A stretch of DNA of 43,269 bases. Origin: Bacteroidaceae bacterium (GTDB taxonomy: Bacteria > Bacteroidota > Bacteroidia > Bacteroidales > Bacteroidaceae). The position numbers and the translations under genes were made by a program. The stretch is from NCBI GenBank assembly GCA_024401055.1, contig JAKSLT010000015.1, forward strand, positions 1-43,269. Direction: 5' to 3'. The notes under the pieces are model-generated. The model was not told where the DNA came from. It was given only the letters and a program-made list of their open reading frames with translations, and searched no databases. Below, in pieces: positions 1 through 43,269 of this stretch; positions within the stretch are counted from its first letter, which is position 1, and each line of letters opens with the position of its first letter.

Positions 1-2
1 CA

Positions 3-1076
3 TATTGGTACTACGTCACCATGCCCTACGACGTGAAGCGCAGCGCCATCACCGCCACCGACGATGCCGCCTTCGCCGTGCGCTACTATGATGCCGCCCA
101 GCGCGCCGATAAAGGCTCGGGAGCCAGTTGGACCAACGTGGGCGACGACGATACCCTCCATGCCGGCGAGGGCTACATTTTCTGTGCCAGCAAGGCTTGC
201 TACATCTGGCTGCCTGCCGCCGAAGGTCAGCAGAACAAGCTCTTCACCTCCACGGCCATCAGCACACCTCTCGAGGCTCACACCTCCGCAGCAAGCAACG
301 ATGCCGACTGGAACCTCGTGGGCAATCCCTATCCCGCCTTCTACGATATCTATTATATGGACTACACGGCCCCCATCACCGTGTGGCACACCACCAACAA
401 GACCTACACCGCCTATAGCGTGGCCGACGACAACCTCGCCCTCTATCCTCTCCAGGCCTTCTTCGTTCAGAAGCCCGAGCAGGTGGATGCCATCACCTTC
501 CAGACCGCAGGTCGCCAGATAAGCAATGTCATCGACCACAGCGCAGCCACCCGCAGCCAGAAGGCCGGAGCCTTCAGCCAGCGCAGCGTCATCAACATCA
601 CGCTGAGCGACGGCGCAGGTACCGACCGCACCCGCATCGTGGTGAATCCCGCCGACACCGACGCCTTCTGCGCCGACACCGATGCCAGCAAGATGCTCGC
701 CAATGAAGGCACGCCGCAAATCTACACCCTGCGTGGCGAGGACATCTACGCCATCAACGAAGGTCCGCAGGCCGACGGCACCGTAAGCCTCGGCCTCATC
801 CTGTCCGCCGACGGCACCTACACCCTCGCCCTCGACCGCGCCGACATTCCCGTCACACTCCTTGACGGCGGTGCCGCCGTGGAGATGCCCTACACCTTCC
901 AGGCCGAGGCCGGAACATTGGAAGGACGCTTTATGATTAGTCTGCCGACGACAGGTCTCACTTTGAAGACAACAGCCAACGGACAACAGCCAACTTCCTA
1001 TGACCTTACCGGCCGTCGCGTCAAAGCCGAGACCAGTGGCGTAAGCATTCAGAACGGAAAGAAAGTGATAAAATAA
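3..1076 (+). CDS. C-terminal part of a large secreted protein with T9SS-type sorting tail (5' truncated)
   Basis: The reading frame is open to the window edge (codons from base 3 read Y-W-Y-Y-V-T before the first Met at 21), so the true start lies upstream. The visible ~358 residues have no membrane segment or known catalytic motif. They resemble the terminal region of Bacteroidales surface proteins: a 'GEGYIF' / 'LVGNPYPAFYD' segment, then beta-rich sequence, ending in a tail with YDLTGRRV and NGKKVIK. That tail is the form of T9SS type A sorting domain common in Prevotella, so export across the outer membrane and surface attachment or release are inferred. An ACAACAG-type short repeat (about 967-989) is read in frame just before the tail. 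The last ~40 bases are nearly identical to the end of the next gene. The function upstream of the tail cannot be seen. Confidence 0.8.
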   Translation, partial: YWYYVTMPYDVKRSAITATDDAAFAVRYYDAAQRADKGSGASWTNVGDDDTLHAGEGYIFCASKACYIWLPAAEGQQNKLFTSTAISTPLEAHTSAASNDADWNLVGNPYPAFYDIYYMDYTAPITVWHTTNKTYTAYSVADDNLALYPLQAFFVQKPEQVDAITFQTAGRQISNVIDHSAATRSQKAGAFSQRSVINITLSDGAGTDRTRIVVNPADTDAFCADTDASKMLANEGTPQIYTLRGEDIYAINEGPQADGTVSLGLILSADGTYTLALDRADIPVTLLDGGAAVEMPYTFQAEAGTLEGRFMISLPTTGLTLKTTANGQQPTSYDLTGRRVKAETSGVSIQNGKKVIK

Positions 1077-1077
1077 G

Positions 1078-1127
1078 GAAATTAGCGAATTAGCAAATTA
1101 GTAAATTAGCAAATTAGCGAATTGTCC
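1078..1127. repeat. AATTAG-type short-period repeat between two cargo genes
   Basis: The whole gap between the stop of the first gene and the ATG at 1129 is built of 8-9 base units of the form AAATTAGC / GAATTAGC. The same kind of repeat fills the gap before lptD (16617-16657), and a related one lies near 42723-42745. No ribosome-binding site stands out, so the repeat itself forms the leader of the next gene. Confidence 0.8.
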
Positions 1128-1128
1128 T

Positions 1129-4100
1129 ATGAAAAGATATCTATATAAAATCCATACCCCATCTTCCCCCCTTGGGGGGATAAGAGGGGGGCTGTTGCTC
1201 TTACTGTTTGTCCTTACGGCAGTAATGGCTCGCGGCCAGGGATTCAATCCCGACAGTCCTGCGGAGCCTTCGTCGCGCTATCGCCTCAGCGTGGCGGCGC
1301 AGCCACAGGAAGCGGCCACCGTGACGGGCGGCGGACTCTATGCCGTGAACACCAATGTCACGGTGAAGGCCACAGCCACCGACACGAAGTGGCAGTTCAC
1401 GGGCTGGACCAACAGCGAAGGAACCGTGGTGAGCACCAGCCTCAACTACAGTTTCCGCACCACCAACAAGAACGAGACCCTTACGGCCCACTTCGAGGAG
1501 GTACGCACCGGTACGCTCACCGTGGCCTACGACCCCGCCAGTCTGAAGGCATCCACCTCCACCGTCTATAAGGAAGGCACCTCCGTCACTCTCACTGCCG
1601 GTAGTTACAACTACTACGTGTTCCAAAACTGGACGGACAAGAACGGCACCGTGGTGAGCACCACAGCCAAGTTCAATTATATCACCACCGGTGAGGACCA
1701 GACACTCACGGCCCACTACCGTTTCGACCCGTCGGCTCCCGCAGAACCTTCCTCCACGAAGCCCAAGCACAAAGTCTATTTCACCGCCGACCCCTCCGGC
1801 ACCTGCTCGTTCAACCAGACCAACGGCTTCCAGGTGGCAGAAGGCAGCACCTTCTCCGTGAAGGCCACCCCCTCTACGGGTTATGTGTTCCAGAACTGGA
1901 CACAGGACGATGTCGTGGTGGGTACCAACGCCACATATAGCGGCACTATGGGTACGGAGGATATGACGCTCGTGGCCCACTTCGCTTTCAACCCCGGTGG
2001 TCCCGGCGAACCTTCCGCCGATACCCGCGAGCATTATTCGCTCTATCTCCCCACGCTGGAGATGTACCGGGGGGAAACAGCCCTGCTGCCTGTGTCGCTG
2101 GAGAACACTGGCGATGTAAAGACGCTCAGTTTCACAATCCTTCTCCCCGAAGGCGTTACCGCCGATGCCAGTGCCTTGCAGACCACTCTCCGCACCTCCG
2201 CCTACACGCCGACCGCCACCCTCGACGGCCAGACGCTCACCGTCAGCCTCACGGGCGGCACGCAGATAAGCGACCGCAACGGCGTGGTGGTGCGCATCCC
2301 CTTGTTGGTTGATAGCAGTGCGCAGATTGCCGACGGCGAGTATGGCATAAGCCTCTCCAACTGTTCAGTAACAACAGACAACGGACAACAGACAACAGTC
2401 ACCGCCCGCAACGGCCGTCTCATAATCAGCACCCTTGAAGAGGGCGACCTCCAGGCCTCCTTCTCCGTGGACCGCTATATGAACCGTGCGCAGTTCACCA
2501 ATACCAGCACGGAAAGCGCCCGCAGTTTCGTGTGGGACTTCGGCGACGGCACCACCAGCACCGAGGTCAGCCCGATGCACATCTATGCCACTCCCGGCAC
2601 TTACACCGTACACCTCACTGCCAAGGCTATCGTCAAGAGCAGCGAGGCCGAGCAGACCATCGTGATAAACCCCGCCAGCACCTGGATTGCCGACGGCGAC
2701 TTCACCCTTGATGCCAATGGCACCGGTGCCCGCAACTTCACCTCACTGGAAGAAGCCTTCACGCTGCTGGCACAGTGCCAGACCTTCGGAAATATCGGAA
2801 TCAGCGTAGTGGGCAGCGAGACATACGCGTGTCAACTGACAACAGCTGAAGGACAACAGACAACAGTCAACGGACCGCTCTCCGCAATCGTCAATCAGTT
2901 GGAAGATAACAACCTGACGATTCACTACTCCTCCGAAGCCACTGAGGGCGGTACTCTCAACTTCGTCAGCAGAGCAAACGACTTGACGCTTATAGGTCGC
3001 CTGTTGGCCCATATCACGACCGACAATGTGGCCGTGAAGGTCAACGGCGTTCTTCTCAACCCCGCCGCCCTGACAACGCATACGGCGCAGACCGTGTGTG
3101 CCGGAGTGGCGACGCAGAAGGAAAGCCTCTCCAATATCTCCGACAGCGACCGCGTGCAAGTGTCGTGGGTGGTGAGTGTGAGCCCGAACTGCCACCTCTC
3201 CGGCTATGCCACCAATGGCAACGGCGACCTGCCCGCAATGACAGTCGGCGGTACGGCCCAACATACGGCTGTGGAGACGCTGTCCTACCACATCACTGTG
3301 AGCCTGGACGGCGCCACGCTCTATACATATATATATAATGTGTCCGTGAAGCCCTTGCTGGCTAATCGCACCTTCACCACCAGCGGACCCGCTGACGGCT
3401 CCACGGTACGTGCCGCCAGTAAGACATTGAGTTGGAGCAATATCGCCGACCCCAAGCAGGGCTATACGCTGTATCTGAAACGCACGCTGGAGAATGTGGA
3501 GACCACTGACACCCTGGAACTCACCTCCACGAGTTACTCCTTCTTCGCCGCCGCCGGTGCCACCTACTCCTGGAAGGTGACGGCCTACGGAGAGTGCGAC
3601 GCCGTGACGAGCGCCGAGAAGACCTTCTCCGTGGAGGAATACGCCGACCTCACCGTGGTGGCCCTCGACGGAGTGCCCGAAGCCACGACCAGCGGAAGCC
3701 CTCTCACTCTCACCGCCACTATCCGCAACATAGGAAAGGCTGTGACGGCTGTGACGAACTGGACGGATGCCCTCTATTACAGCACCGCTCCCGATGACTT
3801 CGCCCACGCCGTGCGCCTCGCCTACACTAACCACAGCGGTGCGCTGGTACCTTATGAGAACGAAAACGAAAAGGAGCCAGTCGGACAATATCAGGTAACT
3901 TGGAACATTACCGTGCCGATGACGGATGCCGCGAACATTTACTTCTATGTGATGACCGACTCCGGCAACAACGAGACGGAAGCCTCCGAGACCAACAACT
4001 CCATTGCAAGCGCTGCCGTGGAGATGGTGACGGCATACGTGGATGACGACGACTATGCCGCCCTCTGCCTGCTCTACAACGCACTGAACGGCGAGGTGTG

Positions 4101-5448
4101 GACGAAGCCGTGGAAAATCAACAATTCCGCCATCACCACGACGGCTTGGCCCGGCGTGACGTTCAACACCGAAGGCCGCGTGACGGCTATCAGCCTGCCG
4201 AACAACAACCTCGCCGGCACTCTGCCCACCGAGGGCTTCTCCCTGCCTTACCTCGAAACGCTTAATTTGAGCAGCAACGACATAAAGGGCGACCTCGCCG
4301 CGTTCTGCGAGGCACTTGTGGGAGGAAGGAACGAAAACGAAAACTCTCAACTGTCAACTCTCAACCTTTCCTACTGCAACCTGACGGGACTGACGGGTGT
4401 GCTGCCCGCCAGCATCACCTCGCTCAACCTTGGTTATCAGCAGAATGTATATCCCCTCTCCGCCTTTACCAAGCAGGAGTGGACAATGGGTAGCAGCGAG
4501 GCAGAGGTGGCTCTGGGCTCCCTCATCGCTTACAACCACACGGCGCAGGACTTCTCCGCCCATCCTAAGCTCCAGCTCCGCACGGCCGATACGAACACCT
4601 ATGTGGGCCAAATGGTGTGGAACGGTGAATACTATGCCTTCTCCCTCTCTGGCGACTACAAAATGGCCAGCGGTACGGAATACCTCGTGCAGCCCACCGA
4701 AGGGCCTGCGGCTTATTGTAAGTTGCGTGCCACACTGGACTGGATTCCGGGCGATGCCAATGTGGACGCCAGCGTGGATGTGCTCGACGCCCAGCACACG
4801 CTGAACTATATATTGGCCCGACAGAGCGGCAGTTTCAACTTCCTCGCTGCCGACACCTACACGAGCAACACGATAAATGTGCAGGATGTGGTGGCTACGA
4901 TAAATATGTTTATTGAGGAGGCTCCCAGCCTCACTCACGGCCTCTCCCCGTCGGAGCTTCCTGCGGAACTCCGCCACCCCTCCCCTGCGAGGGAGGGGGA
5001 GGATACTCCTGCTGGATGCCTGTTTAGTGCGGAGGACGGTCTGTGGCTGAGCACGACGGAGCCTGTGGCTGCGTTGGACTTCACACTTGAAGGCGTGAGC
5101 GGTAGTCAGGTGAGCCTGATGCTGAACCGCAAGCGTTTCCAGATGACGACACACGACACCGGAACGGGTGTGCGCATCGTTATTATCAGTACGGCCGGTG
5201 ATGAAATAGCCGCCGGCGACACGCGTCTGCTACGCCTCGGTGCAGAGGCTGAAGTCACTCGCGTGGTGGCTGCCGACATCGACGCGCAGCCCGTGATGAT
5301 AGCCTGCGGACAACAGACGGAAGGCCTCACCCCCAGCCCCTCCCTGATAGAAATGGGAGACCGTAGCGTGTTTGACCTGACGGGCCGACGTGTTAAGGCC
5401 GGTACAACTGGCGTAAGTATTCAGAACGGAAAGAAAGTGATAAAGTAA
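1129..5448 (+). CDS. Large multidomain secreted protein: InlB-like repeats, PKD, CARDB, LRR, dockerin-like repeat, T9SS tail
   Basis: 1439 residues. The N-terminus is a signal peptide with an odd n-region (rich in Pro, Ser and Gly, encoded by a C-run/G-run repeat), then a Leu-rich core ending ARGQ at about residue 37. Visible modules: three divergent InlB-type B-repeats (about 50-290, 'F-x-x-W-T' and 'LTAHF/LVAHF' motifs), a cohesin-like beta domain (about 303-433), a PKD domain (about 445-520, 'FVWDFGDGTTS', 'YATPGTYTVHL'), a CARDB-like domain (about 850-965), a leucine-rich segment (about 1025-1110), a dockerin-like duplicated segment (1208-1265, first loop GDANVDASVDVLD) and a T9SS-type tail (FDLTGRRV...NGKKVIK). 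No catalytic motif is visible. An adhesin or cell-surface scaffold is inferred. Short repeats are read in frame at about 2370-2400, 2836-2871, 3858-3874, 4330-4372 and 4975-5012. Confidence 0.85.
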   Translation: MKRYLYKIHTPSSPLGGIRGGLLLLLFVLTAVMARGQGFNPDSPAEPSSRYRLSVAAQPQEAATVTGGGLYAVNTNVTVKATATDTKWQFTGWTNSEGTVVSTSLNYSFRTTNKNETLTAHFEEVRTGTLTVAYDPASLKASTSTVYKEGTSVTLTAGSYNYYVFQNWTDKNGTVVSTTAKFNYITTGEDQTLTAHYRFDPSAPAEPSSTKPKHKVYFTADPSGTCSFNQTNGFQVAEGSTFSVKATPSTGYVFQNWTQDDVVVGTNATYSGTMGTEDMTLVAHFAFNPGGPGEPSADTREHYSLYLPTLEMYRGETALLPVSLENTGDVKTLSFTILLPEGVTADASALQTTLRTSAYTPTATLDGQTLTVSLTGGTQISDRNGVVVRIPLLVDSSAQIADGEYGISLSNCSVTTDNGQQTTVTARNGRLIISTLEEGDLQASFSVDRYMNRAQFTNTSTESARSFVWDFGDGTTSTEVSPMHIYATPGTYTVHLTAKAIVKSSEAEQTIVINPASTWIADGDFTLDANGTGARNFTSLEEAFTLLAQCQTFGNIGISVVGSETYACQLTTAEGQQTTVNGPLSAIVNQLEDNNLTIHYSSEATEGGTLNFVSRANDLTLIGRLLAHITTDNVAVKVNGVLLNPAALTTHTAQTVCAGVATQKESLSNISDSDRVQVSWVVSVSPNCHLSGYATNGNGDLPAMTVGGTAQHTAVETLSYHITVSLDGATLYTYIYNVSVKPLLANRTFTTSGPADGSTVRAASKTLSWSNIADPKQGYTLYLKRTLENVETTDTLELTSTSYSFFAAAGATYSWKVTAYGECDAVTSAEKTFSVEEYADLTVVALDGVPEATTSGSPLTLTATIRNIGKAVTAVTNWTDALYYSTAPDDFAHAVRLAYTNHSGALVPYENENEKEPVGQYQVTWNITVPMTDAANIYFYVMTDSGNNETEASETNNSIASAAVEMVTAYVDDDDYAALCLLYNALNGEVWTKPWKINNSAITTTAWPGVTFNTEGRVTAISLPNNNLAGTLPTEGFSLPYLETLNLSSNDIKGDLAAFCEALVGGRNENENSQLSTLNLSYCNLTGLTGVLPASITSLNLGYQQNVYPLSAFTKQEWTMGSSEAEVALGSLIAYNHTAQDFSAHPKLQLRTADTNTYVGQMVWNGEYYAFSLSGDYKMASGTEYLVQPTEGPAAYCKLRATLDWIPGDANVDASVDVLDAQHTLNYILARQSGSFNFLAADTYTSNTINVQDVVATINMFIEEAPSLTHGLSPSELPAELRHPSPAREGEDTPAGCLFSAEDGLWLSTTEPVAALDFTLEGVSGSQVSLMLNRKRFQMTTHDTGTGVRIVIISTAGDEIAAGDTRLLRLGAEAEVTRVVAADIDAQPVMIACGQQTEGLTPSPSLIEMGDRSVFDLTGRRVKAGTTGVSIQNGKKVIK
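1163..1192. repeat. C-run/G-run hairpin element inside the signal-peptide coding region
   Basis: Six Cs, TT, six Gs, then ATAAGA and six Gs. The reverse complement recurs almost exactly at 43213-43244 (one extra C, GAT for AA in the loop), so this is a dispersed repeat and not ordinary coding sequence. Here it is translated in frame as part of the signal-peptide n-region of the 1439-residue protein. Confidence 0.75.
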
Positions 5449-5453
5449 GAACC

Positions 5454-5537
5454 CTCACCCTCAACTCCTCCCGAGCCCCTTGGCACCCTTCCCTTAAAGG
5501 GCAGGAGGTCGCTCTTCAAGCGAGACGGGGAGTAAAT
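5454..5537. repeat. C-rich/G-rich dispersed element in the leader of the giant gene
   Basis: The 90-base gap between the 1439-residue gene and the giant gene starts with ACCCTCACCCTCAACTCCTC, continues with CCCTTAAAGGGCAGG and ends GACGGGGAGTAAATACT. The gap before the GH16 gene (19394-19435) has the same plan and ends GGGGAATAAATACT. The hairpin could work as a terminator or as a leader structure. I see no consensus promoter in it. Confidence 0.6.
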
Positions 5538-5550
5538 ACTTATGAGCGAT

Positions 5551-8500
5551 ATGAATAAATTACAACGATATATAATATGTTTGGCCCTGAGCCTTGTGGG
5601 GCTTGTGGCGGGTGCACAGAACACGCTGTCGGTGCCCGACCTCGTCGGTGGCAGCGGCAAGGAAGTGAGCGTGCCCGTCAATATGACGAACGCCGATGAG
5701 ATTGTGGCGGTGCAGTTCAACTTGCATCTGCCCTTCTCCCTGGCCTCGGGCAAGAGTCCCGTGCTCAACAGCAGCCGCAACACGGCTGGCCATACCATCG
5801 CCGTGCGCTCTCTCGGTGGCAATGTCTATACCATTGTCATCGTCAATATGAGCAACAAGCCCCTGGCCGGTAGCGACGGCACCCTGCTCACCTTCCCTAT
5901 GAAGGTGGACTCAAACCTTGAGGCCGGTGCCCAGTATGAGATGACTGTCAGCGACGTGGTGCTCACCAATCGCCACGGCGACAACATTCAGACGGGGGCC
6001 ACGGGCGGCACCTTCACCGTGCAGCGCGAGGACAGCCCCGACCTCGAAGTGAGCGATGTGCATATCGTCCCCACCGCAGGCACCGACTTCGTGCCGGGAG
6101 AGACGGTTGATGTCAGTTGGCGCGTCAGCAACATCGGCAAGGCCGACACCCGCAGCGGCTGGACGGAGAAAGTGTATCTCGTCAGCACCCTGACGGAGGA
6201 GAGCGTATATGTGGGCAACGCCTACTTCAACAATGTGCTCCTCAAAGGCGGCTATACGGCCCGCAATGTGGCCTTCACCTTGCCCGAAGCAGCAGGAATG
6301 GAGGGCGAAGTGGTCGTGAAGGTGGTCGTGGAGCCCAACAGCGGTACGGGTGAATACCTCGCCGACCGCGGTAATAACACCGCCACGGGCGATGTCTTCA
6401 CGCTGGCCTCGCGTCTCTTCCTGAAAGCCCCGGCTGAAAAGGTGGCCGAAGGCGGCACGTTGCGCTTCACCCTTACACGCAGCGGAGACCGCAGTCTTGA
6501 AGAGGTGTTTACATTGACAACAGACAACGGACAACAGTCAACGGGCTCCGTCGTCACGCTGCCCGCCACCGTGACGATACCTGCCGGACAGGCCTCTGCC
6601 AGCTTCAATGTGCAGGTGCCGCAGAACGCACTCGTCAATGACTACACCACGGCCACCGTCAGCGTGGAGCCGACGGGAGAATACACGCAGGGCGTCAGCG
6701 CCTCGTTCATCATCGAGGACGACGAACTCCTGCCCCTCACACTCTCCCTCGACAAGACGGAATACAACGAGGGCGACACGATGCACCTCACCGTCAGCGT
6801 GCCCTATCGTATCGGCACCGCCGACCTCACCGTGGCTTTCAGCATAGAGCAGGCCAAGCGCTTTGAACTTCCCAAGACATACACCTTTGCGCCCGGTGCC
6901 ACCTCGGCTGTCATCGACATCCCCGTGAAGCAGGACAACACGCCTGCCAATGTGGCCACCATCCAACTGAACGCTTCGGCGGAGCACCATCTGTCGGCTT
7001 CTACGCTCCTCATCCTCAACGATGACGATGTACCCGCCATCGACCTTGCCCTCACGCCCACCGTTATCAGTGAAGGTGCCGGCGGCAACGCCATATTCGG
7101 CACCATCACCCGTCAGGAGGCAACGAACAGTAAGATTACGGTGAAACTCTCCGACGACTCCAATGGCGCGCTCTATTATACCTCCACCCTGACGATGCCC
7201 GAAGGCACCACCAGCATCACCTTCCCCATTGGCGTGAGGGACAACCAAAAGGTGGATGGTACGCGCCCCGTGAAGATCACTGCCGCCGTCTATATCACCG
7301 ATTGTGGCTGCTCCGCCATTGGCAACAAGCAGACCTCCGTGGTGAAGGAGATTGAAATTACCGACAACGACGGCCCCACGCTTTCCATCACGGCCAACAA
7401 GACCACCGTGCTCGAAGGCAACGCCGAGGGCACCGTGCTGACTATCAGCCGTAACGATGGCACCGACGCTGCCTTGCCCGTCACTCTCGCTTGCAATGCC
7501 AGCGATGTGAATATGCCTTCCTCCGTCACCATCCCGGCAGGCCGGGAAAGCGTCACCGCTGTGTTCAAGGCCCTGAGCAACGCCACGCAGGAGGGCAACC
7601 GCACCGTGAGCATCAAGGCCGTAGCCGACGGCTATGCCTCCGGGTCAATGTGGCTTCTCATCTCCGACCAGACTCTGCCCGACGCCGTACTCGACAAGGT
7701 GGAGGCTCCCGCTTCCGTGGAGGCCGGACAGCGTCTCAATGTCCGTGTGACGCTCTCCAATATCGGTGCTGTGGCACTCCCCAAGAATACCGACGTAAAA
7801 CTCTCCTTCGGCAATCAGAAGACACTTGTCACGCTCAACGAACCGCTGGAAGCGGGTGCTACGCGCGAAATGCCTTTTGAACTGGAAGCCCCCACCGTAC
7901 CGGGTTCCTACTCCCTCACGGCAAAGGTGAACCCGTCGGGCACCATCACCGAACTTCAGCTCCTCAACAATGAGGCTGCGCAGACCATCAGCGTGACATC
8001 GTCCTACGACTTCACCGTGCAACCCGATGCAGCCCACTACAAAGCCGGCGACACCGTTCATCTCTCCGGTACGGTACAGACGAAGAGCGGACAGGCAGCC
8101 GCCGGCATCGCCGTGGAGCCCTATGTTATCTATGCCGGGTCGCGCACTCCCCTGACGGCAACCTCCGATGCCGAGGGCCGCTATACCGCCGACTTCGTTA
8201 TTCCCGAAGGAATGGCTGGTACTTTTACATACGGCGTCTGCAACCCTGACGAGAATCTCCGCACGGAAAAGGGATCCTTCAAGGTGTATGGCTTCACCCG
8301 CGCTACATACGACTTCCTCACGCACAAGGTGTTCGTAGGTGAGCCCTATGCTGGCACCGTAAGCCTGAAAAACCTCTCCGACCTGCCCCTCCATAATATC
8401 CGCGCCACCTATGACGCCACGGAGGGATACACCCTCATGGTGAATGAGATTCCTCTCCTTGAAGGTAACGCCACTGTAGAACTTCCCTACGCCATCCTCG

Positions 8501-11500
8501 CATCACAGACCTCGAAGACCACCGACTGGGACCGTATTAAGATACACCTCTCTTGCGACGAGGGCGCTACGCTCGACCTCATTACTTATAATTACGCGCA
8601 GACGCATACGCCGACTCTCGTGGTGGGCACTAACAGCATCAACACTTCCGTGACGAAGGGCAAGACGCGCCTCGTGCCGCTCACCCTCACCAATACGGGT
8701 CTGGGCGAGACGGGCAAGATTTCCGTGCTGCTCCCCTCCGGTATGGGACGCTTCGTCACCCTTGCCACGCCCGCCGAGATGCCCAGTCTCGCCACGGGCG
8801 ACAGTGCCACCGTTATGCTCCGCTTCGACGGCACGGGCTACGATGTGAACCTCATCCAGAAGGGCAGCATCGCCATCAACTGTGAGAAAGGCAACGGCAA
8901 GGCTGTCTATTTCAATGTGAAGGTGGTGAGCGAGGACAAGGGTAATCTCCTCGTGCGTGTGGCCGACGAAGCCACGCAGTATGGCGACAAGGACGGCAAC
9001 CGCCCCTATGTCGGCGGTGCGACGGTGAAACTCACCGACTACAACACCGGTGCCGTAGTGGCCACCGACGTGACGGGTGCCGACGGCAGCCTGCTCCTTG
9101 AAAACATTGCCGAGGGCTACTACCACCTCAATGTGTCGGCACCCAAACACGACACCTACGACCAGAACGTCCTCATCTCGCCGGGCGAGACGACGGACCT
9201 CACGGCCTACATCTCCTATCAGGCCATCAGCGTGAAATGGGATGTGGTGGAGACGGAAATCGATGATGAATATGAAATCGTTACTTCACTCACCTATGAG
9301 ACGCAGGTGCCTGTGCCGGTGGTGGAAATCACGGCGCCGGACACCCTTCTATTAGAAAACATAGAGCGGGGCAAGAGTACGCTGATGAACGCCGTGCTGC
9401 GCAATCGCGGCCTCATCACGGCGGAGGATGTGAAGTTCACCGTGCCGGAGGCTAAGGGCTTCGTGTTCCGTCCCCTCGTACCCGTCAGTGGCTTTGAACT
9501 GGCTCCCGAACAGAGTTATGTTATCCCTATTCTGGTGTATCACGAAGAAGACGACTTCTTCAACGATGCCGAGGCGCGTCGTCAGGTGAAGCGCAAGGCC
9601 GACAAGCCCAACTGTAACGGTAAGTTCGGCGGCGAATATAAGTGGCCCTGCGGCCCCGACAGTAAGTTTGCCTGGTTGGAGAAACCCATCCAGTGGGCCA
9701 CGGACATTAAGTGTGCCAAGGGCGGCGAGAAAGCCAAGACGGGCCCCGGCCACAACACGCCGCTGGGCGACCCCAATTCGGCGGGCGGACTGGGCCTCCT
9801 CCACATCGGCCCCGGTGGCGACGCCGTGTTTGCCGCTATGGTGGAATTCCTCTGCCGTATGTGCGACTGCTTCTGCGTTGACCCCGTTTCCGACCTTAAG
9901 GACGGCCACAAGACGCTCAACGGCTGCGGCGGGTCCAGCGGCCCGAGAGGAGCCTTCAATGTTGCAAACTATGTTGTGACCGGCGATCGCTCCTCACTGC
10001 AACCTTTCAAGGACTGCGCTGCCGGTGCCGCCAAGTTCGCGGCGGGAAAACTCCCCGTGCACCTCGACTGCCTCATCAATCCCTTCATCGACGAAATGAG
10101 CAAGGCGCCCCGCCGCAAGGCGCAAAGCAAAATGCCCGACCTGCTGGAGAGCGCCGGAGAAAAAGAGGTGCTATACCTCTACCATTGGGCTTTGTTCTAC
10201 GACTATCTGAAAGAAATGACCGATGCCCCCGTGGCCTGCGACACGCTGGCCAATATCGATGAGTTCGTCATGGCCCTCGAGGACGTGGAGCGCATCGTTG
10301 AGCCTATGTGGGAGGACGGCTCTCTCCACGATTTCGACCTTTCTTCCATCCCCGATGCCGTGCAGCGCACCTACACCACCGCCGACGGCATGGGCCCCTA
10401 TCTGGCTTCCCTCATGCCGCAGGGGCAGACCATCCTCTACGACTTTGACCTGCGTCGCTACGTGGAGCGCCTGCGCAACACCTGGGACCTGCAGGCGGGT
10501 AGGGAAGTGACCTCCGACAACCACATCGACTTCCGCGTGATAGAGAAGCTGGCCGCCCTTCAGGACTCCTGCGTGGCCAAGATGGTGGCCTACGGCTACC
10601 CCAACATGGAGGAGGTGCTCAAAGGCGCGCAGAAGGACTGGCTGGAATACCACGAGAGCGCCTCGAAAAACACCTGCGCCACCGTGAAACTGGAAATCAA
10701 GCAGAAACTCGTCCTCACCCGTCAGGCTTTCCGCGGCACCCTCACCGTGGACAACGGCTCCGCCACGACGCTCACCGACATAGACCTCAGCGTGGAGGCC
10801 ATCAACCAGGCAACCCTCGCCGTGGCCACTGCCCACGAGATGCAAATCAATGTGGAGAGTATCGAAGGCTTCGCGGGCGATAAGGACGGCAAGTGGTCGC
10901 TGGAGCCCGGACAGACGGGCGTGGCCACCATACTCTTCATCCCCACGAAGTATGCCGCCCCCGACACGCTGACGACATACAGTTTCGGCGGCACGCTCGC
11001 CTTCAACGACGGCACCACCGTGCAGAGCCGCAACCTCTATCCCGTCAGCCTGCAAGTGAAACCCTCGCCCGAACTGGACCTCACCTACTTTGTGCAGCGT
11101 GATATCTATGGCGACAACCCGCTCACGGAAGATGTCATCGAGCCCGTCGTTCCCGCCGAGTTCTCCGTGCTCATCCATAACAAGGGCCGCGGCGACGCCA
11201 CCAATGTGCGTATGCTCACGCAGCAGCCCGAAATCGTGGACAACGAGAAGGGCCTGATGGCTGACTTCGCCATCGTAAGTTCCTCTCTCAACGGCGGCGA
11301 GAAGGCTATGGCCCTCGACAGCGAGATTGCCACGCAGTTCGGCGACATACCCGCCGGCACCTGCTCCTACGCCACTTGGGACCTCACCTGCTCGCTCCTC
11401 GGCCACTTCACCGACTACGACGTCTCCTACACCCATCTGACATCCTACGGTAATCCCGACCTCTCGCTCCTCGACAAAGTCACCATCCACGAACTCATCC

Positions 11501-13497
11501 ACAGCGTCAATGCCCGCGTAGGCGACCAGACCTACCGTGCCTGGGTTACCAACGACTTCGCCGACGGTCACGATGAGCCCGACCATATCTATCTCGCCAA
11601 CGGCACCGACGAGGACCTCGTCACCCTCACCAATGTCACGGAGGTGGAGCCGCTGGGTAACTATCAGTACCGCATCAGCGTCACGGTGCCCCAGAAGGAG
11701 TGGTTCTACACCAATGTCAGCAACCCCGGCGGAGGCTATTCCAAGATTCTCTACCTTAAAAACGAGGACACCGGCGAGGAACTCGATCCTGCCAACTTCT
11801 GGACCACCGACTACACTATGCAGGACGGCTTCGACCCGCTGAAAGACTACCGTCTGCACCTCGCCGACCTTTCCTCGGGCCCCGGCACACGCCACTATAT
11901 CGTGGAGTTTGAGCCTATGCCCGAAGTACGCCTCAATGTGGTCAGCATTGAGACGGTGCCCGACGACGAAGACATCGTTGAGGAGCCTATCGACGAACTC
12001 ACCGTGACCTTCAACAAGGATATTGACCACACCACCTTCACCCGCGCCGACATCGTGCTGCGCTACGAGGGCGAGATACTCCCCACCGCCCTGCCCATCA
12101 CCCGCCTCGGCGGTACCAGTCAGCGCGTCTTCAAGCTCGACACCTCCGCCCTCACGGAGAACGGCTATTACGCCCTGCAGGTGAAGACCGACAGCATCAC
12201 CGACCTCGAAGGCTTCCGCGGCGCCGAGGGCAAGCAGGTGCGCTGGATGCTCTTCAAGGATGGCCTTGTGCACTACAACATTGGCGTATGGCCCAGTGCC
12301 GACTACGGTAGCGTGGAGAGCTCCACCCACTTCACGGGCGGTGACCTCTCCTACGGCACCACCGTCACCTTCACCGCCCATCCCGAGCCCGGCTATCAGT
12401 TCTGCTACTTCGCCGAGCAACGGCCCACTTCCGCCACCTACACTTCCGGTGGCTCCCGCGTGAAGGCTAAAGCGCCCACACAGGACGATGGTGCGTATGA
12501 AATCTACTCCACCGCCTCCACCATCACCGTGGAGATGAACCAGACACGCAACCTCCGCGCCGTATTCGAGCCCATCCCTTACAGCGTCAGCATCACCTGT
12601 CCCGCCGAGCAAGGCACCCTCGCCACGCCCAGCGGCATCTACGACTACGGCACCGTGCTCACCCTTGACGCCCGTCCCGCCTCGGCCGACTACGAACTGC
12701 TGGGCTACAATATCAACGGTACCTTCACTCCCGCCACCGCGCCCTACGCCCTCACCGTGGAGGGCAACACCGTCGTGGAGCCCGTCTTCAAGAACCTGGC
12801 CCCCGTCAGCGTCCTGCTCAACGAGAACACGGATTGGAGTAGCGAGCCCGTGGAACGCGCCAACGTAAGTTTCTACCGCTCTTTCCGCAAGGGCACGTGG
12901 AACTCCGTCTGCCTCCCCTGCGCCGTGACCGACATCGACGCAGCCTTCGGCACCGGCACGCAGGTTGTTCGCCTTAGCGGCATCGTGGGTACCGTGGCAC
13001 AGTTCTCCCCCGTCACCGAGATGGAGGCCAACGTGCCTTACCTTATCAAGCCTGGCACGCTCAACTCCGTGTACTACACCGACGGCGGGCTTGTCACGCT
13101 GCTCTATGACCTCGGCCTCACCGCTACCGAAGAACCTGTCAACGAAGAACCCACGGACACCCACGGCGACATCTCATACATAGGCACCTACACCGTGCAT
13201 CCCATCGATAAGGACGCCGGCAACTACTATATCAGTTCCGACCTCTTCTACTATGTCGATGCTGCCGCCAGCGTCAAAACCGGTCGCTATCGCGGTTACT
13301 TCCACGTGGATAACGCCTCCGCCTCGCGCCTCTTCCTCGGCATCGGCACCGAGGGCATCGTGCAGCCGCGCCAGTGGGCCAATGCCTCCGGCGTCTTCCG
13401 TCTCGACGGCGTACTCGTCCGTCCAGCCGGCGCCTCGCTCGAAGGCCTCGAGCCTGGCCTCTACGTCATCGACGGCCAGAAGGTGCAGGTGAGATAA
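5551..13497 (+). CDS. Giant secreted multidomain protein: cohesin-like, CARDB, Calx-beta, Cys-rich helical module, InlB-like repeats
   Basis: About 2648 residues. I chose ATG 5551 over ATG 5542 because it gives a typical signal peptide (MNKLQRY..., ending VAGAQ) and matches the start after the same leader at 19445. Modules in order: a cohesin-like domain (about 25-157), CARDB (165-285), four Calx-beta-like segments (about 290-705, endings like 'IEDDE', 'LNDDD', 'ITDNDGP'), a second CARDB (about 715-805), an MG2-like Ig domain (810-910), beta-rich repeats, a carboxypeptidase-regulatory-like domain (about 1140-1225), a helical Cys-rich block (1355-1709, about 13 Cys including an LCRMCDCFC cluster), more beta-rich sequence, an SbsA/Big_5-like Ig (about 2120-2235), InlB-type repeats (about 2250-2440) and a C-terminal beta region ending GLYVIDGQKVQVR, which may be a divergent T9SS tail. 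No enzyme motif is seen. A surface adhesin or scaffold is inferred. Confidence 0.85.
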   Translation: MNKLQRYIICLALSLVGLVAGAQNTLSVPDLVGGSGKEVSVPVNMTNADEIVAVQFNLHLPFSLASGKSPVLNSSRNTAGHTIAVRSLGGNVYTIVIVNMSNKPLAGSDGTLLTFPMKVDSNLEAGAQYEMTVSDVVLTNRHGDNIQTGATGGTFTVQREDSPDLEVSDVHIVPTAGTDFVPGETVDVSWRVSNIGKADTRSGWTEKVYLVSTLTEESVYVGNAYFNNVLLKGGYTARNVAFTLPEAAGMEGEVVVKVVVEPNSGTGEYLADRGNNTATGDVFTLASRLFLKAPAEKVAEGGTLRFTLTRSGDRSLEEVFTLTTDNGQQSTGSVVTLPATVTIPAGQASASFNVQVPQNALVNDYTTATVSVEPTGEYTQGVSASFIIEDDELLPLTLSLDKTEYNEGDTMHLTVSVPYRIGTADLTVAFSIEQAKRFELPKTYTFAPGATSAVIDIPVKQDNTPANVATIQLNASAEHHLSASTLLILNDDDVPAIDLALTPTVISEGAGGNAIFGTITRQEATNSKITVKLSDDSNGALYYTSTLTMPEGTTSITFPIGVRDNQKVDGTRPVKITAAVYITDCGCSAIGNKQTSVVKEIEITDNDGPTLSITANKTTVLEGNAEGTVLTISRNDGTDAALPVTLACNASDVNMPSSVTIPAGRESVTAVFKALSNATQEGNRTVSIKAVADGYASGSMWLLISDQTLPDAVLDKVEAPASVEAGQRLNVRVTLSNIGAVALPKNTDVKLSFGNQKTLVTLNEPLEAGATREMPFELEAPTVPGSYSLTAKVNPSGTITELQLLNNEAAQTISVTSSYDFTVQPDAAHYKAGDTVHLSGTVQTKSGQAAAGIAVEPYVIYAGSRTPLTATSDAEGRYTADFVIPEGMAGTFTYGVCNPDENLRTEKGSFKVYGFTRATYDFLTHKVFVGEPYAGTVSLKNLSDLPLHNIRATYDATEGYTLMVNEIPLLEGNATVELPYAILASQTSKTTDWDRIKIHLSCDEGATLDLITYNYAQTHTPTLVVGTNSINTSVTKGKTRLVPLTLTNTGLGETGKISVLLPSGMGRFVTLATPAEMPSLATGDSATVMLRFDGTGYDVNLIQKGSIAINCEKGNGKAVYFNVKVVSEDKGNLLVRVADEATQYGDKDGNRPYVGGATVKLTDYNTGAVVATDVTGADGSLLLENIAEGYYHLNVSAPKHDTYDQNVLISPGETTDLTAYISYQAISVKWDVVETEIDDEYEIVTSLTYETQVPVPVVEITAPDTLLLENIERGKSTLMNAVLRNRGLITAEDVKFTVPEAKGFVFRPLVPVSGFELAPEQSYVIPILVYHEEDDFFNDAEARRQVKRKADKPNCNGKFGGEYKWPCGPDSKFAWLEKPIQWATDIKCAKGGEKAKTGPGHNTPLGDPNSAGGLGLLHIGPGGDAVFAAMVEFLCRMCDCFCVDPVSDLKDGHKTLNGCGGSSGPRGAFNVANYVVTGDRSSLQPFKDCAAGAAKFAAGKLPVHLDCLINPFIDEMSKAPRRKAQSKMPDLLESAGEKEVLYLYHWALFYDYLKEMTDAPVACDTLANIDEFVMALEDVERIVEPMWEDGSLHDFDLSSIPDAVQRTYTTADGMGPYLASLMPQGQTILYDFDLRRYVERLRNTWDLQAGREVTSDNHIDFRVIEKLAALQDSCVAKMVAYGYPNMEEVLKGAQKDWLEYHESASKNTCATVKLEIKQKLVLTRQAFRGTLTVDNGSATTLTDIDLSVEAINQATLAVATAHEMQINVESIEGFAGDKDGKWSLEPGQTGVATILFIPTKYAAPDTLTTYSFGGTLAFNDGTTVQSRNLYPVSLQVKPSPELDLTYFVQRDIYGDNPLTEDVIEPVVPAEFSVLIHNKGRGDATNVRMLTQQPEIVDNEKGLMADFAIVSSSLNGGEKAMALDSEIATQFGDIPAGTCSYATWDLTCSLLGHFTDYDVSYTHLTSYGNPDLSLLDKVTIHELIHSVNARVGDQTYRAWVTNDFADGHDEPDHIYLANGTDEDLVTLTNVTEVEPLGNYQYRISVTVPQKEWFYTNVSNPGGGYSKILYLKNEDTGEELDPANFWTTDYTMQDGFDPLKDYRLHLADLSSGPGTRHYIVEFEPMPEVRLNVVSIETVPDDEDIVEEPIDELTVTFNKDIDHTTFTRADIVLRYEGEILPTALPITRLGGTSQRVFKLDTSALTENGYYALQVKTDSITDLEGFRGAEGKQVRWMLFKDGLVHYNIGVWPSADYGSVESSTHFTGGDLSYGTTVTFTAHPEPGYQFCYFAEQRPTSATYTSGGSRVKAKAPTQDDGAYEIYSTASTITVEMNQTRNLRAVFEPIPYSVSITCPAEQGTLATPSGIYDYGTVLTLDARPASADYELLGYNINGTFTPATAPYALTVEGNTVVEPVFKNLAPVSVLLNENTDWSSEPVERANVSFYRSFRKGTWNSVCLPCAVTDIDAAFGTGTQVVRLSGIVGTVAQFSPVTEMEANVPYLIKPGTLNSVYYTDGGLVTLLYDLGLTATEEPVNEEPTDTHGDISYIGTYTVHPIDKDAGNYYISSDLFYYVDAAASVKTGRYRGYFHVDNASASRLFLGIGTEGIVQPRQWANASGVFRLDGVLVRPAGASLEGLEPGLYVIDGQKVQVR

Positions 13498-13520
13498 TAT
13501 CGCACATAGCCTCTCGCAAT

Positions 13521-13566
13521 AAAGGCGCCCCGAACTTCCGCAACGAAGTCCGGGGCGCTTTTCTTA
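13521..13566 (+). terminator. Rho-independent terminator of the giant gene
   Basis: A 14-bp stem with one mismatch, GCGCCCCGAACTTC (13525-13538) against GAAGTCCGGGGCGC (13545-13558), six-base loop, followed by TTTTCTTAT. The A-run before the stem makes weaker action on the other strand possible. Confidence 0.85.
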
Positions 13567-13620
13567 TATCATCCGGGTGACAAAAGTAATATGGCTGTCT
13601 GGGGAAATGGCACGGGCATA

Positions 13621-13807
13621 CCCCGAAGGGGTTAAACAACCCAGCCAGGGGCAGCGCCCCTGGTATATGGTTGCCGTAATTACGGCCGCCCCAACGGGGC
13701 ATAACGACCAATGGCTTTTGTTGTTATGCCCCGCTGGGGCGTGCATGATTTTTGAACTTGCGACCAGGGGCGTTGCCCCTGGCTGGGATGTTACGCCCCT
13801 TCGGGGC
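13621..13807. repeat. Nested palindromic intergenic element (about 187 bp)
   Basis: The ends are inverted copies: 13621-13663 (CCCCGAAGGGG ... CCAGGGGC-AGC-GCCCCTGG) matches the reverse complement of 13764-13807 at most positions. Inside are further hairpins: GCCGTAATTACGGC (13673-13686), GCCCC-AAC-GGGGC (13688-13700) paired with GCCCC-GCT-GGGGC (13728-13740), and an ATAAC/GTTAT pair between them. It has no coding capacity. Related CCCCGAAGGGG hairpin units are common in Bacteroidales intergenic DNA, so it is probably a non-autonomous dispersed repeat. Confidence 0.8.
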
Positions 13808-13976
13808 TAAAGTAAGCCCCTCCTCTTGACAACCTTCCATACCTCCTGTATTTACAAGCGATACGAAAGATTACTTTCTTTTTCCCCGGACAGCAATAAT
13901 ATGGATACATTCTTTTTCGTCCCAATTAATAAGGCTTGTGTGCCTTTGAAAATGAACAAGTTCCGAAAGCGTTGCT

Positions 13977-14064
13977 TTTTAACAGCTGTTGAAATTGATT
14001 TTAACAGTTGTTGAAATGCATTTTAACAGTTGTTGAAATTGATTTTAACAGCTGTTGAAATGAA
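13977..14064. repeat. Array of four 22-bp repeats with AACAGCTGTT core
   Basis: Four head-to-tail units with cores starting at 13981, 14003, 14025 and 14047, exactly 22 bp apart. Each unit reads TTTTAACAGYTGTTGAAATKNA (20 constrained positions). Units 1 and 4 carry the perfect palindrome AACAGCTGTT, units 2 and 3 the near-palindrome AACAGTTGTT. The array lies between the palindromic element and the tRNA-Arg terminator. It shares its architecture, but not its sequence, with the arrays at 22487 and 31386. Confidence 0.9.
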
Positions 14065-14124
14065 ATTAAAAGGGGGATTGGTAAAACGGGTGCGGCCTCT
14101 CTTCAAAACCGGAGGACGGCGGCA

Positions 14125-14154
14125 TGAAAAAAGGCTCCACGATTGTGAAGCCTT
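14125..14154 (-). terminator. Terminator of the tRNA-Arg transcript
   Basis: Read on the minus strand, AAGGCTTCA, a six-base loop, TGGAGCCTT (9-bp stem, one mismatch), then a T-run (13 bases downstream of the stem are not needed; the Ts are at 14127-14132). It lies downstream of tRNA-Arg with the 21-bp repeat array in between, so that array is probably transcribed as the tRNA 3' trailer. Confidence 0.75.
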
Positions 14155-14170
14155 GGGCGTTTCCGCATTA

Positions 14171-14338
14171 GCGAGCCTTGCGCCGCTGCGGGCGGGCCTA
14201 TTCCCGCTTTGGGCAAGTCTTTTCCCGCTGCGTGCGAGCCTTGTGCCGCTGCGGGCGGGTCTTGTGCCGTTGCGGGCGAATCTCTTACCGTTGCGGGCGA
14301 GTATCTTCTCGCTTTGGGCGAGTCTTTTCCCGCTGCAT
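14171..14338. repeat. Array of eight 21-bp repeats in the tRNA-Arg trailer
   Basis: Eight contiguous 21-base units start at 14171, 14192, 14213, 14234, 14255, 14276, 14297 and 14318. The consensus is GCGAGYCTT-N3-CCGCTGCGG; many units keep a CCGCTGCGG or CCGTTGCGG core, which is a small dyad. The last unit ends five bases from the 3' end of tRNA-Arg. The 21-base period would also encode a 7-residue repeat in one plus-strand frame, but that frame runs through the tRNA and is not a credible gene. Confidence 0.9.
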
Positions 14339-14343
14339 GTGAG

Positions 14344-14417
14344 TGACCCCGCAGGGATTCAAACCCTGGACCTTCAGAACCGGAATCTGACGCTCTATTC
14401 AGCTAAGCTACGGGGCC
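14344..14417 (-). tRNA. tRNA-Arg (anticodon CCG)
   Basis: On the minus strand: acceptor GGCCCCG/CGGGGTC (one G-T pair) with discriminator A, D arm GCTT...GAGC, anticodon stem TCAGA/TCTGA with loop TTCCGGT (anticodon CCG, reads CGG), and T arm CAGGG-TTTGAAT-CCCTG. CCA is not encoded, as usual in Bacteroidota. A consensus promoter lies upstream at 14456-14488. Confidence 0.95.
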
Positions 14418-14455
14418 GGGAGGCGCTTTTGCCCGGCATGAGGCGGAAAGCGGAT

Positions 14456-14488
14456 GCAAAATTACGATTTTCTGTTGAAATAGGCAAG
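14456..14488 (-). promoter_or_regulatory. Bacteroidota-type promoter for tRNA-Arg
   Basis: On the minus strand, the -7 box TAATTTTGC (14456-14464) fits TAnnTTTGC. A -33 box CTTG (14485-14488, consensus TTTG) lies 20 bp upstream of it. Confidence 0.75.
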
Positions 14489-14590
14489 GCATGCGGGGAT
14501 AAAATGGCAACTTTGGCCTTAAGTATGTAAATAATGGGGCGAAAGGGGAAGTTTTAGAGAAAATTAAGTGTGCGTGTGGCGTTTTTTTAG

Positions 14591-14598
14591 TAACTTTG
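14591..14598 (+). promoter_or_regulatory. -7 box TAACTTTG upstream of the coiled-coil gene
   Basis: TAACTTTG followed by TG fits TAnnTTTG and lies 20 bp before the ATG at 14619. The -33 region is poor (no TTTG at 19-21 bp). It marks 14619 as the start of its own transcription unit. Confidence 0.55.
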
Positions 14599-14618
14599 TG
14601 CCCAAATAGGCTATTATA

Positions 14619-16622
14619 ATGGTGACACCTGAGATATTGAAGGCCGAACTGGACGGTTTGGGCCTGATTACGATGGAGGAGGCTGATTTGCGCGAGGCCC
14701 GTGAGCGGCGCATTCTGCTTCGCCAGAGTATAGAAGACGAAAAGGAACGTATAAGCGATATTGACAGCCGCCGGGAGTGGACGCTGCGCTTTGATGCGCT
14801 CAACGCCAGGCTGGTGCAGCATCAGCAGGAGGCGCAGAATGCCAGTCGCGCCTGGGCTTCGGCGGGCTCGGAACGGGCCAACGTGGAGCTGTGGGACCGT
14901 CTGCAGCCCATACGCCCGCTTTACTTCAAGGTGCAGGCCTTGCAGGATATGCTGGCGCGCGTGCGAGAGATATACAATGAGGGCGAAGCTGCCATGCAGC
15001 GCCTCAAGATAGAGCGCGATGCGGCCCGCAGTGCCGCCGACGTGGCTCGCCAGCGCTTGGTTGACAGCCAGTTGGCCTTGTCGGCGCGCGTGAAGGACTT
15101 CAACGTGGGCTATCACATTGAGGGCGTAATCAACGCCATCGACAAGCAGCTCAAGCAGAGTGACAGTGCGCTGCAGCAGTTGCAGCTGACGCTGAACGAG
15201 AAGGAGCGCCGGTTGCAGGAAATCCGCATGCAGGAGGCCAATGCCATAAAGCAGACGGAGGAGGCCAACACGCGGGTGCAGGGCTTGTCGGCCCACAGCG
15301 TGATGCTGGGCATGTACGACCTCGTGAAGGACAAGCTCAGCGCCATGGGCAAGGAGCGGCATCTCAATGAGAAACTGCACATGCAGCAGGCAGAGGCCAG
15401 CCGCCAGAAGGAGATGATGCAGATGTCGCTCCGACAGCATGAGGGCGAGCTGACGCTCTTACAGAGGGAGTATGACAAGTGTCGCTCTCAGTTGCTGATA
15501 CTGAACCAGTCGTGTGACACCGTGCTGGACGTGGTGCGCGCGCCTATCATCCGCGACGAAGAAGAGTCGCGCCGCCATCTGGACCGCTTCATTGACTTGC
15601 GCACGCAGATACGCCGCCTGGAGGAGCAACTGCAGATTGCGGACCTGCAACGCCAGACGAAGCGCGAGCAGCTGGAGAAACTCAGCACGGAGGCCGCCGT
15701 GGCCGACAGCCATCGGCTGGCCCTGGAACAGGCCATGAGGGAGAGCGACACGGAGGTGGGCTCGCTGTATGCCGACCTGGACAAGATTATCACGCTCTCG
15801 GGCTGGTTCACGGAGTGGCAGCACAATCCCGACGCCCTCCGCTCCCGCATCTCAAACCTTTACCACGAGTGGCAGAACTCTCGCGTCCGCTATGCGGAGA
15901 GTTCCCGCAACATGGCGCAGCTGCGCTCATCGCTCTCTGCCGCTGAGCAGAGTCTGGCCGAGGCCCGGCAGCAGGAAATACAGCAGCGCAACATGCGCGA
16001 TGCCCTGCGCCGCCAATTGGAGGACCAGCGCGAGAAATTGCGCGCCACCTTCGGCGAAAAGTCCCCGGAAGAGACGGAGAAGGCCCTCACCGAAGACTTC
16101 AGGCAGGCCTCGGCACTTTGTGAGGAGGCTGATAAGAAGCTCGTCGTCATGCAGAAGGATTACTGCGTGATAAAGAGCCGGCAGGAAACGATAAGGGACT
16201 TGCAGGAAAGGCTGCAGGAAGTGCTGCGCAACGAGGGTGCCCGCCTCGACTTGTGGTTGCACAACAGCAATGAAGACGGAAAGGCCGTACTGCAGCGCCC
16301 GGTAATGGAAGAGGTGTTTGCAAGCAAGTGTGACTGGAAACATCTGCGCCAGCAGTTGCAGGACGTGGAGGTGCGGCGTACGGCAAGCAACGTGCGCCTG
16401 GAGGACAGCCAGCGCGAGATGAACGAATTGCAGCGTATGGCCGGCATCAATAAGCCCGGCGACGAGGATACCCCCGCCATGCTCCTGCAGAAACGCCGGG
16501 AGGCAGAGCAACGCCTGGAGAAATTCCAGACCGAACTGCGCGAGGTGGAGGGCAAGGTGTATGCCCACGAAATGGCCCGCCGGAAGATGGACAACCTCCG
16601 CGTGTCGCCTTTCGGAAATTAG
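14619..16622 (+). CDS. SMC/SbcC-like long coiled-coil protein without visible ATPase heads
   Basis: 667 residues with no signal peptide or membrane segment, so cytoplasmic. Nearly the whole chain is charged, Glu/Arg/Gln/Leu-rich coiled coil (about 20-300 and 310-640). A short segment 'LSGWFTEWQHNPDALRSRISNLYHEW' near residue 390 resembles the region seen in SbcC-type coiled-coil arms. There is no Walker A (GxxGxGKS) at the N-terminus and no ABC signature or Walker B at the C-terminus, and no sbcD neighbour. The promoter-like box at 14591 and the tRNA upstream argue that the N-terminus is complete. It could be a headless SMC-like DNA-repair or structural protein; the function is unknown. The stop codon lies in an AATTAG-type repeat, and lptD starts 36 bp downstream, probably in the same operon. 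Confidence 0.75.
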   Translation: MVTPEILKAELDGLGLITMEEADLREARERRILLRQSIEDEKERISDIDSRREWTLRFDALNARLVQHQQEAQNASRAWASAGSERANVELWDRLQPIRPLYFKVQALQDMLARVREIYNEGEAAMQRLKIERDAARSAADVARQRLVDSQLALSARVKDFNVGYHIEGVINAIDKQLKQSDSALQQLQLTLNEKERRLQEIRMQEANAIKQTEEANTRVQGLSAHSVMLGMYDLVKDKLSAMGKERHLNEKLHMQQAEASRQKEMMQMSLRQHEGELTLLQREYDKCRSQLLILNQSCDTVLDVVRAPIIRDEEESRRHLDRFIDLRTQIRRLEEQLQIADLQRQTKREQLEKLSTEAAVADSHRLALEQAMRESDTEVGSLYADLDKIITLSGWFTEWQHNPDALRSRISNLYHEWQNSRVRYAESSRNMAQLRSSLSAAEQSLAEARQQEIQQRNMRDALRRQLEDQREKLRATFGEKSPEETEKALTEDFRQASALCEEADKKLVVMQKDYCVIKSRQETIRDLQERLQEVLRNEGARLDLWLHNSNEDGKAVLQRPVMEEVFASKCDWKHLRQQLQDVEVRRTASNVRLEDSQREMNELQRMAGINKPGDEDTPAMLLQKRREAEQRLEKFQTELREVEGKVYAHEMARRKMDNLRVSPFGN

Positions 16623-16657
16623 GGAATTCGGAAATTAGGGAATTAGCAAATTAGGAA
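16617..16657. repeat. AATTAG-type short-period repeat before lptD
   Basis: Units of GGAAATTAG / GGAATTAG / GCAAATTAG fill the gap from the end of the coiled-coil gene to the lptD ATG. The first unit supplies the TAG stop of the upstream gene. It is the same family as 1078-1127. Confidence 0.75.
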
Positions 16658-16658
16658 A

Positions 16659-19391
16659 ATGCGTCGTCGCCTGTTACTGCTTCTCGTCATCGTGGCCGCC
16701 TGTGTGAAGGGTTTCGCACAGGAGGAGGACACGCTGGCCGTGGCTCCCGCCGCCGTCGGTGTGGAGCAGGCAGTGGACACGCTCTCCGTACAGGGCGACA
16801 GCATCAAGGCCAAGAAAGCCGGCATCGACGCGCCGATACACTTCACGGCGACCGACAGCGTCATCTACGTGGCCAAGACCGGCCTCGCCTATCTCTACGG
16901 CAAGGCCGACGTGAGGTACCAGAACATGGAACTGACCGCCGCGTCGATGACGATGAATATGGACTCGTCGCTCGTCTATGCCCACTCCGCCGCGCCGGAC
17001 TCCCTCGGCAAACGCGAGGGGAGGCCCGTGTATAAACAGGGCAGCGACCAGTATGAGAGCGACGACATGTCGTTCAACTTCAAGACCAAGCGCGGCTTCA
17101 TCAAGAACGTGGCGACGCAGCAGGGCAACGGCTACATGGTGTCCGACCGTGCCCGCCGCGACGACGACGGCACCATATATATGGAGAAAGGCACCTATAC
17201 TACCTGCGACGCCGAGCATCCTCACTTCTACCTGAAGATGACGCGCGGCAAGGTGAGGCCGGGCAAAGAGGCCGTCTTCGGGCCTGCCTACCTCGTCGTG
17301 GAGGACGTGCCGCTGCCGCTGGCCGTGCCATACGGTTTCTTCCCGTTCAGCAAGAAATACTCGTCGGGCATCGTTATGCCGAGCTACGGCGACGAATCGG
17401 CGCGCGGCTTTTATCTGCGCGACGGCGGCTATTACTTCGCTATCAACGACTACATGGACTTTAAGCTCCTCGGTGAAATATATACGAAGGGCTCGTGGGG
17501 CGTTAACGGCGAGATGAACTATAAGAAGCGCTACAAGTTCTCCGGCAACATCTACGTGAACTACCTCCGCACCGTGGAGGGCGAGAAAAACATGCCGGAC
17601 TACTCCGTAGCCAAGAGCATCAAGGTGCAGTGGACACACCGCAAGGAGGGCACTACGCAAAGTTCGTCCACCTTCTCGGCCCGCGTGAACTTCGCCAGCC
17701 AGAACTTTGAGAGGAAAAACCTGGAGTCGCAGTACAACCCGCTGTCGTATTCGCAGTCCACGCGCGCCTCCTCCGTGAGCTGGAGTAAGACGTTCCAGAA
17801 GATAGGGCTCTCCATCTCCGCCTCCGGCAACCTCACGCAGAACATGCGCGACTCCTCGCTCACCGCCACGCTGCCCGACCTCTCCATCAACCTTTCGCGC
17901 GTTTACCCCTTCAAACGCAAGCGTGCCGCCGGCAAGGAACGCTGGTACGAGAAGATTTCGTTCTCCTACACCGGCCAACTCTCCAACTCCTTCACAGGCA
18001 AGGAGGACCAGCTACTCAAGTCCAGCCTCCTCAAGGATTGGAAGAACGGCATGCAGCACCGCATACCCGTTGATGCCATCTTCCAACTCTTTAAGTATAT
18101 CAACGTGACGCCTAACTTCTCCTTCCGCGACATTATGTATAAGGAGAAGGTGAACCGCTCGTGGGACGAGAAGGCGCAGCGTGAGGTGTGCGACACCACC
18201 TACGGCTTCCACAACCTCTACGACTGGAACGCCGGCGTCAGCATCAACACCACGCTCTACGGCTTCTACCGTCCCGTGGTGAAGTTCCTGCAAAAGAAAA
18301 TCGTGATGGTGCGCCACGTGCTCAAGCCTTCCGTCAGCGTGAGCTACGCCCCCGACTTCACGAAGGAAAGCTACGGCTACACGTCCTCGTATGTGAAGAC
18401 AGCCCCCGACGGTTCCGTGTCCACCGTAACCTATTCCCCATACCAGGGCATGCTCTACGGCTATCCCTCCGGCGGCAAGCAGGGACTTATCTCCATGTCC
18501 TTGAGCAATAACCTTGAGATGAAGGTGCGCTCCGACCGCGACTCCACCGGCGTGCGGAAGATTTCCCTTATCGACGAGCTCTCCGCCAACATGTCGTACA
18601 ATATGGCGGCGAAGGAAAAGCCCTGGAGCGACCTCTCGCTGCGCTTCCGCTTGAAGATAACGCCCTCCATCACTATCTCGCAGAACTGGCAGTTCGCCAC
18701 CTACGCTTACGAGTTTGACAAGGACGGCCGCGTGATTGTGGGCAACACTACGGAGTATTCCCACGGCCGCTTCGGCCGCTTCCAAGGCATGTCCTACAAC
18801 CACTCGCTGACGCTCAACAACAAGAAACTCTCCGAACTGTGGGAGAAGATTACCGGCCAGCGGCCGTGGCGCGAGAAATCCTCCACGAAAAAAGCCACCG
18901 AGGACGACGACCTTGACGATGAGGAGGAGTCCAACGTCGATCCCGACATCCGCGAGTCGCAGAAGGGTGGCGGCAAGAAGACCCAGAAAGCCAAAGTTGA
19001 CGACGACGGCTACCTTGCCTTCTCCATTCCTTGGAGCATCTCCTTCAGCTACGGTATCAATCTCTCCGAGAACCGCCAGGCACCCATCAAGGAGAAGCGC
19101 ATGCGCTACCCCTACAAACTCACCCACACGCTCAACTTCTCCGGCTACGTCACCATTGCCGAAGGTTGGAACATCACCTGGAGCAGCGGCTACGACTTCA
19201 ACTATAAAAAGCTCTCCACCACCACCGCCTCCCTCTCCCGCGACCTCCATTGCTTTGAGATGTCCGCCTCCGTGGTGCTGGCTCCTTATTCCTCCTATCA
19301 CTTCACCTTCCGTGCCCGTGCCTCCGAACTGGCCGACGCCCTCAAGTGGGATAAGCGCTCGTCGTACAGCTCGAATGTGCAGTGGTATTAA
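16659..19391 (+). CDS. lptD: LPS assembly outer-membrane protein LptD (OstA family)
   Basis: 910 residues. A signal peptide (MRRRLLLLLVIVAAC..., cleavage after KGFAQ at about 21) is followed by an OstA/LptA-like beta-jellyroll region (about 50-170, 'DSVIYVAKTGLAYLYGKADVRYQN', 'YMEKGTYTTCD') and a long beta-barrel with alternating aromatic strands (about 230-910), ending in Trp-Tyr as outer-membrane barrels often do. LptD inserts lipopolysaccharide into the outer leaflet at the end of the Lpt bridge. An acidic/Lys-rich stretch at about 745-785 (EDDDLDDEEE..., then GGGKKTQK) is probably an extracellular loop. The length is typical for Bacteroidota LptD. No other lpt gene is nearby. The ATG directly follows the AATTAG repeat. 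Confidence 0.88.
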   Translation: MRRRLLLLLVIVAACVKGFAQEEDTLAVAPAAVGVEQAVDTLSVQGDSIKAKKAGIDAPIHFTATDSVIYVAKTGLAYLYGKADVRYQNMELTAASMTMNMDSSLVYAHSAAPDSLGKREGRPVYKQGSDQYESDDMSFNFKTKRGFIKNVATQQGNGYMVSDRARRDDDGTIYMEKGTYTTCDAEHPHFYLKMTRGKVRPGKEAVFGPAYLVVEDVPLPLAVPYGFFPFSKKYSSGIVMPSYGDESARGFYLRDGGYYFAINDYMDFKLLGEIYTKGSWGVNGEMNYKKRYKFSGNIYVNYLRTVEGEKNMPDYSVAKSIKVQWTHRKEGTTQSSSTFSARVNFASQNFERKNLESQYNPLSYSQSTRASSVSWSKTFQKIGLSISASGNLTQNMRDSSLTATLPDLSINLSRVYPFKRKRAAGKERWYEKISFSYTGQLSNSFTGKEDQLLKSSLLKDWKNGMQHRIPVDAIFQLFKYINVTPNFSFRDIMYKEKVNRSWDEKAQREVCDTTYGFHNLYDWNAGVSINTTLYGFYRPVVKFLQKKIVMVRHVLKPSVSVSYAPDFTKESYGYTSSYVKTAPDGSVSTVTYSPYQGMLYGYPSGGKQGLISMSLSNNLEMKVRSDRDSTGVRKISLIDELSANMSYNMAAKEKPWSDLSLRFRLKITPSITISQNWQFATYAYEFDKDGRVIVGNTTEYSHGRFGRFQGMSYNHSLTLNNKKLSELWEKITGQRPWREKSSTKKATEDDDLDDEEESNVDPDIRESQKGGGKKTQKAKVDDDGYLAFSIPWSISFSYGINLSENRQAPIKEKRMRYPYKLTHTLNFSGYVTIAEGWNITWSSGYDFNYKKLSTTTASLSRDLHCFEMSASVVLAPYSSYHFTFRARASELADALKWDKRSSYSSNVQWY

Positions 19392-19393
19392 AG

Positions 19394-19435
19394 ACCCTCC
19401 CCTAACCCCTCCCTAAAGGGCGGGGAATAAATACT
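19394..19435. repeat. C-rich/G-rich dispersed element in the leader of the GH16 gene
   Basis: CCCTCCCCTAACCCCTCCCT, then AAAGGGCGGGGAATAAATACT. It matches the end of the element before the giant gene (5454-5537), including the AATAAATACT/AGTAAATACT edge. It lies in the 53-base gap between lptD and the ATG at 19445. Confidence 0.65.
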
Positions 19436-19444
19436 CACAGAGAT

Positions 19445-20767
19445 ATGCGACACATTATTTATATTATAGGAATCCTCTTGACCTTCCTTGTTCTCGTACC
19501 TGCAAAAGGCGCTTACACCCCTCCCTTGATGGAGGGGCAGGGGGTGGGTCTTGAGGGCCAGGGGGCAGGTCGCCTCCGTTTCGCCACCAACTACGGCTTC
19601 TTCGTCCATTACGGCACGGAGACGGGCCTTCCTGACGCCGTGCCCACGACGACACTGCGCCTGCGTCTCATCGCTCCCGACGATTGCTACACGCTTCCGG
19701 CCGAGGCCTCTCTCACCGTGACCGACGCCGAAGGCCAGACCGTTGCCGAGCATACCTACAGCGTAGGCAAGACAGGCCTCGTCACCATCCCCGCCGACGA
19801 CATGAAGGGCGGCGACGTCCTCATCAGTGCTACTCTCACGCCGCCCGCCTCCTACGGCTCCGACGACTACGTCCTCGCTTTCTCCGACGAATTTTCCGAG
19901 GATGGGAAGCCCGCCGTGCGCCGCTGGAACCGCGCCAACCAGGAGAACTCCTCCGCGTGGAACCGCTACGTCTCCACCTCCGAGAAGGTTCTCTACGTTC
20001 GCGACGGCGACCTCGTGGCGCGTTGCATCCCCTGTGCTCCCGAGGACCGCGAGGCCAACCGCAGCCCGCTCAACAACGAATACCGCGACTGGATGAGCGG
20101 CGCCGCCAACACCCGCGGCAAATACAACTTCCGCTACGGCCGCATTGACGTGCGTGCCCTCACCAACCCCTTCAAGGGCAGTTTCCCTGCCATCTGGTTT
20201 ATGCCCATCGACGGCTCCGCCGGCTGGCCCTACTGCGGCGAGATAGACCTCTGGGAGATGATAAACACCTCCAACCTCGCCTACGGCACCGTACACGCCG
20301 CCAAAGAGTCGCAGCACTCGCGCTTCACCTCATGCAACTACGACGGCCTCTACCACGTATATACCCTGGAGTGGACGGACGAGTGGATGAAGTGGAGCAT
20401 TGACGGTAAGGACCCTTACAGCACTTACCTCAAGAGTTCCCTCTCCGCCGACCAACTGGCCCAGGGCTACTGGCCCTTCGACAAGAAGTTCTACCTCATC
20501 CTCAACCAGAGCGTAGGAATGGGCACGTGGGCCGATTGGCCCGTGGAGGGCCACGAATACGAGACGCGCTTCGACTTCGTCCGTATCTACCAGACGCCCG
20601 CCCAGAATAAGTCCGTCCTCACGGGAATTCAAGGACAACAGACAACAGACAGCAGACAACAATCATCCGCCTACGACCTCACCGGCCGCCCTTTTTCCGA
20701 TAAGGGGGCGCGGGAGGGCCTTCACGGCCTCGTCCTCTCACCCCAAAGGAAGGTTATCCTCCCGTAA
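19445..20767 (+). CDS. Secreted GH16-family glycoside hydrolase with T9SS-like tail
   Basis: 440 residues: signal peptide (about 1-23), a linker encoded by a C-run/G-run repeat (about 24-42), an Ig-like domain (about 43-137) and a GH16 beta-jellyroll (about 140-385). The catalytic signature EIDLWE is at 266-271, with E266 as expected nucleophile and E271 as acid/base. Supporting GH16 motifs are FSDEF at 146-150, AIWFMP near 250 and 'YTLEWTDEWMKWSIDG' near 306-321. The C-terminus has YDLTGRPFSDKGAREGLHG..., a T9SS-type tail interrupted by another hairpin-like repeat. GH16 enzymes are endo-acting on beta-1,3/1,4-glucans, galactans or mucin O-glycans; the substrate cannot be read from the sequence. 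The sulfatase start is 29 bp downstream, so a joint role on a sulfated glycan is likely. Confidence 0.88.
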   Translation: MRHIIYIIGILLTFLVLVPAKGAYTPPLMEGQGVGLEGQGAGRLRFATNYGFFVHYGTETGLPDAVPTTTLRLRLIAPDDCYTLPAEASLTVTDAEGQTVAEHTYSVGKTGLVTIPADDMKGGDVLISATLTPPASYGSDDYVLAFSDEFSEDGKPAVRRWNRANQENSSAWNRYVSTSEKVLYVRDGDLVARCIPCAPEDREANRSPLNNEYRDWMSGAANTRGKYNFRYGRIDVRALTNPFKGSFPAIWFMPIDGSAGWPYCGEIDLWEMINTSNLAYGTVHAAKESQHSRFTSCNYDGLYHVYTLEWTDEWMKWSIDGKDPYSTYLKSSLSADQLAQGYWPFDKKFYLILNQSVGMGTWADWPVEGHEYETRFDFVRIYQTPAQNKSVLTGIQGQQTTDSRQQSSAYDLTGRPFSDKGAREGLHGLVLSPQRKVILP

Positions 20768-20796
20768 ATGATTTGTTTTTCCGAAATCTCGAATTT

Positions 20797-22356
20797 ATGA
20801 ATAAGCAATACATAAGCCTCGGTGCCGTCCTTCTCGGCGCTGCCCCCGTACTGGCGCAGACGCGCACGGCACTCCCCCTTGGGGCAGACGGAGGGCCTTC
20901 CCGTCCCAACGTCATCGTCATCCTGGCCGACGACCTCGGCTACGGCGACCTCGGATGCTATGGCGCCCGTCAGGTGACCACCCCAAACGTGAGCCGCCTC
21001 GCTGCCTCCGGCGTGCGCTTCACCAACTGCCACGCCGTGGCCGCCACCTCCACGCCCTCGCGCTACTCCCTTCTCACGGGTGAGTATGCCTGGCGCCGCC
21101 CCGACACCGACATCGCCGCCGGCAATGCTGCCGCCATCATACGCCCCGAGCAGTTCACCATGGCCGATATGTTCCACAGCGCCGGCTATGCCACCGCCGC
21201 CATCGGCAAGTGGCACCTCGGCCTCGGCGACAAGGCCGGCGAGCAGGACTGGAACGCCCCGCTACCCGTAAGTCTCGGCGACCTCGGCTTCGACTACCAT
21301 TACATCATGGCTGCCACCGCCGACCGCGTGCCCTGCGTCTTCATTGAGCAGGCGCAGGTGGCCGACTACGACCCCTCCGCCCCCATAGAGGTGAGTTACC
21401 GCGGCAACTTCCCCGGCGAGCCCACCGGAGCCGACCATCCCGAGATGCTCTACAACCTCCGTCCCTCCCACGGCCACGACATGTCCATCGTCAACGGCAT
21501 CTCCCGCATCGGCTATATGAAGGGCGGCGGCAAGGCTCTCTGGAAGGACGAGAACATTGCCGACTCCATCGCCTCCCACGCCATACAGTTCATCCGCCGC
21601 CACAAGGATGAGCCCTTCTTCATGTACTTCTGCACCAACGACGTGCACGTGCCCCGCTTCCCCCACGAGCGTTTTCGCGGCAAGAATCCTATGGGCTACC
21701 GCGGCGACGCCATCGACCAGTTCGACTGGACCGTGGGCCAACTCCTCGGCGAACTCCAGCGCCTCGGCATCGCCGACAACACCCTCATCATCCTCACCTC
21801 CGACAACGGCCCCGTGGTGGACGACGGCTATGCCGACCGCGCCGAAGAACTTCTCGGCGACCACAAGCCCGCCGGTCCGTGGCGCGGCGGTAAGTACAGC
21901 GCCTTCGAGGGCGGCACCGCCGTTCCCCTCATCGTTTCGTGGCCCGCGCAGGTGAAGGCCGCTCAGGAGAGCGCCGCACTCGTTTCCCACATCGACCTCT
22001 TCGCCTCCCTCGGCACCCTCGTCGGTGCACGCCTCCCCCGCGGAGCCGCCGCCGACAGCCGAGACGCCCTCTCCACCCTTCTCGGACGCGACCGTGCCGA
22101 CCGCCCCTACGTAGTGGAGCAGGCCAATGACCACACCCTCTCCATCCGCACCCGGGACTGGAAGTATATCACCCCCTCTAACTCCGGCCCGATGATAACC
22201 TGGGGCCCGAAGATAGAGACCGGCTACCTCCCCGAACCCCAACTCTTCGACATGCGCAAGGTCACCGAGCGCGAGAACGAGGCTGCCCGCCACCCCGACG
22301 TCGTGGCCACCCTCCAGTCCGCCCTTGAGGACATCCGCGCGGGAAAAGCGAAGTAA
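20797..22356 (+). CDS. S1-family sulfatase, serine type
   Basis: 519 residues from ATG 20797. A TTG at 20773 is in frame but would place extra residues before a clear signal peptide (MNKQYISLGAVLLGAAPVLAQ). Metal-site motif LADDLGYGD (D45, D46), the sulfatase signature STPSRYSLLTG (S85 is the residue converted to formylglycine), GKWHLG near residue 140 and TSDNGPV near 330 are all present. The Ser at the modified position, not Cys, implies maturation by a radical-SAM anSME enzyme, not encoded here. It would hydrolyse sulfate esters on a glycan, in the periplasm or at the surface. There is no T9SS tail. Residues about 22-36 (TRTALPLGADGGPSRP) come from a C-run/G-run repeat. It probably forms an operon with GH16; the terminator is at 22430. 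Confidence 0.9.
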   Translation: MNKQYISLGAVLLGAAPVLAQTRTALPLGADGGPSRPNVIVILADDLGYGDLGCYGARQVTTPNVSRLAASGVRFTNCHAVAATSTPSRYSLLTGEYAWRRPDTDIAAGNAAAIIRPEQFTMADMFHSAGYATAAIGKWHLGLGDKAGEQDWNAPLPVSLGDLGFDYHYIMAATADRVPCVFIEQAQVADYDPSAPIEVSYRGNFPGEPTGADHPEMLYNLRPSHGHDMSIVNGISRIGYMKGGGKALWKDENIADSIASHAIQFIRRHKDEPFFMYFCTNDVHVPRFPHERFRGKNPMGYRGDAIDQFDWTVGQLLGELQRLGIADNTLIILTSDNGPVVDDGYADRAEELLGDHKPAGPWRGGKYSAFEGGTAVPLIVSWPAQVKAAQESAALVSHIDLFASLGTLVGARLPRGAAADSRDALSTLLGRDRADRPYVVEQANDHTLSIRTRDWKYITPSNSGPMITWGPKIETGYLPEPQLFDMRKVTERENEAARHPDVVATLQSALEDIRAGKAK

Positions 22357-22429
22357 GAGAAAAGAAACAGGATAGAAAACTCCGCAATGCGCCCCGCGCC
22401 GTTTCGCCGGGGCTTCCCGATAAAAAGCT

Positions 22430-22468
22430 AATGCCTCCGTTCCTTAATTGGAGCGGAGGCATTTTCTT
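22430..22468 (+). terminator. Rho-independent terminator after the sulfatase gene
   Basis: A perfect 10-bp stem, AATGCCTCCG (22430-22439) against CGGAGGCATT (22454-22463), followed by TTCTTT. A-runs precede it, so it may act in both directions. A second GC hairpin without a T-tail lies at 22391-22413. Confidence 0.85.
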
Positions 22469-22486
22469 TAGCCCCGACATAAAACA

Positions 22487-22616
22487 ATTTCCACATATGT
22501 GGAAACATTTTTCCACAATTGTGAAAAATACTTTCGACATATGTAAAAAATACTTTCGACATATGTGGAAAATAGTTTCTACATATGTGGAAAATAGTTT
22601 CTACATATGTGGAAAT
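22487..22616. repeat. Array of six 22-bp repeats with ACATATGT core
   Basis: Core octamers start at 22493, 22515, 22537, 22559, 22581 and 22603, exactly 22 bp apart. Five are ACATATGT. The second is ACAATTGT, a different but still perfect palindrome (two compensating changes). Spacers are A/T-rich (GGAAAATAGTTTCT type). The array follows the sulfatase terminator and precedes the 3' end of the small minus-strand gene, in a convergent region. From 22617 to 22805 I see no gene or site, only G-rich sequence. Confidence 0.92.
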
Positions 22617-22805
22617 TGGATGCAAAGCGGGATAGCCTGTATTTTCAGGGGCTAGCGTAAGAGGAAAGGGTGGGGGGATATGGCCGGTGCGGGGGGGGCA
22701 GGGCGAGAATGCCGCCAGTGCTGCGATGAAGGGCGGCGGGGAGATTTCCTTCCTCCTACGTGCGGGCGCGCGTATTATAAATAATGTGTGGCGGCCGAAG
22801 TGGCG

Positions 22806-22907
22806 TTACCGGGCGAGGTAAATCAGTAGGCCAATAAACAGGAGAATGACGGCGAGGCGGAAGTAGTCGCTGCGCCGCTGTAGCTTTTGGGCTCTTTCTT
22901 CTTGCAT
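22806..22907 (-). CDS. Small single-pass membrane protein (33 aa)
   Basis: On the minus strand, ATG 22907 to TAA 22806 encodes a 33-residue protein: a charged N-terminus (MQEERAQKLQRRSDYFR), then a clean hydrophobic helix LAVILLFIGLLIYLA and a final Arg. Plan and length are typical of real bacterial small membrane proteins, with a positive-inside pattern giving the N-terminus in the cytoplasm. A weak -7-like CATCTTTGC lies at 22935-22943 without a -33 at normal distance. It is divergent from the Na/phosphate symporter 187 bp away. Function is unknown; it may be a chance frame. Confidence 0.55.
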   Translation of the reverse strand: MQEERAQKLQRRSDYFRLAVILLFIGLLIYLAR

Positions 22908-23049
22908 AAGCGGAGGTGTTTGGGGGATTATGCAGCAAAGATGAGGAAAGTTTGTTACAGAGTGTTTGCAAAATTGTTTCAATTCGGTCTCATGGGGCGG
23001 CGGAGGTGCTTTGTCGCGCGTTTGTAACAGGAATGAAACAACTTATTGC

Positions 23050-23057
23050 TATTTTTG
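23050..23057 (+). promoter_or_regulatory. -7 box TATTTTTG upstream of the Na/phosphate symporter
   Basis: TATTTTTG followed by C fits TAnnTTTGC and lies 37 bp before the ATG at 23095. The nearest TTTG (23021-23024) is 25 bp upstream, longer than the usual 19-21 bp, so a helper factor or weak basal activity is possible. Confidence 0.5.
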
Positions 23058-23094
23058 CAACAAATCTTGGATATATATTAACTAATCCTATATC

Positions 23095-24792
23095 ATGGAC
23101 ACTTTTCTGAATATCCTTTCCCTTCTGGGCTCCCTCGGACTGTTTCTCTTCGGAATGAAGACGATGAGCGAGGGCCTGGAGAAGTTTGCCGGCGACCGCC
23201 TGCGCAGCATTCTGGCCGCCATGACGAAAAACCGCTTTATGGGCGTGCTGACCGGCATTACGGTGACGGCGCTCATACAGTCGTCGTCGGCCACCACGGT
23301 GATGGTGGTGTCGTTTGTCAATGCGGGACTGATGAATCTGGCACAGGCCATCGGCGTGATTATGGGTGCCAACGTGGGCACCACGGTGACGGCGTGGATT
23401 ATCTCTGCCATTGGCTTTAAGGTTAATATTGCCGCGCTGGCCCTTCCTCTGCTGGCCTTCGGCATTCCTTTGATATTCAGCAAGCGGGGTAGGCGGAAGT
23501 CCGTGGGCGAGTTTGTCTTCGGCTTCGCTTTCCTGTTTATGGGCCTGAGTTTCCTGCAGCAAGCCGCCACCGACCTTGATATCGGCGCGATGGTGGCCGC
23601 CATGCTGGCGCAGTTGGCCGACGGGGGCTTCTTTACGATTATCCTCTTCGTGCTCGTGGGTGCTCTGGTGACCATGCTCGTACAGGCTTCGGCGGCCACG
23701 ATGGCCATCACGCTGATGCTTTTCGACATGCACATTGCGGGCTTCGGCCTTGAACAGGCCGCCGCCCTCGCCATGGGCCAGAATATCGGCACCACCATTA
23801 CGGCCCTCATGGCTTCGATGACGGCCGGCACGCAAGCCCGCCGCGCGGCATTGGCCCACCTGTTCTTCAATGTATTCGGCGTCGTTGTGGTACTGCTGAT
23901 GTTCTATCCGTTCTGCAATGGCGTGAGCTGGTTTGTAGAGAACGTGATGCAGGCAGGCGACAACGACCTCTTCAAGTTGTCGATGTTCCACACGGCGTTC
24001 AACGTTTTCAACACCTTGATGCTGATAGGCTTCGTGCATCAGATAGAACGCTTCATCTGCCGCCTGCTCCCGCTCAAGGAAAAGGAGGAAGAAAAGAGCC
24101 TGAAGTACATCTCGGGCGGTCTGTTCTCCACGGCCGAAATCTCACTGCTGCAGGCCCGCAAGGAAATCGTATTCTTCGGAGAGCGCTGTCAGCAGGCATT
24201 CGGCCTCGTGCAGGAGATGCACGGCATTGCAAAGGACGATGCCTTCCGCCAGATATACGACAAGGTGGAGAAATACGAAGAAATAACCGACAACATGGAG
24301 TATGAGATAGCCCACTACCTGCAGAAGGTGGGTGAGGGCCGCCTGTCCGACGAAGCGAAACGGCAGGTGCAGCGCATGCTGCGTGAGGTAGATGACCTTG
24401 AGAGCATAGGCGACAGTTGCTTCTCCCTGGCTCGCACGCTCAACCGTAAGCGAGAGATGGGCGCGGAACACTTCACGCCCGAACAGCTGGAGCAGATACA
24501 CCGCATGGAGGGCCTCGTGGCCGAAGCCCTTGCCCGTATGACGGAGACCTTGCGGCAGCCCGAGGGCGAGGGACACGACATCTCGCAAAGTTACAGGCTG
24601 GAGATGAAAATCAATGCCCTGCGCACGGAACTGCGTAATGGCAACCTGCAGAACATATCCGAGGGCCAGTACGACTACAAGTTGGGAGCCTTCTACATAG
24701 ACTTTATCAACGGTCTGGAGAAACTGGGCGACTACGTCCTCAACGTGGTGCAGAGCAAGGCCAGGCAGACGCGTGTGATGAAGGAAGAGTAG
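23095..24792 (+). CDS. Na+/phosphate symporter of the NptA/PNaS family with PhoU-like C-terminal domain
   Basis: 565 residues. The N-terminal half is an inverted duplicate of hydrophobic helices, with the family motif QSSSATT at 62-68 and its partner QASAAT at 197-202, both expected in the substrate path, plus GANVGTT near 91 and GQNIGTT in the second half. After about residue 330 the chain becomes a soluble helical domain (about 345-560) of PhoU type, with 'EKYEEITDNMEYEI' and 'EVDDLESIGDSCF'. The family imports phosphate with sodium; the PhoU-like part is thought to regulate it. The response regulator/kinase pair starts 75 bp downstream on the same strand, which supports a phosphate-related module. 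No Pho-box-like site was recognised. Confidence 0.9.
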   Translation: MDTFLNILSLLGSLGLFLFGMKTMSEGLEKFAGDRLRSILAAMTKNRFMGVLTGITVTALIQSSSATTVMVVSFVNAGLMNLAQAIGVIMGANVGTTVTAWIISAIGFKVNIAALALPLLAFGIPLIFSKRGRRKSVGEFVFGFAFLFMGLSFLQQAATDLDIGAMVAAMLAQLADGGFFTIILFVLVGALVTMLVQASAATMAITLMLFDMHIAGFGLEQAAALAMGQNIGTTITALMASMTAGTQARRAALAHLFFNVFGVVVVLLMFYPFCNGVSWFVENVMQAGDNDLFKLSMFHTAFNVFNTLMLIGFVHQIERFICRLLPLKEKEEEKSLKYISGGLFSTAEISLLQARKEIVFFGERCQQAFGLVQEMHGIAKDDAFRQIYDKVEKYEEITDNMEYEIAHYLQKVGEGRLSDEAKRQVQRMLREVDDLESIGDSCFSLARTLNRKREMGAEHFTPEQLEQIHRMEGLVAEALARMTETLRQPEGEGHDISQSYRLEMKINALRTELRNGNLQNISEGQYDYKLGAFYIDFINGLEKLGDYVLNVVQSKARQTRVMKEE

Positions 24793-24817
24793 AAAAGGCA
24801 GTTTGTAGGGATTTTGT

Positions 24818-24849
24818 TTTGTCGGATGGCGGATTTTGTGTAATTTTAC
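24818..24849 (+). promoter_or_regulatory. Bacteroidota-type promoter of the two-component system
   Basis: -33 TTTG (24818-24821), 19-bp spacer, -7 TAATTTTAC (24841-24849; consensus TAnnTTTGC with A for G). It lies 18 bp before the ATG at 24868, so the regulator pair can be expressed apart from the symporter. Confidence 0.65.
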
Positions 24850-24867
24850 CCGCAAATTGTAAATGCC

Positions 24868-25560
24868 ATGCTGCTACTCATAGTTGATGATGAGCCGGAT
24901 ATATGCGAGATACTCCGTTTCAACCTGGAGCTGGAGGGGTACGACGTGCTGACTGCCGAAAGCGCTGAGGAGGCTCAGACTTTGGTGAACAGCCATCCCG
25001 TGGACCTCATCCTGCTTGACGTGATGATGACGCCCAAGTCGGGATTTGAGTGGGCGCGGGAGCTGAAAGACGACAAGCGCACGGCCCGCATTCCTATTAT
25101 ATTCTGCACCGCCAAGACGATGGAGGACGACCTGCTCACGGGTTTCGCCCTGGGCAGCGACGACTATATATGCAAGCCTTTCCGCATCAGCGAGGTGAAG
25201 GCTCGGGTGAGGGCTGTGCTGCGGCGAACGCAGAGCGAGGAGGGCGCGAAGGCGGACCTCTCGGCCGGAAACACGCTGGCCTACGAGGGCCTCGTGCTGG
25301 ACCTTGACCGCAAGGAGTGCAGGGTGGACGGCAGGGAGGTGGCGTTCACAAAACTGGAGTTTGAACTCCTGGCGCTCCTCCTTTCCAAGCCCGGGCAGGT
25401 GTTCTCGCGGGAAAGGATTCTGCACGCGGTGTGGCCGAGTGATACCCTCGTGCTGGACAGGACGGTGGACGTGAACATTACACGCATCCGCAAGAAAATC
25501 GGAATATACGGCGAATGCCTGCGCAATAAGTTTGGTTACGGTTATATGTTCGGCAGATGA
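24868..25560 (+). CDS. OmpR/PhoB-family response regulator
   Basis: 230 residues. The receiver domain (1-120) has an acidic pocket at D7/D8, phosphoacceptor D51 in 'LILLDVMM', a Thr in 'FCTAK' and the Lys in 'YICKPF'. The winged-helix DNA-binding domain (about 135-230) has 'LTKLEFELLALLLSKPGQVFSRE'-type helices and ends 'RTVDVNITRIRKKIG...GYGYMF' as in PhoB/OmpR. Its stop overlaps the kinase start by 4 bases (ATGA), so translation is coupled. It could be the phosphate regulator PhoB or an RprY-like regulator; the upstream Na/phosphate symporter favours the former. Confidence 0.9.
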   Translation: MLLLIVDDEPDICEILRFNLELEGYDVLTAESAEEAQTLVNSHPVDLILLDVMMTPKSGFEWARELKDDKRTARIPIIFCTAKTMEDDLLTGFALGSDDYICKPFRISEVKARVRAVLRRTQSEEGAKADLSAGNTLAYEGLVLDLDRKECRVDGREVAFTKLEFELLALLLSKPGQVFSRERILHAVWPSDTLVLDRTVDVNITRIRKKIGIYGECLRNKFGYGYMFGR

Positions 25561-26768
25561 TACAGACACGGCTTACCAGTAAGATATTCGTGGCGGCGAC
25601 GATACTCGTCAGTGTGTTCACGCTGTTTTTCGGTATTTACGAATACAGGCGAGAGCACGCCTTCCGCGTGGATATCCTGCACTCGCAACTGCAACTCAAT
25701 AATTACCATTTCCTGGAGCAGAGAGGCGACCGGGAAATACGTGTGACCGTGACCGATACCCTGGGCAACGTGCTCTCCGACACCGAAAAGAAGGACGTGA
25801 GCCGCATGGGCAACCACCAGAAGCGCGAGGAGATAAAGGAGGCCCTGCACTGCGGGAGCGGCTACGCCATAAAACGCGCGTCGGAAACGAATGGAGAGAA
25901 GTATTTCTACTCCGCTACGCGCTTCGGCGACCGTATCGTGCGCTCCTCCGTGCCTTATTCTGCGGAGTTGACGTCCTCGCTTGAGCGCGACTACACCTTT
26001 TTCTATTATACGGCGGGAATACTGGCCCTCTTGGCCGTTGTTATGTATTTCCGCCACCGTTACGAGTACAGCGAGCGGGAGAAACTGCGCATCAAGCGGC
26101 AACTCACGGAGAACGCGGCGCATGAACTGAAAACGCCTGCCGCCACCATTGAGGGCTACCTGGAGACGCTTGTAGGAAATCCCCACATGGCGGAGGACAA
26201 GCGCAAGACGTTTCTTGAGAAATGCCATGCGCAGAGCCGCAGGATGAGTAGCCTGCTGGCGGATATGAGTACCCTCACCCGTCTGGACGAGGCCCGTATC
26301 GTTCGTCCCGCGACCGTCATAGACGCGGCGGCTATCCTTCGTCAGGTGCGGGAGGAGACGGCGGAGCAATTCCGTGAACAGGGCATGGAACTGCTGTGGC
26401 ATGTGCCTGAAACGCTGCCTATGTCGGGCGATGCCTCGCTCATTGATTCTCTTTTCCGCAACGTCTTCAGCAATGTTCTCTCTCACGCTATGGGGGCTAC
26501 GTGCTTCAAAGTGGAGGCCCGGGTGACGGGCGAGCGCTACACCTTTATCTTCGCCGATAACGGGCCGGGCGTTCCCGCCGCTCACCTCCCTCATCTCTTC
26601 GAGCGCTTCTATCGCATTGATAAGGGCCGCTCCCGCCGTCTGGGCGGCACGGGCCTTGGCCTCGCCATCGTGAAGAACATAGCCCTGCAGTACGGAGGCT
26701 CCGCCGCCGCGGCCCCCACGCCGGGAGGTGGACTAACGTTGGAAGTGGAACTGGCCGCAGGTGTGTGA
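25557..26768 (+). CDS. Membrane sensor histidine kinase
   Basis: 403 residues. Two membrane helices (about 9-26 and 148-163) enclose a sensor region of about 120 residues. The H-box AAHELKTP has its His at 189, followed by a DHp domain and an HATPase domain with an N-box-like 'FRNVFSNVLSHA', G1 DNGPGV and G2 GGTGLGLAIVKN. It autophosphorylates and passes phosphate to the regulator overlapping it by 4 bases. The N-box is degenerate: the usual NLLxNAxKYS is changed to NVLSHA, keeping only one of the usual Asn. That may weaken ATP/Mg binding or be natural variation. The ligand is unknown; a phosphate-related signal is inferred from the neighbour. Confidence 0.9.
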   Translation: MIQTRLTSKIFVAATILVSVFTLFFGIYEYRREHAFRVDILHSQLQLNNYHFLEQRGDREIRVTVTDTLGNVLSDTEKKDVSRMGNHQKREEIKEALHCGSGYAIKRASETNGEKYFYSATRFGDRIVRSSVPYSAELTSSLERDYTFFYYTAGILALLAVVMYFRHRYEYSEREKLRIKRQLTENAAHELKTPAATIEGYLETLVGNPHMAEDKRKTFLEKCHAQSRRMSSLLADMSTLTRLDEARIVRPATVIDAAAILRQVREETAEQFREQGMELLWHVPETLPMSGDASLIDSLFRNVFSNVLSHAMGATCFKVEARVTGERYTFIFADNGPGVPAAHLPHLFERFYRIDKGRSRRLGGTGLGLAIVKNIALQYGGSAAAAPTPGGGLTLEVELAAGV

Positions 26769-26803
26769 CACCGCCGCATAGCCTTGCTGACATATATAAT
26801 AAT

Positions 26804-26843
26804 AAAAACTCCCCCGAAGCAATGCTCCGAGGGAGTTTATTAT
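26804..26843. terminator. Terminator between the histidine kinase gene and pckA (convergent)
   Basis: The 8-bp stem AAACTCCC (26806-26813) / GGGAGTTT (26831-26838) has an inner CCGAAGC...GCTCCG part, A-run before and T/A-rich tail after. It can serve the plus-strand kinase and, from the other side, the minus-strand pckA. Confidence 0.75.
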
Positions 26844-26895
26844 GTTAGGCGGTCAACCTTGCATCTCGGTGGATACTCGGTTGTCGCACTTGCGA

Positions 26896-26923
26896 CTTAG
26901 AGCTTAGGACCAGCAGCGACGAG
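26896..26923. repeat. 28-bp direct repeat of the pckA 3' end
   Basis: These 28 bases are identical to 26959-26986, which encode the last residues of PckA (LVAAGPKL and stop). The copies are 63 bp apart. The one here is downstream of the stop, so it is a duplicated gene end. The 35 bases in between match nothing in the gene. Confidence 0.8.
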
Positions 26924-26959
26924 CTGAAATCTCGTTGCTGCGTCCACTCTGCGCTTCGC

Positions 26960-28561
26960 TTAGAGCTTAGGACCAGCAGCGACGAGAGCCTTACCGGCTT
27001 CGTTGGTGGTGTACTTGCCGAAGTTCTTGATGAAGCGGGCGGCGAGGTCCTTGGCCTTCTCTTCCCACTTGCAAGCGCAGTCGTAGGTGTCGCGGGGGTC
27101 GAGGATGGCGGGATCAACGCCGGGGAGAGCGGTGGGAACCTCAAAGTCGAAGAGAGGAATCTTCTTGGTGGGAGCCTCGTTGATGGCGCCGGAGAGGATG
27201 GCGTCGATGATGCCGCGGGTATCCTTGATGGAGATACGCTTGCCCGTGCCGTTCCAACCGGTGTTCACGAGGTAAGCCTTGGCACCGCTGCGCTGCATCT
27301 TCTTGACGAGTTCCTCGGCGTACTTGGTGGGGTGCAGTTCAAGGAAGGCCTGGCCGAAGCAAGCGGAGAAGGTGGGAGTGGGCTCGGTGATGCCGCGCTC
27401 GGTACCGGCGAGCTTGGCGGTGAAGCCAGAGAGGAAGTAGTACTGAGTCTGCTCGGGAGTCAGGATGCTTACGGGAGGCAGTACGCCAAAGGCGTCGGCA
27501 CTGAGGAAGATAACCTGCTTGGCAGCGGGAGCGCTGGAACCGGGCTGGATGTTCTGGATGTGGTTGATGGGGTAGGACACGCGGGTGTTCTCGGTCACGC
27601 TCTTGTCGGCGAAGTCAATCTTACCGTTCTCGTCAACCGTTACGTTCTCGAGGAGGGCGTCGCGACGGATGGCGTTGTAGATGTCGGGCTCGCTTTCCTT
27701 GTCGAGGTTGATAACCTTGGCGTAGCAGCCGCCTTCGAAGTTGAAGATACCTTCGTCGTCCCAGCCGTGCTCGTCGTCACCGATGAGGCGACGCTTGGGG
27801 TCGGTGGAGAGGGTGGTCTTGCCGGTGCCGGAGAGACCGAAGAAGATGGCGGTGTTCTCGCCGTTCATGTCGCAGTTGGCGGAGCAGTGCATGGAGGCGA
27901 TGCCCTGGAGGGGGAGGTAGTAGTTCATCATGGAGAACATACCCTTCTTCATCTCGCCGCCGTACCAAGTGTTGATGATAACCTGCTCACGGCTGGTGGT
28001 GTTGAAGGCCACGCAGGTGTCGGAGCGCAGGCCGAGCTCTTCGAAGTTCTCTACCTTGGCCTTGGAGGCGTTGTAGATAACGAAGTTGGGCTCGAAGGCT
28101 GCGAGTTCTTCCTCGGTGGGCTGGATGAACATGTTCTTGATGAAGTGAGCCTGCCAAGCCACCTCGACGATGAAGCGGACGGCCATGCGGGTGTCCTTGT
28201 TGGCGCCGCAGAAGGCATCAACTACATAGAGGTTCTTGTTGCAGAGTTCCTTAACGGCGATTTCCTTAACCTTAGCCCATACTTCCTCGGACATGGGGTG
28301 GTTGTCGTTCTTGTACTCCTCGGTAGTCCACCATACGGTGTTCTTGGAGTTCTCGTCCATCACGATGTACTTGTCCTTAGGAGAACGGCCGGTGAAGATA
28401 CCGGTCATCACGTTGACGGCGCCGAGTTCGGTCTGCTGACCTACCTCATAGCCTTCGAGGCCAGCCTTGGTCTCTTCGGCGAAGAGGGTTTCATAACTGG
28501 GGTTGTGGGCAATCACGGTAGCACCGGTGATGCCGTACTTGGTAAGATCTAATGTTGCCAT
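26960..28561 (-). CDS. pckA: Phosphoenolpyruvate carboxykinase (ATP)
   Basis: 533 residues, normal for the ATP-dependent enzyme. P-loop GLSGTGKT at 242-249, a second metal/nucleotide segment '[20 protein letters not shown]' directly after it, and the family segment 'HCSANCD' near 225. It interconverts oxaloacetate and PEP; in succinate-forming Bacteroidales it mostly works in the carboxylating direction, fixing CO2 and making ATP. The malate dehydrogenase gene on the same strand (32630-33622) is the next step towards succinate. The start is 41 bp after the stop of an FKBP gene, with no clear promoter in the gap (only a 16-bp duplicated TTATTTAGTTGAA motif), so it may be transcribed with the FKBP genes. 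Confidence 0.95.
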
Positions 28562-28602
28562 TGATTTTAGTTATTTAGTTGAAGGGTTATTTAGTTGAAA
28601 AG

Positions 28603-29475
28603 TTATTTCTTGTCCTTGATGCTGAGGAGTTCTACCTTGAAGATGAGGGTGGCGTAGGGAGGAATGCCGCCGCGGCTGCCCTGTTCGCCGTATGCGAGGT
28701 CGTAGGGGATGTAGAGGTTCCAGGTGGAGCCTACGGGCATCATGCAGAGAGCCTCGGTCCAGCCCTTGATGACTTGGTTCACGCCGAAGGTGGCGGGCTT
28801 GCCGCGCTTGTAGGAGGAGTCGAAGACGGTGCCGTCGATGAGCTTACCCTCGTAGTTCACTTCCACCTGGCAGGTGTCGGTGGGCACGGGGCCATTGCCC
28901 ATGGTGACAACTTCGTACTGCAGGCCGCTGGGGAGTGTCTTGATGCCGGGCTTTTGGCCGTTCTCGGCGAGCCAGTTGAGGCCTTCGCAGCGCATCACTT
29001 CCTTGCGGTAGTTGCTCTGCTGCTCCACGATGCTCTCGGCCACGCTGTCGGCGAGGTGAGCCTTACCGAGCACGGCTTCGGCGAGCCCCTGCACGTAGAG
29101 TTCCTTGTTGAAATAGGTGGAGTCATTGCCGGCGAACTGCTCGGTGAGGCTCTGGATGACGCGCTCGCGGTTCATCTTGGCAATCTTGAGGCCGGCCACA
29201 TAGGCTACGAGGCGGTCTTCCTCTTCCTGGGAAATCTGGGCGGTGAGGCCTTTGGCGAACTGGTCGTAGTTGGCTTCCTGCACGCCTTCCTGCTGGGCGA
29301 GGTACTGCTTCAGGCTGGGAGCCTGCACAACGCCGATGGCGTAGCTGAACTGATCGGAGGGAGCGGCCTGCACGGCGGGCACTTCCTTCTTGAGCTCAAG
29401 GGTCTTTTTCTTGGTGCGTGCGCTGGCTCCGCTGCAGATGAGGAGGGAGAGCGCAATAAGAAGAATCTTTTTCAT
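28603..29475 (-). CDS. Exported FKBP-type peptidyl-prolyl isomerase (copy 1)
   Basis: 290 residues. Signal peptide (MKKILLIALSLLICSGASA; the Cys in LLIC might make it a lipoprotein, but the context fits signal peptidase I better). A helical FKBP_N-type dimerisation region (about 50-180) precedes the FKBP domain (about 195-288), which has VNYEGKLIDGTVFDSS, VIKGWTEAL and IPYDLAYGE, so the usual active-site aromatic residues (Tyr, Phe-Asp, Trp, Tyr) are kept. It should act as a periplasmic folding catalyst, FkpA-like. It is the third of three tandem paralogues on the minus strand (order 30452, 29504, 28603), with a 28-base gap to the next. Confidence 0.9.
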   Translation of the reverse strand: MKKILLIALSLLICSGASARTKKKTLELKKEVPAVQAAPSDQFSYAIGVVQAPSLKQYLAQQEGVQEANYDQFAKGLTAQISQEEEDRLVAYVAGLKIAKMNRERVIQSLTEQFAGNDSTYFNKELYVQGLAEAVLGKAHLADSVAESIVEQQSNYRKEVMRCEGLNWLAENGQKPGIKTLPSGLQYEVVTMGNGPVPTDTCQVEVNYEGKLIDGTVFDSSYKRGKPATFGVNQVIKGWTEALCMMPVGSTWNLYIPYDLAYGEQGSRGGIPPYATLIFKVELLSIKDKK

Positions 29476-29503
29476 TTCTTACTTTTTATATTTTGTTTTT
29501 TAC

Positions 29504-30418
29504 TTAGTTAGGCATCTCTACTACCTGGGGCTGACCCATCATTTGCGGCTGGGCGTCCTTGTCGATGCTGACGAGCTTAACCTTGAAGACGAGGGCACTG
29601 CAAGGCTGGATGGGGCCTGTGCTGTTTTCGCCGTAAGCCTGCTGGTAGGGGATATAGATTTCCCACTCGCTGCCCACGGTCATCTGCTGCAAGGCGTAGC
29701 CGAAGCCGGGAATCATCTGGCCGGGTACGCAAGGCATGGGCTCGCCCTGAGTGTAGTTGCTGTCGAAGACGGTGCCGTCAACGAGCCTGCCTTCATAGAA
29801 TATCTTCACCTGACTGTCGGCCTTGGGCTTTTCGCCGTTGCCCGGGGTCAGAACCTTATACTGCACGCCGTTGGGGAACGTCTTTACGTCGGGTTTCTTG
29901 GCATTGGCGGCCAGGAAGCTCTCGCCAGCCTTCTTGTTGCTCTCAAACATCTTGGCGCGCTCGGCGTTGATACGGCCGTTCACGTCGTTGCCGGCTATTT
30001 CGGGAGTGACGGGCATGCCGTTGATAGACATGTTGCTGCGACGGTAAGCACCGTTCACTACGCCGGCCAGATAGTTGCGGCGGCTGAGGGTCTGGGTGGA
30101 ATCGTTGCCGAAGATTTGCCTTTCCATGCCTTCAAGCTGCGAGTTGCTCTGCATGCCGAACATAATGCCCAGATAGCGGGCCATCTTTTTCTTGTCGGCG
30201 GAGCCCAGGGTGCCTTCCTTCATGCCGGCGATGAACTCCTTGAGGTAGGTGCTGTCGAGGCCGCCTTGCTGCAGGACGTTCTCGACGTAGGCGCTGTTGG
30301 CCATACCTACCTCGTAGCTGATGGTGTCAATGTTGTTGGAGAGGGAGGGCTTCATGCGTCCTTCCTGACAGCTGGCCAGCGTGAGGGCGGCCATGGCGAA
30401 TAAGAGAACTTTTTTCAT
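29504..30418 (-). CDS. FKBP-type peptidyl-prolyl isomerase lipoprotein (copy 2)
   Basis: 304 residues. A lipobox LASC with Cys17 makes it a lipoprotein. The N-terminal helical region holds 'DTISYEVGMANSAYVENVL'. The FKBP domain (about 200-292) has IFYEGRLVDGTVFDSN and IPYQQAYGE, but the conserved Trp of the pocket floor is Phe here ('MIPGFGYAL' against 'VIKGWTEAL' in copy 1). Lower or altered catalysis, or a mainly chaperone role, is possible. Middle gene of the three-gene tandem set. Confidence 0.9.
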   Translation of the reverse strand: MKKVLLFAMAALTLASCQEGRMKPSLSNNIDTISYEVGMANSAYVENVLQQGGLDSTYLKEFIAGMKEGTLGSADKKKMARYLGIMFGMQSNSQLEGMERQIFGNDSTQTLSRRNYLAGVVNGAYRRSNMSINGMPVTPEIAGNDVNGRINAERAKMFESNKKAGESFLAANAKKPDVKTFPNGVQYKVLTPGNGEKPKADSQVKIFYEGRLVDGTVFDSNYTQGEPMPCVPGQMIPGFGYALQQMTVGSEWEIYIPYQQAYGENSTGPIQPCSALVFKVKLVSIDKDAQPQMMGQPQVVEMPN

Positions 30419-30451
30419 ATTTGTATTGGTTTGATTGAATCGGAGGGGGAA

Positions 30452-31036
30452 TTATTGGATGCTGATGAGCTCCACGTCGAAGATGAGCGTGGCGTAGGGC
30501 GGGATGCTGCCTCCGGCGCCGCGTGCGCCGTAGCCCAGCTGGAAGGGAATGGTGAAGCGGAACTTGCTCCCCACGGCCATGAGCTGCAAGCCCTCCGTCC
30601 AGCCGGCGATGACGCCCTGGAGGGGGAACGAGGCGGGTTCGCCGCGGCGATAGGAGGAGTCGAACACGGTGCCGTCCACGAGGCGACCCTCATAGTGGCA
30701 CGTCACGGTGTCGGTAGCCTTGGGCTTCTGGCCCAGGGCGGCGGTGAGTATCTCATACTGCAGGCCGCTCTCCGTCACCTTCACGCCCTCTTTCTTGGCG
30801 TTCTCGGCAAGGTATTTCTCGCCTTCGGCGCGCAGGGCGCGGCTCTGTTCCTCTTCTTTCTTCTGTAGGTATTGCTGCACGGTAATCTGGGCCTCCTGGT
30901 CGGTGAGCTCAGTCTTTTCGCCGTCGATTACGGCCTTGACGGCGGCGGTGAAGTCCTCCGTCTGCAGGGCATCGACACCCATCTGGCGGAGATTGCGGGC
31001 AATGGCCATGCCCAAAGCGTAACTTATTTTATCCAT
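30452..31036 (-). CDS. Cytoplasmic FKBP-type peptidyl-prolyl isomerase (copy 3)
   Basis: 194 residues starting MDKISYALGMAIARNL with no signal peptide, so cytoplasmic, FKBP22-like. The short helical N-domain (1-95) contains 'QYLQKKEEEQSRALRAEGEKYL'. The FKBP domain (about 100-194) has CHYEGRLVDGTVFDSS, VIAGWTEGL and IPFQLGYG, with the pocket Trp present. It is the first gene of the FKBP-pckA run and has a -7 box at 31080. Confidence 0.9.
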   Translation of the reverse strand: MDKISYALGMAIARNLRQMGVDALQTEDFTAAVKAVIDGEKTELTDQEAQITVQQYLQKKEEEQSRALRAEGEKYLAENAKKEGVKVTESGLQYEILTAALGQKPKATDTVTCHYEGRLVDGTVFDSSYRRGEPASFPLQGVIAGWTEGLQLMAVGSKFRFTIPFQLGYGARGAGGSIPPYATLIFDVELISIQ

Positions 31037-31079
31037 TGATTTTTTAGTGTTGTTGTAAGGGGTGCGGTTTATTCCGTGC

Positions 31080-31088
31080 GCAAAATTA
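31080..31088 (-). promoter_or_regulatory. -7 box of the FKBP-pckA run
   Basis: On the minus strand TAATTTTGC fits TAnnTTTGC exactly, 44 bp before the FKBP start at 31036. No TTTG is present at 19-21 bp upstream. From 31089 to 31385 I see no gene; the sequence is pyrimidine-rich with an AT-rich stretch at 31125-31145. Confidence 0.6.
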
Positions 31089-31385
31089 CAAAAAACTTTT
31101 CTTTCGCCCGCCGTTCTTTCCGTACATTATATATTTTTATATATGTGCGCGCGCGAAAAGGCAACTGTGGTTGCCAAAAATCTCCCTGCTGCTGGCCTTG
31201 CGCGCACTTTACGCCTTGGTTCAGGATAAGAGCCTCGCATATCAGATGCCCCCAAACTGCAATTCTTTCCTTCATAAACCACTCTCCGCCTCTCTCCGTT
31301 TTCCCCGTCCCGTTTCGCGGCAACAAAGCGCCTGCCGTCTGTCCCGAAGAGGCTGCCTCTGCTTTATTTCGCCGACAGCAATATC

Positions 31386-31495
31386 GCACAACCTAGGTCG
31401 CGTGATTGCACAACCTAGGTTGTGTGATTAAACAACCTAGGTCGCGCGATTAAACAACCTAGGTTGTGCAATCAGACAACCTAGGTTGTGTAATA
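31386..31495. repeat. Array of five 22-bp repeats with ACAACCTAGGTTGT core
   Basis: CCTAGG starts at 31392, 31414, 31436, 31458 and 31480, exactly 22 bp apart. Units 2, 4 and 5 carry the 14-bp palindrome ACAACCTAGGTTGT; units 1 and 3 have ACAACCTAGGTCGC. The spacer is GYGATTAAA-like. It lies about 300 bp upstream of the FKBP promoter, in a 676-bp gap with no gene. Confidence 0.92.
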
Positions 31496-31643
31496 AAAGA
31501 ATGGGGGAAAAAACAGGGGAGTGCGGGAGCAGGAAAAAATCATGCAGGATTTGTAACGGTTTTGGGGGAACTTTCGGGAAGCTTTTCGCGGCCTTGCCGT
31601 TATTCAGGAGGCTTGCGCATGCGTGACTTAGCTTGCGGACACG

Positions 31644-31670
31644 AAAAAAGCCCCGCGAGGACGGGGCTTT
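31644..31670 (-). terminator. Terminator of the minus-strand outer-membrane protein gene
   Basis: On the minus strand AAAGCCCCG, loop TCCTCG, CGGGGCTTT, then a T-run. It lies 43 bp after the stop at 31713. Confidence 0.85.
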
Positions 31671-31712
31671 ATGGGGCGGGACGACGTGGGCGTCGTCCGT
31701 GTGTAGGGCTAC

Positions 31713-32489
31713 TTAGAATAAGCGACCGTTGATGCGGAAGTTCAGTACGGGATAGACGGAGAACTTGTTGATGGTGTTCAGAATTTTATCTGCCTTCTCG
31801 TTCGTGTCGTTGGTGGTGATAAGATTGTTCTTGAAGTCTCTGACTTCGGGTGAAGACCAGAACATTACGCCGAGGTCGAGCATGCAGCCCACTCGCTTCG
31901 TCTTGGGTACGGCGCGGCCGAAGCTGAGGCCGAGGTAGGGCTTCACCTTCTTGGTGTTGAGGGTGAGGCCGGAGATGTACTTACCGGTGACAGGGTCTGT
32001 GACCACGGGGAAAGTGTAGCCGTTGAGGCTGAGGCCCCAATTGTCTTCCTTGCCGGCGAATTCGCTAAGGTCGCTGGTGACGTCGAGGTTGATGATGTCT
32101 CTGGTGCCGAAGTAGAGGCCGGCGGTGAGGGCCACGGGCACGCGGCTGCTGCGGAAGGGGTAGATGCTGAGGAGTACGTCGCCGTTGACCATGTTGAGCT
32201 TACCGGTGGATTCCACGGTTTGGGGGAGGTTGGCAGTTCCGGGGGCTACGCTGGTGTCGGCGAAACGGCGCACGTTGATTGTCTTGTCGTACTTTACTTT
32301 GGGCATCATGGCGAAACCGGCACGGAGCTGGAGGTAGTCGGTGCAGACGGTGGCGAGGTCGGCGCCGAGGCCGGGTGTGCCGACGTTGAGGCCGATGGAC
32401 CAGTGGTTGAAGATTTTCTTGTCAACGTCTTGAGCGCTGACGGTGCAGGCGCCGCAGAGAAGGGCGCAGAGGAGAATGAGTTTCTTCAT
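31713..32489 (-). CDS. Outer-membrane beta-barrel protein
   Basis: 258 residues. Signal peptide MKKLILLCALLCGACTVSAQ (cleavage after about 19). A Cys near the end (CGAC) could be a lipobox, but VSAQ fits signal peptidase I. The rest shows alternating hydrophobic/polar strands ('WSIGLNVGTPGLGADLA', 'LQLRAGFAMMPKV', 'KPYLGLSFGRAV', 'VGCMLDLGVMFW'), and the end VLNFRINGRLF has a terminal Phe as outer-membrane barrels do. No specific family was recognised. It has its own terminator, and the mdh terminator lies upstream, so it is probably expressed alone. Confidence 0.8.
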   Translation of the reverse strand: MKKLILLCALLCGACTVSAQDVDKKIFNHWSIGLNVGTPGLGADLATVCTDYLQLRAGFAMMPKVKYDKTINVRRFADTSVAPGTANLPQTVESTGKLNMVNGDVLLSIYPFRSSRVPVALTAGLYFGTRDIINLDVTSDLSEFAGKEDNWGLSLNGYTFPVVTDPVTGKYISGLTLNTKKVKPYLGLSFGRAVPKTKRVGCMLDLGVMFWSSPEVRDFKNNLITTNDTNEKADKILNTINKFSVYPVLNFRINGRLF

Positions 32490-32503
32490 AGTGTTAGTGT
32501 GAA

Positions 32504-32545
32504 AATGAGATGAGTGAAATGTTTAATGAGAAGAGTGAAATGTTT
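32504..32545. repeat. 21-bp tandem duplication upstream of the outer-membrane protein gene
   Basis: AATGAGATGAGTGAAATGTTT (32504-32524; first 20 bases constrained) is followed by a copy with one change (32525-32545). It lies within the 60 bp between the OMP start and the mdh terminator, so it forms the promoter/leader region of the minus-strand OMP gene. No consensus -7 box was seen. Confidence 0.75.
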
Positions 32546-32549
32546 TATG

Positions 32550-32602
32550 AAAAAGCCAAGCAGCCCCCAGACTTGGGGGGCGTCCAAATCTGAAGGCTGC
32601 TT
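32550..32602 (-). terminator. Terminator of mdh
   Basis: On the minus strand AAGCAGCC (32595-32602) pairs with GGCTGCTT (32558-32565), with an inner CGCCCCCCAAGTCTGGGGG hairpin, then GGCTTTTT. It lies 28 bp after the mdh stop. Confidence 0.75.
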
Positions 32603-32629
32603 GTGCGATTGCTGTGGTGGGCAGGCCGG

Positions 32630-33622
32630 TTAGAGGTTGGGGTTGATGCTACTCCACTCAGCCACGGGGGGAATGATGTCAAGGGTGATGAGCTCGTCAC
32701 GCATGTTGCAGAGGTGCTCGTAGCTGGCCTGCAGGGCGGCCATCTCTTCTTCGGTGCCCTGAGGGGCGGTGAAGTGTACGCCAGTGGCGTCGATGGTGCT
32801 GGGCATGGCCATCATGACATTCTTGATGCCGCACTTATCGCAGTTGACGTAGCAGCCGGCGGGCAGGGTGAAAGGTTCGCCGCCCATGGCGCCTTCAATC
32901 ATCTTGACAGCCTGATAGGCAGGGCTCTGGAAGGAGCTGCGGCCGCGGAGCTTGATGATATTGCTGCCGCCCTGAATGGTAGCCTGCTTAATCTCGGCCC
33001 AGCGCTCGGCGCTGATGTTGAACTCGCTGAGGGGCTTGCCGTCAACCTTGACCTGGCTGGCGAATACGGCCATCTGCTCGCCGTGACCGCCGTAGGTGTG
33101 GGCGCCCGTCACCTTGTCCTGCTGCACGCCGAACTCAAGAGCCAGCTGCTGCTGCAGACGGGTGGAGTCGAGGGCGGCCAAAGAAGTGAGCTGATGGGGC
33201 TTCAGACCGGAATGGATGAGAGCCGTGAGAGCCGTAACGTCGGCGGGGTTGAAGATAACGACGACGTGGTTCACGTCGGGGCAGTATTCCTTGATGTAGT
33301 CGCCGAACTGTGCGGCAATCTGGCAGTTGCCCTTCAGGAGGTCTTCGCGCGTCATGCCTTCCTTGCGGGGGGCGCCGCCGGAGGAAATGATATACTTGGC
33401 GCCGGTGAAGGCTTCGGCGGGATCTACAGTCCAGGTGATGTTGGCGCCGGGGAAGGCGCAGTGGGCCATTTCGTCGGCCACGCCGTGCACGCCGGGCTCA
33501 TAGATGTCGTAAAGACAGATGTTGGGGGTGAGGCCGAGCATAAGGGCGGTCTGTACCATGTTGGAGCCAATCATGCCGCCGGCACCAACGATGACGAGTT
33601 TGTCGTTAGTAAGAAATTTCAT
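32630..33622 (-). CDS. mdh: Malate dehydrogenase
   Basis: 330 residues. NAD-binding GAGGMIG at 13-19, Asp near 39 (LYD) for NAD specificity, substrate Arg residues R86 and R92 (APRKEGMTR), D152/R155 in LDSTRL and catalytic H180 in TYGGHGEQ. The Arg at the substrate-specificity loop marks malate, not lactate. It reduces oxaloacetate to malate on the reductive branch to succinate, fitting with pckA on the same strand. Promoter box at 33685, terminator at 32550: probably monocistronic. Confidence 0.93.
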   Translation of the reverse strand: MKFLTNDKLVIVGAGGMIGSNMVQTALMLGLTPNICLYDIYEPGVHGVADEMAHCAFPGANITWTVDPAEAFTGAKYIISSGGAPRKEGMTREDLLKGNCQIAAQFGDYIKEYCPDVNHVVVIFNPADVTALTALIHSGLKPHQLTSLAALDSTRLQQQLALEFGVQQDKVTGAHTYGGHGEQMAVFASQVKVDGKPLSEFNISAERWAEIKQATIQGGSNIIKLRGRSSFQSPAYQAVKMIEGAMGGEPFTLPAGCYVNCDKCGIKNVMMAMPSTIDATGVHFTAPQGTEEEMAALQASYEHLCNMRDELITLDIIPPVAEWSSINPNL

Positions 33623-33684
33623 AGGAGTTTGGGGTAATATTTAGTAGTACGCTGTTATAGATATTGTTATTTTATCAATTTGCT

Positions 33685-33693
33685 GCAAAATTA
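33685..33693 (-). promoter_or_regulatory. -7 box of mdh
   Basis: On the minus strand TAATTTTGC matches TAnnTTTGC, 63 bp before the mdh start. The -33 region is a T-rich tract without a clear TTTG. The divergent porP side has only a loose TAATTTTTG at 33747-33755. Confidence 0.6.
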
Positions 33694-33811
33694 CCGAAAA
33701 ATGTAAAAAAAATGTGAAAGAGAGAAGAAAAAAATGCAGAAAAGTGTAATTTTTGAAAAAAAGTGGCAAGTGTATATAATAAAAAGGAGTTTTTTGCGTT
33801 AATTCCGTGAT

Positions 33812-34771
33812 ATGGCATGCAGTATTCACTTCCGTCGCGTCCTGATAGGGGCGGTGATGTTGTGCCTGGCCACGATGGCCAAGGCGCAGCAGGATCCCCT
33901 GTTCCTACAGTATTGGATGGTGGAAACGCAGTATAATCCCGCAGCGGTGGGAAAGCAGGATCAGCTCAACATTACGGCGGCCTTGCAGACGCATGCCATG
34001 GGCTTCGATGACGCAGGCACGACACTCTTCGCCGGTGCGGACGCCGCCTTTCAGATAGGTAAGTCGCGCCACGGCGTGGGCGGTCTGTTTCAGGCCGACA
34101 ACATCGGTATCTTCAGCCATAAGAAGTTCAGCGTGCAGTATGCCTATCAGTTGAAGATGGGCAAGGGCAAGGCCCATCGCCTGAGTATCGGTGCCTCTGC
34201 CGACATGCTGGCAGAGAGTGCCGACGGTTCGAAGGCCGACACCGAGGAAGGCAACGACCCTGCCTTCGGCTCCAGCCAGATGGACGGCTCGAGGATAGAC
34301 GCTTCCGTGGGCCTGCTTTATCAGTTCAAGAATTTCAACATGGGGCTTTCCATGCTCCACGCGACGGCTCCCGAAGTGGAGCTGGGCGAGAAGAACATTT
34401 ATGATGTGAAGCGCCTGTATAATGTGAATGCGGCCTACGTCATCAAAACGCGCAACCCGTACTTTACGGTAATGCCTTCCGCCGCCTTCCGCACCGACCT
34501 CAACGAATGGCGCGCCGACGTGACGGCCCGATTTGCCTTCGAACGTGACAAGAAGAACTTCAACTTCGGTGCCGACTATGCTCCCCTGCACAGCTTTGCC
34601 ATATTCATCGGCTGCGTATTCCACGGTATAAACATCTGCTACTCCTACGAGGCCAACACCGAGGGTATGGGCATAGGCGCAGGGCAGCATGAGGTGACGC
34701 TGGGCTACAAGCTCGACCTCAACCTCGGCAAGAAAGGCCGCAACCTGCACAAGACCGTGCGATGGCTGTAG
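33812..34771 (+). CDS. porP: Type IX secretion outer-membrane protein PorP/SprF
   Basis: 319 residues. Signal peptide to about 25 (MAKAQ), then the family start 'QDPLFLQYWMVETQYNPAAVG', where Bacteroidota PorP/SprF proteins have Q-x-NPA-x-x-G. The rest is a beta-barrel with strands such as 'HGVGGLFQADNIGIF', 'YAYQLKMG', 'LSIGASADML' and 'FNFGADYAPLHSFAIFIGC'. PorP is thought to link exported proteins or the translocon to the ring formed by GldK/N; it lies directly upstream of gldK as in other species (86-bp gap). Confidence 0.9.
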   Translation: MACSIHFRRVLIGAVMLCLATMAKAQQDPLFLQYWMVETQYNPAAVGKQDQLNITAALQTHAMGFDDAGTTLFAGADAAFQIGKSRHGVGGLFQADNIGIFSHKKFSVQYAYQLKMGKGKAHRLSIGASADMLAESADGSKADTEEGNDPAFGSSQMDGSRIDASVGLLYQFKNFNMGLSMLHATAPEVELGEKNIYDVKRLYNVNAAYVIKTRNPYFTVMPSAAFRTDLNEWRADVTARFAFERDKKNFNFGADYAPLHSFAIFIGCVFHGINICYSYEANTEGMGIGAGQHEVTLGYKLDLNLGKKGRNLHKTVRWL

Positions 34772-34858
34772 AAAGGACGGCGATTACCTTTTGCCGGAAG
34801 GCGAAAGGAAAAGACAGACGAAGAACGAAAGATAACAGACATTATATATAATAAGAAT

Positions 34859-36307
34859 ATGAAGAAACTTTTAGTGATATTTGCCGCATTTGCGGCTTCT
34901 ACCGCACTCATCTCGTGCATGAGCTCCGGCAGTCATGCCATGCAGAATGGCGGCGAAGTGACAGGAACACGTGGTGCCACCGTCATGGAACCCTCTCCCT
35001 ACGGCATGGTGGAAGTGAAACGGGGCTACCTTAAAGTCGGCCTCACCGAGGAAGATTCACTCTGGGGCACCGGAGCCCAGACGCGCGACATCAGCGTGGA
35101 CGGCTTCTGGATGGACCAGACCGAAGTGACGAACTCAATGTACCGTCAGTTTGTGGAGTGGGTGCGCGACAGTATCGTGCGTGAACGTTTGGCTGACCCC
35201 TCCTACGGTGGCGACGAAACCTTCAAGATTGAGGTGGACCGTAACGGTGACCCCGTGACGCCTCACCTCAACTGGACGAAGCCCATTCCCTGGCGTAAGC
35301 CCAACGAAGACCAAGAGCGCGCCCTGGAGAGCGTGTACCGTTTCCATGAGATTGACGGCACGAAGATGCTTGACGCTGCGCAGATGAATTACCGCTACGA
35401 GGTGTTCGACTACGAGAAAGCCGCCATGCGCAAGTACCGCCTCAATCCCGAGGAGCGCGACCTCAACACCGACCATGCTGTTGACCCCAATGCCGAGGTC
35501 ATCATCAGCAAGGACACGGCATACATTGATGACGAGGGCCGCATCGTGCGCGAGACCATCACGCGCCCCCTGTCGTCGATGTACGATTTCCTTAACACTT
35601 ACATCGTGAACGTGTATCCCGACACCACCTGCTGGGTGAACGACTTTGTCAACGCCAACAACGAGACCTACATGCGCAACTATTGGGCCTCGCCGGCCTA
35701 CAACGACTATCCCGTAGTGGGCGTGACGTGGGAGCAGGCCCAGGCTTTCTGTGCCTGGCGCACGGAATACCTGCTGCGCGGCCTCGGTCCTCAGGCACGC
35801 TACGTGCAGCGCTACCGCCTGCCGACAGAGCTGGAGTGGGAGTATGCCGCCCGTGGCAAGGAGGGTAACCCCTATCCCTGGGAGTCGGAGACAGTGCAGA
35901 ACAATAAGGGCTGTTTCTATGCCAACTTCAAGCCCGACGAGGGCAACTACACCGAGGACGGCAACCTTATCACCTCGAAGGTGGGCATCTACGGTGCCAA
36001 CAGCAACGGCCTCTTCGACATGGCCGGCAACGTGGCCGAGTGGACCAGCACCGTCTATACCTCCGGCGGCGTGAACGCCATGGCCGACCTCAACCCCGAG
36101 CTCCGCTATGCCGCCGCCAAGGAAGACCCCTACATCTTGAAGCGCAAGAGCGTGCGCGGCGGCTCGTGGAAAGACCCCCTCAGCCTCATCCGCTCGGCAT
36201 GGCGCTCATGCGAATACCAGAATCAACCCCGCTCATTCATAGGATTCCGCTGTGTGCGCTCTAAGGCCAGCAGCTCCTCCGCTACAAGCAACTCAAAAAA
36301 GAAATAG
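34859..36307 (+). CDS. gldK: T9SS ring lipoprotein GldK/PorK
   Basis: 482 residues. Lipobox LISC with Cys20 gives a lipoprotein. The body is an FGE/SUMF1-like fold ('VDGFWMDQTEVTNSMYRQFVEWV', 'LPTELEWEYAARG', 'NGLFDMAGNVAEWTS', 'VRGGSWKDPLSLIRSAWR', 'SFIGFRCVRS') with the GldK-type insert at about 130-260. GldK pairs with GldN to form the periplasmic ring under the outer membrane. The FGE-like fold is structural in this family; it should not be read as a formylglycine-generating enzyme for the nearby sulfatase. Only 8 bp separate it from gldL. Confidence 0.93.
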   Translation: MKKLLVIFAAFAASTALISCMSSGSHAMQNGGEVTGTRGATVMEPSPYGMVEVKRGYLKVGLTEEDSLWGTGAQTRDISVDGFWMDQTEVTNSMYRQFVEWVRDSIVRERLADPSYGGDETFKIEVDRNGDPVTPHLNWTKPIPWRKPNEDQERALESVYRFHEIDGTKMLDAAQMNYRYEVFDYEKAAMRKYRLNPEERDLNTDHAVDPNAEVIISKDTAYIDDEGRIVRETITRPLSSMYDFLNTYIVNVYPDTTCWVNDFVNANNETYMRNYWASPAYNDYPVVGVTWEQAQAFCAWRTEYLLRGLGPQARYVQRYRLPTELEWEYAARGKEGNPYPWESETVQNNKGCFYANFKPDEGNYTEDGNLITSKVGIYGANSNGLFDMAGNVAEWTSTVYTSGGVNAMADLNPELRYAAAKEDPYILKRKSVRGGSWKDPLSLIRSAWRSCEYQNQPRSFIGFRCVRSKASSSSATSNSKKK

Positions 36308-36315
36308 ACACGACA

Positions 36316-37308
36316 ATGGCAAAAAAGAACTTCATACTCAACCTGATTGCCCGCATGCAGCGCTGGATGGACAGCGTGCCCGGACAAACATTCCTCAACT
36401 ACGCCTATAACTGGGGCGCCGCCATCGTAATTCTCGGCACGCTCTTCAAACTTACCCACTGGGCCGGCGCCAACCTGATGCTCTGCATCGGCATGGGCAC
36501 CGAGGTGTTCGTGTTCTTCATCTCCGCTTTCGACCGTCCCTTTGACAAGACGGGCGAAGCTACCGTGGCGGACGACTATGTGCCCGATGCAGACGACGAG
36601 ACGCCCGAGACCGTTGGCATCAACGGCGGCATCGTGGGCGGCTCACAGGTTATCGGCGGCGGTGTCGTCGGTGGCGGTTCCGCCCTCCCCGAAGGCGAGG
36701 CCGTAGCCGTGGCTGGCGGTGCTCCCGCAGCCGGCGGTACAGTCGTCGTAGGCGGTGGCGGTGGTGGCACCATCGTTGTGGGTGGTGGCTCGGCTGCTCC
36801 TGCCGCTGTAGCAGAGAGTGCAATGTCTGAGACCGACAAGATAATTTCCGACGCCATCAGTGCCGCCATGCCCGAAGGTGGCGAGGAGGCCGACCGCCTG
36901 GCTAAGATTATCCGCATGGCCAACGATGAGCTTCTCCATCGCGCACAGGCCGTTCTCTCCCCCGATATGGAAGCTGCCTCGCAGGACTACATTGACAAAC
37001 TCCGCACACTCACCGAGACCTTGCAGAAGGTGGACGAGCAGAGCGAACGACTCACCCGCGACTCGCAGGAAATGGAGAACCTCAACCGCACTCTCATTGG
37101 CATCAACAAGATATACGAGTTGCACTTCGCCTCTATCAGCAAGCAGGTTACCACCATCGAACAAATCAACGACCAGACGCGTGAACTCGCCACGAAGATT
37201 GACGAGGTGAACCAGATATATGCCCGCATGATGCAGCAGCTCAACATCATGGCCAACCCCGGTGCAGCCGCGGCTGCCCCGAGTGGCAATGCGAGCGCCA
37301 ACAATTAA
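36316..37308 (+). CDS. gldL: T9SS motor protein GldL/PorL with long Gly-rich insert
   Basis: 330 residues. Two membrane helices (about 28-47 and 52-72) hold the expected charged residues: K45 and H48 at the end of helix 1 and E63 in helix 2, the position of the Glu tied to proton-driven rotation in GldL. The cytoplasmic part ends in a coiled coil (about 170-310). Between them, residues about 101-164 form a Gly/Val/Ala-rich repeat (GGGVVGGG, VVVGGGGGG), longer than I expect for the family. GldL with GldM makes the inner-membrane motor of T9SS and gliding. Confidence 0.93.
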   Translation: MAKKNFILNLIARMQRWMDSVPGQTFLNYAYNWGAAIVILGTLFKLTHWAGANLMLCIGMGTEVFVFFISAFDRPFDKTGEATVADDYVPDADDETPETVGINGGIVGGSQVIGGGVVGGGSALPEGEAVAVAGGAPAAGGTVVVGGGGGGTIVVGGGSAAPAAVAESAMSETDKIISDAISAAMPEGGEEADRLAKIIRMANDELLHRAQAVLSPDMEAASQDYIDKLRTLTETLQKVDEQSERLTRDSQEMENLNRTLIGINKIYELHFASISKQVTTIEQINDQTRELATKIDEVNQIYARMMQQLNIMANPGAAAAAPSGNASANN

Positions 37309-37387
37309 TAATTAATAAGGAGCGGCCAACCTCCTCTCCAGTTTAATTCTTAATTATTAGTTCCTAATTCTTAATTATACCAACACC
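37309..37387. repeat. AT-rich repeat in the gldL-gldM gap
   Basis: TTAATAATTAATAAGG at the left edge and two CTTAATTATTAG/CTTAATTATAC units at the right edge form inverted and direct copies around a short GC-rich middle. It resembles the AATTAG-type gap fillers elsewhere in the window. Confidence 0.5.
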
Positions 37388-38941
37388 GTGCCCGTTAAGA
37401 AAAGACCCATATCTCCTCGCCAGAAGATGATCAACCTCATGTATGTGGTGTTGATGGCTCTGTTGGCGCTCAATGTCTCCAACGACGTGCTCAAAGGTTT
37501 CACCCTCGTGGGCGATTCCCTGCTGCGCACCACGGAGAACGCCGAGAAGGAGAACTCCGCTATATACGACGATTTCAAGGTGCAGCTGAAGAAGAACCCA
37601 GCCAAGGTGAAGTCGTGGTACGACCGCGCCATGGCCGTGAAGAAAGCTTCCGATGCGCTCTACAACTTTGCCGACTCCCTGAAGTGGGCCATCGCCCGTC
37701 AGGCCGACGGTAAAGAAGGCAATCCCAACGAACTTCAGAACAAGGAAGACCTTGAGGCTGCCGGCCACATCATGCTGGCCCCCTCCAAAGGAAAGGGCGC
37801 CAAGCTCTTCAAGGATATCAACGCCTATCGCGACTTCATCACTGCCTATGTGACAGACCCTCGTCAGCGCGCCATCATCGCCTCCAACCTGAGCACCGAG
37901 GTGCCGCAGAAGGGTGACAACATCGGAAAGAACTGGCAGGAATACATGTTTGAGTCGATGCCCTCCATCGCTGCCGTCACGATGCTCTCCAAGCTGCAGA
38001 GCGACGTGCGCAAGGCTGAGAACGAGGTGCTCCACACGCTCGTCAGCAACATCGACCTGAAGGATATCCGCGTGAATGAACTGGGAGCCTACTGCCTGCC
38101 CGAGATGACGACCCTCTTCCCCGGCGACGAGTTCCGCAGCCATATCTTCATGGCCGCCGTAGATACCACCCAGCGTCCCGAAATATATGTCAACGGCCAC
38201 CGCATCAGCCCCGACGGCTCCTACAACTTCCGTGTAGGTTCCCCCGGCGAGTATAGCTTCTCGGGCTACATCCTTATGCCCAACGCTGCCGGCGAAGTGA
38301 TACGCAGGGAGTTTACTCAGAAATACAACGTCATCGCTCCGCCCAGCGGTGCCACTGTGGCCGCCGACCTCATGAACGTCCTCTATGCCGGCTTCGACAA
38401 TCCCGTCAGCGTGAGTGCCAGCGGCATTTCCAGCGACAAGATAAGCGTAACGATGTCGGGCGGCACGCTCACGTCCAAAGGCGATGGCCATTACGTGGCT
38501 CGTCCTGCGGCTGTCGGCAAGGACGTCACCTTCAGCATTAGCGGCGTTGTCAACGGCAAGAGTCAGAGCATGGGCAGCTTCACCTTCAAGGTGCGCAAGT
38601 TGCCTGACCCCACGCCTTTCTTTGTCGTGGGCGACGACCACTTCCGTGGCGGCCGTCTGGCCAAGGCCAGCATTCTGGGTGTGAAGAGCGTAGGTGCCGC
38701 TATCGACGACGGCTTGCTCAACATCCCCTTCCGCGTGCTCTCCTTCAAGACGGTATTCTTCGACCGCATGGGCAATGCCGTGCCGCGTCCCTCCGCCGGC
38801 GCCAACTTCACCGAAGACCAGCGCAACGCCATCAGGGAACTCCGTACTGGCAACCGTTTCTACATTTCCGAGGTGCACGCCATCGGTCCCGACGGCATAG
38901 AGCGCACCCTCGTGTCAGCAATGGAAATCATAGTGAAATAA
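37388..38941 (+). CDS. gldM: T9SS motor protein GldM/PorM
   Basis: 517 residues with GTG start (no ATG fits upstream; the sequence KRPISPRQKMINLMYVVLMALLALNVS is the usual GldM N-terminus). One membrane helix (about 15-31), then a long periplasmic rod of helical (about 35-210) and beta domains (about 215-517), as known for GldM/PorM. The helix enters the GldL pentamer and the periplasmic part reaches the GldK/N ring, carrying energy to the outer membrane. Confidence 0.93.
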   Translation: MPVKKRPISPRQKMINLMYVVLMALLALNVSNDVLKGFTLVGDSLLRTTENAEKENSAIYDDFKVQLKKNPAKVKSWYDRAMAVKKASDALYNFADSLKWAIARQADGKEGNPNELQNKEDLEAAGHIMLAPSKGKGAKLFKDINAYRDFITAYVTDPRQRAIIASNLSTEVPQKGDNIGKNWQEYMFESMPSIAAVTMLSKLQSDVRKAENEVLHTLVSNIDLKDIRVNELGAYCLPEMTTLFPGDEFRSHIFMAAVDTTQRPEIYVNGHRISPDGSYNFRVGSPGEYSFSGYILMPNAAGEVIRREFTQKYNVIAPPSGATVAADLMNVLYAGFDNPVSVSASGISSDKISVTMSGGTLTSKGDGHYVARPAAVGKDVTFSISGVVNGKSQSMGSFTFKVRKLPDPTPFFVVGDDHFRGGRLAKASILGVKSVGAAIDDGLLNIPFRVLSFKTVFFDRMGNAVPRPSAGANFTEDQRNAIRELRTGNRFYISEVHAIGPDGIERTLVSAMEIIVK

Positions 38942-38970
38942 GCATAATCACGAAACGAAGCAATAAGCGT

Positions 38971-40080
38971 ATGAATACGAATAGAATCTACCGGACGGCC
39001 GCCTTGTGCCTCCTTCTGACCACTTTCTGCCTTAGCATGACGGCCCAGCCCGCTGCCCGTCGCACACAGAAGACTGCGCAGCAGACCACTTCCGCCGTGA
39101 AGTCTGTGGCAGGCCGTGAGTTTCCCACGGCTCAGGATATGCCCACTGATGCCGCATGGCGTCGCGATATCTATCGCACCCTCGACCTCAGCAAGGACGC
39201 CAACGCCACGCTCTATTACCCCACCATGCCGCAGGACGGCCGCATGAACCTCTTCACCTACCTTTTCCGCCTCATCCTCAAGGGTGACGTAAAGGCCTAT
39301 GAGTACACCCTCGACGGCAACGAGCACTTTGATGCCAAGCATCAGGTGAAGGCCACGGAGCTCATGGACACTTACGAGATATACTACGAGAAGGTGGACA
39401 AGAACGGCAAGACGGCCATTCGCCTCAACGACGCCGACCTCCCCTCCGATGCCGTGAAGTTCTACTTCATCAAGGAGAGCAGTTACTATGACCAGCACAC
39501 CGCCTCCTTCCGCACGAAAGTCACCGCCCTGTGCCCCGTGCTCCAGCGTGGTGACAGCGACTTCGGCGGCGCAGAGCTCCGCAACCCTATGTTCTGGGTG
39601 AACTATGAGGAGGTGGCGCCCTATCTCAGCAAACTTGAGCTCATGGGCTCCAACCTCAACAACGCCGCCAGCATAAGTGCCGACGACTATTTCTCCCTCA
39701 ACCGTTATGAGGGCGAGATCTACAAGGTTACCAACCTGCAGGACCGCATCCTCTCCAACTACTGTCCCGACGACAGCACCCTCCTCAGCGAACAGAAACG
39801 TATCGAGAAGGAACTCACAAACTTCCGCCAGCATGTGTGGGGCCACGACAGCATCGCCGCTGACACCGTAGCCACCAAGGCCGTAGAGGAACAGAAAGAG
39901 GCTACCGAAAGCCGCACTACGCGCGCTTCTGCCAGCTCTCGCAACCGTGAGAAGAAGACTGCCGTGCGCTCTTCTTCCCGTTCCTCGTCCTCTTCGCGCC
40001 CCTCAAAGTCCAAGGCTCCCAAGACCAAGGCCGCTTCCACCTCCGGCGGCAAGATGAGCGTCCGCCGCGAGAGACACTAA
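38971..40080 (+). CDS. gldN: T9SS ring protein GldN/PorN with basic Ser-rich tail
   Basis: 369 residues. Signal peptide to about 26 (MTAQP). The GldN core (about 45-300) has 'DAAWRRDIYRTLDLSKDANATLYYP', 'LFTYLFRLILKGDVKAYEY' and 'YFIKESSYYDQHTASF...ALCPVLQR'. From about residue 305 the tail is low-complexity: Ser/Arg/Lys-rich (SSSRSSSSSRPSKSKAPK). The core forms the ring with GldK. The tail is not a usual GldN feature and its role is unknown. Confidence 0.92.
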   Translation: MNTNRIYRTAALCLLLTTFCLSMTAQPAARRTQKTAQQTTSAVKSVAGREFPTAQDMPTDAAWRRDIYRTLDLSKDANATLYYPTMPQDGRMNLFTYLFRLILKGDVKAYEYTLDGNEHFDAKHQVKATELMDTYEIYYEKVDKNGKTAIRLNDADLPSDAVKFYFIKESSYYDQHTASFRTKVTALCPVLQRGDSDFGGAELRNPMFWVNYEEVAPYLSKLELMGSNLNNAASISADDYFSLNRYEGEIYKVTNLQDRILSNYCPDDSTLLSEQKRIEKELTNFRQHVWGHDSIAADTVATKAVEEQKEATESRTTRASASSRNREKKTAVRSSSRSSSSSRPSKSKAPKTKAASTSGGKMSVRRERH

Positions 40081-40150
40081 GGCCTCAAGCCCGAAGGCCT
40101 CAAGCCCATACAATCTCAAAATCTTATAACCTCAAAACCAACTACCTCAT

Positions 40151-40175
40151 AGCCCCCTTTATGGGGGTTGAGGGT
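40151..40175. repeat. C-run/G-run hairpin element before the sulfotransferase gene
   Basis: AGCCCCCTTTATGGGGGTTG, then AGGGT. It belongs to the same dispersed family as 1163-1192. It contains an in-frame ATG (40161), which I do not take as the start of the next gene. Before it, GGCCTCAAGCCC is repeated twice (40081-40107). Confidence 0.6.
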
Positions 40176-40190
40176 TTATTAATTACCCTT

Positions 40191-41312
40191 ATGGGACTTC
40201 TCAATTTCTACAAACTCCCCGTCAATACCCTCGTCGGTGCCAACTGGAGCACCTTTAAGGAAATCACCAAAGGTCGCCAGATAGATAAGAAGTGGCGCAC
40301 GAAGTACTATCTCACCAAGTCTATCTGCCGCATCCTCTCCCCCGTGTCCTGCATTCAGAACAGGCGCTACCGCCGCCTCATGGAGAAAGGACTTCACTCC
40401 GAAGACCCCCTCTTTATCCTTGGTCACTGGCGCAGCGGCACCACCTTCGTCCACAACGTCTTCGCCTGCGACAGCCATTTCGGCTATTGCACCACCTATC
40501 AGACCGTATTCCCCCATCTCATGATGTTCGGCCAGCCCTTCTTCAAGAAGGTGATGGACTGGATTATGCCCAACAAACGCCCCACCGACGGCCTCGACCT
40601 CGCTCCCGACCTGCCCCAGGAAGAAGAGTTCGCCCTCTCCAACATGATGCCGTTGGCCTACTACAACTGGTGGTTCTTCCCCAAAGATGAAGAAGAGTAT
40701 GCCCGTCGCTTCCTCCTCATGGACGAGTTGACCGACGAGGAGCGCAAAACATGGGAAGCCGAGTTCACCAAGCTTGTCAACATAGGCCTCTGGAACACCG
40801 GCGGTACGCAGTTCCTTTCCAAGAACCCGCCCCACACCGGCCGCATCAGCGAGCTCCTCAAGCTCTATCCCAACGCCAAGTTCATCTACCTCGTGCGCAA
40901 TCCCTACACCGTCTTCGAGTCAACCCGCAACTTCTACACCAACACCCTCATCCCTCTCATGCTCCATCATTATTCCCAGGAAGAAGTGGAGCAGCAGGTA
41001 CTCCGCACCTACAATCTCCTTTTCGAGCGCTATGAACAGGAAAAGGCCCTCATCCCCGAAGGCCATCTCATTGAGGTGAAGTTCGAGGACTTCGAGGCCG
41101 ACCCCGTAGGCATGACCGAGCACATCTATCAGGCCCTCGGCCTCAAGGGCTGGGAGGAGTCGCGCGACGCCATCGTTCAGTACGTCGGCGAGAAGAAGTC
41201 CCACAAGAAGCGCAAGTACGACTACGACCCCCGCACCATTGAGCTCGTCGAGAGCCACTGGATGAAGGCGATAGAGAAGTGGGGGTATCATTTGGATAAA
41301 GTTAACAGTTAA
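40191..41312 (+). CDS. Sulfotransferase family protein inside the T9SS cluster
   Basis: 373 residues from ATG 40191; the upstream ATG 40161 lies in a dispersed hairpin repeat, so it is less likely. PAPS-binding 5' loop GHWRSGTT at 78-85 and a 3'-phosphate motif 'YLVRNPYTVFESTRNFY' near 230; the fold is Sulfotransfer_3-like. It transfers sulfate from PAPS to an unknown acceptor (sterol, lipid, polysaccharide or protein glycan). No signal peptide, so cytoplasmic or membrane-associated. Gut Bacteroides have sulfotransferases of related type acting on steroids, but its place between gldN and porT suggests a cell-envelope substrate. The last residues (KVNS) and stop lie in an AACAGTT-type repeat. 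Confidence 0.85.
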   Translation: MGLLNFYKLPVNTLVGANWSTFKEITKGRQIDKKWRTKYYLTKSICRILSPVSCIQNRRYRRLMEKGLHSEDPLFILGHWRSGTTFVHNVFACDSHFGYCTTYQTVFPHLMMFGQPFFKKVMDWIMPNKRPTDGLDLAPDLPQEEEFALSNMMPLAYYNWWFFPKDEEEYARRFLLMDELTDEERKTWEAEFTKLVNIGLWNTGGTQFLSKNPPHTGRISELLKLYPNAKFIYLVRNPYTVFESTRNFYTNTLIPLMLHHYSQEEVEQQVLRTYNLLFERYEQEKALIPEGHLIEVKFEDFEADPVGMTEHIYQALGLKGWEESRDAIVQYVGEKKSHKKRKYDYDPRTIELVESHWMKAIEKWGYHLDKVNS

Positions 41313-41348
41313 AAGTTAAGAGTTAACAATTAAGAGTTAACAGTTAGG
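41301..41348. repeat. AACAGTTA-type short-period repeat before porT
   Basis: GTTAACAGTTAAAAGTTAAG and variants repeat through the gap. The first unit ends the sulfotransferase reading frame. A related stretch CTCAACTGTCAACTCTCAAC is read in frame in the 1439-residue gene at about 4348-4367. Confidence 0.7.
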
Positions 41349-41357
41349 AAATTATCG

Positions 41358-42086
41358 TTGAAAGGCGTTAATTACATATTATTTCGCACGTTCGTCTGTT
41401 GTCTGTTGTCTGTTGCCTGCGCTGAAGTCTCGATGGCCCAGCAGCGTAAGGTGCAGAACAAACCCTATATCGACGAGCGCCGCTGGCACTACGGCTTCAA
41501 CGTCGGCGTGCACGACCAGTGGATAACCATGCAGGGCAACGGCTACATCGACCCCGTCAGCGGCGACCAGTGGACGGCCAAGAACGACCAGATGGGCATA
41601 GGTTTCACCGTCGGCGTGCTCGGCGAGCTGAAACTCCACCGCTACCTCGCCCTCCGCATCAACCCCACCCTCCATTTCGGTTCCAAGCAGATTCTCTTCG
41701 AAAACCAGAAAGACGGCCTCCATCAGTCGCAGGAGATGCGCTCCACCTATGTCGGCGTGCCCGTGGACCTCAAGGTCAGCGCCCCGCGCTTCAACAACTA
41801 CCGTCCCTACCTCCTTGCCGGCGTCGCCCCCATGTACGACGTCACCACCGGCAAGCACTCCATGCTCCGCGCCAAGCCCATGAACGTCTTTCTCGAGTTC
41901 GGCGGCGGCTGCGACCTCTACATGCCCTTCTTCAAGTTCATCCCCGAACTCAAGTTCTGTCTCGGCCTCGGCAATATCCTCGACAAGAAGCGTCCCGACA
42001 TCACCGACCCCACGCAGACCATTTACACCGAGAGCATCGACCGCGCCTCCGTGGGCATGGTGGTGCTGTCGTTCTATTTTGAATAG
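41358..42086 (+). CDS. porT: T9SS outer-membrane protein PorT
   Basis: 242 residues with a TTG start; no ATG gives a signal peptide. The signal peptide is about 1-27 (ending VSMAQ), and its hydrophobic core VCCLLSVACA is encoded by GTCTGTT-type repeats. The barrel shows the PorT pattern: 'LRINPTLHFGSKQILF', 'STYVGVPVDLKVSAPRFNNYRPYLLAGVAPMYDV', 'FFKFIPELKFCLGLGNIL' and the end 'YTESIDRASVGMVVLSFYFE'. PorT is required for T9SS function in Porphyromonas gingivalis; its presence near gldKLMN supports a complete machine. Terminal Phe-Glu is close to an outer-membrane barrel signal. Confidence 0.85.
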   Translation: MKGVNYILFRTFVCCLLSVACAEVSMAQQRKVQNKPYIDERRWHYGFNVGVHDQWITMQGNGYIDPVSGDQWTAKNDQMGIGFTVGVLGELKLHRYLALRINPTLHFGSKQILFENQKDGLHQSQEMRSTYVGVPVDLKVSAPRFNNYRPYLLAGVAPMYDVTTGKHSMLRAKPMNVFLEFGGGCDLYMPFFKFIPELKFCLGLGNILDKKRPDITDPTQTIYTESIDRASVGMVVLSFYFE

Positions 42087-42145
42087 AAGCTCCTCTCCCG
42101 GCCCTTGTGCTGCCCCTCTCCTTCGAAGCTACATCCCGTAATAAC

Positions 42146-42241
42146 CGCCCCTCCCCCACAGGAAGGGAGAGATTCGCCTAAAGGTCAAAAGAGCGTCAAT
42201 GTCCTTTAGCAGTATCTCTCCCTCCCTGTGGGGGAGGGGCG
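42146..42241. repeat. 96-bp inverted repeat between convergent porT and lipoprotein genes
   Basis: Arms 42146-42173 and 42214-42241 are 28 bp, inverted, with one mismatch (CGCCCCTCCCCCACAGGAAG...). The 40-base middle has a nested CTAAAGG/CCTTTAG pair. It may terminate both flanking genes and is also a member of the C-run/G-run family. Confidence 0.85.
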
Positions 42242-42263
42242 TAAGAGTCCCGTAGGGAGACTC

Positions 42264-42677
42264 CTACATGGAGGATTCCTTGAACACCTCCCAAATCTCC
42301 TCGTTAAGCCTCCTCCACTCGCGATACTGGTCGCGGTAGAGATGGCGGAAGGCCCCGCGTTGCAGTTCAGCGCCGGCGCCGTTGTAGAAAGTAGCCTGCT
42401 GCCCAGCGGCATCGAGCACGCAGTAGCGCTTACCCTCTGCCGAGAAATACTCAATGCTCTCCAACATGCCGTCGCTGAACGTCAGCAGGGCCGACGTGCC
42501 GTCGTCTGTCCATATCTTGCCGTCGTAGGGCATCAGGCCGTCGTAGGCCATAATCTTGCCGTCCTCCATCGCGTAGTTGTAGTCCGACAACGTCTTGTCA
42601 AAGCATGCCGTGAGGCATACGGCGGCAAACACGGCAGCCGCCAGCATTCTCAGAAAGTGTAGGGGAGAGTGCATCAT
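42264..42677 (-). CDS. Small lipoprotein of unknown function
   Basis: 137 residues. A signal peptide with lipobox LTAC (Cys25) indicates a lipoprotein. The body contains 'YNYAMEDGKIMAYDGLMPYDGKIWTDDGT', which resembles a MORN-like repeat (YDGK...W), followed by a charged helical end 'YREWRRLNEEIWEVF'. A consensus promoter lies upstream at 42703-42735. No enzyme motif is seen. Confidence 0.8.
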   Translation of the reverse strand: MMHSPLHFLRMLAAAVFAAVCLTACFDKTLSDYNYAMEDGKIMAYDGLMPYDGKIWTDDGTSALLTFSDGMLESIEYFSAEGKRYCVLDAAGQQATFYNGAGAELQRGAFRHLYRDQYREWRRLNEEIWEVFKESSM

Positions 42678-42702
42678 CGTTTCAGGGTTTTACGTTTGCG
42701 CT

Positions 42703-42735
42703 GCAAAGATACGAGAAAAATCTCAAATTAACAAA
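42703..42735 (-). promoter_or_regulatory. Bacteroidota-type promoter of the small lipoprotein gene
   Basis: On the minus strand -33 TTTG (42732-42735), 20-bp spacer, -7 TATCTTTGC (42703-42711): a full match to the consensus. The -33 box lies inside an AATTAG-type repeat (AACAAATTAG). Confidence 0.8.
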
Positions 42736-42842
42736 TTAGAAAATGCGGAAATGCGGAAGGAGCATTTCTCACACTTCACTTTTCAATCCGTGGCTTAAAA
42801 TCAGGTAAAAATGCTTTTTGTCCGCATTTTTTCTGTAAAAAG

Positions 42843-42874
42843 TTTGGTCGTTTCGTGAGAAGTATGTACTTTTG
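42843..42874 (+). promoter_or_regulatory. Bacteroidota-type promoter of tRNA-Gln
   Basis: -33 TTTG (42843-42846), 20-bp spacer, -7 TACTTTTG (42867-42874) followed by C: full match. It lies 43 bp before the tRNA. Confidence 0.85.
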
Positions 42875-42917
42875 CACCCGCAAACGAGGGGAAAGCGTTC
42901 CCCCTTGCACCCGCGAT

Positions 42918-42989
42918 TGGGGTATGGTGTAATTGGCAACACTGCAGATTCTGGTCCTGCCTTTCCTGGTTCGAGTCCGGGTACCCCAA
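42918..42989 (+). tRNA. tRNA-Gln (anticodon CTG)
   Basis: Acceptor TGGGGTA/TACCCCA with discriminator A, D arm GTG...CAC, anticodon stem GCAGA/CCTGC with loop TTCTGGT (anticodon CTG, reads CAG), T arm CCTGG-TTCGAGT-CCGGG. The anticodon stem has an A-C mismatch at its last pair (31-39). CCA is not encoded. Confidence 0.93.
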
Positions 42990-42996
42990 CAAGAAG

Positions 42997-43027
42997 TCAG
43001 CGCATCACACGGTGCGCTGATTTTTTT
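42997..43027 (+). terminator. Terminator of tRNA-Gln
   Basis: Perfect 8-bp stem TCAGCGCA (42997-43004) / TGCGCTGA (43013-43020) followed by seven Ts. Confidence 0.92.
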
Positions 43028-43079
43028 GTGCCTGGCGTGGACATCTTCGCCCCGGCGGAAATTTCTTCTTGTTGTTCAG

Positions 43080-43269
43080 CAAGAAATAGAGTCCCCCTCT
43101 TGTCCTCTAAAGGGGAAGCCCTGTTTTCTTTCGCTCTTGTGCTCTCCCCCCTCGGAGGAGTTGGAGGGGATTTTCGTTGCTTCGCAAGAAATAATTCGGC
43201 TTCGCCGGAAGTGCCCCCCCTCTTATCCCCCCGATGGGGGGAAGTCCTGTTTTCTTTCGCTCTTGTGCT
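43080..43269. repeat. Repeated C-run/G-run hairpin elements at the window end
   Basis: Three members of the dispersed family lie in a row: GTCCCCCTCTTGTCCTCTAA (from 43091), CTCTCCCCCCTCGGAGGAG (from 43142) and the inverse of the signal-peptide element at 43213-43244. A 23-base string (CTGTTTTCTTTCGCTCTTGT + GCT) occurs at 43121-43143 and again at 43247-43269, 126 bp apart, and CAAGAAATA at 43080 and 43185. The window ends within the second copy, so more units may follow. No gene was seen. Confidence 0.75.

Follow-up and report, generated by a model that had tools for sequence, protein, structure and literature searches.

Iterons are direct repeats that lie near two helical turns apart. A class of bacterial tandem repeats of constant size (20–23 nt) but variable sequence was published by Subirana and Messeguer in 2021, from a search that required at least four repeats per array (PMC8161180). 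In the available part of that paper, the function of these repeats is left open, protein polymerisation and small RNA being the candidates named. Within the Bacteroidales, BrickBuilt from Porphyromonas gingivalis is described, in the available part of its report, as a 23-nt minisatellite MITE that consists of intergenic direct repeats, is present in 19 dispersed copies, many with a leader or tail, and has IS5-like terminal inverted repeats and target duplications (PMC4596501).

The window analysed here, i.e. the whole stretch of 43,269 nucleotides of contig JAKSLT010000015.1 from a gut bacterium of the Bacteroidaceae (assembly GCA_024401055.1), carries three tandem arrays, all intergenic according to a crude codon-based gene caller. 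A sequence-only reading had described them as arrays of 4, 6 and 5 units devoid of any spacing error, and this was borne out, the spacing being exactly 22 bp and the TRF period 22 for each of them. The arrays and their neighbours are:

5542..13497, + strand: 2651-aa protein next to array 1 on the left; CARDB match plus a weaker CarboxypepD_reg-like one
13977..14064, no strand: array 1, built of four superfamily A units (TTTYNACANNTGTNRAAA) at sites 13977-13994, 13999-14016, 14021-14038 and 14043-14060
14060..14079, + strand: tail of array 1, ATGAAATTAAAAGGGGGATT, its first part seen again beside several other superfamily A copies
14343..14417, - strand: right neighbour of array 1, tRNA-Arg(CCG)
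20773..22356, + strand: sulfatase (PF00884) next to array 2 on the left
22487..22616, no strand: array 2, six superfamily A units, sites 22488-22505, 22510-22527, 22532-22549, 22554-22571, 22576-22593 and 22598-22615
23095..24792, + strand: Na+/Pi cotransporter next to array 2 on the right; PhoU match
30452..31036, - strand: FKBP-type peptidyl-prolyl isomerase next to array 3 on the left
31367..31387, no strand: flank of array 3, TTTCGCCGACAGCAATATCGC, with a close match in two and a partial match in one of the six other copies compared
31386..31495, no strand: array 3, built of five RACCNNGGTY-family units with centre CTAG, cores at 31390, 31412, 31434, 31456 and 31478
31713..32489, - strand: 258-aa protein next to array 3 on the right; no Pfam match, 50% identical to its homologue in Ca. 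Equimonas (genome G201)

Each unit is a dyad made of a pair of inverted half-sites, which lie roughly one helical turn from each other; from one dyad to the next, the distance is two turns (exactly 22 bp in the window arrays). That all dyads face the same side of the DNA, as had been proposed, is true only approximately because 22 bp exceeds two turns by about 34 degrees at 10.5 bp per turn; 21 bp fits better. Each array had also been credited with its own palindrome. Palindromic cores are indeed present, but some units carry an imperfect version: AACAGCTGTT is found in 2/4 units of array 1 (the remaining two carry AACAGTTGTT), ACATATGT in 5/6 units of array 2 (with ACAATTGT in one) and ACAACCTAGGTTGT in 3/5 units of array 3, all five of which contain ACCTAGGT. 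A chance origin was ruled out by shuffled intergenic DNA, and a CRISPR array by the head-to-tail arrangement of 22-bp units, which have a 4-bp linker and lack unique spacers of about 30 bp.

The claim that the three arrays share no sequence holds for array 3 but fails for arrays 1 and 2, whose ten units all fit TTTYNACANNTGTNRAAA. Two intermediate arrays (C8:18902 and C8:30188) are matched by both, and the tail GAAAYGAAAYTAAA is common to three of the eight array-1-type and two of the six array-2-type copies among those printed. Array 3 is a family separate from this superfamily A. The motif TTTYNACANNTGTNRAAA has 89 exact sites in the genome and 61 neighbouring pairs spaced by exactly 22 bp, i.e. 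about 28 groups (89 sites minus 61 pairs) spread over many contigs; pairs at this spacing were found in none of the 200 other genomes of the family (1/201 counting its own). All 52 successive sites at most 60 bp apart are spaced by 22 bp, and stricter removal of duplicates leaves 48 spacings of 22 bp and one of 123 bp. These 48 spacings comprise 18 kinds of linker (strand-folded), the 4-bp linker being variable in sequence and constant in length.

Covariation was scored on 78 of the 89 sites against 2000 shuffles, a comparison in which the shared ancestry of the units inflates the pairing scores. The central pair is self-complementary in 60/78 sites (shuffle mean 26.7, maximum 43) and pair 5 in 56/78 (mean 24.9, maximum 38), the linker pairs are at chance (20 versus 23.2 for pair 10, 28 versus 26.2 for pair 11) and pair 6 is complementary below chance (26/78 versus a mean of 38.4). 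When adjacent units are compared, both bases of the centre differ in 9/52 cases and one base in 15/52, and for pair 5 the counts are 3/52 and 10/52; the dyad symmetry is therefore often broken for a time. The array 3 family displays turnover between species: the centre is TA in 36 of its 37 units in this genome, whereas the 14 units of the related genome G201 have CG (11), TT (2) or TA (1), the core thus passing from CTAG to CCGG with the palindrome kept. Array 3 DNA itself was detected in 1/151 genomes, with the diverged form present in G201, and visual inspection of the sequences flanking the array 3 copies revealed no inverted ends.

These families belong to a much larger set. Within a sample of 778 kb (about one third of the genome), 64 of the 105 non-coding tandem arrays have a period of 21–23 bp, roughly 80 per Mb, whereas shuffling the intergenic DNA five times yielded a single tandem array of any period. 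The period of 22 bp first put forward fits arrays 1–3, but the sample contains 35 arrays at 21 bp and 10 at 23 bp in addition to 19 at 22 bp. The scan that the sequence-only reading had suggested, for palindrome runs at 22-bp spacing, was clearly positive, with 12 runs of at least three 8-bp palindromes in this sample versus none in 20 shuffles. Clustering at 70% identity yields 14 families in the sample, and closer inspection merges some of these; nine coding arrays of period 21 also occur in it. The genome and its relatives carry differing array families at 21–23 bp, and unrelated families in many species share this step, which supports the earlier proposal of a mechanism that fixes architecture rather than sequence.

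The palindromic core, in contrast, characterizes arrays 1–3 but is not a general feature. The consensus is significantly palindromic (p<0.05) in just 15/73 families at 21–23 bp (one contig being counted in two sets), against 1/38 control families at 12–18 bp, and a symmetric dimer therefore cannot cover the whole period class. Arrays devoid of indels account for 53/64 at 21–23 bp versus 18/33 at other periods up to 40 in the sample, 28/39 versus 24/37 at LptD loci and 8/9 versus 7/9 in G202. In G201, the counts go in the opposite direction (5/12 versus 7/9), and exact spacing is thus no rule for every family.

The gene context of the arrays is uninformative. Divergent gaps are below expectation in the sample from this genome (3/59, p=0.03), a weak orientation bias from which the other sets are free. 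A search of eight genomes for one neighbour of array 2 and one of array 3 gave 12 loci, picked by neighbour match and not by synteny; TRF was run on seven of these and detected no array of 21–23 bp in them. In Ca. Equimonas, a different 22-bp array is found at a tRNA-Arg flank matching that of array 1, with a left neighbour other than that of array 1.

With a probability of about 0.5, the arrays are dispersed intergenic minisatellite cassettes of dyads whose spacing and symmetry are constrained by a putative symmetric DNA-binding protein. Recognition at the level of DNA, probably by a protein, is favoured over RNA because the symmetric positions, including the two central bases, covary and the linker varies in sequence and not in length; among the options listed in the sequence-only reading, a DNA-binding protein is thus favoured. 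Ordered unit variants common to scattered copies, and motifs that differ from one species to another, are likewise observed and form part of this account. A dimeric protein would bind the dyads, this binding being the constraint, and its dimers would sit side by side along the array. Motif and protein would drift together between species, the spread of cassettes might involve transposition, recombination or gene conversion, and unequal exchange might alter the number of units. The bound arrays may serve in nucleoid organisation or as a boundary at gene ends, or may reflect mere selfish-repeat upkeep. The BlaI/MecI/CopY operator site is TACANNTGTA; this family was rejected as binder, as PF03965 (Penicillinase_R) has no match in this genome (83% complete), and 7 of the 14 control genomes have one. 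A broader and more doubtful proposal is that species of this bacterial family each keep symmetric sites in phased arrays of their own, and that a rapidly evolving dimeric DNA-binding protein would read these and polymerise along them, one dimer per two helical turns, to give a genome-wide nucleoprotein mark, the clearly symmetric arrays being part of those with this period. Co-evolution of motif and protein would then explain why the sequence changes (CTAG to CCGG, palindromic in both cases) while the geometry stays.

The arrays could instead be non-functional dispersed minisatellites or MITE-like elements, in which period and dyad became set in a small number of founders and were then copied, a copying mechanism with a two-turn step setting the period and no host protein maintaining it. 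We consider this rather unlikely, although several features of the copies agree with it. Copies of the window families usually have 3–6 units and seem to spread as whole cassettes: the third and fourth unit variants agree among L017, L018 and L022, the flanks of array 1-type and of array 3-type copies are partly shared, and the left edge CATTCNNTYATTACAC is common to four of seven array 3 copies. The local amplification envisaged by the sequence-only reading is partly supported by the L019 and L021 arrays, which differ by whole units, but copies also keep position-specific units, as though each cassette had been spread complete. Furthermore, the 23-bp family has conserved flanks forming inverted ends, 21-bp arrays are often arranged as inverted pairs, the sequences are restricted to species, and BrickBuilt, as far as described, is a precedent (PMC4596501). 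However, copying alone does not predict central and pair-5 complementarity far above shuffles, even if inflated by shared ancestry, together with linker pairs at chance in those units; the 21–23-bp step is common to unrelated families in many species, and neither terminal inverted repeats nor target duplications are established for arrays 1–3.

An action as transcribed RNA, either as tandem small hairpins affecting 3' ends or as a sponge, is improbable. The symmetry of the units permits hairpins, and G-T mismatches exceed A-C ones in the scans of array 1 (61 versus 25) and array 2 (48 versus 38). This excess lies mostly at pair 6 (T-G 38 and 29), for which likeness to a reference decided the choice of strand; leaving pair 6 out gives 23 versus 25 and 19 versus 28, the central pair of superfamily A has 7 GT versus 10 AC, and the array 3 family 30 G-T versus 22 A-C. 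Arrays in tandem gaps are sense to the genes (3/3 for array-1-type, 1/1 for array-2-type), the orientation of palindromic arrays being weakly defined, but orientation to transcription is mixed elsewhere, with 11 same and 6 opposite in the largest family (21 bp) and one of each for the array 3 type. The 52-nt repeats of Bacillus coagulans are reportedly transcribed, according to the available parts of PMC8161180 and PMC8625621. The two central bases covary although they are unable to pair in a hairpin, an objection that self-complementary kissing loops might circumvent. Given this covariation and the balance of G-T and A-C mismatches outside pair 6 of superfamily A, where no G-U preference exists, a structured RNA element, another of the earlier options, was set aside as the main reading; Rfam gives no match at arrays 1–3 at the gathering threshold. 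It is even less probable that the arrays are iteron- or centromere-like relics of replication or partition sites of plasmids or other elements: they share the form of direct repeats near two turns apart, but superfamily A occurs in its many groups across contigs, and the 16 window proteins scanned, including the protein-coding neighbours of arrays 1–3, contain no replication-initiator match.

The substitution pattern, which preserves symmetric positions and spacing, leaves the linker sequence free and mostly lacks RNA-specific signatures, helps to discriminate between the functions left open for the class. It also provides defined baits for finding the protein, i.e. array 2 and array 3 with a CTAG or CCGG centre, the CCGG variant of a second species being a built-in specificity control.

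Like plasmid iterons and partition-site arrays, which bind proteins, the arrays are tandem sites near two turns apart; unlike them, they are dispersed on the chromosome, belong to several families per genome and adjoin no initiator gene in the window. They share with BrickBuilt a Bacteroidales host and intergenic repeats, and the 23-bp family its conserved flanks with inverted ends, a resemblance in description; the available description of BrickBuilt has no dyad unit (PMC4596501), and inverted ends are seen here in the 23-bp family only. In the literature searched, no description of palindromic 22-bp arrays in Bacteroidales was found; a 2020 J Bacteriol paper on the class, outside this search, may have dyads. 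The available text of PMC8161180 contains no occurrence of palindrom-, symmetr- or Bacteroid-. Compared with the class as described there, the window families differ by a DNA-level dyad motif with covarying centre and a linker variable in sequence but fixed in length, by recurrent ordered cassettes and by their Bacteroidaceae host. They resemble it in their fixed unit length near two helical turns, in sequences that differ within one genome, in being mostly non-coding and species-specific and in the short characteristic motif of their units. The 20–23-nt length is dominant in the sample of this genome (the 64/105 arrays at 21–23 bp), several families coexist (14 by clustering, before merging), superfamily A pairs and array 3 DNA are confined to 1/201 and 1/151 genomes, and arrays 1–3 have at least four repeats, some other copies having three. 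The arrays are therefore not the new class that the sequence-only reading had thought possible, since constant-size, variable-sequence repeats of 20–23 nt (PMC8161180) and BrickBuilt (PMC4596501) preceded them, but a palindromic variant of the published constant-size class.

The window carries three arrays, all of which are intergenic according to a crude codon-based gene caller:

13977-14064, array 1, 4 units
22487-22616, array 2, 6 units
31386-31495, array 3, 5 units

These positions, proposed by a sequence-only reading, were confirmed, and TRF assigns a period of 22 to each array. When 8, 6 and 7 copies of the array 1, 2 and 3 types, respectively, were compared, the interval was 22 bp in 74 of 75 unit-to-unit steps, the sole exception being a stray match 167 bp past one sampled stretch (L015). 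The palindromes quoted in that reading are strict in 2 of 4, 5 of 6 and 3 of 5 units of arrays 1, 2 and 3, respectively, and imperfect in the remaining units.

Such arrays are far more abundant in this genome than in shuffled DNA. The sample examined included the window and 40 other stretches, i.e. 778,131 of 2,308,453 bases, and TRF rows with a period <10, <2.4 copies or a score <50 were removed before overlapping rows were merged. Among the 105 non-coding arrays retained, 35 have a period of 21, 19 of 22 and 10 of 23, versus a single array in total when the intergenic gaps of at least 60 bp were dinucleotide-shuffled five times. The sequence-only reading had also set a test based on runs of three or more evenly spaced palindromes of 8 bp or longer. 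Its expectation held in the own-genome sample, which contains 12 runs at 22 bp versus none in 20 shuffles; the other spacings found were 44 bp (8 runs, a harmonic of 22) and 13, 21, 23, 32, 33 and 35 bp (one each). Beyond this genome the test gave weaker results, with two runs at 22 bp in Ca. Equimonas and none in another relative (G202) or in 80 LptD loci, where one run at 21 bp and one at 23 bp were found.

The same reading held that the three arrays share no sequence. This does not apply to arrays 1 and 2, which belong to a single superfamily (superfamily A) with one consensus, TTTYNACANNTGTNRAAA. Scans with the two cores are nearly equal in yield and make-up (20 arrays and 77 units for one, 18 arrays and 71 units for the other). 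Exact TTTYNACANNTGTNRAAA sites number 89 genome-wide, versus none for the reversed control pattern, and 61 pairs are spaced by 22 bp; no such pair was found in 200 further family genomes, of which 12 belong to the same genus. A DNA similarity search of 151 genomes, including this one, found array 3 in one and array 1 in three. Two superfamily A arrays lie about 100 bp apart on contig C9 (29374-29435 and 29541-29624), with AGCT centres in one and AATT/AACT in the other.

The bases of the superfamily A dyad covary. In the 78 of 89 sites that were read, ACA/TGT and TTT/AAA are invariant by definition of the pattern, and the central dinucleotide is GC (23), TA (22), AT (15), AC (10), GT (7) or TC (1). 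It is self-complementary in 60 of 78 sites (mean 26.7 and maximum 43 in 2000 shuffles), and pair 5 is complementary in 56 (mean 24.9, maximum 38). These shuffles leave shared ancestry in; the linker pairs, which come from the same units and serve as an internal control for ancestry, show complementarity at chance. Pair 6 is complementary in 26 of 78 sites, below chance (shuffle mean 38.4). Between adjacent units (n=52), the centre is the same in 28 cases, differs by one base in 15 and by both in 9. The linker is 4 bp long in all 48 adjacent pairs examined, yet has 18 sequences. As adjacent central bases are unable to pair in a hairpin, the covariation of the dyad centre is most simply explained at the level of the DNA duplex. 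G-T versus A-C mismatches number 30/22 in the array 3 family, 61/25 in the array 1 scan and 48/38 in the array 2 scan; as the strand was picked by a T-G-bearing reference at pair 6, counts without this pair are also given for the two scans (23/25 and 19/28).

Array 3 belongs to a separate family, RACCNNGGTY, whose triplets at a 22-bp step number 23 in the own genome, 6 in Ca. Equimonas and 1 in G202, and are absent from the remaining 17 of the 20 genomes searched. Of 37 units in the own genome, 36 have TA at the centre; the 14 units of Ca. Equimonas have CG (11), TT (2) or TA (1). G202 has CG in three intergenic units, with different flanks. Both central bases have changed jointly between species in most units of this family.

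Arrays of this period also occur in relatives. Judged by LptD, the closest titled genomes are Ca. Equimonas faecalis (81%) and a Bacteroidaceae MAG from horse faeces (77%). Periods of 21-23 bp account for 39 of 79 non-coding arrays in the 80 LptD loci kept out of 290. The share is 6 of 9 for stretches from the same genus and 6 of 10 for stretches from the family; it is 12 of 23 for Ca. Equimonas, 9 of 18 for G202, and 7 of 9 for two other relatives (G203 and G204) taken together. Their sequences are unlike one another: several arrays of Ca. Equimonas and most of G202 have a TATA centre and TA-rich arms, and G204 carries 21-bp units with GCCTWAG at their heart. In Ca. Equimonas, an ACTAGT-bearing 21-bp array (L044, 9898-9978), resembling an intergenic 21-bp family of the own genome, seems on visual inspection to sit in frame close to the coding region for the LptD N-terminus.

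Copies of array 3 preserve the order of unit variants (e.g. units three and four of the sampled stretches L017, L018 and L022); the left edge CATTCNNTYATTACAC is common to 4 of 7 copies, and the right flanks sort into groups. Two array 1-type copies are 95% identical over 189 bp surrounding the array. A 23-bp family has conserved flanks bearing inverted ends, and 21-bp arrays frequently occur as inverted pairs.

The window and the sample hold further repeats. Inverted pairs of ACTAGT-type 21-bp arrays lie in L034 (4702-4890), L148 (3143-3270), L144 (6407-6754) and L150 (18183-18524), the 21-bp register surviving across heavily decayed units in L144. Stretches of 1.1 kb adjoining array 1-type copies on contigs C31 and C16 (L010 1964-3095 and L014 1706-2838) are 99.7% identical, one carrying an additional segment of about 320 bp also present elsewhere. 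Closely upstream of array 1, the window harbours an imperfect inverted-repeat element of 185 bp whose stems are GC-rich (13621-13806), multicopy in the sample (matches in L134, L031, L034, L149 and L138). The gap between array 1 and tRNA-Arg contains a degenerate GC-rich 21-bp array (14171-14301, about 74% matches by TRF) unlike arrays 1, 2 and 3. TRF also detected heptad (7/14-bp) GACAACA-type repeats in or near coding sequence (968-994, 2371-2398, 6516-6544 and 20634-20661), and similar 14-bp arrays occur elsewhere in the sample.

The reading that we favour for the symmetry, the spacing and the repeated ordered copies observed here is that the arrays are phased dyad sites that would be bound by a symmetric DNA-binding protein and would travel on dispersing cassettes; the protein, the mode of spread and the purpose of the arrays are what we infer. 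A main doubt about a protein is that a significant dyad is present in only 15 of the 73 families with a 21-23-bp period. BlaI/MecI/CopY, the sole candidate binder tried, was rejected, no Penicillinase_R gene being found in the own genome (83% complete).

The arrays fall within a described class of repeats, since constant-size repeats and Porphyromonas repeats have been published. Bacterial tandem repeats whose size is constant but whose sequence varies, of 20-23 nt in many groups, are species-specific and carry short characteristic motifs; their authors remark that this length equals two helical turns and propose roles as small RNAs or for a polymerising protein (PMC8161180). Porphyromonas carries BrickBuilt and other 22- and 23-nt repeats (PMC4596501). 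What is new here, as far as the literature searched shows, is that the dyads covary, that the linker varies in sequence at a fixed length, that cassettes keep their units in order and that the centre changes symmetrically from one species to another.
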